Shown: in pieces, positions 1 through 64,000 of the stretch | Layout of the letters: each line of letters opens with the position of its first letter | Position numbering within the stretch: the first letter of the stretch is position 1 | Source of the DNA: Blakeslea trispora | Taxonomy: Eukaryota > Mucoromycota > Mucoromycetes > Mucorales > Choanephoraceae | Length of the DNA: 64,000 nucleotides | Assembly: GCA_025331445.1 (NCBI GenBank) | Contig: JAIWNE010000044.1 | Location: forward strand, 62,001 to 126,000 | Direction: 5' to 3' | Notes under the pieces: model-generated | Seen by the model: only the letters and a program-made list of their open reading frames with translations | Told to the model about the DNA's origin: nothing | Databases searched by the model: none | Position numbers and translations under genes: made by a program

Positions 1-1173
1 ACTCCTGCCTCTCTCAAGTTGAAGACTGGTCAAATCTTCCATGGTACCTCTTTTGGTGCTCCCGTCTCTACATTTGGTGAAGCTGTCTTCACTACCTCTC
101 TTGTCGGTTATCCCGAATCCATGACCGATCCTTCCTACACTGGTCAAATCCTAGTCTTCACTCAACCCTTGATCGGTAACTATGGTGTTCCCGGCCAAGT
201 AAAAGATGAATTTGGTCTTCTCAAGTACTTTGAGTCCGATGCCATTCAAGTCCAAGGTATCATTGTCAACGATTACGCTACTGAATACTCTCACTGGACT
301 GCTGTTGAATCCTTGGGTGAATGGTGTGCTCGCTACAACGTCCCTGCCATCAGCGGTGTTGACACCCGTGCTTTGACCCAACTCTTGCGTGACCAAGGCT
401 CCACTTTGGCTCAAGTTTGTATTGGTGAAGAATCATCCGTTGACAACATCAGCACATTGGAATTCCCCAACCCCAACAATGAACATCTAGTTGCCAAGGT
501 CTCTACCAAGGTCCCTGTTACTTACAACCCCAAGGGTGATCTCAAGATTGCTGTTATTGATTGTGGTGTCAAACAAAACATCCTCCGTTGCCTTGCTAGT
601 CGTGGTGCTAGTGTTACCGTCTTGCCTTATAACTTTAACTTCAATGCTGTTGCTGATCAGTTTGATGGTTTCTTTATCTCTAACGGTCCCGGTTCTCCTA
701 CTGTTTGTGCCGAGACTATCAAGCACTTGAAGACAGCTATTGATCAATTAAACAAGCCTATTTTTGGTATCTGTATGGGTAACCTCTTGCTCGGTATGGC
801 TGCTGGTCTTGAAGTTTACAAGTTGCCTTTTGGTAACCGTGGTCACAACCAACCTGCCTTAAACGTCGATACCGGTCTTTGTTACATCACCTCTCAAAAC
901 CACGGTTATGCCTTGAACGATCAAAGTATGCCCAAACACTGGAAGCGTTTGTTTGTCAATGCCAACGATGGTTCTAACGAAGGCATCCAACATGAAAGTA
1001 AGCCCATTTTCTCAGTCCAATTCCATCCTGAAGCTAAGGGCGGACCTCAAGACACTTATTACTTGTTTGAAGAATTCTTGAAGCATGTCCGTGCTCAAAA
1101 GATCGAAACCGAAGGATTCCATGCTTCTATTAGCAATGTTAAGCAACAATCTACTGTTTCTGCTTTTGCCTAA
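1..1173 (+). CDS. CPA1: Carbamoyl-phosphate synthase, arginine-specific small subunit (5' partial)
   Basis: This is the glutaminase subunit that takes ammonia from glutamine and passes it to the large synthase subunit for carbamoyl phosphate in arginine synthesis. The frame is open from base 1, so the start lies outside the window; 390 codons are visible against about 410 in yeast Cpa1. The N-terminal half is the CPSase small-chain domain. The C-terminal half is a class I glutamine amidotransferase with nucleophile Cys at visible codon 258 (FGICMGN) and catalytic His 342 and Glu 344 (FHPEA). The oxyanion segment reads GN-L where many bacterial enzymes read GHQ, a pattern like that of urea-cycle CPS1, but here the Cys is kept. 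No introns are seen. An AT-rich 3' region follows the TAA. The identification is secure; mitochondrial import cannot be judged without the N-terminus. Confidence 0.95.
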   Translation, partial: TPASLKLKTGQIFHGTSFGAPVSTFGEAVFTTSLVGYPESMTDPSYTGQILVFTQPLIGNYGVPGQVKDEFGLLKYFESDAIQVQGIIVNDYATEYSHWTAVESLGEWCARYNVPAISGVDTRALTQLLRDQGSTLAQVCIGEESSVDNISTLEFPNPNNEHLVAKVSTKVPVTYNPKGDLKIAVIDCGVKQNILRCLASRGASVTVLPYNFNFNAVADQFDGFFISNGPGSPTVCAETIKHLKTAIDQLNKPIFGICMGNLLLGMAAGLEVYKLPFGNRGHNQPALNVDTGLCYITSQNHGYALNDQSMPKHWKRLFVNANDGSNEGIQHESKPIFSVQFHPEAKGGPQDTYYLFEEFLKHVRAQKIETEGFHASISNVKQQSTVSAFA

Positions 1174-2388
1174 TTCTCTTCTATTCATCTATTCTTTATT
1201 TATATATATCGTAGAACTCATTGCTCTTTATTCTTGATATTAGAAGCACGCACAAAAATCCCACTTCATTTTACATATCGTCTTTTTTTCTTTTTGCATC
1301 CCCCATTTATATAAATATGTGTGTATATCACAGCACAAATAAATTGTTTCATTTCTTTTTTTTTTATCAATTCTATGTCTACAAAATCAATGAAAAAGGG
1401 GAAAAAGTTGCCTACTATAAAACTCTTTAGTCTTGAGCGTGTCCTTTTTAAAAAATCAATCAACAGATCTTGTCCTGTAACTCTAGAATATCATACCCTC
1501 CCCCCCATCAAAACGACCCCTATTTCCTTTTCCTGAATTAATGATACGAAAATTCTTGCTTAGAGTCACCTTAGCAGGATATGTATTCAACTCGTTCTTG
1601 TCTTGTTCAGCAGCAAACAAAGGCAAACTATAAAGCTGTATGCTCCTTAAAATAGTGAGTTCATGGAACAACAAGCCATTGTATCAAGAGAGATTTTATG
1701 TTGTCATCCTGTGCTTCATCGATAAAACTTCAAACTTGGTGTAAAAAAATCAAATGCCAATTTTGAATCTTTTTGGTAAAATATGCAATGATTTTTTTTT
1801 CAAGAACGGAGATATAAGAACCAAGTTACCTTACATGGATAGTTCTATTCTTCCTCATGGCAATTCTTTTTGGGGGTTTCAACTCCATTTCTAACCTTTT
1901 AGACAGCTGCTTTATGAAAACAGTAAGTTGGGCTTGCGGCTGACAACGTATAGATGATTACAAAGCAATGGGACAATAAGAAGGAAACAGTAAAGAAAAA
2001 ATTGTCGACTGCATAGCAAACAACGACTTTGCTATAGACATCAGTAACTTTTTGGTTCATTTTGAAATCATCGAGACAATGTGAAAGGAAAGCATTTCAG
2101 GCTTGACTTTGTACAAGGATGATTTTGCAGCCATCATTTCCATCTGGTGGAACAATTAAAATGACATGGCATTTGCTTTATATTCAAGCCCTTTTCTAGA
2201 AGAGGAATGTTTGGCTAAGATACAGTTGACTTTCTATTGTGCTTCCCGACCTAAGGGTTTCTTTTTTTTTTGCTTTTTTGAAAGCCCCTTTTCTATACAT
2301 GGTTTATTTTGGGGATCTTGATTTTTATTAATGAAAGTTATTGTCATATAATAGGGGGGGGGGAGATGGAATAGTGTTTTAAGCTTGT
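1174..2388. other. Intergenic region, no gene recognised
   Basis: AT-rich spacer between two convergent genes (CPA1 on plus, the FAR1-like gene on minus). It holds only short chance frames, several T and A runs, and a run of ten G near 2,354. I see no RNA gene or transposon end. Confidence 0.5.
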
Positions 2389-3660
2389 TTAGTCTTTTGC
2401 ATATTTGTTAAACAGAGCATTCAAGTCGTTTGCAAGACGTAATTTCTCTTCAGCTGTCAAGTATGGAATCAACCCTTGAAGCCTTCGCGATTGGAATTTT
2501 ATATTAGCACTCACTCTTTCATCGCTGTCTGTCATGGTTTGCGCTTGATGGTCAAGGTGTGCTGAATTAGAAATGAACTCTGGCCTATCAGAAAATATAT
2601 TTCGACAGAAACGTTGCTGAATATTATGTAAATCGCTTGCAGTGACACCCTTGTGAACTCCTTTTTCTGTCAACACCTAGCCACAATACAAGTAAAATTT
2701 TAGTAAAATTAGCTAGTTCTAGTCTCAAAAAAAAGGGCAACACGACACATATGGAGGCAAAAAAAAAAAGGCATGTAGCCACATTGTCCACTCTTCTTTT
2801 ATTTCGGGGGGATCTTTGTTTTTTTTATCAAGGGACTATCTTGTCAATCAAATAATCATTTCTCAAGTACAGTATCACTGAAATGAAAACTAGATATGAC
2901 AACAATATAGACAAACAAGGCTTACCTTTAAAACAGCACTAGGCGTTTCTCCTCTCCTCATCATGTCACAAGCAAAGCGAAAGTCTTTGGGAGCAAGCTT
3001 CCTAAACTTGGCATAGGTTGTCAAGTCACTGCTCAAATCATGGTTGTGCTCAAGAGTGGCTTGACGGATTTCCCAACGCTTATCATAGTCACGTCCTATA
3101 GAAGCATAAATACGTAAAGGGCATTGTATCCTACTGGACCTATGATGCCTAGCCCTCTTCTTTGCTATACAATCATTCGTATTGAACTGTTTAGTTCGCT
3201 CAACTGATCTTGTCTTGTTATTACCTTCTTCTTCTTCTTCCTCTCTTTCTTTTTCTTTAACAATCTTCCTGGCCTTTCTATAATTGCCACTATGCTTACA
3301 CTGCAAGACAATATAGCTGTCCTTGCTGCTCTTGGCAGTAGTGATTGGACAGTTAAATTGACTGCCCAGAGCTTGTGCTGTTCCGCGAAGTTCTTCCATG
3401 CTTCTGAATTTAGCGCCCACATAAAATACTTTGCTCAATGCTTCTACCATGTTAGAAGAATCATCTGCTTCCGTTGAAACAGAAGTAAGTGATTCTATAT
3501 TGATGATGTCTTCGCATTCCGAATCGCTACTGGAACTTGCTTCTTTCTGATTTTCCTGAGAGCTAATAGTGGTCGTTGACGGATTGCTTAAGGATAACTG
3601 AGGGTTCATAATATGCATATATAAAAAAAAAAAGCGATCTGATGTCTGAAAAAATTGCAA
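2389..3660 (-). CDS. FAR1/MULE-type zinc-finger protein without a transposase core
   Basis: Two exons join in frame: exon 1 to 2926 (GTAAG donor), a 249-nt intron 2677-2925 ending in CTAG, and exon 2 2676-2389. The upstream ATG is at 3660, but the one at 3609 gives a cleaner 323-residue product. In the 323-aa numbering there is an acidic, Ser-rich head (1-60), then a FAR1/WRKY-GCM1-like zinc finger with Cys 104, Cys 163 and His 188/His 190 (EHNH) split by a Lys/Arg/Glu-rich insert (110-160), then a helical segment read across the splice (AVLK/VLTEKG) like the stretch before the DDE domain in FAR1/MULE proteins. No DDE catalytic triad or SWIM finger follows, so this is either a domesticated DNA-binding protein or the N-terminal remains of a MULE transposase. 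I cannot name a target. Confidence 0.6.
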
Positions 3661-4321
3661 TTAATCGCACCAAAAAACCTTGCTCTTGATTGGCTCGTCA
3701 GCTGCTAGGTAGACATTTGAAAGGAGTTTTGGTGCCACAGCACAGTAGCATTTTTAAGTCAACTAAATTGTCTTTTTTTTTTCTTTAGTCGAGGTTGCTT
3801 TTCTTCACTTAGTAAGTAGTATCTTGTTTACATAAGTTATATCTTGCGTTTCCTGGCTTGAGGTGTAAGCTTTATGCCATTGTACAGATAATTAGAAAGC
3901 TAAGAAAAAAAGCAACAACAACAAAGGATAGGTTTTTCGAGAATTCACAAAACGCACCGTACCTTTTTATGCAAAACTTCTTTCTTGGCAAATCGCATCA
4001 AAATTTGCAATATACCTCTTGTATGTTTTTAAATCAAAGCTATTAACATGGGTTGTTGACAAGACAAGTAACCTCAAATTGATATTTCTGATGTATCTGG
4101 AGTTGTCCCCACTCACAGTCAATTTAACTACCAAGAAATCTAAACTTGAAACAGTATTGAAAGAGTTGGGGGGGGGGGAAGATCGCATTCTCATGAAAGA
4201 TGTATTAGGGTGATACTTGAGATAGCTTTGTAGAAAGACAACTCTATCACTCCTGCTTCCTTACAGGACGAATTATCAGTAAAAGCAAAGTATTGCTATA
4301 GCTGCCAATGGGCTGTACAAC
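3661..4321. other. Intergenic, possible decayed transposon sequence
   Basis: Upstream of the FAR1-like gene. It contains poly-T and poly-A runs and an 11-G run near 4,168. Short open stretches just before 4,322 could be eroded 5' parts of the neighbouring transposon fragment, but no motif can be recognised. Confidence 0.35.
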
Positions 4322-4948
4322 ATGGATCTCTCCAAGATGAAGAAGGGTGATATGAAAAGAGAAATGTTTATGAAGAAGTCAAAAGACCGTGTTTGTGCTC
4401 GAGAACGTCTTTGGTTGAACCCTAAGGTAGTAGCAGTCAAAGATCGAAAAGGCAAGCAGAAGGCAGGACTTTGGCCACCCCAAAAGCAGTTGGTTATGAT
4501 GATTGGTGATAGAGGTATGGGTGTTGGCTCCAGAATCAAGCGGCACTTGCGCTATGGTGAAACTTGGAAACAGGATAACCATGCCCGCTATACAACAGTC
4601 AGTATTACCAATGAAAACTATACTTCCCAGACATGTGTCTATTGCTTTCACAAACTTCAACATCCAAAGCAGCTCATACAAGTGAAAGGCAAAACAGTAT
4701 ATAGAAACATGAAAGGCGCATTCCATTGTTTGAACCCTGAATGCCCATCTGTCAGGAATGGTCGTGGTGTAAGTGGCCGTGACAAGCTGTCTGCTCTTGC
4801 TATTGCCATTTCCGGGATTACAACTTTGCTCTTTCAGCAAACCCTCCCTGCTTTCTCTCAAACCATCAGTCCCTCCAACACTGAATTTAATCACAAAACA
4901 GCATCCTTCTGTACAAGAAGCGGTGTATTGGCTGCACACGAAGCGTGA
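4322..4948 (+). pseudogene. Fanzor/TnpB-like RNA-guided nuclease, C-terminal relic
   Basis: This 208-codon frame carries what looks like the C-terminal part of a TnpB/Fanzor-family protein. The visible features are the sequence YTSQTCVYC with Cys 105 and Cys 108, a second Cys pair (Cys 136, Cys 141 in HCLNPEC), and then GRDKLSALAIAISG, whose Asp 154 fits the RuvC-III acidic residue followed by the usual small-residue helix. This order (zinc ribbon, then the last RuvC Asp) is characteristic of OrfB/TnpB C-termini. No RuvC-I or RuvC-II block can be found upstream, so it cannot be an active nuclease as it stands. It lies between other transposon-derived fragments. The family call is from motif pattern only; another zinc-ribbon transposase is possible. 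Confidence 0.5.
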
Positions 4949-4966
4949 TGAGCAAGGTTGTAAGTG

Positions 4967-5275
4967 TTACATAAACTCTAATTGCTTTAAATTGCTAAAT
5001 CTTCTCTCCCCCCCAGACATGACAGCTTTGCCGACGATATGTATCAAAGGGGCGAATGCCTTATCGCTGGTATGCTTGATATTAGGGACAGCAAAGCCAG
5101 CACGCATATAAGTTTTTGTCTCAGGCTCCAAGAGAATTCCAACATCCAGGAGCTCTCCAAAAGGAGACAAGCTCTCTTTTAAACCCTTTAATAATTTCTC
5201 TTCCCTTAGAAGAGGTAAGTTGTGTGGTGATTTCACCATATAAGACATAAAACTAGATATTGAAAATGATGACAA
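4967..5275 (-). pseudogene. Gag/RRM-like retroelement fragment
   Basis: A 102-codon frame with a conserved-looking core around LKESLSPFGELLDVGI and TYMRAGFAVPN. It resembles the small RRM-like or gag-like domains found before reverse transcriptase in some fungal retroelements. There is no reverse transcriptase next to it. It sits just after the Fanzor-like relic on the opposite strand, inside a block of transposon debris. I regard it as a fragment of unknown element type; an unrelated host RRM-like protein cannot be excluded. Confidence 0.3.
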
Positions 5276-5784
5276 ATAAAAGGATCATTTATTCAAAATA
5301 CAATACAATCAAAACTACTAGAAGCTTAACATAATGTACAGAGTTAAAGCTAATATGAATATAAGACAAAGTAAGCATTAAATGCTTACTCAGAATAAAA
5401 AGGGCAGAGAAAATTACACAAGCTCTAAATCAGGTCGTCCCATATTTAAAGTCCTAATTCCATTGTATTCAGGAACGGTAACATTACAGGACAATGGTAG
5501 AACACTGGAAGAAGACCTCAACCGTCATATAAAGATTATTTCCCTTATATTTTATGAGAACAAGGATTAGTAAAAACCATTCACATATGAGTAGACACCA
5601 ACTTTAGAAAATGTATATAAACCACTGTATTATTTAGCTTAGAAACATTATTCCACTTTTTAAGAATAAAGAGATTATCAAAGTACTTTCTTGTTTTGTC
5701 CTTTATTCGATAAACCCCAATTACTACAAGTTGGAAATACGAATAAAGTGTAAATGAACAAGGAAAAACAAATTTATTTCTACA
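5276..5784. other. Intergenic, nothing recognised
   Basis: AT-rich spacer holding only a 62-codon plus-strand frame at 5,382-5,570 with no recognisable motif. It lies downstream of the broken PD-(D/E)XK-like gene. Confidence 0.4.
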
Positions 5785-6673
5785 CTAATCATGTTCAGGT
5801 GAATCAAATGGTCCTAAATTTGCCATGGCTTTCTTGTGTTCATTTTCGGTCAATTTGATTATATCAGGATTGATTATCCGTGATAATAACTGGGGGGGGG
5901 GTCTCTCCAGAATTGTATCTATTGTTCTTTCTGTTGATTTTGTGAGAATCTTGGATCATCTTTACTGTATCTAAGCTTTCCTCCAATTTGCACTAGAAAT
6001 ATTTGTACATATTAGTATGTACTTTTTTGTTTTTAAATTTTTATATGATGCATATACATACCTTGAAAGTCCAATAGAAAGTTATCACATCTTGCTGATA
6101 CATCTCCTTGTCTTCGAACTTTGGCTCAATGTTGAGCACACCCTCTCTCCAGAAATGAAACATTTCGTCTTGGTAGCAGAGAGACCAAAGCCTAATTTTG
6201 CTGCCTATCAAATAGTGAAATGATTAGATTATGCTATAGCCATAACGAAATGTTCATTACCTGCTGCATGCACGAAATAGATCTTCAACTGCTCAAAGAC
6301 ATCAACTGATGCATATGTATATTGATCAGCTATAGTCTTGAGCATTGCAAGACAGCCATAGCTTGCCTTGTGGTGGTCGAAGTGTATCTTTCTGTTGTCG
6401 TCATTCAGATATTCATTTGACACTTCGACCACGCAAATCTCAATGTCATGAGCTTCTTGAAGACGTACTACACGATCAGCCTTATAGATATAACGGTTAT
6501 CTACAAACGTCCCTTTTCTCTTTAGCTGCTTTGTCATTGATCGAAGCTCTTCTGTGATATTTGACGTATGAATCAGTAAGTTGTAAAAATGAGTCGGCTA
6601 AGCGAAATGAGTCTCCTTGAATCCTTTGTTAAAAGTAAGGGCAGATTCATAAGTCAAAAGTAAATTGGCTTAT

Positions 6674-6889
6674 AGAGATGTATTTAAAAAGTTTCACCCT
6701 GAAATTTATCTGTGATTGACAACTATTCTGCAGGAAATAGACTTGAATGAAACAGGATGTCATAGTATGCTTGGGAAGAAAAAGAGCTTTCTAACCATGA
6801 GATCCTGATTCATCCAAGTCTATTTCCTGCAGAATAGTTGTCAATCACAGATAAATTTCGGGGTGAAACTTTTTAAATATATCTCTAAT
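6674..6889. mobile_element. MITE-like fold-back element
   Basis: Two arms of about 93 bp (6,674-6,766 and 6,796-6,889) are inverted copies with a few mismatches, separated by a loop of about 30 nt. Taking the ends as GAGATGTATTTAAAAAG leaves TA on both sides, which fits a Tc1/mariner-type target duplication. It carries no coding capacity and lies next to the apparent inversion in the PD-(D/E)XK-like gene. Confidence 0.6.
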
Positions 6890-6900
6890 TGTTAAAAATT

Positions 6901-7879
6901 AGAGACTTTTGGGAGACAAAACTCAGATGTCTCGGTAGAACGTCTATCAATTAAACTCCGTTTGTTTCAAAAATTTATCGCTCTTCGGTCTTTGAATGAA
7001 TTGAGCAATCAGATTTCAGCCCTGAAGCAATTCACATCTACTTTGGGATATTTGGCTGTAAAAGCAATAAAAACTAATATAGAAATGCAATGTTTTTACT
7101 CAATAATTATGAGAATACTTCCAGGCAGAATTGCTGATGATTTGAGCTTAGTTTGTTTTGTATTTTGACTCATTTCCTGATGTTTAAAGAAGACTGTTTC
7201 CATTGAGTACATGATGTTAATGAGAGAAGTTTTGTTTATGACTGTGTTTAGCAGTACTATATAATATCAAGACTATAATCTAGCTTATTTCATGCAATCT
7301 ACTAGACTATATCTTACTTGAGAGCAGCAGTTCGATTGTAGATGTTGTAAGGTATTTAATCAGTCAATTAATAAAGACACTAAAAGAATCAAATGCTCTG
7401 CAATGAACACACTTATTCCGTAACGCAGATGCACTTTTCTCTTTTGCTTCATTTCTATGCTCAATCTTTATTTTTTTATAAGGAATATAGGATAAACCAT
7501 TAAAGAAAATGAATAGTCAATTGCTTGATTTATCATATAAAATATCAAGATTTGGGTTGGCAGCAATGTAGATCATAGTAATTTAGTGCTCTACTCAAAT
7601 TATCATGTCACTGCTAGTTAAATTGAGAAATCACAACGACCATACTCTTCCTTCTTCAATACTGATTTCTATTCATTTTTTGCTCATTTTTGCTCGTCGG
7701 AACCGAATTTCAGCCAATAGAACTGCTTAGATTCATATACCGACGGAAGGGTGAACCTTATTCAGCACTCTTAGGAAGTTGTCCTGAATAAGGTTCGCTC
7801 TTAGATAACGTGACCTTTTGCGGAGTTATTTCTTTATAGGGTAACCTAAGAGCGTTGAATTTTTCTCCCAAAAGTCTCT
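6901..7879. other. Inverted segment bounded by 16-bp inverted repeats
   Basis: The 16-mer AGAGACTTTTGGGAGA occurs at 6,901-6,916 on plus and at 7,864-7,879 on minus. Minus-strand coding sequence runs into the second copy (NEAIETFGR). Plus-strand sequence leaving the first copy continues open as ETFGRQNSDVSVERL and on to 7,167. Flipping the interval would restore one longer reading frame, so an inversion between the repeats is the simplest reading. A small hairpin (CTTATTCAG / CTGAATAAG) lies inside at 7,755-7,790. Confidence 0.45.
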
Positions 7880-8993
7880 ATTGCTTCGTTGTGGCTTAGG
7901 GGTACGTTGATCTTATACAGTTTCAACCTGAATACAAGGATACATTTAAATCAGATATGCATACATATTGAAATAAAACAAGGGATTACTTACGAAGCTG
8001 CAAAGATTTCTTCCAGAAAAAGAACCTGCGAATCAATGCTGGTGTCTTCAGTGACGGGTATGTTTGCAATATTCTTCTTGAACTCTTTCAGGCAGTCCTG
8101 TTAAATGAATAAATAATGAATAAATAAAGATGCATACGTAAACAAAAAATAAAAAAAAAAATATGGATGATTACACTGTCAATTACTTGGTCAATGTATG
8201 AACACACTTCTTGACCCATCGAGTATATTTTCTGACTGCTCTTCTTCTTCTCTCTATACTCATTATAGATCTCTGCTGGATAATGTGGGCTTCCAGAAAC
8301 GTTGTCGCCACTGCAGATGATCCCATGTTTGGCAGGGCTAAATGAAACGAAAATGTCAATACATATATATATTGTATGTTACTTATTCAGGTTTACCTGT
8401 ACTCATGAATGGAATCGTCATTTTCAGCCTTGAGCAAGAATGTCTTCCATTCGAAATTGAAGGAGTCCTATTATGGCTTTAAATAACTGCATTTATTTAA
8501 AGAAGCTTATAAAATTACCTTTTCTTCTGCATCTTCATTGACATCCCTTTTACTAGGTGTTGCCGAAGTGCTGCTTGTTACTACATCGTTGGCTTGGTGA
8601 TAGTTATTTACTGTTTGTCTCTGAGAAGAAAGTATTATAGTGAGCTTTCTATTGTCGCTATTTTTTTTTTTTTTTTTTTTTTTACCTTTGTCACATTGAT
8701 TGTTCCATAATTATTTTTGATGTGAATGGGCAGGTGAGACGATACCTTGTCCTTCAAGTCCGATAGTGGATGCTGATTGTATGTTAGAAATGAATTAAAC
8801 TTAGCTATGAAACACTTACTTTCTTGTTTTTTAACTTGGAAACATATCTAAGTAGTCCCTCAGGTAACTTCAAACTTTGAATCCAATGTAAATCGTTCAA
8901 ATAAGAACGCAAAATCTTTTTGGCGTTCTTATAGTGTTTGGAGCTTTCACTTAAAGAAAAGCAAAGAGCAAGGCGAGGGAATGGTAATTCACA

Positions 8994-9848
8994 GCCTTAA
9001 TGTCAAATCAAGTTTAGGGGCAAAAACTCAATCTGCTTCATGCTATCTGAACAAACCTTTTTTTTGTATCTGATAAACGAAAGATTGTGCTGAGACAAAC
9101 CATTCCAGTTTAAATTGAAGGCTAACAAATTCACAAAAAGAAGCAAACAAATAGTAAAAAAAGCGAAACCCTAAGAATATCACAATTTTGATCTATCAAA
9201 CATGTCTCTTTAAAATGGCAATAAAACAACCACTTGGCTCTTAACTGTTTACATTCTTGGAAAGAAGAGATTCTATTATCAGTAAGTCAAAAAGAAAAAG
9301 AAGAAAGTTCATGAAACATAGCTTGCTGAAAACAATGAACGACATTTTCTAGTTCTTTCTATAGTCGTTGTACTTCTGCGCCAAATGTTTGGCACTACGA
9401 AACGATCTTGATCTATGTAAATCTGTTTTCTTTTTTTTCTCGTCTTAATCGAGATTATGGTCATTTAAGGAGTATTGTTGCAGACACATCTGCGCATACC
9501 GGCTTCCCGCTTTTCGAAAGCACAAACAAATGATGGCGCCAATCTTATTTACGTTGTACAAGTGGTCTTGGGCCAGTCTCTTTTTATCGTTAAGCCATAG
9601 TCGTAAAGAAGACCAGAAAGAGAGAGAATCAAAGAATTAAATCATTAGATTCAATTCACACCTTCTTTTCTCTATCTCTATCTCTCTTTCTTTTTCTCTT
9701 CTTCAATTTGACCGTGCTGAGTGGATTCTAATACTCTGGCACAATTTTTTTAAATCAAGATTTACTGAGCTGACCACAAATGGAAATGCCTTTGTGAAAT
9801 AATAATGATAACAAAAAAAGTCTATTCTATCATGTAAGCAGTTTTTCA
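8994..9848. other. Intergenic between broken nuclease-like gene and GATA gene
   Basis: AT-rich, with pyrimidine-rich stretches near 9,660-9,710. It may include the missing 5' exon or promoter of the minus-strand gene to its left and the 3' flank of the GATA gene to its right. No feature could be fixed. Confidence 0.35.
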
Positions 9849-11321
9849 TTATTCTTCTGTCTCTTTTAATTCGGTTATTCGAAGACTGGTTGGTTCAGTG
9901 GGTAAATGGGGAGAAGATTTTCTCTGTTGTATCGAATATGGCATTGTAGGCTGAATTCTATTTGATTCAGAAGTTGACTCCAACATGTAATTATGTGTTT
10001 GAACAGTGAGGGAGCCTTTTCTTAATAGTTTTGAATAATCTAACAAAAGAAAAATGGGTGAGTTTTTTTTTCGCTTTTAGTGTTTAACTACATATTCTTC
10101 TTTTAATTCTTACGCAGACCACATGCGTTGCAAAGTGTACGAGCACCATCTGGCCCTCTTCTCCACTCGGGTGTTTCTGAAGTATTGCAAGAATGGCATC
10201 GCTGCCCTACCATACTACGTTTCTATGGTAAAGCAATGAGAAAAAGGTACTATCAAAAAAGCCTTTAAGTATACAAACACTTCTTCTACGGTATTTAGGA
10301 CGAGTGGACTCTTGAAGGTTTCTTGCCTGTCTAATCATTTTGTACTCTTCGCTTGTTGCTTCCTATTTAACCGCCGAAACTTAGTAACATGGAAACTGAT
10401 TTTGAAGCATGTATTTACATTCATGATATTCACATCATCGTCATAGAAGCTTGATCTATTATGGTTGTGCATGTCATCGTCTATTAAGCTGTTGCGTTGT
10501 TGTCTTGCTTGAAAGTCTTTCAAGGATCTTAACAATATTTCTGTCGTGCCAAATACTTCATCAATAATTTGGTTGCGCTCAGATTCTCGTAATGGATCTA
10601 CACGATATTTTCCTACTTTTTGATGAATCATTGTACACTGATCAATGATCTTTTCACATAATTGTTTTTTTAAAAAAATAAAGAAAAAAATTAACAAATG
10701 TGCTTTCTTCTTTTGAATAAGCAAATCAAGTATATTGTATATATTTACAAGTCTTAACATTTCGCCATCATCAGTAAGTGTTGATAAAGGAGGTGGTGCT
10801 TGTGCTACAATATGTGGTGCGAGCGGCCTGCGATTAATAAGCGGAGGTAGAGCAGAAGGCTGCTTTGAAGTGTTCTTCTGAAAAGAAGCTTGTGTAGGTG
10901 GTGGTGTAGGATGTGGGCTTGTATGCATATGTGGGCTAGGATGTGAATACATATGGATATCTTCTGAGGCAGATCGTAAAGGCGAGTGAGTATAAGGCTT
11001 TAGATATTGATGCTGAAGTTGATATTGCTGTTGATAATGTTGCTTTTGGTTTTGCGTCGGGGAAGTATTGCTAAATGGTGTTGAGTGGTATACTTGATTA
11101 TTTACAATTGGGTTGTTGTAAAGAGGCAATTCACTTAGAGAAGGTAAAGAATCCCTAAATAAACAAATATCGACCATATAAAAAAAAATAGAGATTATTT
11201 ACAAGGGCAATAAAAAAAAAAAGAGAGAGAAGGACGAAGTGGTTTACCTTTCGGATGAGGTAGAAGGCGATTTCGCAACATTTCCTTCAGATGAGTCAAT
11301 ACACATTTTCGAGATGTCCAT
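9849..11321 (-). CDS. GATA-type zinc-finger transcription factor, NsdD-like
   Basis: Five exons: 11321-11248, 11154-10419, 10362-10279, 10222-10114 and 10039-9849. They splice in frame to 397 aa, starting [11 protein letters not shown]. The first half is rich in Pro, Gln, His and Ser. A helical region (about 190-260) precedes a basic stretch ([17 protein letters not shown]) and one GATA finger of the C-X2-C-X18-C-X2-C type ([18 protein letters not shown], then [15 protein letters not shown]). The [11 protein letters not shown] loop and the preceding RPKYRRR tract match the fungal NsdD/SUB-1 group, which controls development and conidiation in ascomycetes, rather than WC-2 (EWRKGPSG). In exon 2 a hydrophobic stretch ([11 protein letters not shown], near 10,680-10,705) is odd and may be an in-frame intron. 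It acts in the nucleus; targets are unknown. Confidence 0.85.
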
Positions 11322-14108
11322 TTTTGTGTGTGTAATAATAAGATATATAACAAAGAAGAAAAGTGAAAAAGAATCAACAGACACACAAAAAAGAAGTTAG
11401 AATTAGATAATCATTACAAAAGAAAGAGAAAAAAAAATCTAATGTATGCGTGAATAAATACACACACACATGTATATAAATATAAAAGTGTGTGTGTGTG
11501 TAATTTGTATGGATTTGTGCGGTGTATGTGCGTGTATTTAAAGTTGTAGTCTATGATTTATCAAAGTGTAATTTTTTTTGTCATTCCTAATAAGTGAAAC
11601 AGTCATCTCTATTTAGAGCAGTAACCCAAAGCAAGATTGATCTTCAGTTATCGCGATAATTGCATTACTAAAGAAGTCGTGGTTCCAGATATCGCCAATT
11701 ATTGTGACATTCACTTTTTGTAGCACAACAAAAGACAAAAGGATCAAAATAAATGGTTATTTCCGAGTGTTTTTTCTTCTTCTTTCTTTGGCCATTCTGA
11801 CGAGTAGATTACTGACAGAGTGAACTCTGACTTTTATTTCTAAACGTATCAGGCCGCAGTCATATTCTTCTTTGTTTTGGGATATATACTGTGTACTTGA
11901 AAAAACCCTATTCGGTTTCAGCTGTATGTCATAATCAGACCGAATCTCAAGGTTTTATAGCTGACATTAAGTAAACTAAAATAAATCAAAGAAACAGACT
12001 GATCTCGATTAGGACTCAGATAAGTTTGTCGATTACAACTCAGTCAATCTCAGCGGAGTTTTGCGATCCAGAAGTTGAGTTTAACGATTCAGACATTGCA
12101 AATCACAGCTTGCTGTAGATCGCTACCTTGAAAGTACAACAGCTAATTTCACTACTAATATGACGGGAATGCAACTTTTTTTTCTTCTTCAAATATATAT
12201 TTGTACATATTTGGAATGATAGGTGACCCAACAGACATGACAAAAATAGTAAATTAAGGAGAAATCAAGAAGAGAAAATTCGACAGACAGGAGAGCGAGT
12301 TAATTTTTTTAGAAAACAAAAAAAAATTAGAGCTATTATTATGGCTCTATACTTTATCAACACATCTGTGCTACTTGTAATCAATAACTCAAACTAGATG
12401 CCAATACCAGAATCTACTATATGATATAATTTTGAACTGTCTTTGATTCATCTTTTAGTTACCTAACTAAACCTGGCAAGTTAGTAGATACATGCTTGTT
12501 GTTGAGACTATAAACAAGGAGCCAAGGCAAAAGGGAGAGGGGGTGGGAACAAAGTTGATAGTTCTTAGTCAGTACTTACTAGAAGCGAAAATTCTAAACA
12601 GAATCAAGAAAGCCTGTTTGTTTATATGACGGAGATTTTTTGGTGTTTTCAGCTTGAAGAACCTACTTACTGGTTTTTAACCAGATAATTGAGCTCTGTC
12701 ACACAAAAATTGTGCAATCGGGGAATGAATACTATGAAATAAGCCACGAAGGTACAGCTTTCAATTCACACTTTTCGTTCCTTCAAACGCTGTAACTTGC
12801 TTTATCTTAGCTATGAGCTAGTTGAAACGAAGACCACTAAAATAAGAAATGCTTGAGGAAACAATTTATAGATAGCATTAGATTCAAGTAGTTCGTTACT
12901 GAGTCCCTAATGGACTGGATTAAACTTTTGACAAGTGCAATCTTGATAATTGCTGAACATTAACCAGTGTCTCAAGAAATGTAGCAAAGAGGTTATTCCA
13001 CTCGCTACAAGAAACGATTTGGTAGTCTTAAGTATACTAAGGAAATCTGTATCTTCTCTAATGAAGGTACAAGATCTTTTCATGCTATAGAAAAATACAA
13101 ATATAGACCTGTTGGCATTGTAAAAAAGCTGAGTGTCAGCAACCTATTTGTCTTACTTTGTGATAAAGACAATGTGCTCGACAGTGTTCTTCTTGGTGGG
13201 TTTGAAAGCTATCGAATAAACAGCGTTTTCAATGGTAGCCAGCTCGATCATAACTTTGTCTGAAAAGATAATTCTATGCCAGTCAAGGATATTTACTATC
13301 TATTTCAATGGTATCTAAACAGCATATCGTCTAGCTTGTGCTCTTTGTTTTCTGTAATCCTAATTTCTGATTCTGATCTATGAAGCGAGAAGAAAGAGAA
13401 ATCAAGAATGATAAAAAAAAGTCACAATCTGATGCCATTCACCAAAAGAAGCCATCCGGTAATAAATCATTTCGAAGCAAGAAGAATCAAAGATAGATGA
13501 TTTGATAATACCAGTCGAAAGTGCTTTTTATAAAAAATTGCTCTACAAGTTAAGACAAGATTGTAAGTGCAGTACTTGCGAGGATTGGCGCAATTTGACT
13601 TTGGAGGAATGTATTCCTAAATAACTTTTCATTATAAATTCAGCTAACCTTGATCCAAAGTTTTTTTTTTAATGACAAGTACAAATTGAGAGAGGTAATT
13701 GCCGGGTATACTGTCATCTTGATATTTGTGCTGCAAAATCAATAGCTCGACTTGAGTGCAACTTGCATACTAGAGTCAATTTAATCCATACATCTCGAAT
13801 GCATTATTTTACTGTTCGAAAGGTGCGAAATATGAAGAAAAGAGCATCTCTGTGTAGAACAAACAATATGAGCATCTCAATCAAAAAAATTAAAATCATC
13901 AGAGAACTCTTTTGAATAATTTGTCACGAATGAATAAAAAGAAAAGCATCTTAATACGAACGTTTTGTATATTTCAGTCAACGCACATTAGCATGAATAT
14001 AAATTTCGGTACCCAGGCTTGAGCCCATGGATACACAAGTTTCGATTGCTCGCGTACAGCAATCAACTCGGCTTCTTTTTCTTTTGTTTCATACTATTTT
14101 ATGCCTAA
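11322..14108. other. Long gene-poor region
   Basis: About 2.8 kb upstream of the GATA gene with no open frame over 60 codons. A CA/TG microsatellite lies at about 11,460-11,505. The first few hundred bases probably hold the GATA promoter. The rest is AT-rich with no repeat or RNA gene that I can identify. Confidence 0.5.
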
Positions 14109-14270
14109 TACAGTAGCTGCTATATCTAAGGGTAGCCAAAAATCTTGAAAATCTCACCCTTAAATAGAATTGGGCTCAGAATTTGTGTTGATAAATGCCT
14201 TTTAGAAACCCACCTTTATATCGAGAATGCCCTTAAATAGAACACCTTTAAATGGAGCAACTGCTGTAAT
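14109..14270. mobile_element. Degenerate Tc1/mariner-type MITE candidate
   Basis: Imperfect inverted ends (CAGTAGCTGCTATATCTAAG on the left, CAGCAGTTGCTCCATTTAAA reading inward from the right) each have TA immediately outside. Inside are two copies of CCCTTAAATAGAA. About 160 bp, non-coding. The divergence between the ends suggests an old copy. Confidence 0.45.
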
Positions 14271-15480
14271 TAACTAACATTTGATCTCACAAAAGCTTGC
14301 TCAGTATAAGCTTCTAAAGGAAGGAAGCCGTTAATTAAATCACTTAAAAGAAAATACTCCCAAGGATTAGGGATCATCTTTACTATGGAGCCTGCCAGTT
14401 TTCATAGTCATACTAAAATTGGTGAATGACTCTCCAAATATGATGAGCCAGAGCTTTCAATTAGTAGTCCTTTTTTTTTGTTTGCCTTAACACAACCACT
14501 ATACCTTATTGTCATTCAAATGTTTATAAAAGAGGATAGCTTCAACACGATAGGCATACACTCAAGTTATTTTGATGAACTGAAGTCGATTGTTTATGAT
14601 TCAAAGACCATGTGTATAATTTAAATGAGAGCAATGAAGAAAAAATGTAGAGAAATCTAACAACTTTAAGGATCATAGCTGATGGTTGTCATTTAGTCCT
14701 CAATAGCTTTGTTTACTTAAGTGAATTATCTATTTGAATGCCAAATGAAGATTTTAGAAAGCTTTTAATGTTCTGCTTATGCATGAGTTTGTCGTAGCCA
14801 CAGCATAAACTGTTTTGACTATGAACCAGACAGACTTAGTTGATCTTTCTCGTACTTGTTATAATCAAATGGTTATTGCTGGTGTTGAAGTAACAAAGGC
14901 AAATGCTTACCACCTATTCTGAACAGTGTATCAATGCATCAACGCAAAATAGAAAGAAACGTACAGTCATTATTAGCGTTATACACTACAGTTTGATGCA
15001 CCAAAAAGTACATGAAGCAGTCTACGCACACTTAGGGGGATATTAAGCCAATGATATTCGCCGACAAGCGTAGTAAACTAAGTCTTAGTACTATCCACTT
15101 CTTCTGCAATATCGAAGCGATTCTTTCTCTGCTTGGATTAGAGTAATAAACACTTTTTACTGTTTGGATGCCATACAGAAGAGATATTGCTTAGAAGAAA
15201 GGTATGTATTTCATCATATTCATTGTCATATATTTGTGTTTATCAAACTCGATAAACCCTTTTCAGATTATTCTTTCTTTCTAGCAGTATCTTTTTTTCT
15301 TACAGATGTGACAAATCATCCAATTAAGAGCTAAAAACATATTTGAGAAGCAAAAGATTGAAGCTTTTTTTTTTTTTAAAGATTGAAGGTAGGTTACATA
15401 TACAAAATACCTTGACCGAATACAACTATCCAGTACCAAAAAAAAAACAAAAAAAGAAAACTTCAAGAAATGAGTTCACG
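14271..15480. other. Gene-poor region
   Basis: AT-rich sequence without a supportable gene. Short frames at 15,281-15,466 are dominated by poly-Lys and poly-Phe runs from homopolymers and are not credible. Confidence 0.4.
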
Positions 15481-15900
15481 AGAAGACTTATTCAACCAAT
15501 ACTAGAACTTCTTATGAAAGAAGGTAATTACAGCGTTGTATTTGGGCAAGAAAGGAGTTGCTTATTTGGCAATAATATTCATTATTTTGACTTGAAACCT
15601 TTGCTTTATGCTTATTGAAAAATGTATAGTAATAGGGATGAAAGTAGAGGAAGCAATATGAAAAGAGAATGATTGGGTTTTGGCTATGACATGAAGGTAG
15701 TGTACAATATTGTGAACACCATCTGCTTCACATTGAGATTAAAGGCTCAAACCAGATCAAAGAAAACAATTGCCGCTACCCTGACTTTGTGAAGTTATGA
15801 AATCTAATGAAAGATGAGATTGGTCTTTTTAAAGAAGACTGTCCTGACGAAGCACCTGTATTTCTTATCCTTGTTAGTAGTAAATACAAAAAATAGAGGA
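15481..15900 (+). pseudogene. Decayed copy of a multi-copy transposon-linked protein
   Basis: Pieces of protein-like sequence follow each other in changing frames: RRLIQPILELLMKEGNY, then LGFGYDMKVVYNIVNT, then LHIEIKGSNQIKEN, PDFVKL and MKDEIGLFKEDCPDEAP. Stops and frame changes break it up. The E-I-K and PDFVKL..MKDE pattern recalls the core of restriction-endonuclease-like proteins that accompany transposons and Crinkler-type effectors in early-diverging fungi. The identification is tentative and the boundaries are approximate. Confidence 0.3.
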
Positions 15901-17714
15901 GAGATATACTTTACTATAGCACAGCTATTTCTTAGGCTACAGAGCGAGAGTCTTCACAACAGGATTTGATGTATACTTTTATTTACATAGTATGCAAAAT
16001 TACTTTTTTCTGCACTTCTCAATCAATTTCAAATCTCTCAAGACCGGACCGCTGCTTCTTTTCTTTAACTTTTCTGATGGTAAATGCGTACGTATGATGC
16101 ATATGGCATTTGGAATCTATATCTTTTCTCTTTCTTATTCCCTTTTAAGGAGCTATATTAAAGGCGAGTAAAAATTGTTTAGAGCTTATGAAAAAAAGAA
16201 CCCTACACCTGAGACATATCGTTGCCAATTGCGTGTTGCTATTAGGTCACTCAGAACCCCAAAAGAAAAATTCATAAAGAAAAGTATTATCTTTTAAATT
16301 GGCTCGTTGTTTAATTTTCTCTACTCTTATTAATGGAATAGAACAGCATAGGCTTTGGAATCAAGTCGGATAGACAGCCTAATGAGCAAGAGAGCTAACA
16401 ACTAGACTGTAACATCTAATGTTGTTGCTTGCCTTGGATAGAAGTATATAGACATGAATATGGACACAGGTTGGCTTAGCTAAGTCGACCAAACTATACA
16501 TTTTACTTATATTGCTAAGTTTGGATAGAGGTTAATCGTATAAGAGGTGTTGAAGAGTAGTGATATTAATACATACAACCAAGCAATCAATCTATGCAGC
16601 ACACACTATTCATATAGTCATCAATGAAAATTTATAGCTGGTGCTTTTTTCTCTCTTCTTTTTGATGCTGAAAATTCTTGCAATCAATAAAAGGCTAAAT
16701 CAGATTACCACAAAGGTCAATAAAAGAAAAGCATGGAAGTCGTTTGTATCCAGGTGTTTCTTGTATATTTTTGTGTTTGTTTTCTCTGTTACAATATTAG
16801 AAATAAAAGCAGTTAACAAATGATGAAATCGCAGCATGGAAGGCTTGTTAGCCATTTAATTGCACAGTTATTATCTACAGTTTAGACTAGCCGCACTCAA
16901 ACCTTGAGGATGTTCACATTTAAACCACAGAAATAGATGCCAATGAAAGTACATGAATGGCCAAAAAATCACTTGAACCAAAAGATCTTTATTTTTGGAC
17001 TTTTGGGGTCCAAGAAGTCATTTTGATGTTTAAACACAACAGCGCCGGTGCTCTGTTCGTCCCTTGCCCCAACAGTATCAGCGGAGGTAATATTAGACGT
17101 GCATATAGAGAACGCACATCTCGTTCATCTCTAAATACAGAGAAAAAAGAAGGAGAAAGGTAAAAAATGAAGCCTTTTTGTACCTTTTTGACAGCACTCA
17201 ATCACACGTTGGTTTGGACTGCTGAAATTTGTTTACTGGTCCTTTGTGTCTGTCTTTTTATTGATTTCTCACACCTTGACCACTGTATACCTTACAAGTA
17301 GGAATGGGGTGACGGGGACAAGTAAAGAAGAGCTAGAAAATGAAAAAGTACTATGAATTTCTTTGTCTTTTGCTTCACTGACTTATGAACTCCTTTTCAA
17401 AAAAAAAAAAAAGCATTGATTATCATGATACTTGTCCAATCATTAAGATGCTGGTCAATGCGTGGAAACTCCACTTTTAGTTACTTTTTTTCATTATTTT
17501 GCAGCAGAAAAACCAATAAATTGAGACTTAAGATATTCCACAGAATATTTTGTTGTCTAAATCCATAAAGAAGCCGCATTTTATCTGCAGTCAAGAATGT
17601 CAAAAGGCTCTTTGTTTATTATTACTATTTCCAGATTTCTTTGTACAAAGTTCCTCTCGATTCGCCACCTAGTATGTAACACTTAATTAAGACCTTGCCA
17701 AATTTGTAGAGGTC
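15901..17714. other. Gene-poor region
   Basis: No supportable gene. Frames at 16,641-16,823 and 16,957-17,201 are short, overlap on both strands and have no motif. The stretch lies downstream of the secreted-protein gene. Confidence 0.4.
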
Positions 17715-18104
17715 TTACGAGAATTTAGGATTAAAGAAATATGGTCTAGCAACGGTAATCCCAAACCCAGTGTTACGAACCCCAATGAAGCTTACATAGT
17801 TCTGTGTTGACCATGTATTGCCATATTGAATCTTGAAAATGATCGATACTTTCTCGCAATTCTCTCTCGAAACAACTAATTCTTTAACGCAAATAACTCC
17901 ATCGTTGCTGCATGTTAAAGTGTCAAATGAAGACTGGTCTGCGTTCCATCTCATGAATTGATAACCAAGGTCATTTTGATGCTCTAAAATAAGCTCTAGT
18001 TGTCGTCCACAAAACATAGAAGTCTTCCATGTATCTGCAGCGACAATAGGTAGAGTGCACATTAGGTGAGTGACAATGAAAACAAATTCATATGTAAGCT
18101 TCAT
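17715..18104 (-). CDS. Small secreted Cys-containing protein
   Basis: A single-exon frame of 129 aa. Residues 1-23 form a signal peptide (charged start, hydrophobic core, cleavage expected after VAA). The mature part has four Cys at 32, 65, 72 and 83, enough for two disulfides, and a beta-rich looking C-terminus (YVSFIGVRNTGFGITVA). A TATA-like TTATAAATAG lies about 90 nt upstream of the ATG (near 18,197). No family is recognised; small secreted proteins of this kind are often lineage-specific. The sequence upstream to 18,700 shows no other gene. Confidence 0.6.
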   Translation of the reverse strand: MKLTYEFVFIVTHLMCTLPIVAADTWKTSMFCGRQLELILEHQNDLGYQFMRWNADQSSFDTLTCSNDGVICVKELVVSRENCEKVSIIFKIQYGNTWSTQNYVSFIGVRNTGFGITVARPYFFNPKFS

Positions 18105-20572
18105 TATACTGTATAAGATATATATGCAAATGTGTTTGCAGTTAATAAAAAAGAGGTGAGCTATCCTTGACTTAATCTTATGGTCTGGTCTCTATTTATA
18201 AGAATTGCAAATGAGACTTTGCTTTTTTTTGTCTTAGACAAATAAAGCACTGAAAGCTGTTTGTTAACAATGAAATTATGCACAGTAAATAAGACCATCA
18301 CCTAAAAGATGTCTTGCGTAACAAATATCGACGGCTACTAAAAGTTTAGATAGAGACAACTACTGGCACAAATAGCCAAAAGCAGTATTGTTGTACTACA
18401 TTGCTACTTGTTGCATTCCTACAGTACAGATCAATTATTTAACCACCTATGAATCCACAACCATTCTCTAATTCGACTTCAGCTTGTTTCAATTGACATT
18501 CAATTCAGATGAGGTCAGGACTGACATCTTACCAATTATTTACTAGTTACTGGGTTTAAGGTACGGATGGCCAATCATTCCATTTTAGTAATTCTTCTTT
18601 ACAAGACTGTCGTCATTCATCTCTCATCCGATTCGTTGTTATTATCATAATCACCTACAAGCCTCTAGAAAAGCTTTACAATCTCAGTTGAAATATCATC
18701 TTCATGAAAAATATAAATAGCACATCAATTTTGAAGTAAATAAAACATTATCTTTAGTCTGATTAACTCTTTGAATTTGTTTCATCGTGATTTCTTGGAT
18801 TATAACACTGCTGGACTTTTGCAGCCCATAAACATACTTTTCCGTTGATTTCTTTTCAAACGCATTCAATGAATGGAAGGCAATCTGTGCATGTTGTAAC
18901 AGGAGCACAAGGGGAGTAGCAACGGAATACTCTTTAACAAACAAAAAAAGTGCTGTTTCTCATTAAGATACTGTCGGATTAAGCGATAACCATGAAGTAC
19001 AGAACGAGAAGGGTGAACTCAATGATCTTAACTAGACAAATCAGCATTGAAAAGAAGGCTGATTTCAACTGGCTTATTGCAAAACTAGATTCATGCATTT
19101 TATCAATGTTCTATTAATCATCTCAATAAAAGAGCTATTTAGACACTTGAAACGAAGAAAAAAGTAAACAGTTTTTAGCAGATAAGCCATTAAACGTTTC
19201 ATTAGGATCGAGTGAAGCGCATGTTGTGTTCTCGAATCAGACGCTCTTTCATCTCTCATACCATCAGATCAGCCCGTACTCTTTGCAAGCTATATGATGC
19301 TCTGATAGTTCTTTGTCACTCTCATCAGTACATTTGGTCACCAGATTGTATCCAGCATATTCACCGACACTGCAGCCACATGATGGTAAACCACTTGAAC
19401 AAAAGCCTTACACATCACTTTGCTGTTTACTTGTTCCTCTACGTTTTTTCTACGTCCCTCACATTGTTGTATTTGCCACAGTGTTTTTGATCCTCCTCTT
19501 TCTTTTCTATAGCATTTCAGAGATAGTCGTACATTGATACAGAGTAGCACATACAGGGTTCAATACAAATCAAAGCCATACGATTGAGTGTTGATCAGTG
19601 CTGGATAAATACAAAAAAAAGTAGATAGACAAACAGATAGGTATATGCTGAACTGATATAATCATCCTTTCAACCAACTTTCTGTTCATCCATCAACATC
19701 CTCTTCTTTTCTTTCTCTATCGCACAATGCAGTACAATGGGATGTTGCATCATTCCTTGACTGGCTGCCTGTAATCCTTTCTTCTTTCTCCATTTTTTTT
19801 CAAGAACAACCTTGATCCGATCCTTCATTCTATAAATCAACGATCTGATACTCAGCACTCTGTTGTTGCATGCTTGCTGACTGAACACACTATTCCTGCT
19901 ACTGATACTCTGTCTGTCTGTCTACCATACCCAGATCATTAAAACAAAACTCTAAATTGACCAGTTGAAAGTAGATGTCGTACAGGCTAAAGGAAAGAGG
20001 AAAGAGAAGGAGGAAAGAATCCACAGAATAGATTGTATCCGATACCTGGGTGACTCAACAACAACAACAACAACCAGGAAAGAAAGTAGGTTCGCGTACT
20101 TTTATTTCGAGCTTTGGTCTAAACGATCTATAAGAGAAAATAATCGCCCTGGGCATAAGCATACTGATGGAAAATCCAAGGCAATGAAACAAAATAAGAA
20201 AATAAAATGAAATAAAGCAAAAATATCGTTCTATTCAATCAGTCTGCGTTTCTCAATACAACTTACCCGATTCTTCTTCTATTTTTTCTTTTCAATCTCG
20301 CTCTTTCACTCTTTCCCTCTCTTGTACAAATCAGTTGCTCTATGCGTCCTTATTTCGCATTTCGGTATATAGTAATAATGATAACAATTGCTAATAACCA
20401 CTAAAAGTAAAAGGCTTGAATTCTGTTAAAACCAAAAGAGGGAATTTTCCAATCCAAAGTAAACAAGAGTCACCATTACTGTAACACAAATAAGCCATAC
20501 TACATCTGTGATGATGGAAAAAAGGCTTGTCTTTTCCTTTCTTCTTTTCCTTCTTTTTGATCAGAAAAAGAA
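18105..20572. other. Intergenic region upstream of the Rab11-type gene
   Basis: About 2.5 kb with overlapping short frames on both strands (18,702-18,944; 19,212-19,550; 19,670-19,888) that lack motifs. A CAA triplet repeat lies at 20,056-20,074 and pyrimidine-rich tracts at 20,260-20,320, the latter typical of fungal promoter regions. The last few hundred bases probably drive the GTPase gene. Confidence 0.4.
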
Positions 20573-21480
<908 letters not shown>

Positions 21481-21837
21481 CATGATTCTTCCTTCCTTTC
21501 TCTTTTATACGTTTTGAGCCAATTTCACTTTATAAGAGTTTGTGGATAAAAAGAAAACCATATGTAAGATATAAGCCCTTCTCTCTCTCTGTAAAAATTT
21601 ATCAAGGTTTAAGATTTGTCCAGAATTACAGATTAATGTTCAATAAATCACTGTGATCTATCTCAAAAATTGTAATATCCGCTGTCTATGCTAACATTTG
21701 ATGACCAAACGCTTTAGACGTTTATGTTTAGGCTGTCATGAGATCATGTATGCTTCTTTTTATTTTCTTCTAAGACAGGATTTACTTTTTATGACTTGCA
21801 CCCATACAAAATAGCATCTCATGCAGCGGTTTTCATC

Positions 21838-22719
21838 ATGCAGTTGTTTGTAATTAATCAAACTATAGCTGATTGTTTGACTAATTTAGGATATCTAGCA
21901 AGTTTGAGCGTCTTTCTTTTTCCTTCTTCAACTACTGATAGCTTTTTGGGTTTGAAGAAGGCTATGGCAATGCACTCTAATAGCAAGAAACGAATTTGGT
22001 ACACTGATGACCAAGATGATGGCAATAAGAAGAAACAGCTAAATTCAAACAAGTCTGTTGTATACAATTTTAATGCCATTGGTACTCTAAAAGGAAAATC
22101 TTACAAGTTTCAATTGTCCTGTGCACTGGAGCATCACCCTTACGTGGTGTTGTTCTTTTGCGGATTTGCTTTGTAGAGTATACATGTATTACAGTTTGGG
22201 GGGTTTTTTTTTAATACTGATGTTCAATTAAAGTTCTCCGAAAGCAAAGGCTGACTTGATGCAAATTGAGTAATTTCAAGCTGACGACTGTGTATTGAAA
22301 AAAAGAATTAAACCCATCTCTTTTTTTTCCTTTTCTTTTAGGGAAAGTTATCAGCAGCTTATGAAGTTTGGAGCATTCCCAGTAGCAATCACACCAGATC
22401 AACCACAAGTTCAGTTTGCATACATTACACCTGGCCATATGCCTGGTGCACTTGATTTCCAACCTTCTTTCATCTTGGGTAAAAATTTTCTTTTGGTCAA
22501 CATATGAAAGAATCAATGATTGATAACGTAGGCTTAGTTTCAGATGATGTCCATAGATCAATTTTGAGAGCGTTCAAATCAATTGACTTGACAACATTAG
22601 AATCACAAAGATCCATTGTTGTTGTGGATCATCACTTTCAAATTTTGTTTTCCTATGGAGTATCTGAACGCAGGTTTTTTCCTATGGAATCTATTATTAA
22701 TTGTTTCAAGACTGGCTAA
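21838..22719 (+). CDS. Thioredoxin-fold (AhpC/TSA-like) protein
   Basis: Three exons (21838-22172, 22342-22478, 22538-22719) join in frame to 217 aa. Residue patterns fit a peroxiredoxin-like fold. These are VVYNFNAIGTLKGKSY, then a hydrophobic strand (PYVVLFFCGFALESYQQL), then KFGAFPVAITPD as the second strand, and RSIVVVDHHFQILFSYGV with a cis-Pro-like FFPMESI at the end. There is no TPxC peroxidatic motif and no CxxC; the Cys in FFCGF is the only one near the active-site position. Catalysis is therefore doubtful. The N-terminal 50 residues are not like the family, so the true start may be downstream (for example the Met codons near 21,963). It lies on the same strand as the upstream GTPase gene and convergent with the next gene. 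Confidence 0.45.
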
Positions 22720-22904
22720 GGAATAGGCAAAACAACAATAAAAGCATCAAATAAACTAAATATAAAGTGAGGTTTTGTTTTGCTTCTATAATTATTTTAT
22801 TTCATTTTATTGCTGGCTATCAAAAGTTAGGTATACTACAAATCATTCTAAAGTTTACTTTCTTATCTCCAGTTGTATCCTTGGTATTTTTTCAGCTTGA
22901 GAAT

Positions 22905-24353
22905 CTAAAACATAGCAGAGGCAGAGGCAGAGACCATAGAAGCTTCAGAGGCGGATTCCATAGAGACTTCAGAGGCGGATTCCATAGAGACTTCAGAGGC
23001 AGATTCCATAGAGACTTCGGAGGCAGATTCCATAGAGACTTCGGAGGCAGATTCCATAGAGGCTTCGGAGGCAGAGGCTTCTTGACGCTTGTTCAAGTAG
23101 ACAACCTCAATGATTTCAACCATGGGAGCATCAGCTTCAGAGATCTCAGATGCTTCAGGGTAAACAACGTACATAGGGGCACCTGAGAGAGAGAAGTCAG
23201 CAGCTTCAGCAATAGCAGCCATGGAAACTTCAGAGACAGAAGACATGGAGGCGTCGGAGACAGACTCAGCAGAGACTTCGGAGGCAGATTCCATAGAGAC
23301 TTCGGAGGCAGATTCCATAGAGACTTCGGAGGCAGATTCCATAGAGACTTCGGAGGCAGATTCCATAGAGACTTCGGAGGCAGATTCCATAGAGACTTCG
23401 GAGGCGGAAGCTTCTTGACGCTTGTGCAACTTTCGTTCCCAAGGAGCAACTGAGACAGAAGCCATGGAAGCAGAAGCAGACATAGAGGCTTGTTGGCGGA
23501 ATGCGTGGTGGTAAATAGGGGTGAATGCAGAAGCAGAAACTTGATCAAGGAAAGCAATATCAGCGAAGCTAGCATCAGGTTCGTAGTTGGTGTTTTCGCT
23601 TTCTTCTTCAACATCAGCTTCTTCGTCTGCATCAGCTTCGACTTCAATTTCAGCCTCGGCCTCGGCCTCTTCGTCAACATCAGCTTCTTCTTCAACTTCG
23701 GCTTCTTCATCAGCATCTTCTTCAATTTCTTGACGCTTGAAGTTTCTACGTTCCCAAGGAGCCAAGGATACATCAGAAGCAGAAGCAAACTCAATGGCAG
23801 ATGCTTCAGAGACAGACATTTCAGAGGCAGAGGCAGAGACGGAGGCTTCGGCACGTCTTTGCAAGGAAACTTCAGAGGCAGAGGCAGAGGCAGCAGAGGC
23901 AGAAGCGGCAGCCAATTTCAAGAGAGAAAGGTGAGAGGGAGTGTGAGGAGCGGCTCTCTTTTGCATAGAAACAGAAGCAGAGGCCATAGGAGCGTAGGCA
24001 GAGGCAGAGGCAGAGGCAGAGATAGCAGCTTTATTGTACACAGCTCTTCCGGCACGCTTTTCAAATGAAGGCATACTGGCAGACATGCTGACTGAAGCAC
24101 TAACTGAAGCACTGACAGCATCAGCAACAGATGCAAAGTCGTCACTCATTTCGGCAGCAAAAATAATTTTCTTGATGTAGTCAAAGAAGTTACGCTTTTC
24201 CATAGAAACTTGACTATCAGCGGAGAGAGAAGCGACATCAATGGCAGAGGCAGAGACTGAAGCAGAAGCGGAAGCAGATAATTCTTGAGCAAAGACAGCT
24301 TGTGTCAAAGCAATGGATGCAGCAATAGCAAGAGAGAAACGCATTTTAATCAC
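22905..24353 (-). CDS. Secreted repetitive kexin-processed peptide precursor
   Basis: A 482-aa frame (or 479 from the second Met at 24,344, which begins a good signal peptide MRFSLAIAASIALTQAVFA). The body is cut by dibasic sites that follow a short preface: MEKR (54), FEKR (100), MQKR (133), LQRR (167), WERRNFKR (207), LHKR and LNKR. Blocks between them are Ser/Ala-rich, one is highly acidic (after residue 207), and two contain exact 8-residue repeats of the type ASEVSMES (five and four perfect copies). Three released peptides would start with Gln, which can cyclise to pyroglutamate. The plan resembles fungal KEX2-processed repeat proteins (pheromone precursors, Ustilago Rep1). Function is unknown. 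A GTAAGC...CTCTAG pair (24,433-24,361) may mark a 5' UTR intron. Confidence 0.75.
   Translation of the reverse strand: MIKMRFSLAIAASIALTQAVFAQELSASASASVSASAIDVASLSADSQVSMEKRNFFDYIKKIIFAAEMSDDFASVADAVSASVSASVSMSASMPSFEKRAGRAVYNKAAISASASASAYAPMASASVSMQKRAAPHTPSHLSLLKLAAASASAASASASEVSLQRRAEASVSASASEMSVSEASAIEFASASDVSLAPWERRNFKRQEIEEDADEEAEVEEEADVDEEAEAEAEIEVEADADEEADVEEESENTNYEPDASFADIAFLDQVSASAFTPIYHHAFRQQASMSASASMASVSVAPWERKLHKRQEASASEVSMESASEVSMESASEVSMESASEVSMESASEVSMESASEVSAESVSDASMSSVSEVSMAAIAEAADFSLSGAPMYVVYPEASEISEADAPMVEIIEVVYLNKRQEASASEASMESASEVSMESASEVSMESASEVSMESASEVSMESASEASMVSASASAMF
22915..23085 (-). repeat. 24-bp coding minisatellite, distal array
   Basis: About seven tandem units of a 24-bp repeat (GAGGCAGATTCCATAGAGAC and variants on plus) near the 3' end of the precursor gene. 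Each unit encodes ASEVSMES. Units vary at one or two bases, mainly GCGG/GCAG and CAG/CGG. Confidence 0.8.
23268..23412 (-). repeat. 24-bp coding minisatellite, proximal array
   Basis: A second array of the same 24-bp repeat, about six units with five encoding the identical octapeptide. It sits directly after a KR site and shows fewer variants than the distal array. Confidence 0.8.
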
Positions 24354-26477
24354 TGATGTCTAGAGAAGAGAAATAGGCTATATTTTTTTTTAGAGCAAGA
24401 CACAGTCGTATTTAAACATTTTTTTTTCTGCTTACTGGCTTTTGAAGAATTTGACAGCAACTTTGGTCGTCAAGAGCAGTTAGAATTTCAACAAACAGTG
24501 ATAAGCACCGAAAAAGGTTATGCTTATTTTTGTCTACTTCCGTGAGGAACGTCATGACAGATTGGTTGCTAATTCCGCATTCTTCTGTATATAAATTTAA
24601 TTGTGCACCAGATTTTGAGATGGAATTCTCCAACTCGATTTGTTAAGCTCTTTGATTGTGTTTTTAATTTTTTAACTTTTTGTAAAGCAAAGCAAAACAA
24701 AAAAAAGCTGATAATTGAAAAAAGTCGAATTTGGATCGACTATTGAACAGGAACGAAAATAGAATTGCTTGAGGTAAGAAAGAAAAACAGAGATAAGCAT
24801 TGAAGGTCAAATTTCGAATTAACGATTATTACTTCAAATTGATTTATAAAAATGTTGTTTACATTTCTCTTTTTGTACCAAAAAATAAAACAAAATACAA
24901 GTGTGCTTGCTACAGTAATTGATGCTTTGTTGTTCAAGCATACCAATGCTATCTTAAATACTTGCTCATATAAAAAAAGAAAGGACGAATGGAAATTGAT
25001 CAGACTAGTAGTCTATCTGTTCTTGTCAGCAAACAAGTATGTAATTATAGCGCCGAGCAATAGAAAGAAATGTCATGAGCTTTGTATTTATGTTATATTG
25101 TACAAAGCCTATCAATGCTTATACTACATCTGATAAGAGCAATCCATTGAGAAAGACGTCAATTTTACAAGCCTAATGAAGTAGCTACTCTACTATTCTA
25201 TACCGTGACTCGCATTTCGGATAACATAGTCAAGTGTAGACTTTCCTATTCTTTTTCAATTGTATTTTACTGTTCTTTCTGGCATTGTTGACTATTGAAA
25301 TTTGTTGCTTTAGACCGGCAAACATAGTATTGCATATCATACGAAACAACTTGTAGCCCATCCTTTCTTCTTAAGCTTGTTAGACAAACCAAGGAAGTCT
25401 GTACCAACAATCTCATACACTGAATGATATTTGAGCTAACTCGAAGACATAAAAAACATGTAAAAGTTAGCTGATTACAGCAGGGTTTCATCTTCCTTAC
25501 AGATATTCTGAACCGAAAAAAAAGGCCATGCACCTTTACGCTTTGAAACAAAAGGTGGGATTTTAAGAAGAAATCAACCAGCTACAATAAGCAAAACACT
25601 ACTATCATAGTATTCGAATCAGCTCCTAAAGCAGGTTGTATTATCATCTTGATCATCATGATAGCAACATACGTGTTGATTGGAACTACAGAGTTTTGAT
25701 ATAATACCTATATCCTTCTCTTATCGGCAAATGATTATACATGGTCGTGCTGGACATCTCTAGTATCAGTTTATGTCAATGTGCAGATTATCGATACCTT
25801 GTCATATCAAATGGCTTAATGGTTGCAATTTTGCAGATAATCATAGTTACTCTACTACAAATCAACCATTTTTGAGACAGTCCATGAGTGATTGATTTGC
25901 TCAAATTAAATTTTGCGTCTTTCACTGCTTTCTTATTGATAGCTTGCAAATAGCAATAAACACATCTATGTCATTAGATTAATACGTATTATGGTTTTTT
26001 GTGTTTATTTGATGATATGACTATTATCAGCCATCATTCTTACCCTTGCAGTGATTGCGACAGTGAAAATAGTTGAGAGAAAAGAAAAGTAATCATTGAT
26101 CTCAGCAACTAATGTCTTTGTGATTTTTTTCCATTACTTTTGCAGACTCACTAAAGCATTTAATGCTGTAATTTAAATGTGCGCTATATCATGAATGGAC
26201 TTTTGTAAGGATATCATTTGCTGTTTTCTTTTTTTTTTCATCTTGCTTCTCTATATAATTGGTCATCACAAAGAAAAAAGTTCAAGTACTGGCCATTTGT
26301 TCGATACAATCGGTTTCTTGCACAATTCTGACAAACTTGCTGTCCTGTCTTGGTTGAACAGATAAAATACTTTAAACTCCGCCTTTCCCTGAATCTTTTT
26401 TTTTGGTAGTGACGAAATATAGCAATTATCATATTGCATTTTTATTCGGTTTTCTTGAGATAATCAAATAACATAAT
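24354..26477. other. Intergenic between divergent genes
   Basis: About 2.1 kb separating the divergent peptide-precursor and ARPC4 genes, so both promoters should lie here. A TATA-like TATATAAATT is at about 24,589. Frames at 24,412-24,633, 24,852-25,133 and 25,267-25,551 lack motifs. Confidence 0.4.
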
Positions 26478-27350
26478 ATGGTAAGAGAAGCTCCAAACAA
26501 AAAAGAAAACAATATAAATGTTTAAAATAAACCCGGGCCGACATATCTTGTTACTATTGTGCTATTGTTTGGACCAAAGACAGCCTTCAAAAAAAAGATA
26601 CGCGCGCCTGAACAGTATAGTATAAGCTAACCAAGTATATCTCCTTATGTAGTCCAATACGCTCCGTCCATACCTCACAGCTGTTCGCTCGACTTTGACT
26701 GCTGCCTTATGTTTAGAAAACTTTTCTTCTCAAGTTGCTGAACGACACAATACACCTGAAGTTGAATCAGGGTAAATGAGTTTTCGAAAGAAAGAGAGCG
26801 AGCAGATGGTCATTGCATGTTATCTAATCGCCTATCTGCAAACTGTAGCAAATCAAAAGAACTCTTGATGAACCCCCTTGTCATCAGCAGAAATGAGAAC
26901 GAGAAAGTGCTGATTGAGTCTTCTGTTAATTCCATTCGTGTTAGTATTAAGATCAAGCAAGCTGATGACCTTGAGCGCATCTTGTGTCACAAATTTGCTC
27001 GCTTCTTAATGATGAGAGCCGAAAGTTTTGTTATCCTGCGCCGAAAGCCTGTTGAGGTAGGAGCATGCCTTTTTCTCTTTCTTTCTTCTTTTTTTCTAAT
27101 TGATATTCTAGGGCTATGATATCTCTTTCTTAATCACAAATAACAACACCGAGCAAATGTACAAGCACAAGTTGGTCGATTTCATTGTACACTTTATGGA
27201 AGAAGTAGATAAAGAGATTTCTGAAATGAAATTAAGTGTCAACACTCGTGCCAGAACTGTTGCCGAAAGTTACTTGGTTCAGGTAAGATCTCGGGGTTCA
27301 AAGGAGAGAGACTTTTTTTTTTTCTAATGATACTGTTCTAGTTTGCTTAA
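26478..27350 (+). CDS. ARC19: Arp2/3 complex subunit 4 (ARPC4, p20)
   Basis: This is a core subunit that, with ARPC2, holds the Arp2/3 actin-nucleating complex together. Exons: ATG alone at 26478-26480, then 26653-26771, 26849-27056, 27112-27282, and a three-codon last exon 27342-27350. The sum is 170 codons (169 aa), the normal family length. Recognisable blocks are TLRPYL near the start, [49 protein letters not shown] and [10 protein letters not shown], then [19 protein letters not shown]. The one-codon first exon is inferred from ATG followed at once by GTAAGA and from a branch point (GCTAACC) before the TAG at 26,652; a longer first exon is possible. The ending (SYLVQ then FA) is short but normal. 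Confidence 0.93.
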
Positions 27351-29513
27351 AGGGAAAAAGGGAATCATGGTTATCTTTCATATCATTTATGTACAGGATG
27401 TAGTGTAATTGAATAAAAGACGATCAAGAGGAGCTACATTAAAAATATGTGCCTATACAAGCAGGTAAAAGAAGCGTAACTGTGTTGAGAGGAATAAGGG
27501 CAAGGTATTACAAGATTTGAGTATTAGTAAGATATGAGCCAGATCCACTTAATTGCACCCCACTTTTGCTTTTTTCTTAATGATCACAAGACCTGAGTCT
27601 TTGACTATTTGTGTTTGAGTACCAATTGGTATATGACACAAGTAACTATCAAATAATTTGCCTCGAAAACTAATGATGAAACGAATACAAACGAGCGTTG
27701 TTTTTGTTTTTGGCTGCTGAAATAAGTAGAGACGCCACCGAGAAATTGCTCTTACCTTAATATACAATTTATGCACTAACCAGACGAGTTACTTTGTTGG
27801 TTGTAACTTATGATTAGATTTGATTAACTACAAGATACTGAATATCCCTGCATGCTTATATATGCACATGTATGTTTCTTTTTCTGAAGACTATAAAAAA
27901 AAACAGCAAGCCAATTGTATAGAACAACGTTGGGTTATTTTTTTAAAAAAAAGAATGATGGTTGTGTATGGTTACATATGTGTTATCCAACGAGAGAGGG
28001 GGATACTCTATCTGATGACATAATAGAAAGCAAATAGTTATTTTCTCTAAAGCGAGTCAAAGCAAAAGTCTACTTTGATTGTTGGGCAGATAGACAAGAT
28101 AGCTCGATAAGCTAGCTCTCGATGTAGAACTGTATGGTTAAACAGTAATTTCTTTTCAAAGGTTTTGGAAATGATAGAAAACAAGTTATTTTTGTACTTC
28201 AACTTCATTATGTAACACAGTAAGATCTGTTTATTTTCTGTTACCTTCCATAAACCATTTATCTCTCGTTTCTATAATGATTGAGTAGTATATTCTTTCC
28301 TTAACTTTCATATAATGATGCATTGGCCATCATACAGGTATACAAGTTTAACAATAAAGCGTATTTATTTTGTATATATAAAAAGAGAGAGATTAAAATA
28401 AAAATGAAGAAGGCGTATTTTATGGTTTGACAAAAAAAACACACTAAATAGACAAGACAAATAAGCAAACTTTAAGGCATAAGAATAAGATAGTGAAGAT
28501 TCAGCCAAGGAGAACGAAGGTGAATGAGGAAGAAGGGGAAAAAAGGAGGGGGGCAGGAAATCAATGAAGTGAGTGTGATAAATTATTCGGTAACCACAAC
28601 CATTGGATCATCTACATCTAACTTGCATTCATGTTTATCATATCAAGCAACAAGACAGCTATTAAAACTCCGTATGAAAGTCAGAACGGAAACACTGCCC
28701 ATGGCAACCTAGATTATAATGAAAAGCTTTCAAAGTGTATAGGTATGCTGTACAATAAAGAAACAAAAAAAAATAAAGTATACACACTGATCTAACTGAA
28801 TCTTGCTTCCTCCTTTTTCTCCCCCTCCTTTTTATGCATTCGCTTATTACGGTTTTTTTTTGGTGGTAAATCTTGACTATATCAAGTACTATATATCTTG
28901 TTCATTTAATGCAACTAACAACAAGCAAGACTAAGGATAAACGAAAATCCTGCCAGTCCCTCTCTTAGCAAAAGAAAAAGTGTTGTCCTTGTAAATTAAA
29001 ATTGATAATGTTGACGTAGTCATGGTTTGCCAGATGTCATGGAGATAAAGTTGCAAGCTATTTTATTTGTACCTTGTAGACTAATACAAAAAAACTGGCC
29101 TTTTATATTATTTAAAGTTTGGCGATAAAGCGAACTTTTTTAAACAGGCGAAAAAAAAAAGAGAGAGAAACCCAATGGTGTTACCCCGTTGATTCGGTTA
29201 GTTGGAGGGGCGGGAAATTGTCAGTCATATGAGCGGCAAAAAGTTTGTCTCTTTGTAGAAGTTCAGTCGATTGATTGGTCTAAACTAAAAAAAATGTGGG
29301 GTTGGGTGAACTGCTTAATTAGGATGCAATGTGTTTGTGAAACCTTTGGTTTCTTATTATAAAAAGAGCCCTGTTTGCCCTATTTTTTATCATTTTTTTC
29401 TTATTCTTCTGATTCTTATACTTTTTTACTTTTTTTTCCATTTTATTTTATTTTTTTTCGCTGGTACGAACTATTCATTACATAAGAGCCCTTTCAATCC
29501 CTAAGAAGAGAAG
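27351..29513. other. Intergenic between ARPC4 and CSL genes
   Basis: About 2.2 kb. No gene supported. The part before 29,513 looks like a promoter: TATAAAAAG at about 29,357, about 150 nt before the CSL start, then a long T/TTA-rich leader. A GC-rich patch (GGAGGGGCGGGAAATTG) at about 29,205 stands out from the AT-rich surroundings and could bind a factor. Confidence 0.4.
29350..29370 (+). promoter_or_regulatory. TATA box of the CSL gene
   Basis: TTATTATAAAAAGAGCC lies about 150 nt upstream of the ATG at 29,514 and is followed by a pyrimidine-rich stretch, the usual place for transcription initiation in fungi. Confidence 0.4.
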
Positions 29514-32500
29514 ATGTTTATAGCTGAAAATAGAAAGCGAAAGCAACAAGATGATAAACTTTTCAGTTCATCATTGCCCAACACATCATCATGGTCCGAC
29601 TTTATCTATTCTTCCCCATCCTCACCTTCCATGGACAACAACGAGCTCAGCAATCATCATCTTAATTTCGATTCTCTCTTTGAACAACATTCACTTCACT
29701 TTGATCATAATACACTGCATTCAGGCACTAACTCTCGTCGCCATTCAGTCGCTGTGGGTGAAATGGATTATCATTCGTTTGATTTTGCCAAACACGAAAC
29801 AAACACGTTGCCTACGAATGGTAGTGATGCTAATGGTGTCTGGGACGACCTTCAGCGTCTCTTGGCAAGCTCCTCAACTCCACTCTGTTTACCTCACCAA
29901 CAACATCCTGACAGACCCATCCATAGACGCACCATGTCCCTAAGAGAGGATGATCCGCATTATGCTACTCTTTTATCTCCTACATTATCGACTACATCTA
30001 CTTCTACATTCTTCTCCTCAAGTTTTCTTGATGCACTGGTTGCCGAAAATAATAACAATAACAATCCACTTGGCAGAAAGAATAGCGCAGGCGTTGTTGA
30101 TCATGCTTCCGTCGTTTCTAGTGATATATCGTTCTTGGATTCCTCAACATCTGTTACCACACCCAACTTGGATGTCCTTTCTCAACCTGCTGATCTTCTT
30201 AAGTTAGCTGGTGGTAGCTTTGATCAAGCAAACCATACTGTGACTCCTTCTGCTATCACGAATGAAATCCATACGATGGCTGATTGGCTTTTGGAACAAC
30301 AAGAAGTAAAAGAAATGCATACGCAAGCACAAGCACAAAAGAGACAAAGACGTAGCACAAGCTCTCTATCCCCTGCCTCTCCTACACATACCATGGGGTC
30401 TTCACTTTCTTCACTCTCGCCATCTCCTCCTATCACACCTATGCAACCTGCTTCATTAGGATTTGAACCCATCTCATTTCAACAACAACAGCAACAGCAA
30501 CAACAATCACAACAACATAGCCAAGAAGAGGATTGGGATCTCAGTTTATTGGATGCCAATAAAGACATTATTTCTACACGCATGTTGCAAGGCAAAGACA
30601 ATTCTTTGAAACCAATGATTCGGGAATATCTTATTTGCCGTGAACATCAAGATCGTTCTATACCAGTAGCAGGCGAAAGAACAGTGATGGTCTTGACCAG
30701 CAGAGTAGCACAAAAGAGTTATGGTACCGAGAAAAGGTACAACTTTGCATCCCCCTTATAAATGATCTTTGGAATGACGTCTCATTCTCTTTATTTTATT
30801 TTTTTATTTAGATTTTTGTGTCCTCCTCCTACAACTATTTTAAAAGGTGCCAATTGGTGGACAAATGGTTCAGACAAAGCAAGCCATAATTCGTCAGCCG
30901 AACCAACAAAAGCCAACATGTTTCAATCTCAGTCAGTGGTGCTTAGTCCTCCTAAACTAACGATTCATATTTCTGGAGAGGCCATTAACCAGACAGGAGT
31001 CATTGAATGGCAAACTTCCTCTGGTGCTATTGTAGATACAGCCGTTACTTCAACAAACGCTGGCTCTATTTTTGGACGCTGCGTATCAAAACAACTTTAC
31101 ATCAACGACGCAGATGAAAAGAGAAAACGGGTAGAAGTTTTAGCTAAACTTCAATTGGGCAACGGAGTATCATTAGGTACTTTTCCTTCAAAAGGTATTA
31201 AGGTTATTAGTAAGCCAAGCAAAAAGAGACAAAGCATCAAGAATATGGAATGTAAGTCAACTAAAAGTAATGAGTATAATAAGATAACTAATGTGTTACA
31301 TTTTATCACTTTAGTATGTATTCATCATGGTACAACCATCTCTTTGTTTAATCGTATTCGCTCTCAAACTGTTTCAACTAAATATTTGGGAGTCTCAAGT
31401 GGATCATCTGCCACCTCTAACAATAACAATAAATCTAACAGTAATGCCAACGGTACATGCTTTGTTGCCAGAACAGGCTCCTGGGATCCCTTTGTCATTT
31501 GGATAGTAGATACCTCTCGATCACCCGATAACACAAACATGCCACGACCAAACCAACATCACCCAAACAATCCCAATTTCCCCCCTCCTCCCGCCATTGC
31601 ATTACAAACTCCTTCATCTACTCAGCAACCTGTAGCCATCCTATATAATCAACCTGTTGTACTCCAATGTGTAACTACAGGTCTTGTCAGCCCTGTGATG
31701 GTGATTCGCAAGGTAGACAAAGGAAGCATGGTCCTTGGAGGTAACCGTGTTGAAGACTTTTCCGGCAGAACAGGCGGCGAATGTGGTGACGAAACACTAG
31801 GCGATCCTGTATCTCAACTTCATAAGGTTGCCTTTCAGATCGTTCAGGACCCTACCTTTGCTCAACACAACAAGACGGCACGATACCACCCATCCATGCC
31901 TACCAGTGCTAAGCAACCCAGTTACGAAATCCCTCAATCCTGTCATCCTGTCACTTACCTAGCCTGTTTGAATGATGTAGTTGGCATGCACAAGACCAAC
32001 TATAACCGTCATCTTGTGGAGACGTGTCAACAAAGACTCAATGAGCCAAACCATTGGTCGGAACTGATTTCGAATGGTACCGAAAACAAGCTGTTTGAGA
32101 GCATGGATACAAATGACACACCTGCTTCAAGTGCCAACCCTAAGGCTCGCCGTCGCATGAGTTCCATTAGTAGCACTGAAACCAAAGGCCGACGCGGTAG
32201 TTTAGCGGATCGTCGTGGCAGTTCTGTGTCTGATTCGTCAGGACTTGAAGGTGCTTGTTGGACAGAAGATGTTTCTGATGCAGCTGTTTGGACTATTGTT
32301 GGTACTGATTGTGCAAATTATACCTTTTGGACACCTTTTAACAATCCATTCAACCTTGAAGCCTCTCACCACACTGATCCTATCAGTCCCTTCCCAGTGA
32401 TTCATGAATTGATTGCCAAGAAAGACCAATTGACTTTATCGGGCGAACACATTTCTGAAGACATTAGTGTCTGGTTTGGTGATATCAAGGCGTCTAAAAT

Positions 32501-32669
32501 AGAATTCAAATCCAGGGACTCTATTGTTTGTAGCATTCCTGATGCTCAAGAATTGCAAAACAGCCCTACTTTATTGATTGAAGAGGATGGCCTCAAAAAG
32601 AAAATACCATTGCTGTTGGTTCGTGGTGATGGCATTGTTTATAGAACGGACCGATATTATACTTTTTGA
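29514..32669 (+). CDS. CSL (CBF1/Su(H)/LAG-1) family transcription factor
   Basis: Exons 29514-30736, 30812-31251 and 31315-32669 give 1,006 codons (1,005 aa). The first 330 residues are low-complexity (Ser, Asn, His, a Gln run near 325). The DNA-binding Rel-like N-domain starts near 360, with the diagnostic AQKSYGTEKRFLCPPP read exactly across intron 1. The beta-trefoil domain follows, with LCIHHGTTISLFNRIRSQTV across intron 2. A C-terminal Rel/IPT domain runs from about 885 to the end (YTFWTPFN, VWFGD). Large Asn/Pro- and Ser-rich inserts interrupt the trefoil and the linker (near 605-660 and 815-865), as in fungal CSL proteins such as S. pombe Cbf11/Cbf12. Fungi lack Notch, so it acts without that pathway, in adhesion, cell-cycle and lipid control in yeast models. 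The conserved Arg in FNRIRSQ supports DNA binding. Confidence 0.95.
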
Positions 32670-34452
32670 GCTTTATTTTTTTTGTTTTTATGTATATGTT
32701 TTTAGTTTCTTTTTTTAGAATCATCATGCTTTAATAATGTATTTTCTTCCCTAATTTTCCTTAGCTTTATGTGTATTATGTCTTTATTAGAAAAATAAAT
32801 AAATAAATGTTAATATGAAACATAATATAATATACGTGTAAGATGATCGTATCATGTGTAGGTGTTATTAAAATGTGGGGTAATGATATACACTGTCACA
32901 TTTAGCCTATTTGCGAATGGTTGGACAAGGCTGATATAAACAGAAACAAGACCGCGGTTATTCTGATATAGGCTTACTGTACAACAATAAGTCCTATTGG
33001 TACACCAGCTGAACGCTTTCCGTTTATAAGGAAATAATTCGTATAAACGTTATCTGTCATTGAATTTTACTTGTTTGCTTTCTATTACTTTTGATCTGGG
33101 TCTTTCTGTAATAAGGTTTGTATCTATTGATCACTTATCTTTTCGGCTCTGATAATCTTCTACTATCTCTTGGTCCTTTTGTTATCATGAAATAGTCCTA
33201 CTTCTTCTTTAAATCTTGCCTTCCATTTACATGGTATTTCCTTTTTATGCAGTCCTTCTAAAGAAGCGAGAGAAACAAAATCACGTATTTTTCAAAAAAG
33301 AAAAATGAGGATGATGTCAGTTTAAGAGCAAATACCACGTCGAACAAGAAAACAATCTTTCTTTTTAGAAAGTGTACATTTCCTTTTTAGAATAGAAATA
33401 CACCATTTCCGCTAATAGATTGTCTAATAGAGTTACTGCAATAGTAAAGAGATATGGAGATTGTACCTTTAGAAAATAAATGTTCTATCACCATGGCAAC
33501 TTGGAGTTGCTATTTAGTTTGAGAAAGAGTATTTTAACCCTTGAAATGGGATATTGAGTGTGTAGATGTGTTCTTATAGACTTCTTACACTTGCTATCTT
33601 CACGATTCAGTCGTACACAATGTGGATCTAGATTAAATCTCGCCTTTGGTTAAGCAATTATTCACCGAAACCGACTATCAGGTTTTGTTTAGCCGTAATC
33701 AATGTATTACAGCAATTTCTTTTCTTGATACATTATGCAAAGCAGACAATCATGACTCTATTTTACAACCTTAAAAGTGTTTCCTCATTTCATGGAACCC
33801 TACCACCAAATACTCAAGACGTGTTATATTTAGATAATAATTCAATGTGAATATTCTGGGGAGATTGATCGATAACTTGATATAGTGCATTTTCTTTCTA
33901 CCTTTTGGCCTTCCCTTTTTTTGTCTTTGTCTTTAAAGAAATACTACAAATAGCCCTTATGCTCATTCCTATTTGTGTGCAAAAAGGAGAATAAGACTTG
34001 GATTATCCTTAAAACGATTGGCTGCCTAGAATGCTCTACAAGGGGGAAATATTGACAACATCCTGAGCAAGATGAACAATGAAAAAATAAAGTTAAACCT
34101 TGACTCTCTCTTTAACAAGCAGTTCATTGAAATCAAAATATGGAATCAAAGCACTATGAAAGGAGTCATTGATTGACCAACACCTTCCTCTGCCCCCCCC
34201 CTCCCATAAAACCTTTTTTTTTTAGAACTGACTTTGTCCTCATCATATTCCAAAGCAAATGTCTTTTTCACTAGGGCTAAAATTACCCAGCACACATACT
34301 TGACTAGATTGGCAGAAGAAGATCATATTAGACAATCGTCTGACCGGTAAGCAATCGTAAATGCACATACCGCACGCAATCAACATCAAATTCCTTGCCC
34401 CCTTTTGTACTTTGTCATAGTCAACTACGCTCAACTTCCTTGCAACATCATC
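32670..34452. other. Intergenic, 3' of the CSL gene
   Basis: AT-rich, no supported gene. A 70-codon minus-strand frame at 34,243-34,455 begins inside the MITE at its right end and has no motif. A nine- to ten-C run lies near 34,192. Confidence 0.4.
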
Positions 34453-34577
34453 CAACTCTATTTAAGAGTAGGCTATTGAAAATCTTATTCTTTAATAGAA
34501 GATATCCTTACATGGAATTGGTTTTAGACCTTAAATCAAGTAAGCGTTTTCAATAGCCTACCCTTAAATAGAGTCAT
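34453..34577. mobile_element. Short MITE with 28-bp inverted ends
   Basis: ACTCTATTTAAGAGTAGGCT at the left and its inverted match (ACTCTATTTAAGGGTAGGCT inward from the right) continue to about 28 bp each with one mismatch. The centre is about 65 bp, with no coding capacity. The motif TCTATTTAAGGG also occurs inside the element at 14.1-14.3 kb, so the two may belong to related families. Confidence 0.6.
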
Positions 34578-35286
34578 TACTATATAGTTTGATCTTTTTG
34601 ACAAAAAAAAAGAACATTGTATTTATAAGCTTGTCATTATCCTTCTTAGCATTCATTTAATCTTATGCTTATTGTCCTTCTATGATACTTTTTATGAGGC
34701 AGTTGGAGTTTTAGTTAAGCCAATCATCTTTATATAAGCTTTTAAGAGGGACATCAATCATAGACATTGCCTATCTTTTTAAGTCTAATGAATTCTTTTG
34801 TATTTTGATTGTTGTCAGATACAAAAATTTGCTCCATTTTAGGATGGTCTTGGTACTAGAAACAAAGAATAAATTGCAGCTAAAAGCAATTTGTGTGCGA
34901 AAAATAGAAATAAAAACATTCAAGATTGAGCCTAAGCAAGTTTCAGTGTTGCCTCGCTTCTCTTTTGTTTGGTAACAATCCTTGGTTCATCTGAAAGCGA
35001 AAAAGAGAGAGAGAGAGAGAGAGAAAAAAAGATAAGCCAATCATCTTTTCAGTCACTTCAATAAGGAAATATCATTTCTGGCACAAGTTTCCTGGGCCTT
35101 TTTTTTCGACATTGTATAGACTAAACATCTCTACAACAGAGAACTTGGTATCATAGATAGAGTAAAAAGGCACATCCTTTTTTTTTATTATTTATTTATT
35201 TAAAAAATGCGTTAAAAATAGAACAAAATTTATAAAGCTATTTTATAGTCTTTTTTTTTTTTCTTTTTATTTAAAACAGTAACTCT
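34578..35286. other. Upstream region of the dymeclin gene
   Basis: Contains a GA microsatellite at about 35,003-35,027 and T-rich tracts at 35,180-35,270 next to the start, which is typical of a promoter and leader. No gene. Confidence 0.4.
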
Positions 35287-38074
35287 ATGGACTTACCTTC
35301 TACACTTTCAAGAACTATCACTGCTCCACCACCTACAACAAGGAGACCTTCTAACTTTGTGTTTGCTGAGAACAAGAGCAGTACTTCTCCACCACCAGCA
35401 CCACCACCTTTATCGTCTCATTCACACTCCATCGATGTGCCTTTCTCGAACTTAAGTTTACAATCTCCTACCACACCTACCACCAAATACGCTCATCGTG
35501 CCAGCAACTCATTTGCTGAACAACATCATCCCTTTTTCTCACCTTCTCAACTAGCTGGTATTCGACCTCTTTGTTCTTTGACCGAGATAAATGATTGGAC
35601 TTTTTTAACGATAGAGAAATATCCTACTCTTCATAACGCGTAAACCATCTCTTTTTTCTGTTCTTTCATGACCTTGTGCTAACAACACGTATTTCCCATA
35701 GGCAGAGTGCTTATGACTTGGAAATGACCGTGTTGGGATTATCCATCGATCTCGGTAATAATAAAAAGAAAAGAAAAAAAAAAAGAAGAAAAAACAACTC
35801 TTTTAAAAAAAACAATTAATTTATTATTATTATTTTTTTAAAAAAAAAGCTGCCAGTAACCCAAAGACTCATAATTTTAACAAGTTAATAGTTCATTTAC
35901 TTGAACTATTAAAGGATCTTCAATCCAATCAATACGAGTAAATTGTAGTGCCTATTTTATTTTTATTATTCTTACTCTATAGGCTCTATTTTCTATGACT
36001 GACTTGTTATCCAGATCTATTCCTGTAGAAGTGTTTAATACGTTATTCTTAACGCAGGCCTTTATTAAGCAATTTGCGGGCAATTTGACAAACCAAGAAA
36101 TCGTGTATCAATTCGAAAATGACATGAACAATACAACTCATGGCGAAATGTTGATCGAGGCATTATTATATATTATGATGAATATGGATCCTTGGTAAGA
36201 AAACTTTCTTTTTTTTTTTCTAAATAATACTAAAATTTAGCTAATGACCTTAAACATTGTTTCTCTCTCAATTACTCATGTAATAGCTTCAATCATTCTA
36301 CTTATGAGTTCTATACTGAAGTACTAAACACATTGATTGTCCTGTGCTCTACACAACTACACCAATCCAAACTATCTCAGACAAACAACTACTTTCTTGA
36401 TATTCTCATGTCAAAATTCGCTAACCGAGCAGAGACCATTGTGGCACGATTATTGGAAAATATGATTGCTCAAAAAACAGCACCTCCACAATCTTCCAGT
36501 GTGATGTATACTGCTTACAACTATTTCTTTTCAAGTCGACCACTATCCACACTGGATCCAGATGCTATACCTGTCGCAGATCGGAGTTTATTGCTCTTGC
36601 TACTGTTTGGTACACAGCCCGAATCAGATCTCAATCAAGCTTGGATGAAGGCTTATCGATTTGCTTTAGCGAATCTGAGTGATCATCATGGTAAGTCTTT
36701 GATAGAATGTAAGAATTTCAAATGTTGTTAACTGATATAATGAAACAGTTATTTCAAGCGATATGGATGGACAGGATAGGCGAATGCATTTGATATCCTT
36801 CAAGGATCTGTTTGATATCTTTAGTACGTCTATTGAGATAGAAGAAAGGATGGTTTTGTTTTATTTGATATTGAAAGAAAATGAGCCTTTTCGGGTCTTT
36901 GTGCTATCCAGAACAGACCAAGAAACGATTGTAAGAAAAGAAGAGAGAGAGAGGAAACATAGGATTCTAAACCAGCTTTGTCTTGCTAGTATTTACCTAT
37001 ATTGAAACTGATTTATGAATCATTGGAGACCAAAGCCAATTATGCTCAACTTTACATGTTGTTCTCGATCCTATTGATTCTTAGTGAGGATGATATGAAT
37101 AACGAAGCCATGCATAAAGTGGTGAGTTATCTTTCTTACATGTGTATACCTTTCATCATAGATAGAAAAAAAAACAGCTCAAATCATCTATTGATTGTTT
37201 CTTGTTGGTTTGATAGGCAGTCAATCAAATACCTTGGTTTACTGAACGACCTTTGCTCAAGTCCATCTCGTTAGGTGGCCTTATCATCTTGGTTTTGATC
37301 CGAGCACTTCAATTGAATCTCTCCCATCATAAAGATATTTACCTTCATACCAACGCCTTGGCTATTCTATCGAACATGTCGAATACTATTTTTGATATGC
37401 ATGCTTATGTAGCTCAGCGTTTAATAAGGTAAACAAGCAAATGTTTGGGCATAATGGAAACTAAAAACAAATGATTTGTGTTGATAGTTTTTTTGAAGTA
37501 TTAGCAAGACGTTATTCAAAATCGATAGAGGCTTCTACAACAGACAGTTCAGTGTATGAAGATTTATTAGTGCTTTTACTGGAAACGATCAATGCTACCT
37601 TGACTTATCGGCTTAAACATAATGCACAACTTGTGTATGCTTTATTACAAAAACGAGAGATTTTCATACCATTTGCTTCTCATCCACGATTTGTAAATCT
37701 AGTACACAATTTGGAACAAGTGATCCATCATTTCAATACCCGTGTCTCTGAGGCTAATTTAAAAGCGCCTTCTTCTAGTGAAGTACTCCAATTGATTGAA
37801 CAAGCTTCCCGTACCTGGTCAAATCAACAATGGATTGTAAGTCTCGAACAGTGTGTCATTTCAGAATTTCTTATTGCTTTTTTTGTTTTCTTAAAAAAAA
37901 AAAAAGGTTTTGCCACAACTCAAGTTCCAATTCAAAGAAGATCCGAATTCATTTGAATTCTTTATACCTTATATCTGGGCTTTGATCTATCGGAAATCAT
38001 TCTTTTATTGGAGTGATGAAAAGTGTCATGCACTGGAAAATCATCATCGCTTAAATGAAGAAGTAGAATTCTAA
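35287..38074 (+). CDS. Dymeclin (DYM) orthologue
   Basis: Ten exons: 35287-35639, 35702-35754, 35850-35937, 36015-36194, 36287-36690, 36749-36930, 36990-37121, 37217-37428, 37488-37836 and 37907-38074. They give 707 codons (706 aa), close to human DYM (669 aa). Family landmarks: ASNPKTHNFNKLIVHLLEL, ADRSLLLLLLFGTQ, LILSEDDMNNEAMHKV, DIYLHTNALAILSNMS, NAQLVYALLQKREIF, HPRFVNLVHNLEQVIHHFN and FEFFIPYIWALIYRKS. Dymeclin is a peripheral Golgi protein needed for Golgi organisation and secretion. The first 100 residues are Pro/Ser/Thr-rich and not part of the usual family, so they are either an extension or a wrong start. Exon 4 must begin at 36015 (CCAG acceptor after a CTGAC branch point); the nearer TATAG at 35,982 puts it out of frame. 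Confidence 0.92.
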
Positions 38075-39003
38075 CCCCTCTCAATCATCTCCCCTTTCTA
38101 TACACATACACACACACACACAATAGATATGTCTTCTTCTTTTATTTTTTTTTTTTGAGGGGGGAAAAAGTGGAATTCATTTCAAATAAATTTCAACAAT
38201 TTTGTGAATGAACAAATATTTCTACAGTTGATGTTCTCTTTATTATTATTTTTTTCTTAACAAAAAAAGAGAGAGAGAAAAGATGGAACAGCAAGCGAAT
38301 ATTGCTCCTTTCCTCTTTATTACATTAACCTGGTAGAAAAGATTCATCTTTCTTTAAGAAATACTTGAGTTCAAAGCGCAAATGATGCTATCAATGAGGT
38401 TTAGCAGAAAAGACTCAATAGAGCCAAAAAGGAGTATACAGTGTGCTTTGCTTTGAAAAGGAAATAGGAAACTACAGTATATGCCAACAAAGAGTGTACC
38501 TTGTTTTTTTTTGACAGCACAACTCCTCTTTAATAATAATAATAAAAAGCTAGATGTGCATTTCAGAGGAACTTGTTTAATTTATAAAGAAAATCACTAC
38601 TCTTTTTCCCCCTTTATTTAGTTTTTGCCATTTGAATAAAGTTGCTTTAAATGATTCCAGAAAAAAAGAATAACTTTAACAAAGACACGTGCCTCATGTT
38701 TTCCCTTTCCTCCGCCTCTTCTAATGCATAAACAAACAAAGAACCAAGAGAAGAAGGCAAGAATTTGAAATGAAAATATAGCTTAATTGAACTAAACTAT
38801 TACCGATGATTACACACATGATATCATACACACATTCCCAAACAATGATTCCTAGGCAATAAAATTTGGGCGTAAACAATCATTTCAAGGTGTACGAGGA
38901 TTTTTTTTTTTTAAATATAAAACCATCATGTAAAAAAAAACAACGACAATAGGAAAAAAAAAGGATTTTTTTTCTTAATTCTTAATAAGAACAATTGCTT
39001 AAC
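38075..39003. other. Intergenic, 3' of dymeclin
   Basis: Holds a CA microsatellite at about 38,104-38,123 and several A and T runs, but no gene that I can support. Confidence 0.4.
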
Positions 39004-39200
39004 ATGATTATCATTGTACCTGCTTCTTGCGAGTTATGTGGTTGCTGGCTTCCTAGTCATTCTGTAAGAAAGCTTAAGAAAACAAGTGCTTACATGTAAC
39101 AATTTTTACTTTCGTTCTATAGACTGGTTGTCCTAGAAACGGAGTCCATCCATCTCAATGGAAGTGTTATGAAGAAGAAGAAGATCTGTGTGTTGATTAA
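39004..39200 (+). CDS. 45-aa Cys-rich microprotein with one intron
   Basis: An ATG at 39,004 opens 20 codons (MIIIVPASCELCGCWLPSHS) ending at a GTAAGA donor (39,064). A 59-nt intron ends in CTATAG at 39,122. Exon 2 (39123-39200) adds 25 codons and a TAA. The 45-residue product has six Cys (CELCGC, GC, KC, LC) and an acidic Glu4-Asp tail. Precise splice signals, phase-0 joining and Cys spacing argue for a real gene, but it is short and could be chance. The Cys pairs might bind metal. It lies between dymeclin and a convergent DUF1308 gene. Confidence 0.4.
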
Positions 39201-39470
39201 CTGAATTTGTATTCCCTTGACATTCTCTTATTGTTTATATGTTCAATACCTCTCTCTCCCTTCCCTCTATCCATAAAATGATCGTGTCTTGCTTCTTCTT
39301 GACTTTGAAATTGTTATGTAATTACTCTCTTGCAACTTTCCATGTTTCATCTATATGTATGCTTTTATTTTTATTATTTTTTTGACTGCCATGTTTTATG
39401 TAAATACAACAGTTTGATATAAATATGTATATTATTTAAATAAATAAGAAAGTCTCGTTATCTATCTTTT

Positions 39471-40916
39471 CTATGGTTGCATTTTTCGTTCAGCTAAAGA
39501 TCTTGGTTCATGAGCTACAAGGAATTGGCCTTGTAATCCTGCATCTCTTAAGGCTGTCTCCATCCACTGAATAGCTGTCAAGGTTGTCATCTTATAGTAA
39601 TCACCACTGCCAAATATCTTGGCATGGAATTCCGAAAATCGTGTACGAATCTTGCGCCCATTGTTCAATTTAGACCGAAAATCAGAAGGTGGCTCTAGTA
39701 GTTTGGTAAAGGCTTCAGAAGATGCATCTGGTATGATCTCTATAGAGAGAGAGGGTAATATAGTCCATAAGTTAGAGTCAAATGGTCTATCCAATCCAAA
39801 GTGATGTCGGAATAGATATTGGAACCGTGCCTTCTCATTCGGTCCACCTACAATATCCACAATCTCCTGTAGTCGGTCAAAGGCACTCTGAATCATGCAA
39901 AGTCGTCTATGGCTTACGTAAGGTTTGATTTGGGGTAAAGCAGGTACCTGAGCCTCACGCTCGGCCTGTATCTGTAATGGCATGGCAGACACCTTATCAG
40001 GTGGACAGACATGATGTGAGAGTTCTGAAAGGATGGCAAGGGCAGAACTAACATCAATATTTAAGGAAGGTGTAGCAATATGATCCAGATCCTCTAAATG
40101 AGTCAAAGAAGGCAAATAGCTTGATCTTAAGTCGCCTGGTTGTGCATGAACCACAATACCCATCTCTGTTAGTTTATCCATGATTTTCTGAACAAACATA
40201 TCGGGCTCAATACGCATAAATGCAAATACAACAATGGGTGTATGGAATTGAACATGGTGTGCCTTTGCTGTACGCAAATATTCTCTTGCTTTTTTGAATA
40301 TTGGCAAATTATCGAAATCACCTGCAGAAGCTCTTTTTGGACCTTCTTCTTCTTCGTCTTCGGAAGAAGAAGAGGAGTCGTCCCACTCAAATCCCATGAC
40401 TTCATGACGAAAGGCTTTGGCATTACGCGCAATCACCTTGATCCAGACAAGTCCATTCTCCGAAACAATATCAACTTTGACATTGTGGTTCTTGATCATG
40501 GCTGCACGAGGCATCCATTTGTTGTTGTCCATGGGACCACTGACAATACGCATGACTTCGTTCTTATAAGTGAGACCTGCTAGTGCTTCGTGAACTGCTT
40601 CGAGATAACTGAGGTTGGTGCTTTGAATGTGTTCGTTCTTAATTAGCTGAGGGTTCTCTAGAAGCTGACAAGAAAGAACTATTGGAGTTAGACAGTTTCT
40701 TCTTTGTTTTTTTTTTACTCTTTGTTATAAGCTCTTTTTTTTTTCTGGATTTACTTTGTCTAGAAAGGAGAGCTCAGCTGTTAAAGAGTTGGTATATCTA
40801 TGTAAGCCTTCGATGGGTTGCTGTTCATGCCAGGCTTGACAGTCTTGGAGTATATGAAGGCATCGCTTACGTAAAGCTTGTACTTGTGGTATAATACCCA
40901 AATTATTCTGTTCCAT
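39471..40916 (-). CDS. DUF1308 protein (C7orf25/UPF0415-like)
   Basis: Exon 1 40916-40755 (54 codons), an intron with GTAAAT donor and CAG acceptor, and exon 2 40664-39471. Total 451 aa, near the roughly 420 aa of the human homologue. The N-terminal 90 residues are helical (LHILQDCQAWHEQQ). The centre has KVDIVSENGLVWIKVIARN and an acidic Ser/Glu insert (about 135-150). It continues with FDNLPIFKKAREYLRTAKAH and a strand VVFAFMRIEPD that resembles a PIN-like or nuclease-like core described for DUF1308. The C-terminal part (KIRTRFSEFHAKIFGSGD) is also typical of the family. The molecular function is not established. It is divergent from the F-box gene, with a shared upstream region of about 410 bp. 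Confidence 0.85.
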
Positions 40917-41330
40917 TGGAATACGAAATTAAAGAGCAAGAGAAGGAGTTTTAAGGGGGGAAGAAAAAAAAAGAGAGAGAGAGAGGGGATTTGTGTGACA
41001 TGTAACTTTTTTTTTTGACATGAATTTATTTTCGGAAATTTTAGCAGTAAGCTAGAATGACCGAGTTTTTGTAACAAAAAGAACGGAATGAAATCCTCAA
41101 GTCATACTAACAAAAAGTCATTGATGCATGGCTTCCTCTCTTTTCTTTTTTTTTTTAAATAAAATTATCATTTTACCAAGTCTTTCTTTTGCCCTTATTT
41201 TTTTCACACAGCATAATAATAACAATAATAATAAAAAAAAAGAGGTCATTCTCCATGTGCCTAATTCCTTTCTTTCTTTCCGTTTTCACTCATTCTCTCC
41301 CTTTTCTCTTTCTCTCTCAAACAATAAAGT
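40917..41330. promoter_or_regulatory. Shared promoter region of DUF1308 and F-box/WD40 genes
   Basis: A 414-bp spacer between two divergent starts. It carries GA and A runs next to the DUF1308 start, an AAT triplet repeat at 41,215-41,233 and a CT-rich stretch just before the F-box start. No clear TATA box. Confidence 0.4.
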
Positions 41331-43076
41331 ATGACTTTACTTACGCCTTCATTAATTACACCCAATACATCCAAGTTGCTATCCTATTTGTCTTTCAATA
41401 AATCATATGTCACTCCATCATCAAAATCACCCGATGTACCAACCTATATTACTATTGTCATGCGCAAAGACGGCACACCTACAACAAAGTACCTAAATGC
41501 ATATCAGGAATCTTCTCGTTCAAACACCCTACTGGGCCGTCGTCGTGCTTTATCTTCTCAATGCCTGTCCTCACCTAAACAACGTCGATTGATTTCTTCT
41601 TTTATACCCCGTTTCCATGTCACTTCAAAACGAAGTAGTCTTACTCATATTCATTTACGAGACCATGACGATCATCTCATGGTCGATAAATCAACAAGTA
41701 AAGTAACAAAAGAATCCCTCTGCTCTGCTCTGCTCTCTCTCTCTCTCTTTTTTTTTAGTTGATTTCTATTAGAAGAGAAAGAGAAAGGGAGAAACATGAT
41801 TCATTAAACTCATTTCTTGTTTTTTTAATATGTACATTTAGTGATGTATCGACTACAACAATTACCGATTGAATTAATTCTTCATATGTTAATGTATCTT
41901 GACTGTACAAGTTTACTAAGGCTATCAGAGACATGTAAACAACTTTATAGCCTTTGTCAGAATCGATACCTTTGGCAACGTTTATTTCAGACAGATCATC
42001 TTTTGCATCGAGTTCAAAAGACTTACGACTATCACAGTCTGTACAAAAATCACTATGTACTGAATCATCGATGGCGAAAGGGCCATGTACGTACACGCTA
42101 TTTGACTGGCCATGAAGATAGTGTGTATTGTCTAGTCTGGTTGGGACCTGATCGTATCGTCAGTGGCAGCCGAGATCGTTCTATCAAGGTCTGGGACTTG
42201 GTTGGCACTCGATCACTTGTGTTGACCAAGACACATCATGAAGGAAGTGTACTCTGTCTACGTATCTCAGAAGATGCTCGGTTTATGGTCTCAGGTTCAT
42301 CGGATGCCACCTGTCTAATTTGGTCTCTACCTCAATTTGAACCTCAGACACGACTGACAGGCCATACAGGAGGTGTCTTGGATGTCTGTATTGTGAACGA
42401 ATGCATCGTCAGTTCTTCACGTGACTCGAGTATTCGTGTTTGGAGTCAAGAAGGGCATGAACTCAAACGGCTAGTAGGTCACGGTGGACCTGTGAATGCC
42501 TTGGGGTCTCATGGTTCCTTTGTCGTTTCTGCTTCAGGTGACACTACACTGAGATTATGGGATATTGAAACAGGACATTGTTTGCGTACCTTTATTGGGC
42601 ATACAAGAGGATTAGCTTGTGTACGGTTTGATGGAACTTTGATCTATAGTGGTGGACAAGATAATAAGTTGAAAGTATGGGATGCTCAATCTGGCAAGAA
42701 CACGGCCACTCTCTCTGGTCACACAGATCTAATTCGAACCATTGATAGTTTTGAGGTAAGTAGACAAGAAGAAAAAAAGAAGAAATTTAAACTCAGCACA
42801 TTTATAGAATATGGTGGTGAGCGGTAGTTATGACAAGACATTAAAAGTATGGGACATGAAAGAAAACAAGTGTGCCTTAAGCTTTCAGAGTGGTCATTCA
42901 AGTTGGATATTTAATACACTGCTTAACAGAACAAAGATTATCAGGTAAGATAGAAATCAATGAAATTTAATGTTTTAAATTCACTCTCTTTTTTTTCTTT
43001 TTAAAAAAGTGCCGGTCAAGATAAACGTATAATGATTATAGATTTTGGTTATGATCTTGTCACCATTGATCATTAA
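41331..43076 (+). CDS. F-box/WD40-repeat protein (SCF substrate receptor)
   Basis: Exons 41331-41697, 41842-42755, 42808-42944 and 43010-43076 give 495 codons (494 aa). Residues 1-120 are Ser/Arg-rich. An F-box follows at about 126-165 (LPIELILHMLMYLDCTSLLR, then SETCKQLY). Seven WD repeats occupy 190-494, each with the GH...SGS/SASxD...VWD pattern, for example GHEDSVYCLVWLG and SGSRDRSIKVWDL. The last repeat ends IIDFGYDLVTIDH. In the F-box/WD40 class the F-box binds Skp1 and the propeller binds phosphorylated substrates for ubiquitination, as in Cdc4, Met30 and Fbw7. Which orthologue this is cannot be settled by eye. The final 22-codon exon is needed to close the propeller. Confidence 0.92.
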
Positions 43077-43814
43077 GCTTGTGTAAAAAAAAAGCAATGA
43101 TTTCTGTCTTTATAGATTGGATTACTAGAGAGAGAAAAAAATAAAGAAATGTAAAACTTGAATTTTATAGCTGTTTAAAGTCATATAATGAGGGTTAAGA
43201 AGGTCATTTTGAAAATAGAACCAAAAATATATAGCTATGTATTCAAGCTGTAGAGCACTAAGTTTATTGCTATTGCTTGTTATCTGATTACCAGGTATAT
43301 AAGTAAGACGCTGCTCCTCTGACAGTCAACTTGAACGTAGAAAAAAAGGGGAGGCTCAAGGATACATTTCCAAGCGAAGAAGTCGAAGCTACCTTGACTA
43401 CTAACAAACTTGATGAGCTAATTTTAGCTTAGTCCGGTCTTGGCCTATAGTGAATTGGACCATTGGGCCTTCTTTGTCTCTGCTTAAGCATATGAATAGA
43501 CCACTGAGACGGTCAATACTGGTATCTTATATGGTTTTAGCAGAGGTTCAGCAGTGAATGAAGCTATAAAGATGAAAGATGTCCAGATGATCAAGTTCTG
43601 TATACTTAATATTTAAGCAAACAGTACTTCTTTATTGCTTTGAAAAGGTTTGGCATACTATTAGAACACATAGTGGCACAGTAAACTCCGCATATAAGGT
43701 ATGTGAATTCATAGTAATCCTCATCATGCATATCTACATCCAAGCTCATCAAACTTTTGCCAAAGAATTCTTAACACGTCTACATTTAGATTTTACAAAT
43801 AAAGTTCTTTTTAT
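43077..43814. other. Intergenic with transposon debris
   Basis: No intact gene. Short protein-like pieces occur in several frames near 43,400-43,600, probably eroded transposon sequence leading into the relics downstream. Confidence 0.3.
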
Positions 43815-43872
43815 TTAGCATTCGGTAGAGCCGCCTTTGGCATCAATGACATCTTGACACCTATCTATAAAA
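43815..43872 (-). pseudogene. Tc1-like transposase C-terminal relic
   Basis: Reading the minus strand gives DRCQDVIDAKGGSTEC followed by TAA. This matches the common ending of Tc1-type transposases, a basic helix, then RCQ.VI.A.GG.T.Y. Only this tail can be recognised. The rest has been lost or replaced by the plus-strand Helitron-like sequence. Confidence 0.45.
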
Positions 43873-43989
43873 GAAAAATAAAGCGCGGCTCTGGAAGCTT
43901 GTTACGCACATTGCAATTCAAGTCGGAGTCAACAAGGATCGTTGAAAGTGCCACAAGTACATCCAAGCAAACATTGAGAATAAACCTTC

Positions 43990-44756
43990 CTCTACTCTCG
44001 AAGTCTAATAAAGCTACACAAAAGTCTCAAAAAGTACTTACAGATAGTCTTGGTTATAACAACAACACAGGATACAATATAAACAACTTGCAAATCCATA
44101 GATACAACATCAAGTAAGTTCAATTAAATGCTTTTAGAAAAAGCTATCATTAACTATTTTACTAGCTATTGTAAGCGTGGTGATCCTACCAAGAAATATA
44201 GATTTGGTTACCCAAAGCCTGTTATCCCTGCCACATCTTTGAATTCTGACTCCTGCTGTGTTTACAAGAAAGATGTTGGTAATGCCAAGTAAACAATTAC
44301 AACCCCTACCTCTTGGCCATCTTCAGAACAAGCATAGACATCCAGTACAATGGTGGACCTCAAGCTGTCAGATACTTAGCCAATTATCTCGCAAAAGATG
44401 ACTATGAGGCTAAGGTTGTACTCAAGGATATCCAACTACAAAACCAAGGATATTATAAGTGAACATCATATGTTTCTAAAAAGGAGCATTATGCTACGAG
44501 AAATGCTGGTGCTGTTGAAGCAACGTATGATGTGTTAGGCTAGAGCAAGCATAACAATTCAAAAGATGTTATTTTTCTAAGCACAAACTTGCTTGGACAA
44601 GACACTAAAAGATTAAGAAGTGACATCAAGACGCTGGACTCTGGATCTAAGGAAATATACGCCAGAACACACGTTAGTACTGTATCAAGTAAAGCGAGTC
44701 TTATAGTGACCAACAAACTGCTGATGAGGAGCAGAAATATTTTGTTCTACAATTCT
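43990..44756 (+). pseudogene. Helitron Rep/helicase N-terminal relic
   Basis: Conserved blocks appear in order but in different frames. CKRGDPTKKYRFGYPKP (about 44,170-44,220) is followed by YKKDVGN, then, after a frame change, NNYNPYLLAIFRTSIDIQYN and VRYLANYLAKDDYEAK (to about 44,415). These match the Helitron_like_N domain that leads to the rolling-circle Rep motifs: the Cys/His-rich RFGFPKP region, the NPYLL..F....DIQ strand and the YL..Y..K catalytic-Tyr region. Stops at 44,290, 44,460 and 44,541 show decay. The relic is cut off at 44,757 where the palindrome starts. Confidence 0.55.
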
Positions 44757-44846
44757 TTGACAAAGGAAAGAAATTCTCTTTCTTATGTTACTTTTCTTAT
44801 TTCTCATGTTGACGAGTTGCTAAGATTCGGCCTGCATATCCTTTCC

Positions 44847-45119
44847 GGCATCTCTCTGTCAGGATGAAACAGGCCTGCTCCAGCCTGCTCTGCTGTTAGG
44901 AGAAACTTTAAGATCCTGCTTGTACTCTCTTAGCATCTTTCCGTCAGGATGAAAAAGGCCTGCTCCGACCTGCTCTGCTATGAGGGACAGCATGGCACCT
45001 TTATACATCTGTCTTATTTTTTTTTCGGATGCACGAGAGCTTCATAGAAGTCTCTTTCGCAATCCCTTCAGCATCTCTCTGTCAGGATGAAACAGGCCTG
45101 CTCCAGCCTGCTCTGCTGT
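44847..45119 (+). repeat. Subterminal 50-bp units, left arm of palindrome 1
   Basis: Three copies of a GC-rich unit (CATCTCTCTGTCAGGATGAA followed by ACAGGCCTGCTCCAGCCTGC) at 44,847-44,896, 44,932-44,981 and 45,070-45,119, with unrelated spacers. Each unit holds two CCTGCTC cores. Position and spacing resemble subterminal protein-binding sites of transposons, which is inference. Confidence 0.7.
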
Positions 45120-45613
45120 AAGGAACGTTTTGATATTTTACTCTTTGCACCTTATATTATTGCCTTTTGGCAAAGAATCGAGAGAAGAGACTTTTAAACA
45201 GCTATACATAAGAAACGGAATGGTAAGGATAGCTACAAGAAAGGCAAGGATGTCTGATGTATACTCAAGGATATAGAGTTACAAAGTAGACTCCACTACC
45301 AGTACTAAATTAGTAATTGCATCCTAAATGCTTTCTGTATTAGTATACTCGAAACAATCTACATCCCATCGTATCTAGTTTAGCTAATAAAGAAGACTCT
45401 GTCGTCAATTCAAAATAACGTCAACTTGCTTTTTATGATGAAAGTGAAAAATGAAAAGATAACACTGATTTGCAAGCATCCGTTGAAAGACAAACAAACT
45501 GCTTGTACGATAGCCAAAAAAAAAAGAAACGAAAAGAAAAGGAACTGGGACAATAAGACATGTTTTAAACTATACAATTGACTGAGGGAAAAAGAAAAAG
45601 AAAGCACAACAAT

Positions 45614-46746
45614 TTATTCGAGTCGGTAAGGAAGAGAGAATGAGGGACGTCGGTAGTGAGAAGGGAAGAAGGCAGAAGGTTGTCTATTGACAATGTTGTT
45701 GGCAGTCTTATCTACCAAACTTTTTAGAAGCTGCATTTGTTCCATTATGTTTGGAAACAAACAAAAGTCGGCATAGTTTCTTGGCAGGTTAAACTGCCCC
45801 ACACAAGCAAATCTGTATACAGCTTCTTTATACAGATCAAGTCTGTATATGCGGCAAAAATCACCTTCCACCAGTAGGCCGCAAGCTTGGGGTTCGGCGA
45901 CACCAAAGTCAACAAGGCTGTCTACTACAACTTTCAACTCATAAGCCAGTTTAGCTTGGTCATTCACGATTTGCGAAGATCTAGCTCCTTTGTTTTTGAC
46001 TTCAACAACGAAGACGTCGAACTGGCGAGTGTTGGAAGCAAAGCGTAACACAAAATCAGGCTTGATTAAGCATAATGCTCTGCTTCTTTTGATGCTGGTT
46101 GTTGTTGCTGAGGTTGTTGTTGCTGAGGTTGTTGTTGCTGAGGTTGTTGCTGCTGAGGTTGTTGTTGCTGCTGAGGTTTCTGTGGCCAAAGCCGAGCAAT
46201 CCAAAAAGCCATGTGTCCTAATGGTTTGATATGAGTAAAGGTTTCATGACATCTCTTTGTCTACTGTTTACATATCAAATACTTACCATGCATGGGTGCA
46301 TCTTCGGTCGCAATTAAGAAAGACATCAAACAAAGCAACAAGGCTTTGAATGATCATGGTGTCTTCTGAGGCTGGACTTACTTGCCAGCTGGGGCACTTC
46401 AGCATCATAGCTCTTAGCAGCAGAGTCAGCTTCTTCGTGTTCTTCTTCTTTTCCACAATTGCCTTGGCCTCAAGGCTATTCAACAACGAATAAACATCAT
46501 CGAACTCATCTTCTTCCTCAACTTCGCATCTTTCTTGCTTCTTCTTTGCCGCTTCAATTTTCTAGAATGACAGAGGCATTTTCAGTATTCCGAAGTAGCT
46601 TAAAATTATGATATAATTACCTTTACGACCTGTCGACAGTAAAGAGCCAGATCATCTTCTACATCTACAACCTCTGGCAGGTCAAGGGAAGCAATGATGG
46701 ATTTAGTGACAGAAGAGGGAAATCCGTAAGGCTGCTGGCAATGCAT
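45614..46746 (-). CDS. Gene B (PD-(D/E)XK nuclease-like), left arm of palindrome 1
   Basis: Mirror copy of the gene at 48,870-50,002, with exons 46746-46621, 46561-46287 and 46217-45614 (334 aa). It differs from the other copies by one visible residue near the C-terminus (Ser for Phe in PSF(F/S)LPYRLE). Frame, splice sites and catalytic residues are intact. See the right-arm copy for domain detail. Confidence 0.6.
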
Positions 46747-46810
46747 TTGATCAAACAAAAAAATAAAATTGAGAGCCCTATTCAGTATAAAAAGTTAGAT
46801 TATGGTACAA

Positions 46811-46880
46811 AGGTAAACAAAGGTAAACAAAGGTAAACAAAGGTAAACAAAGGTAAACAAAGGTAAACAAAGGTAAACAA
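46811..46880 (-). repeat. 10-bp tandem repeat, 7 units
   Basis: Seven exact units of AGGTAAACAA on plus, between genes A and B. In gene orientation this reads TTGTTTACCT, which contains the core TGTTTAC bound by forkhead proteins in other eukaryotes. It lies about 65 bp upstream of the gene B start, so it could be a promoter element or the gene A 3' end. Confidence 0.85.
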
Positions 46881-46972
46881 AAGAGTCTCTGCTTCTTAAA
46901 GATGCAAAACTAGCCAAGACGACGACTGTTCAAATTATAGACGTAAAGCCCAAGGAAAATAGTATCAATACT

Positions 46973-47655
46973 TTACATAAATTGAACTGCACTAATCTCT
47001 TTTTCTGCTTCAGCTGCAACAATTGCTTCGGCGCGAAATGCTCTCAAGCTCTCAGTGATGCTCACATCACCCACCTTCCACTAGATATAACAGAGATGTA
47101 GCAGCGTTAGATAAACAGAAGGAGGCAAGATGTATAGCTGGTTAAGGTATTACCTCTCCTTCGGCACTCAACAGAGTCATTGCCTTATCACCAGAACCAT
47201 TGAAATAGCAAATTTTCTTTGACTGCGTCTGAAAATTAGTTCAATAAATGACTGTCTTTTACATTGCTTTCACATATCAACATACCGTTTGGTTATTCTT
47301 CAAGATCTTTGTATATTCATTTGTATTTATGTTAGTCTATCTAGTTGTGTAAGACGCTGAAATCATCTTACCAATAGCCTCCAAGCGCTCACAGCTCTTC
47401 CTTTTGACTATCACGCATTGTAAGTTATTTGATGAAACATTAAAAAAGGAGACTGTAATAACTTACCACCTTGACGCGCAGTTTCTTGGCACATATATTA
47501 AACTCTTTGAACCATGCTGCCATGCCTACTGGTGTGGTCCTTTCAAGCTCGATTATGAATTCTTGATTTTCAGCAACATACTGCTCAAATGTTGGCTTTG
47601 ATTGTTGAAGTGCCTTGCTGTTTAAGAAACTGATTATACTTTGGTCTTTTGACAT
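46973..47655 (-). CDS. Gene A (unknown), left arm of palindrome 1
   Basis: Mirror copy of the gene at 47,961-48,643, with exons 47655-47467, 47407-47372, 47306-47286, 47228-47154 and 47080-46973 (142 aa). No difference from the right-arm copy was noticed. Confidence 0.5.
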
Positions 47656-47724
47656 GATTTAAAGTGAAAGAAGGATGAATGTTAACTTAAGTCGTAGCAC
47701 CCAATTTGTATGGCTGATTATTGG

Positions 47725-47891
47725 TACAGTCAGACCTATTAAATTTGGCGTTTCATACAAAATTAATGTCGCATTAGCTAATATTGTTTCATCCTAATTT
47801 TTGTTATACAAGTGCCTATCAAGATGAAACAATATTGGCAAATGCGACATTAATTTTGTATGAAACGCCAAATTTAATAGGTCTGACTGTA
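47725..47891. mobile_element. MITE-like hairpin at apex of palindrome 1
   Basis: A 163-bp inverted-repeat element (47,727-47,889) starting CAGTCAGACCTATTAAATTT and ending in its inverse, with TA directly outside on both sides. This is the structure of Tc1/mariner/pogo-type MITEs. Its midpoint equals the midpoint of the whole 6-kb palindrome, so each half belongs to one arm. The two arms of the hairpin differ near the tip (AGCTA versus TGCCA), with a loop of about 28 nt. Confidence 0.7.
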
Positions 47892-47960
47892 CCAATAATC
47901 AGCCATACAAATTGGGTGCTACGACTTAAGTTAACATTCATCCTTCTTTCACTTTAAATC

Positions 47961-48643
47961 ATGTCAAAAGACCAAAGTATAATCAGTTTCTTAAACAGCA
48001 AGGCACTTCAACAATCAAAGCCAACATTTGAGCAGTATGTTGCTGAAAATCAAGAATTCATAATCGAGCTTGAAAGGACCACACCAGTAGGCATGGCAGC
48101 ATGGTTCAAAGAGTTTAATATATGTGCCAAGAAACTGCGCGTCAAGGTGGTAAGTTATTACAGTCTCCTTTTTTAATGTTTCATCAAATAACTTACAATG
48201 CGTGATAGTCAAAAGGAAGAGCTGTGAGCGCTTGGAGGCTATTGGTAAGATGATTTCAGCGTCTTACACAACTAGATAGACTAACATAAATACAAATGAA
48301 TATACAAAGATCTTGAAGAATAACCAAACGGTATGTTGATATGTGAAAGCAATGTAAAAGACAGTCATTTATTGAACTAATTTTCAGACGCAGTCAAAGA
48401 AAATTTGCTATTTCAATGGTTCTGGTGATAAGGCAATGACTCTGTTGAGTGCCGAAGGAGAGGTAATACCTTAACCAGCTATACATCTTGCCTCCTTCTG
48501 TTTATCTAACGCTGCTACATCTCTGTTATATCTAGTGGAAGGTGGGTGATGTGAGCATCACTGAGAGCTTGAGAGCATTTCGCGCCGAAGCAATTGTTGC
48601 AGCTGAAGCAGAAAAAGAGATTAGTGCAGTTCAATTTATGTAA
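47961..48643 (+). CDS. Gene A (unknown small protein), right arm of palindrome 1
   Basis: Five exons (47961-48149, 48209-48244, 48310-48330, 48388-48462 and 48536-48643) join in phase 0 to 142 aa, starting MSKDQSIISFLNSK. The first exon (63 codons) is helical (ALQQSKPTFEQYVAENQEF). Exon 4 reads SKKICYFNGSGDKAMTLLS. The C-terminus is an Ala/Glu helix (FRAEAIVAAEAEKEI). There is a perfect ACTAAC branch point before the 21-nt exon 3. That exon is very short and uncertain; exon 1 is the most reliable part. No family is recognised. It is transcribed away from the palindrome apex, 69 bp from the hairpin, and tandem with gene B. The same gene occurs four times in the window, which suggests that it belongs to the element. 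Confidence 0.5.
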
Positions 48644-48735
48644 AGTATTGATACTATTTTCCTTGGGCTTTACGTCTATAATTTGAACAGTCGTCGTCTT
48701 GGCTAGTTTTGCATCTTTAAGAAGCAGAGACTCTT

Positions 48736-48805
48736 TTGTTTACCTTTGTTTACCTTTGTTTACCTTTGTTTACCTTTGTTTACCTTTGTTTACCTTTGTT
48801 TACCT
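48736..48805 (+). repeat. 10-bp tandem repeat, 7 units
   Basis: Mirror of the array at 46,811-46,880: seven units of TTGTTTACCT between gene A and gene B. The count equals that of the other arm of the same palindrome and differs from the six units in palindrome 2. Confidence 0.85.
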
Positions 48806-48869
48806 TTGTACCATAATCTAACTTTTTATACTGAATAGGGCTCTCAATTTTATTTTTTTGTTTGATCAA

Positions 48870-50002
48870 ATGCATTGCCAGCAGCCTTACGGATTTCCCT
48901 CTTCTGTCACTAAATCCATCATTGCTTCCCTTGACCTGCCAGAGGTTGTAGATGTAGAAGATGATCTGGCTCTTTACTGTCGACAGGTCGTAAAGGTAAT
49001 TATATCATAATTTTAAGCTACTTCGGAATACTGAAAATGCCTCTGTCATTCTAGAAAATTGAAGCGGCAAAGAAGAAGCAAGAAAGATGCGAAGTTGAGG
49101 AAGAAGATGAGTTCGATGATGTTTATTCGTTGTTGAATAGCCTTGAGGCCAAGGCAATTGTGGAAAAGAAGAAGAACACGAAGAAGCTGACTCTGCTGCT
49201 AAGAGCTATGATGCTGAAGTGCCCCAGCTGGCAAGTAAGTCCAGCCTCAGAAGACACCATGATCATTCAAAGCCTTGTTGCTTTGTTTGATGTCTTTCTT
49301 AATTGCGACCGAAGATGCACCCATGCATGGTAAGTATTTGATATGTAAACAGTAGACAAAGAGATGTCATGAAACCTTTACTCATATCAAACCATTAGGA
49401 CACATGGCTTTTTGGATTGCTCGGCTTTGGCCACAGAAACCTCAGCAGCAACAACAACCTCAGCAGCAACAACCTCAGCAACAACAACCTCAGCAACAAC
49501 AACCTCAGCAACAACAACCAGCATCAAAAGAAGCAGAGCATTATGCTTAATCAAGCCTGATTTTGTGTTACGCTTTGCTTCCAACACTCGCCAGTTCGAC
49601 GTCTTCGTTGTTGAAGTCAAAAACAAAGGAGCTAGATCTTCGCAAATCGTGAATGACCAAGCTAAACTGGCTTATGAGTTGAAAGTTGTAGTAGACAGCC
49701 TTGTTGACTTTGGTGTCGCCGAACCCCAAGCTTGCGGCCTACTGGTGGAAGGTGATTTTTGCCGCATATACAGACTTGATCTGTATAAAGAAGCTGTATA
49801 CAGATTTGCTTGTGTGGGGCAGTTTAACCTGCCAAGAAACTATGCCGACTTTTGTTTGTTTCCAAACATAATGGAACAAATGCAGCTTCTAAAAAGTTTG
49901 GTAGATAAGACTGCCAACAACATTGTCAATAGACAACCTTCTGCCTTCTTCCCTTCTCACTACCGACGTCCCTCATTCTTTCTTCCTTACCGACTCGAAT
50001 AA
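48870..50002 (+). CDS. Gene B: PD-(D/E)XK nuclease-like protein, right arm of palindrome 1
   Basis: Exons 48870-48995, 49055-49329 and 49399-50002 give 334 aa. Residues 43-70 are charged and coiled. Residues 149-174 are a Ser/Ala/Thr linker encoded by CAG/CAA-type triplets read in an alternate frame; the other frame would give poly-Gln. The C-terminal half looks like a restriction-endonuclease fold: KPDFVLRF with Asp 188, then FDVFVVEVKNK with Glu 206 and Lys 208, then DQAKLAYEL with Gln 221, then a strand pair (CGLLVEGDFCRIYRL). This D-(E-x-K) spacing is the hallmark of the PD-(D/E)XK superfamily. Such domains occur in transposon-derived eukaryotic proteins including Crinkler/RHS-type effectors. 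Whether it cuts element DNA, helps transposition or is cargo is unknown. The broken gene at 5.8-9 kb has the same pattern. Confidence 0.6.
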
Positions 50003-51063
50003 ATTGTTGTGCTTTCTTTTTCTTTTTCCCTCAGTCAATTGTATAGTTTAAAACATGTCTTATTGTCCCAGTTCCTTTTCTTTTCGTTTCTTTTTTTTTT
50101 GGCTATCGTACAAGCAGTTTGTTTGTCTTTCAACGGATGCTTGCAAATCAGTGTTATCTTTTCATTTTTCACTTTCATCATAAAAAGCAAGTTGACGTTA
50201 TTTTGAATTGACGACAGAGTCTTCTTTATTAGCTAAACTAGATACGATGGGATGTAGATTGTTTCGAGTATACTAATACAGAAAGCATTTAGGATGCAAT
50301 TACTAATTTAGTACTGGTAGTGGAGTCTACTTTGTAACTCTATATCCTTGAGTATACATCAGACATCCTTGCCTTTCTTGTAGCTATCCTTACCATTCCG
50401 TTTCTTATGTATAGCTGTTTAAAAGTCTCTTCTCTCGATTCTTTGCCAAAAGGCAATAATATAAGGTGCAAAGAGTAAAATATCAAAACGTTCCTTACAG
50501 CAGAGCAGGCTGGAGCAGGCCTGTTTCATCCTGACAGAGAGATGCTGAAGGGATTGCGAAAGAGACTTCTATGAAGCTCTCGTGCATCCGAAAAAAAAAT
50601 AAGACAGATGTATAAAGGTGCCATGCTGTCCCTCATAGCAGAGCAGGTCGGAGCAGGCCTTTTTCATCCTGACGGAAAGATGCTAAGAGAGTACAAGCAG
50701 GATCTTAAAGTTTCTCCTAACAGCAGAGCAGGCTGGAGCAGGCCTGTTTCATCCTGACAGAGAGATGCCGGAAAGGATATGCAGGCCGAATCTTAGCAAC
50801 TCGTCAACATGAGAAATAAGAAAAGTAACATAAGAAAGAGAATTTCTTTTCTTTGTCAAAGAAACATAAATTTTATTCACAAACACATAGTCTATAAATT
50901 ATCCCTTGTATTGAATCTACTTAAATGTTCCCGCCGGGATCTGAATTATAGGCATAAATCCTCAGTGGCTTTGGTGGCTTACTGATTTCTTTACTTGTGA
51001 TTTTACTTTTGTTCCTGAAGAAGTTTTTTGTTTTATTTTCTAAAAGTTTCTTAAACATCAAAC
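50003..51063. other. Subterminal/leader region between gene B and MULE gene
   Basis: Holds the mirrored 50-bp units (50,497-50,769), the end of the palindrome at about 50,859, and 183 bp (to about 51,042) shared in inverted form with 58,868-59,050 but absent from the left arm of palindrome 1. A pyrimidine-rich leader precedes the transposase ATG. A short basic frame at 50,009-50,206 is not convincing. Confidence 0.6.
50497..50769 (-). repeat. Subterminal 50-bp units, right arm of palindrome 1
   Basis: Mirror of 44,847-45,119: three units at 50,497-50,546, 50,635-50,684 and 50,720-50,769 with the same spacing. Confidence 0.7.
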
Positions 51064-53196
51064 ATGTCAACCTCTTCTACCAGAATCGTATACAACTTAA
51101 CCAACATTGAGACCGCTCTTATCAGTACTGAAGTACCAGGAGTTTTAAGTCTCCCTTTGAACGAGACTGTATGTGTAGTAGCAAACGAGTGGAAAGAATG
51201 CTTCAACCGCATCAGCAACCAAGTGGATCAAGAAGCGTAGCAGAAGTGCTGAAAACTTGATCATGGGTGAATCCCGTGAATGTCACCGTAGAGGTCAACA
51301 TACCCCTGCCAGAACTGTGCGTATCAGTCAAAAAGACTCAAAAAAAATTGGATGCAAAGGAACTTTGAGCATCCTTCAGTATGTTCATAACCCTGCCGTT
51401 GTTGAAATCAAGATGTCGATGGGCCATGCCAATCATGTCCCTGGCAGCAACAGCGACATCAGAACTCTTCCTCTGACCAGGGAGACCGTAACGGTCATTG
51501 AAAGAAACTTGAGAAATGGCTCAAACTGCAGAGACATTAGAACTGCAGTTCTTCGCCAGATTGAGCAGTGGGAATGTGGCAGAAGAAAGCCCATTTATGA
51601 AGATGTTTACTATCGCATCAAGAAGGTGCGAAATAATGAGTTACTTTTTGAACATTTGAGTTGAGCAATAATTTTCCTTGAGTAGATTAAAGAGACTCTT
51701 TATCGTCTTGACAAAAATGACTTGATTTCTTTTGACGCCTGGCTTGATCGTCAATTGCCAATGAAGAACTATGTTGTCTTCAACGGCAATTTGCAATTGT
51801 ACAGTCAGAATGACAAGCTCTTTGCCCGTGGGTTCCAATCCCCTGTTCAAGTACGAGAGATGTCTCTCAATAAGTCTTTCTGTCTTGATGCAACACATGG
51901 CATCTCTCCTAGAAGTACTGAGGTGCTTTACAGTCTTGTTGCTCGGGGCTCTCAAACCCACAAGGGATATCCTGTTGCTTATATGGTAACCAACGATCAA
52001 ACCGTTGGCCCAGTAAACCAATGGCTTACCTTCTTGAAGCAACAAGGTAGCTTCAATCCTGAGGCAATCACCATTGATTGTTGCGTGGCCGAGCTTAATG
52101 CCATCCGCAGTGCATTGAATGGCATCTATGTCCATTACTGCGGGTTCCATGTGTTGAAGGCTTGGAGAAAGGCCATGGACCAAAAGGTCACTCTTACTGG
52201 TGCTCACACCCAAGAACAGGTAGGCCAGTACAAGAAACAACTGGAGCAATTGCTGGTCAGCTGCTTCTTACAAGCGAAGTTGCTGAATTCAACGAGCTTC
52301 TTGCTCAATTCGAGTCGAAGTTGGAACGAGAGAACCAGGCTGGCTTTCTGGCTTACTTTCGTAGACGCTGGACTCAAACTGAGGAGCTGAAGGGTCGATG
52401 GAGTCAATCGTACATGCCGGAGACACATAGGAGCATGCTCACTAACAATTATATCGAGTCGTGGCATAACCAGCTTAAGACCGTATATTTTAGTCGACGC
52501 AGAATTAATCTACTAGATCATTTGACTTTCGTCTTGGTTAATGATGTCGAATTTCACTTCGCAGAGGAACGAGAACGTATCATGTTCAACAATGGCAGAA
52601 TGAGGCCGGAGCAAAACGAATAAGCTAAACGTTCATTCTTTGCGAGAGAGGTTCCTGCAAACCAATTGCCTTCTCTCATTGAAAACCCATTGGGCACCAA
52701 TAGCAGTGATGTTGCTGTTGTCAATGGGAATTGGTTTGTAGGCTCCTTAACTTCCCCGTCTGTTAAGTACTCTGTTAGTGTTGAAGATGGCTTCATTAGC
52801 AAATGTACGTGTCCTGATTTCAGGAAGAGAAGTTTGCCTTGTAAGCACATGTATCTCTTAAAGAGATACACCTCAGTTCCTTTGTTCTATGATCGTGTCA
52901 GAAATGACCAACTGGTTGCTTTCAGAACTCAGGAAGCAACTCAAATTGACGAAGAAGGTATTACTTTCAAGAATAAAAATAAGACTGCTCATGAGAAAAG
53001 ACTAACGTTGAGCTTTTTTTAAGATGAAGAAATAGATGTCATTGGTGATAGCGATGAAGAGATAGATGTTGTAGATGAAGATGAAGCTGAAGCCAGCACT
53101 GTCAACATTCAATCGGAGAACCTCTTTGCGTTTGATGAAGTTGATGTTGACTTTGTTGGTGGAAGTGACGAAGAAGTTGAAGAAGGAGGCGAATAA
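51064..53196 (+). pseudogene. MULE-type DDE transposase (nearly intact, two or three lesions)
   Basis: Starts MSTSSTRIVYNLTNIE. Frame changes occur at about 51,240. A 60-nt intron (51,626-51,685) joins YYRIKK to IKETLYRL. At about 52,220-52,260 either a 41-nt intron or a frameshift leads to frame 1. A TAA at 52,621 interrupts; a CAA-to-TAA change would explain it. A 66-nt intron (52,958-53,023, branch CTAAC) leads to an acidic tail. Catalytic residues are all present: Asp at 51,887 (FCLDATHG), Asp at 52,076 (ITIDCC) and Glu at 52,456 (NNYIESWHN), with spacings of 63 and about 113 residues, plus FHV in the CxFH region. A SWIM zinc finger (CTCPDF...LPCKH) lies at about 52,805-52,850. Related to the FAR1/MULE group. 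As read it is not functional without recoding or correction. Confidence 0.75.
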
Positions 53197-53428
53197 AGGA
53201 GTGTAGCTTGGGAACGTGTCAAGTCTTTGATGTCGACACTGAACCACCAGAAAAGAAAAGTGCACAAGCACTGTGATTTAAAAATTCTAGAAATTCCCTA
53301 TAAAAACTCTAGATCAAATCTAGGAAAAATTTCCTAGGTGTCTGCAACGCATCTAGACTTTCTAGAATTTTTACTGGAAATTTCTTGAATTTTTTTGCAG
53401 TAGAAACTTGGATTTCTTGGATTTTATG
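53197..53428. other. 3' flank of MULE gene before the DIRS insertion
   Basis: Downstream of the TAA the same frame stays protein-like for about 25 codons (WERVKSLMSTLNHQKRKVHK), so the original stop may have been further on. An AT-rich stretch full of TCTAGAA/TTCTAGA motifs follows; similar motifs recur at 58,665-58,705 beyond the DIRS and small-gene region. Confidence 0.4.
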
Positions 53429-53479
53429 ATTTGTTGTCGTACCTAAACTAATTCCAGTTGACTCCACTTCGGCATCCAA

Positions 53480-53562
53480 TGTGATACATGCTCTCTGAGC
53501 CACGCTTTATTTTCCTTATATAAACAATAATAGTAATAAATCCCTTTTTCCCTCATATCTTT
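53480..53562 (+). repeat. DIRS left inverted terminal repeat
   Basis: Begins TGTGATACATGCTCTCTGAG and includes a TATATAAAC TATA-like box, so it probably also carries the promoter. It matches the right repeat in inverse over about 83 bp before a one-base indel. Confidence 0.85.
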
Positions 53563-53587
53563 CTAAGCCGCGCATCGTGGAAATCCT

Positions 53588-54454
53588 ATGACTGATACAA
53601 CTACTAATAATGAACGAAGAACATATACCGAGGAAGAGGTCATTGAATTACTTCGACGAGTCAAAACGGCGGAGCAAGCTGATGCTCAAAAATCCAGAGA
53701 AGAACGAGAGCTACCATTGGGGATCACGTCCACTTTGGAACAATTTACGAAGCAACAACATCAAGATAATTTCAAACGCTACAAACGAGAAATCACAAAA
53801 TATCACCATGAGGAATGGACTGTGGCCGAAGAAATCAACCGGTCCTTCATCCCAAAACTTAAACAATACACTGTTGACACGACTCAGGTCGTTAACGCTC
53901 ACTACAAAGGAGCAGAAATTAGTAGACTGCATGGACGAGCAGCCACTGAAATTTATGAGCAACTCTGCACTATCCAAGCAGGAGAAATCTCAGCCGACGA
54001 AGCCTATCAACTTTTGGAAGAGGCAATTGACAGCGCCAAACGACTGGCAACTCATGCATGGATTCAAGGGAAACAACATGATGAAGATGCAAAAGACTAT
54101 GCGATTAGAGCACTCAAACTACCCCCAAGTCTCAAGCATTTGGAAACAAAAGAGTCAGGTAATAAAAGAGAAGCCTTTAGTGAAGAATTTATTACCATGT
54201 ACAACGAAGCGAACTACCAACAACGAGTGCTTCGAGCAGCAACCTCCCAACCTTCCAATGGAAGGGGTCGAGGAGGATATTCAACTCAGTCTTATTGGAA
54301 TAACAACAGAGGAGGACGTGGTTACTCTGGACGAGGTGGAGCAAAAAACTACTTTGGAGGACGGGGACGTGGGGCCCCATCCTTCCACAACAACAGCTTG
54401 TCCCACAACTCTCAAAATTCAACATCACCAGACCACACCTCCAGTCACCAGTAA
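53588..54454 (+). CDS. DIRS ORF1, gag-like RNA-binding protein
   Basis: 288 aa from the first ATG after the left repeat. Residues 1-110 are charged and helical (EEEVIELLRRVKTAEQ). A middle helical region (120-215) holds IYEQLCTIQAGEISADEAY. The C-terminus (225-265) is an RGG/Gly-Arg-rich tail (GRGRGGYSTQ, NRGGRGYSGRGG) expected to bind RNA. There is no CCHC knuckle, which is usual for DIRS gag. It probably forms the particle that packages element RNA. The frame (codon phase 2) differs from those of RT and recombinase. Confidence 0.75.
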   Translation: MTDTTTNNERRTYTEEEVIELLRRVKTAEQADAQKSREERELPLGITSTLEQFTKQQHQDNFKRYKREITKYHHEEWTVAEEINRSFIPKLKQYTVDTTQVVNAHYKGAEISRLHGRAATEIYEQLCTIQAGEISADEAYQLLEEAIDSAKRLATHAWIQGKQHDEDAKDYAIRALKLPPSLKHLETKESGNKREAFSEEFITMYNEANYQQRVLRAATSQPSNGRGRGGYSTQSYWNNNRGGRGYSGRGGAKNYFGGRGRGAPSFHNNSLSHNSQNSTSPDHTSSHQ

Positions 54455-57400
54455 CGCCAAAAATATTACAGGTTCCACAAGTACCTCGTTTACCACCATC
54501 ACTACAATCCACTCCCCCGCTCCAGCATGTGATAACTCCAACATCCAACTACACTATTCCTTCAGACGGAATTCTTCCAGGAGGTCGACTTCGCCAATTT
54601 ATGAATTACTGGAAAACCATAACGAATCACCCATGGCCCTTATCAGTGATTCAGCAGGGCTACAAAATCCAATTCTCAAAGCAGCCAATTCCGTGGAAGA
54701 ATCGTATGAAACAACAAACAGCAGAGGAGCAATTTCATGTCAACGAAGCAGTTCAGAAATTCCTCGCGGGAGGTATGATAGAGAGGTCTCCAACACAAGA
54801 CCGAAGGTTCCTTTCGAAATTCTTTACACTACAGGAACAGACGAAGAGACGACCTATTCTAGATTGCCAACAACTGAACTCTTTTATCCAGGTAGAGCAC
54901 TTCAAGATGGAAGGAGTTCCCGCGCTAAGAGAACTGATCGAAAAGGACGATTACATATGCAAAATCGATTTAAAAGATGCGTATGTCGTGGTTCCCATAC
55001 ACGAAGACTCCAAAGATTTTCTCAGCTTCGAAAACGAAGGAGTGGTATACAGGTACAGGTCCCTAGCCTTTGGGTTGAGCGTAGCACCAAGAGTTTTCTC
55101 GAAGGTAATGAAATACGCCATAGAACCGCTGAGGAAAGAGGGTATTCGGATCATATACTACCTGGACGACATTTGTCTGCTAGCCAAGACAAAACAAGAA
55201 ATGGATCTTTTGACAACGAAGGTGAGACATCATTTAGAGAAATTGGGGTTTATCATCAATTACAAAAAGAGCATTCTCCTACCATCAAAGACACAGGAAT
55301 TTCTGGGATTCCTATTCAACAGCAAGAACATGATCATTTCAGTACCCATGTTGAAGATTACAAATCTGTTGAAGAGAATCAGACAGGTGTTCAGTTCTCC
55401 AAAGAGGTCTTGCAGATGGATAGCAGGTCTATTGGGAAAAATGACCGCCATGATACCAGCAGTGGGAGAAGCTCTCCTACACATCAGGTACTTGCAGAGA
55501 GATCTCTCCAAGACGCTGCATATGACCCATCAGAATTGGGAAGCAATTTGCAACTTGTCAAATACCAGCATTCAAGAATTACGTTGGTGGGAGACGTTTA
55601 TAACACAGAAGAATGGGTTACCAATCCAGAAGATTCCGACAGCCAACCCGAGCACAATCATTCACGTAGATGCTTCAAACAGTGGATGGGGAGTCAGCTC
55701 GAATCTGATAACAGCTTCAGGATTTTGGAGCCAAGAGGAACAAAAACAGTCCATAAACGTGCGAGAACTGAAGACGATACTATTGGCGATCCAGCACCAC
55801 GCCAAAAGATGCGAAGACTCAACTATCAAGATATATTCGGACAACAAAACAGCTCTAAAATATACAACAAAATCGGGAGGCACGACGTCGATATTATTGC
55901 AGGAATTGGCCATACAGATACAGGACCTATGCACCACCCACAACATCGAAGTAATATATCAACATATTCCAGGGATTTTGAACACCCAAGCAGACAGATT
56001 GAGCAGACAACCACTACCGTTGTACGAATCGACAATTCCCAGGAAAATGTTCCAGCACATACAACACCAATGGGGGCCACTGAAAATCGACGCATTTGCA
56101 GCTCGCCACAACCACCAACTGCCCATGTACTGGTCCCTATCTCCGGATCCAGCAGCATCCGCAATAGATGCCATGCAACAGACATGGTTGAAGAAGGGGA
56201 TATATCTGTACCCTCCTTGGAAGTTGATTCCGCAGGTGTTGAAGAAAATACAAGAACAGAGATTGAAACAAGCAGTTCTGATCACTCCATGGTGGCCCAG
56301 TCAGTTCTGGTTCCCCATGATTCTGCGCATGAGACACATTCAGCGTCCACTGGTTTGGAAGATCAATCGGAGATGGTGTCTAGCCGCTTGGAGATTATCA
56401 ACCACTATCGGGCACAAGATGGTATAGCAGAGGACACCATTCAATATTTAACTCAAAAAACAAGACAGTCAACACACAAGGCATATGACAATGGATGGCG
56501 ACACTGGAATTTGTGGTGCAAACAACAACATCCGCCATGTGACCCGTTGAATTATGATGTAAAGACAATCCTTCAATTCCTGCGAGATAACAAAGCCTTC
56601 AGTAGTACCCATTTAAATACACTGCGTTCTTCCATCGCCTCAGTTTTTTCAGTTATCCATAGCGACAAACCACCTATTGCAGAACAATCATTAATTAAAG
56701 ATTTCTTTGCCGCAAAACGAAATTCTGAAGTCAAAATTCCTACAGAGCAACAATCTACAACCTGGGATATAAGTATCCTGGTCAGTTATATCAAGCAGCA
56801 CTTGTCACCCACCAGCACTCTCACATTAGACCAACTACAATTGAAGACTGTTCTCCTACTATGCATCTCAACCATGTGGCGTCCAAGGTCTGATATTGGG
56901 CGACTCCAATACAGGGACATTGTGTTGAAAAGAGATGGATCAGCTTCAAGCATTCGGATCCATGCGCGAACGCCTAAAGAAAGCCAAGTCAAATCCGTGA
57001 CATTAGGTACGATTGAAGATGACGACCTCTGCCCAGTCAGGACCACCTATTCATTCGTTACAAAGACAGCTCACCTTAGAGAAGGTATGCCTGACGACCA
57101 TACCTTGTTCTTAGCCTATATCGACTCACCTGAAAAACTCCCTATGTCTGTCCGCCCTACCACAGTGGCAAACTGGGTGAAGGAAGCCTTGGGAAAGGCA
57201 GGTATCAATACTAAAGATTATCAAGCACATTCAGTCAGGGCAGCTTCGAGCACGAAGGCAATCGAGTTGGGTCACTCAATTCAAGAGGTCAAAAAGCATG
57301 CTAATTGGAGCTTAAACTCAAACACTTTTGAAAATTTTTACTACAAACCATCGTCGCAGACATCATCTAGTACTGCAATTACCAATTCAATTTTTTCTAG

Positions 57401-57539
57401 TCCGGAAAAGCGTATCACATTGGATGCCGAAGTGGAGTCAACTGGAATTAGTTTAGGTACGACAACAAATACCAATGTTGACGAAACGAAGGCAGAAAAT
57501 GTGATACATGCCCGACCCTGGTACCGATTTTTCGGTTGA
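53610..57539 (+). CDS. DIRS tyrosine recombinase (functional domain about 56,350-57,539)
   Basis: The reading frame is open for 1,309 codons from 53,610, underneath ORF1 and RT, but only the last 390 residues look like protein. They hold an N-terminal core-binding helix bundle (YLTQKTRQSTHKAYDNGWRH) and a catalytic domain with the first Arg in MWRPRSDIGRL, the box-II HSVRAASS (His-x-x-Arg), and a final W...TFENFYY with the nucleophile Tyr. This is the catalytic set of tyrosine recombinases (R, HxxR, Y). It integrates the circular DNA form of the element. The last 40 codons are encoded by the internal complementary region. The real start is not an ATG that I can point to; frameshift or readthrough from RT is likely. 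Confidence 0.85.
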   Translation: MNEEHIPRKRSLNYFDESKRRSKLMLKNPEKNESYHWGSRPLWNNLRSNNIKIISNATNEKSQNITMRNGLWPKKSTGPSSQNLNNTLLTRLRSLTLTTKEQKLVDCMDEQPLKFMSNSALSKQEKSQPTKPINFWKRQLTAPNDWQLMHGFKGNNMMKMQKTMRLEHSNYPQVSSIWKQKSQVIKEKPLVKNLLPCTTKRTTNNECFEQQPPNLPMEGVEEDIQLSLIGITTEEDVVTLDEVEQKTTLEDGDVGPHPSTTTACPTTLKIQHHQTTPPVTSNAKNITGSTSTSFTTITTIHSPAPACDNSNIQLHYSFRRNSSRRSTSPIYELLENHNESPMALISDSAGLQNPILKAANSVEESYETTNSRGAISCQRSSSEIPRGRYDREVSNTRPKVPFEILYTTGTDEETTYSRLPTTELFYPGRALQDGRSSRAKRTDRKGRLHMQNRFKRCVCRGSHTRRLQRFSQLRKRRSGIQVQVPSLWVERSTKSFLEGNEIRHRTAEERGYSDHILPGRHLSASQDKTRNGSFDNEGETSFREIGVYHQLQKEHSPTIKDTGISGIPIQQQEHDHFSTHVEDYKSVEENQTGVQFSKEVLQMDSRSIGKNDRHDTSSGRSSPTHQVLAERSLQDAAYDPSELGSNLQLVKYQHSRITLVGDVYNTEEWVTNPEDSDSQPEHNHSRRCFKQWMGSQLESDNSFRILEPRGTKTVHKRARTEDDTIGDPAPRQKMRRLNYQDIFGQQNSSKIYNKIGRHDVDIIAGIGHTDTGPMHHPQHRSNISTYSRDFEHPSRQIEQTTTTVVRIDNSQENVPAHTTPMGATENRRICSSPQPPTAHVLVPISGSSSIRNRCHATDMVEEGDISVPSLEVDSAGVEENTRTEIETSSSDHSMVAQSVLVPHDSAHETHSASTGLEDQSEMVSSRLEIINHYRAQDGIAEDTIQYLTQKTRQSTHKAYDNGWRHWNLWCKQQHPPCDPLNYDVKTILQFLRDNKAFSSTHLNTLRSSIASVFSVIHSDKPPIAEQSLIKDFFAAKRNSEVKIPTEQQSTTWDISILVSYIKQHLSPTSTLTLDQLQLKTVLLLCISTMWRPRSDIGRLQYRDIVLKRDGSASSIRIHARTPKESQVKSVTLGTIEDDDLCPVRTTYSFVTKTAHLREGMPDDHTLFLAYIDSPEKLPMSVRPTTVANWVKEALGKAGINTKDYQAHSVRAASSTKAIELGHSIQEVKKHANWSLNSNTFENFYYKPSSQTSSSTAITNSIFSSPEKRITLDAEVESTGISLGTTTNTNVDETKAENVIHARPWYRFFG
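54529..56427 (+). CDS. DIRS reverse transcriptase and RNase H
   Basis: The frame opens at 54,529 with a non-ATG codon; the first ATG is at 54,601, so translation may depend on frameshift, reinitiation or splicing from ORF1. RT blocks: RRPILDCQQLNSFI, YICKIDLKDAYVVVPIHE (first catalytic Asp), YRYRSLAFGLSVAPRVFSK, and IIYYLDDICLL with the YLDD box. RNase H follows: HVDASNSGWG, NVRELKTIL, IYSDNKTALK and NTQADRLSR, giving the D-E-D-D set. The last 120 residues (IDAFAARHNHQLPMYWSL, YLYPPW) match the region after RNase H in DIRS/Ngaro elements. No lesion is seen. The end overlaps the recombinase frame. Confidence 0.92.
   Translation: MITPTSNYTIPSDGILPGGRLRQFMNYWKTITNHPWPLSVIQQGYKIQFSKQPIPWKNRMKQQTAEEQFHVNEAVQKFLAGGMIERSPTQDRRFLSKFFTLQEQTKRRPILDCQQLNSFIQVEHFKMEGVPALRELIEKDDYICKIDLKDAYVVVPIHEDSKDFLSFENEGVVYRYRSLAFGLSVAPRVFSKVMKYAIEPLRKEGIRIIYYLDDICLLAKTKQEMDLLTTKVRHHLEKLGFIINYKKSILLPSKTQEFLGFLFNSKNMIISVPMLKITNLLKRIRQVFSSPKRSCRWIAGLLGKMTAMIPAVGEALLHIRYLQRDLSKTLHMTHQNWEAICNLSNTSIQELRWWETFITQKNGLPIQKIPTANPSTIIHVDASNSGWGVSSNLITASGFWSQEEQKQSINVRELKTILLAIQHHAKRCEDSTIKIYSDNKTALKYTTKSGGTTSILLQELAIQIQDLCTTHNIEVIYQHIPGILNTQADRLSRQPLPLYESTIPRKMFQHIQHQWGPLKIDAFAARHNHQLPMYWSLSPDPAASAIDAMQQTWLKKGIYLYPPWKLIPQVLKKIQEQRLKQAVLITPWWPSQFWFPMILRMRHIQRPLVWKINRRWCLAAWRLSTTIGHKMV
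57412..57510. repeat. DIRS internal complementary region
   Basis: GTATCACATTGGATGCCGAA onward is the inverse of the sequence outside and including the start of the left repeat. ACCAATGTTGACGAAACGAA onward is the inverse of the right end. Its two halves join the two ends, as required for circularisation. Confidence 0.88.
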
Positions 57540-57633
57540 CCATTTGATTTCTTATTATCATATATCATATATATTTCTTATCATTTCCCATCCCTCAAAA
57601 AAAAAAAAAAAAAAATTGAAAATTTATTGCTAG

Positions 57634-57720
57634 CTTAGAAGATATGAGGGAAAAAGGGATTTATTACTATTATTGTTTATATAAGGAAAATAAAGCGTGG
57701 CTCAGAGAGCATGTATCACA
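57634..57720 (-). repeat. DIRS right inverted terminal repeat
   Basis: Inverse of the left repeat, ending ATGTATCACA and followed by 30 bp complementary to the right half of the internal region. Confidence 0.85.
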
Positions 57721-57874
57721 TTTTCTGCCTTCGTTTCGTCAACATTGGTAATGACAGTTAATTAATCCTTATTGGTAGTTTCATTTAAGAATATACACTT
57801 TAAAAGATGAAGATTCAAAAGCTATGATATGGTAGCAATCAGGATTTTATTTGTAATAGCAAAATAATGGAAAG

Positions 57875-58139
57875 TCATGTCATTTTTTTGCCTAATAAGC
57901 AAAACAGGTTAATGAATAGCTCATTAAAGACAATTATTTGGGTTAATTTTTTATGGCTTCTGGAAGTCTCGCCAGACACTTTCTAATAAAAGCAAATACA
58001 GCTGTCAGTGATGCAATTTGATATCAAATTGTCAAATGCTTACCTTTGACTTTCTCTTTTGAGGTTGGCTGACTGCAGCTTCATTATTCTCACTTTCATA
58101 TTCTTTTTTCTTCTGAATCACTCTTCTTCTTGTCATCAT
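57875..58139 (-). CDS. Possible small two-exon basic protein
   Basis: Exon 1 58139-58044 (MMTRRRVIQKKKEYESENNE and on, 32 codons), GTAAGC donor, TATTAG acceptor, exon 2 57982-57875; 67 aa, Lys/Arg-rich at the start and hydrophobic near the end. Clean splice signals and phase make it worth listing, but there is no motif, and it may be an exon remnant of the interrupted element. Confidence 0.22.
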
Positions 58140-58639
58140 CGTTGGTATTTCTATCTTTCCTATATCTTTTGAGCTTTACGGTTAATCAAAGTAATATAAT
58201 TTGTGATAATGCCTCATATATGATGGGTCCACAAGGGGTTTGAAATCTACTCTGATACCCAGTATAATTCAATGACTTGACAAGCCAGTTGTTATAACAC
58301 TGCTTGTTTCATTTGACATATCATCTAACTTCTCAGTATTTTAGCTGAATACTGTCGTTTGATTTTGGCGTTTTTAATAGAATTAAATGCTTGGATAAAG
58401 ACAAAGAGAAAAAAAAAGAGCATACGGAGGGGGGTATTCGTTTTATATACATGCCAAAACTATCATAATGATAGGCTTAAATTTCCAATTGGGAATGACC
58501 AAGTGAATCAAAACTAATAAACGATCTGTTATCAATCGTAGCTTGTATTTCACTTGTACATCTTTCTTTATTTTTTTTCCTTAACAAAAAAAAAAACATT
58601 CAAGCTCAAGCTGAAATGTACTTAAAAAAAAAAAGAGGA

Positions 58640-58867
58640 AATATTTCTTGAATTTTTATAGCTGAGATCTAGAATTTTTCTAGAAAATCTAGAATTTTTC
58701 TCGAAAATTCAAACCACAGTGAAGGCATCAAGAGCTGCATCCTTTGAAACAGAAGCTGCAGAAGATATTGCGAGACACCTAGAGCATATCTTAGAAAAAC
58801 TAGACGGGGTTGTGGCAAGAAACCCCAACCTCTATAGAAATCCTGAAAGACAGTTGCATTAGAAAAA
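58640..58867 (+). CDS. Possible last exon of the MULE gene, separated by the DIRS
   Basis: After a CCACAG acceptor at about 58,718 a frame reads KASRAASFETEAAEDIARHL, EHILEKLDGVVARNPN and on to a TAG at about 58,862, six bases before the inverted arm starts. It is amphipathic and helical. Its position at the inner edge of the arm mirrors the transposase start at the other edge, so it may be the transposase C-terminus cut off by the insertion. Confidence 0.3.
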
Positions 58868-59141
58868 CTTATAAATAAAACAAAAAACTTCTTCAGGAAC
58901 AAAAGTAAAATCACAAGTAAAGAAATCAGTAAGCCACCAAAGCCACTGAGGATTTATGCCTATAATTCAGATCCCGGCGGGAACATTTAAGTAGATTCAA
59001 TACAAGGGATAATTTATAGACTATGTGTTTGTGAATAAAATTTATGTTTCTTTGACAAAGAAAAGAAATTCTCTTTCTTATGTTACTTTTCTTATTTCTC
59101 ATGTTGACGAGTTGCTAAGATTCGGCCTGCATATCCTTTCC

Positions 59142-59191
59142 GGCATCTCTCTGTCAGGATGAAACAGGCCTGCTCCAGCCTGCTCTGCTGT
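59142..59191 (+). repeat. Single subterminal 50-bp unit, left arm of palindrome 2
   Basis: Only one unit remains. Its left flank equals that of unit 1 and its right flank equals that of unit 3 of palindrome 1, so units 1-3 were collapsed by recombination or slippage. Confidence 0.8.
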
Positions 59192-59685
59192 AAGGAACGT
59201 TTTGATATTTTACTCTTTGCACCTTATATTATTGCCTTTTGGCAAAGAATCGAGAGAAGAGACTTTTAAACAGCTATACATAAGAAACGGAATGGTAAGG
59301 ATAGCTACAAGAAAGGCAAGGATGTCTGATGTATACTCAAGGATATAGAGTTACAAAGTAGACTCCACTACCAGTACTAAATTAGTAATTGCATCCTAAA
59401 TGCTTTCTGTATTAGTATACTCGAAACAATCTACATCCCATCGTATCTAGTTTAGCTAATAAAGAAGACTCTGTCGTCAATTCAAAATAACGTCAACTTG
59501 CTTTTTATGATGAAAGTGAAAAATGAAAAGATAACACTGATTTGCAAGCATCCGTTGAAAGACAAACAAACTGCTTGTACGATAGCCAAAAAAAAAAGAA
59601 ACGAAAAGAAAAGGAACTGGGACAATAAGACATGTTTTAAACTATACAATTGACTGAGGGAAAAAGAAAAAGAAAGCACAACAAT

Positions 59686-60818
59686 TTATTCGAGTCGGTA
59701 AGGAAGAAAGAATGAGGGACGTCGGTAGTGAGAAGGGAAGAAGGCAGAAGGTTGTCTATTGACAATGTTGTTGGCAGTCTTATCTACCAAACTTTTTAGA
59801 AGCTGCATTTGTTCCATTATGTTTGGAAACAAACAAAAGTCGGCATAGTTTCTTGGCAGGTTAAACTGCCCCACACAAGCAAATCTGTATACAGCTTCTT
59901 TATACAGATCAAGTCTGTATATGCGGCAAAAATCACCTTCCACCAGTAGGCCGCAAGCTTGGGGTTCGGCGACACCAAAGTCAACAAGGCTGTCTACTAC
60001 AACTTTCAACTCATAAGCCAGTTTAGCTTGGTCATTCACGATTTGCGAAGATCTAGCTCCTTTGTTTTTGACTTCAACAACGAAGACGTCGAACTGGCGA
60101 GTGTTGGAAGCAAAGCGTAACACAAAATCAGGCTTGATTAAGCATAATGCTCTGCTTCTTTTGATGCTGGTTGTTGTTGCTGAGGTTGTTGTTGCTGAGG
60201 TTGTTGTTGCTGAGGTTGTTGCTGCTGAGGTTGTTGTTGCTGCTGAGGTTTCTGTGGCCAAAGCCGAGCAATCCAAAAAGCCATGTGTCCTAATGGTTTG
60301 ATATGAGTAAAGGTTTCATGACATCTCTTTGTCTACTGTTTACATATCAAATACTTACCATGCATGGGTGCATCTTCGGTCGCAATTAAGAAAGACATCA
60401 AACAAAGCAACAAGGCTTTGAATGATCATGGTGTCTTCTGAGGCTGGACTTACTTGCCAGCTGGGGCACTTCAGCATCATAGCTCTTAGCAGCAGAGTCA
60501 GCTTCTTCGTGTTCTTCTTCTTTTCCACAATTGCCTTGGCCTCAAGGCTATTCAACAACGAATAAACATCATCGAACTCATCTTCTTCCTCAACTTCGCA
60601 TCTTTCTTGCTTCTTCTTTGCCGCTTCAATTTTCTAGAATGACAGAGGCATTTTCAGTATTCCGAAGTAGCTTAAAATTATGATATAATTACCTTTACGA
60701 CCTGTCGACAGTAAAGAGCCAGATCATCTTCTACATCTACAACCTCTGGCAGGTCAAGGGAAGCAATGATGGATTTAGTGACAGAAGAGGGAAATCCGTA
60801 AGGCTGCTGGCAATGCAT
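59686..60818 (-). CDS. Gene B (PD-(D/E)XK nuclease-like), left arm of palindrome 2
   Basis: Third copy, 334 aa, same three-exon structure (exon 1 60818-60693, exon 2 60633-60359, exon 3 60289-59686). Identical in its readable last-exon protein to the right-arm copy of palindrome 1, with Phe at the site where the left arm of palindrome 1 has Ser. Confidence 0.6.
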
Positions 60819-60882
60819 TTGATCAAACAAAAAAATAAAATTGAGAGCCCTATTCAGTATAAAAAGTTAGATTATGGTACAA

Positions 60883-60942
60883 AGGTAAACAAAGGTAAAC
60901 AAAGGTAAACAAAGGTAAACAAAGGTAAACAAAGGTAAACAA
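60883..60942 (-). repeat. 10-bp tandem repeat, 6 units
   Basis: Same AGGTAAACAA unit as at 46.8 kb, but six copies. Confidence 0.85.
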
Positions 60943-61034
60943 AAGAGTCTCTGCTTCTTAAAGATGCAAAACTAGCCAAGACGACGACTGTTCAAATTAT
61001 AGACGTAAAGCCCAAGGAAAATAGTATCAATACT

Positions 61035-61717
61035 TTACATAAATTGAACTGCACTAATCTCTTTTTCTGCTTCAGCTGCAACAATTGCTTCGGCGCGAAA
61101 TGCTCTCAAGCTCTCAGTGATGCTCACATCACCCACCTTCCACTAGATATAACAGAGATGTAGCAGCGTTAGATAAACAGAAGGAGGCAAGATGTATAGC
61201 TGGTTAAGGTATTACCTCTCCTTCGGCACTCAACAGAGTCATTGCCTTATCACCAGAACCATTGAAATAGCAAATTTTCTTTGACTGCGTCTGAAAATTA
61301 GTTCAATAAATGACTGTCTTTTACATTGCTTTCACATATCAACATACCGTTTGGTTATTCTTCAAGATCTTTGTATATTCATTTGTATTTATGTTAGTCT
61401 ATCTAGTTGTGTAAGACGCTGAAATCATCTTACCAATAGCCTCCAAGCGCTCACAGCTCTTCCTTTTGACTATCACGCATTGTAAGTTATTTGATGAAAC
61501 ATTAAAAAAGGAGACTGTAATAACTTACCACCTTGACGCGCAGTTTCTTGGCACATATATTAAACTCTTTGAACCATGCTGCCATGCCTACTGGTGTGGT
61601 CCTTTCAAGCTCGATTATGAATTCTTGATTTTCAGCAACATACTGCTCAAATGTTGGCTTTGATTGTTGAAGTGCCTTGCTGTTTAAGAAACTGATTATA
61701 CTTTGGTCTTTTGACAT
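61035..61717 (-). CDS. Gene A (unknown), left arm of palindrome 2
   Basis: Third copy of the 142-aa five-exon gene, apparently unchanged. Confidence 0.5.
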
Positions 61718-61786
61718 GATTTAAAGTGAAAGAAGGATGAATGTTAACTTAAGTCGTAGCACCCAATTTGTATGGCTGATTATTGG

Positions 61787-61953
61787 TACAGTCAGACCTA
61801 TTAAATTTGGCGTTTCATACAAAATTAATGTCGCATTAGCTAATATTGTTTCATCCTAATTTTTGTTATACAAGTGCCTATCAAGATGAAACAATATTGG
61901 CAAATGCGACATTAATTTTGTATGAAACGCCAAATTTAATAGGTCTGACTGTA
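61787..61953. mobile_element. MITE-like hairpin at apex of palindrome 2
   Basis: Copy of the 163-bp hairpin with flanking TA, including the same mismatches near the tip as in palindrome 1. Confidence 0.7.
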
Positions 61954-62022
61954 CCAATAATCAGCCATACAAATTGGGTGCTACGACTTAAGTTAACATT
62001 CATCCTTCTTTCACTTTAAATC

Positions 62023-62705
62023 ATGTCAAAAGACCAAAGTATAATCAGTTTCTTAAACAGCAAGGCACTTCAACAATCAAAGCCAACATTTGAGCAGTAT
62101 GTTGCTGAAAATCAAGAATTCATAATCGAGCTTGAAAGGACCACACCAGTAGGCATGGCAGCATGGTTCAAAGAGTTTAATATATGTGCCAAGAAACTGC
62201 GCGTCAAGGTGGTAAGTTATTACAGTCTCCTTTTTTAATGTTTCATCAAATAACTTACAATGCGTGATAGTCAAAAGGAAGAGCTGTGAGCGCTTGGAGG
62301 CTATTGGTAAGATGATTTCAGCGTCTTACACAACTAGATAGACTAACATAAATACAAATGAATATACAAAGATCTTGAAGAATAACCAAACGGTATGTTG
62401 ATATGTGAAAGCAATGTAAAAGACAGTCATTTATTGAACTAATTTTCAGACGCAGTCAAAGAAAATTTGCTATTTCAATGGTTCTGGTGATAAGGCAATG
62501 ACTCTGTTGAGTGCCGAAGGAGAGGTAATACCTTAACCAGCTATACATCTTGCCTCCTTCTGTTTATCTAACGCTGCTACATCTCTGTTATATCTAGTGG
62601 AAGGTGGGTGATGTGAGCATCACTGAGAGCTTGAGAGCATTTCGCGCCGAAGCAATTGTTGCAGCTGAAGCAGAAAAAGAGATTAGTGCAGTTCAATTTA
62701 TGTAA
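62023..62705 (+). CDS. Gene A (unknown), right arm of palindrome 2
   Basis: Fourth copy, same exons as the palindrome 1 right-arm gene shifted by 14,062; the TAA is at 62,703-62,705. Confidence 0.5.
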
Positions 62706-62797
62706 AGTATTGATACTATTTTCCTTGGGCTTTACGTCTATAATTTGAACAGTCGTCGTCTTGGCTAGTTTTGCATCTTTAAGAAGCAGAGACTCTT

Positions 62798-62857
62798 TTG
62801 TTTACCTTTGTTTACCTTTGTTTACCTTTGTTTACCTTTGTTTACCTTTGTTTACCT
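62798..62857 (+). repeat. 10-bp tandem repeat, 6 units
   Basis: Six units of TTGTTTACCT, the same count as the opposite arm of this palindrome. Confidence 0.85.
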
Positions 62858-62921
62858 TTGTACCATAATCTAACTTTTTATACTGAATAGGGCTCTCAAT
62901 TTTATTTTTTTGTTTGATCAA

Positions 62922-64000
62922 ATGCATTGCCAGCAGCCTTACGGATTTCCCTCTTCTGTCACTAAATCCATCATTGCTTCCCTTGACCTGCCAGAGGTTG
63001 TAGATGTAGAAGATGATCTGGCTCTTTACTGTCGACAGGTCGTAAAGGTAATTATATCATAATTTTAAGCTACTTCGGAATACTGAAAATGCCTCTGTCA
63101 TTCTAGAAAATTGAAGCGGCAAAGAAGAAGCAAGAAAGATGCGAAGTTGAGGAAGAAGATGAGTTCGATGATGTTTATTCGTTGTTGAATAGCCTTGAGG
63201 CCAAGGCAATTGTGGAAAAGAAGAAGAACACGAAGAAGCTGACTCTGCTGCTAAGAGCTATGATGCTGAAGTGCCCCAGCTGGCAAGTAAGTCCAGCCTC
63301 AGAAGACACCATGATCATTCAAAGCCTTGTTGCTTTGTTTGATGTCTTTCTTAATTGCGACCGAAGATGCACCCATGCATGGTAAGTATTTGATATGTAA
63401 ACAGTAGACAAAGAGATGTCATGAAACCTTTACTCATATCAAACCATTAGGACACATGGCTTTTTGGATTGCTCGGCTTTGGCCACAGAAACCTCAGCAG
63501 CAACAACAACCTCAGCAGCAACAACCTCAGCAACAACAACCTCAGCAACAACAACCTCAGCAACAACAACCAGCATCAAAAGAAGCAGAGCATTATGCTT
63601 AATCAAGCCTGATTTTGTGTTACGCTTTGCTTCCAACACTCGCCAGTTCGACGTCTTCGTTGTTGAAGTCAAAAACAAAGGAGCTAGATCTTCGCAAATC
63701 GTGAATGACCAAGCTAAACTGGCTTATGAGTTGAAAGTTGTAGTAGACAGCCTTGTTGACTTTGGTGTCGCCGAACCCCAAGCTTGCGGCCTACTGGTGG
63801 AAGGTGATTTTTGCCGCATATACAGACTTGATCTGTATAAAGAAGCTGTATACAGATTTGCTTGTGTGGGGCAGTTTAACCTGCCAAGAAACTATGCCGA
63901 CTTTTGTTTGTTTCCAAACATAATGGAACAAATGCAGCTTCTAAAAAGTTTGGTAGATAAGACTGCCAACAACATTGTCAATAGACAACCTTCTGCCTTC
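62922..64000 (+). CDS. Gene B (PD-(D/E)XK nuclease-like), right arm of palindrome 2, 3' truncated by window
   Basis: Fourth copy: exons 62922-63047, 63107-63381 and 63451 onward. The window ends about 18 codons before the expected stop, so the Ser/Phe site cannot be scored here. Catalytic residues are present. Confidence 0.6.

Follow-up and report, generated by a model that had tools for sequence, protein, structure and literature searches.

Giant palindromes with near-identical gene pairs in Blakeslea trispora: inverted-repeat transposons as possible seeds

Two near-perfect palindromes of Blakeslea trispora, each carrying back-to-back copies of an intact gene and each centred on a small transposon, suggest that such transposons can turn an adjacent gene into a giant DNA palindrome. 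Both begin within a 64,000-nucleotide stretch of contig C225, referred to here as the window, and related structures were found on other contigs. With moderate confidence, we regard them as inverted duplications seeded by inverted-repeat transposons beside a family gene, later copied with neighbouring DNA and perhaps homogenised between arms. Giant near-perfect palindromes are usually seen as unstable; the best-known cases come from sex chromosomes, tumours and laboratory yeast.

Geometry of the two palindromes

Using self BLAST and a mismatch map, we placed palindrome 1 at 44753-50863 (axis 47808, mirror sum 95,616) and palindrome 2 at 59048-64692 (axis 61870, mirror sum 123,740), neither with an assigned strand and the latter with its last 692 bp beyond the window. 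Their centres are 14,062 bp apart. Self BLAST aligned 44753-50863 with its own reverse complement at 99.58% over 6,116 columns, and BLAST on the extended contig aligned palindrome 2 at 99.40% over 5,690 columns (59029-64710), adding 18-19 bases per side. Mirror matches this long cannot be chance. Mismatches are concentrated at the axes; more than 32 bp from the centre, the mismatch map shows them only at distances 2172 and 3042 in the ~3.0 kb arms of palindrome 1, and only at 2809 and 2819 in the ~2.8 kb arms of palindrome 2. An earlier reading made from the sequence only had described two giant palindromes 14.06 kb apart, with constant mirror sums and almost no divergence between arms; self BLAST and the extended contig bear out the geometry, and the two differing sites per palindrome beyond the innermost 32 bp agree with the low divergence.

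A second genomic locus with the same arms is C230:1-11158, which is collinear with window positions 46601-57750 at 99.3% by BLAST. The C225 palindrome is present in three places, and the copies bring flanking DNA along. The 175 bp that border palindrome 1 on its inner side (50864-51038, + strand) recur as an inverted copy adjoining palindrome 2 (58873-59047, - strand). Palindromes 1 and 2 have a common imperfect loop, which is flipped in C230, and differ from each other in both arms at an intronic repeat (7.5 versus 6.5 units) and in a segment around 50546-50850. Between them lie fragments of a MULE-like transposase, spread over several frames and accompanied by a SWIM zinc finger (51182-53022, + strand; Pfam MULE E 1.2e-3, below the cut-off, and SWIM 4.9e-7, above it) and a retroelement that also occurs on C230 (53429-57750, + strand; identified by Pfam, with limits set from repeats and C230). 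The latter matches RVT_1 (3.6e-21) and Dam (7.9e-7) above the cut-off and RNase_H (4e-5) and Phage_integrase (4.1e-4) below it, a combination that we take to be of DIRS type. Both the MULE-like remnant and the retroelement are outside the palindrome arms.

The gene in the arms

Each arm holds one intact gene of seven exons and six GT-AG introns encoding 479 aa, giving four copies. The right-arm copy of palindrome 1 lies at 47961-50002 on the + strand (exons 47961-48149, 48209-48244, 48388-48462, 48536-48639, 48839-48995, 49055-49329 and 49399-50002), and its last exon encodes a PD-(D/E)XK-like motif. The left-arm copy is at 45614-47655 on the - strand, by the mirror sum. In palindrome 2, the right-arm copy is at 62023-64054 on the + strand, by offset from palindrome 1, with its stop beyond the window edge (64000), and the left-arm copy is at 59686-61717 on the - strand, again by the mirror sum. 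All four reading frames are intact, and the sole residue difference is F473S in the left arm of palindrome 1. The intronic 10-bp repeat has 7.5 units in palindrome 1 (48735-48809, + strand; mirror copy 46807-46881) and 6.5 in each arm of palindrome 2 (60879-60943 and 62797-62861). The intact frames and the outward-facing PD-(D/E)XK-like genes of the sequence-only reading are supported, and its two spliced genes per arm, A and B, are ruled out in favour of the single seven-exon model, as the homologous Choanephora protein P0009 spans both parts (78% over 399 aa).

On sequence comparison, the arm gene belongs to a family found in Mucorales and marked by a PD-(D/E)XK-like motif. Its relatives P0001-P0009 are all hypothetical proteins of Blakeslea, Choanephora, Rhizopus and Gilbertella, and have in common with the window gene the motif residues P, D, D, E, K and Q (P250, D251, D264, E269, K271 and Q279 in P0009 numbering), which are invariant in the 10 aligned sequences (P0001-P0009 plus the window exon). 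None of the 10 family sequences has a Pfam match above the cut-off, the best below it being New_glue (7.8e-4) over a repeat stretch, and a sequence search of the PDB returned no relevant relative, only three irrelevant matches (E 2.4-4.8). The predicted structure of P0009 is of low confidence (pLDDT 43). A nuclease role for the family protein would be a guess from the motif.

A Tc1/mariner-type element at the axis

Axis 1 is occupied by a 163-bp Tc1/mariner-type stem-loop MITE (47727-47889, no strand assigned) with TA at 47725-47726 and 47890-47891, and the same MITE lies in the same orientation at axis 2 (61789-61951, no strand assigned). Folded as DNA, 47722-47894 gave -77.4 kcal/mol (z -21.9). 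CAGT-type terminal inverted repeats (TIRs) with TA on both sides are the signature of Tc1/mariner stem-loop MITEs. We compared 28 stretches, 18 with a TIR pair by the pattern used and 10 without; TA stands on both sides in all 18 TIR-bounded copies. In five of the 18 (palindromes 1 and 2, C248, C13 and C217) a mirrored flank starts at the TA, with 60 of 60 bases mirrored, making four independent loci when palindromes 1 and 2 are counted once. The remaining 13 copies have unrelated flanks (13-23 of 60 bases mirrored). On C248, a full element (36577-38075) has TIRs from the MITE's family that enclose an open transposase frame of 332 codons; the transposase scores 106 bits against the IS630 model (cut-off 100), with a DDE_3 match at C248:37206-37634. 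The elements thus resemble Tc1/mariner MITEs in their CAGT-type TIRs, flanking TA and a full element that shares these TIRs and encodes an IS630-type transposase, but differ from them in that, at four loci, the element is the exact axis of a longer palindrome. It is the axis element, not the whole palindrome, that looks mobile.

The axis repeat was also considered as a promoter conserved with the gene, at 26 loci, several of them overlapping and some lacking the repeat. This reading was rejected: only at C39 does a family match lie within reach of the repeat, whose copies, moreover, carry TA duplicates.

Palindromes elsewhere in the genome

The search for palindromes went by way of this gene family and this MITE only, with four other families as controls in place of an unbiased survey. 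Fifteen of the 67 merged family loci sit in palindromes, three of these with reservations. Further family-gene palindromes were found on C248, C63/C109, C201 and C220, making five lineages with a confirmed family gene when C225 (palindromes 1 and 2) is included. Arm lengths are 2.8-3.1 kb on C225, 3.4 kb on C248, 4.1 kb on C201, ~7.5 kb on C13 and ~0.35 kb outside the MITE on C217. Arms more than 99% identical with multi-copy genes were seen in full on C225 (twice) and C248, and in sampled pieces on C63, C201 and C220. The C248 mirror covers 3,365 bp at 100%, and that of C13 covers 6,149 columns at 99.94% plus 1,594 farther out. The C201 arms end 4,116 bp from the axis, with the mirror seen over their last 1,254 bp, and C63 and C220, each sampled 2-3 kb out from the axis, gave 300 of 300 mirrored bases. 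The C109 arms are 98% identical over 1.9 kb, with further differing sites and one degraded gene copy. Asymmetry is confined to within 32 bp of the axis in palindromes 1 and 2, 30 bp on C217 (plus one site at 195), and, in 1-kb pieces, 17 bp on C63 and 75 bp on C201.

The axes are not all alike. C201 has a different short element, whose copy here shows TA and CAGT-type ends and which matches at least 39 other places; C63/C109 has a non-repeated, asymmetric core of ~35 bp with no recognised transposon; and C220, whose axis was checked for the MITE only, has an 847-bp spacer and convergent genes but no MITE. The C13 gene gave a best family match of 7.6 bits (E 0.14), which does not demonstrate membership, and C217 showed no family match within the 3 kb analysed. 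Since C13 and C217 were found via the MITE search, they give no independent support for the gene link. Two inverted family pairs were not counted: the C269 pair, with a flank of 153/203 in a poor alignment and an axis without symmetry, and the C33 pair, 19 kb apart, with equal scores for one exon only.

As controls, inverted pairs of other gene families were judged by eye under one rule: the two members had to share a contig and a query range, score within 0.5 bit of each other and lie no more than 60 kb apart. No qualifying pair was found among 150 kinase matches (122 of 422 candidates scored), 114 Ras matches or 148 MULE matches (150 of 184 candidates scored). Among the Tc1 matches listed (150 of 592 candidates scored) there were six qualifying pairs, which were rejected as additional palindromes, none of the six being palindromic at the places checked by a test that would miss short-armed palindromes. 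Looser MULE inverted pairs occur on C153 (73.2 vs 77.6 bits) and C58 (73.2 vs 72.5 bits, 61 kb apart).

Outer ends

Where ends were reached (palindromes 1 and 2, C248, C13, C217 and C201), the outer flanks are unlike on the two sides in six of six, and there is no common outer end, arm lengths and end sequences both differing. Read by eye, the outer ends of the C225, C13, C248, C217 and C201 palindromes show no target-site duplication longer than 2 bases. A CTGTA footprint, predicted in advance for the C201 junction, was absent; a weaker form (TA within 3 bases) is present on one side (ATATAT) and carries little weight. No empty site was found: relatives of the flank left of palindrome 1 (71-76%) occur on C240 and C104, and at the two places analysed the match stops 64 bp short of palindrome 1, beyond which neither place has any further match within the window or the surrounding contig.

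Proposed origin and alternatives

In the model that we favour, a Tc1/mariner-type element, either the 163-bp MITE or, on C248, the full element, would insert at a TA near a gene, as the TA flanks of the 18 copies indicate. If the element then breaks, internally or at its end, one TIR may pair with the other, either folding back or using the sister chromatid, and would from there prime a copy of the neighbouring gene in reverse orientation, a route taken from work in yeast. Such copying would make the mirror begin exactly at the TA, where it is seen to start. The copied arm would next be joined to other DNA, which would leave unequal arm lengths and outer flanks, as seen where ends were reached. 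The finished palindrome could then be copied with neighbouring DNA: the copies are seen in palindromes 1, 2 and C230, and their place in this order is conjectural. Arm-to-arm recombination might keep the arms identical and at times flip the centre; at C225, the both-arm markers and the flipped C230 loop only suggest such conversion, and two slightly different single copies, each palindromised independently, could produce the same markers. The outcome would be identical gene pairs standing back to back. Inverted-repeat elements lie at the junction or axis in C225, C248, C13, C217 and C201. Against seeding, two of the five gene-bearing lineages (C63/C109 and C220) have no recognised transposon at the axis, and the footprint prediction failed.

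The sequence-only reading had proposed one mobile system. In a more specific form of this idea, gene pair and axis would move as a unit, the PD-(D/E)XK-like protein serving as its transposase or as a homing nuclease. The recurrence of the family in palindromes of five lineages, with ~22-43% protein identity within matched stretches, and the three C225 places with intact frames speak for it. However, the differing outer ends, the varying arm lengths, the lack of a longer target-site duplication, the flanking DNA that travels with the C225 copies, and the fact that 52 of the 67 family loci, few of these examined, were assigned to no palindrome make it improbable. We are similarly doubtful that the family drives its own palindromisation, its protein cutting at or near adjacent inverted-repeat transposons and repair copying the gene inverted; if true, the palindromes would be a selfish system that amplifies its own gene by means of borrowed transposon hairpins, its copies preserved intact through conversion between arms. 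Transposons might instead have landed late, exactly in the axes of pre-existing palindromes, for example through a preference for palindromic or cruciform DNA. The central TA of a perfect palindrome would yield an identical picture, and palindromes without a recognised axis transposon do exist on C63/C109 and C220, yet a spacer-free palindrome with a central TA would be required at each of four loci. The transposon-free palindromes have a ~35-bp core or an 847-bp spacer, and insertion into these should leave unmirrored bases outside the element; none occurs in 60 bases at the four loci, and we consider late insertion unlikely.

Some features could point to an assembly artefact from chimeric or hairpin reads: C230 starts inside a palindrome arm and has many small gaps relative to the window, arms are up to 100% identical, and all loci come from one assembly and are known from assembled sequence alone. 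A simple hairpin-read artefact is nevertheless made unlikely by outer flanks that differ between sides; palindromes 1 and 2 have the same imperfect loop but different both-arm markers, and the symmetry begins exactly at transposon ends. Altogether we hold an artefact to be very improbable. A somewhat less unlikely alternative is that the gene pairs are ancient and, like mammalian Y palindromes, owe their high identity to conversion between the arms and not to youth. The both-arm differences and the flipped loop fit this, as do the two member sequences that the Choanephora protein P0009 has on one contig, which would be expected if a pair exists there too. Different axes and arm lengths, however, indicate separate origins, and identical arms are also expected from recent formation.

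Relation to known palindromes

If several independent palindromes, mostly transposon-centred and enriched for one family, arose by seeding, they would show in nature a step proposed from the laboratory, namely how short inverted repeats can seed large palindromes and create new gene pairs, and would open the formation and stability of palindromes, as well as gene conversion, to testing in an industrial mould. The sequence-only reading knew of no described fungal element with this architecture, and limited literature searches found none.

In yeast, inverted duplications form by fold-back priming near inverted repeats (PMC10622511), and the origin-dependent inverted-repeat amplification (ODIRA) model accounts for triplications (PMC4689423). 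Judged from parts of these reports, the likeness lies in inverted duplication, pre-existing inverted repeats at the junction, and junctions that can rearrange later. The yeast cases, however, are laboratory events, whereas the Blakeslea structures are fixed in a sequenced genome, are duplications and not the triplications of ODIRA, and in several cases have a complete, TA-flanked transposon as their centre. On the human Y, where arms are more than 99.9% identical (PMC3723533), and on a willow sex chromosome (PMC7023750), ampliconic palindromes likewise place genes inside inverted repeats with very similar arms, as far as the portions of those accounts go; those of Blakeslea differ in lying on several fungal contigs, in having arms of ~3-8 kb with conversion only suggested, and in carrying a transposon at most axes.

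Two giant palindromes on contig C225

In the genome of Blakeslea trispora (37.2 Mb, 285 contigs), where the window is C225:62001-126000, we confirmed by self-comparison both giant palindromes that had been seen in the sequence-only reading, at positions 44753-50863 (palindrome 1) and 59048-64692 (palindrome 2, with its last 692 bp beyond the window). They are spaced 14,062 bp apart in the same orientation and are 99.5% alike, and outside the innermost 32 bp the two arms of each palindrome differ at two sites. The imperfect loop is identical in palindromes 1 and 2, and because it is common to both, it argues for a single origin of the pair. An intronic 10-bp repeat has 7.5 units in palindrome 1 and 6.5 units in palindrome 2, the same in both arms of each, and a segment near the outer end is a second difference of this both-arm kind. 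This is the pattern that arm-to-arm conversion would give; alternatively, palindromes 1 and 2 could have formed in two separate events. Window 46601-57750 occurs again as C230:1-11158, where the loop is inverted with respect to its flank. This inversion could be due to recombination between the arms, or to poor sequence at that end of C230, a stretch with a concentration of small gaps.

Between palindromes 1 and 2 lie the remnant of a MULE-like transposase, in pieces with a SWIM zinc finger (window 51182-53022), and a DIRS-type retroelement (window 53429-57750) with long open frames (1315 and 707 codons, counted between stops). The retroelement copy on C230 is a 99% match that stops at the same base, the two contigs differing from there on.

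The arm gene and its protein

The intact frames reported earlier are present in all four arms, while the two genes proposed per arm proved to be a single seven-exon gene in each. It encodes 479 aa, has GT-AG introns and faces outward, with its ATG 71 bp beyond the axis element. The nearest protein found was P0009, a hypothetical protein from Choanephora cucurbitarum (78% over 399 aa), with two member sequences, both on one Choanephora contig; the Blakeslea trispora protein BD560DRAFT_198208 (P0001) matches contig C248, which bears another palindrome. Residues P, D, D, E, K and Q are conserved in 10 of 10 aligned family sequences and follow one another as in a PD-(D/E)XK site, which we take them to be. 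Since the family protein sequences gave zero Pfam matches above the cut-off, a sequence search of PDB found no relevant relative, and AlphaFold2 modelled P0009 with low confidence (pLDDT 43), the nuclease identity is drawn from the motif, by which the arm protein would be a candidate nuclease.

A Tc1/mariner-type element at the axis

A 163-bp stem-loop forms the centre of both palindromes, and the DNA fold of window 47722-47894 has an energy of -77.4 kcal/mol (z -21.9). Using 204 bases around the axis as the query, we obtained 63 matches in the genome. The copies have CAGTCAGACCTATT-type ends in common with TA outside, the signature of Tc1/mariner MITEs. Among 28 stretches compared, a terminal inverted repeat (TIR) pair was recognised by pattern in 18, each of them bordered by TA on both sides. 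In five of these (palindromes 1 and 2, C248, C13 and C217) the adjoining 60 bases on one side are a perfect mirror of those on the other, and flank agreement is just 13-23 of 60 in the remaining 13; the 10 stretches lacking a TIR pair showed self-symmetry of at most 180 columns in the ~500 bp examined of each. A full element encoding an IS630-type transposase occupies the C248 axis, and the C13 axis is a 2,247-bp TIR-bounded element. Two MITE copies, L026 and L027 (on C32 and C256), have ~230 bp of one flank in common with the C248 palindrome arm (90-95%, TIR included). Their flanks are not mirrored, and they are possibly related to a state before duplication.

Other palindromes and control families

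The genome was searched with the family protein P0003 and with the last exon of the window; the 126 matches obtained were reduced to 67 loci by merging. Palindrome candidates, picked as inverted pairs with equal scores and one exact centre, were C63, C201 and C220, in addition to C225 and C248. The pieces compared support these candidates. C63 is mirrored, within its pieces, over 1 kb around its axis except for a ~35-bp core, and at 300/300 positions 3.1-3.4 kb from the axis; C220 is mirrored at 300/300 in the piece ~2.4-2.6 kb from its axis. C201 is mirrored over 0.5 kb per side outside a 75-bp core in the piece compared, and its arms, which extend to 4,116 bp from the axis, also mirror each other over their final 1,254 bp. 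The C63 axis occurs a second time on C109, where 1.9 kb is self-mirrored at 98% with further differences and the left gene copy is degraded. Altogether, 15 of the 67 family loci lie in palindromes, including the C230 copy (cut by the contig end) and two C109 copies, or 12 without these three.

The C201 axis is another short element with 39 other matching places; no transposon was recognised at the C63/C109 axis, and the 847-bp spacer of C220, checked for the MITE alone, did not contain it. The axis lies on an inverted-repeat transposon in three of five gene-bearing lineages, or in five of seven if C13 and C217 are included, two palindromes that were found by the MITE search itself and lack a demonstrated family gene.

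As controls, four families were scanned visually for pairs of inverted matches that lie at most 60 kb apart on one contig, cover the same query range and differ in score by no more than 0.5 bit. No such pair was found among 150 kinase, 114 Ras or 148 MULE matches. The Tc1 transposase search gave six among the matches listed (167 in all), with mirroring found neither at the axis nor at least 1.5 kb outside the matches. Giant palindromes are enriched in the one gene family relative to these four, with three of the four control searches scoring part of their candidates. The observation holds up and has a wider extent than first described: what recurs in this genome is a type of giant palindrome, rather than a single element such as the one mobile system suggested earlier. 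Its ingredients are each already known, and their combination in a fungus was not found in the literature searched.

Proposed origin

The palindromes may have arisen when one terminal inverted repeat primed copying on the other, perhaps after transposase cutting or hairpin breakage, and the copy was then joined to other DNA. Such a course would fit the onset of the mirror precisely at the TA of the axis element, the retained asymmetry of the loop, and the unequal arm lengths and outer flanks. There is precedent in yeast for copying primed at inverted repeats: breaks near natural inverted repeats lead to inverted duplications through fold-back priming (PMC10622511), and a second study proposes short inverted repeats as seeds of inverted amplification (PMC4689423). 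A CTGTA footprint at the junction of the copied arm, derived from earlier junctions and predicted before C201 was inspected, was absent there and was dropped.

Further repeats

On C248, a third copy of the arm (C248:44676-47936, L047) adjoins the palindrome and runs in the same direction as the right arm, which itself ends in TA followed by CAGTCACACTC, by its look the start of another Tc1-like element. The C201 gene frame is preceded by a diverged TIR from the MITE's family (L091, ~1240-1268), which is located outside the central element and ~45 bp ahead of the first ATG. A diverged (78%), non-palindromic remnant of the outer part of the arm is found on C245 (L036, 4172-4950), with a short match that runs on into the inner-side flank of palindrome 1. 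A short palindrome of ~215 bp with 85% arms (window 6673-6887) has an 88% copy at C248:44032-44246 and a similar palindrome in another genomic stretch, L037 (3990-4211); the three perhaps represent a further family of stem-loop MITEs that lack long arms. Tandem repeats whose units are 24 bp and 18/48 bp long occupy window 22922-23725.
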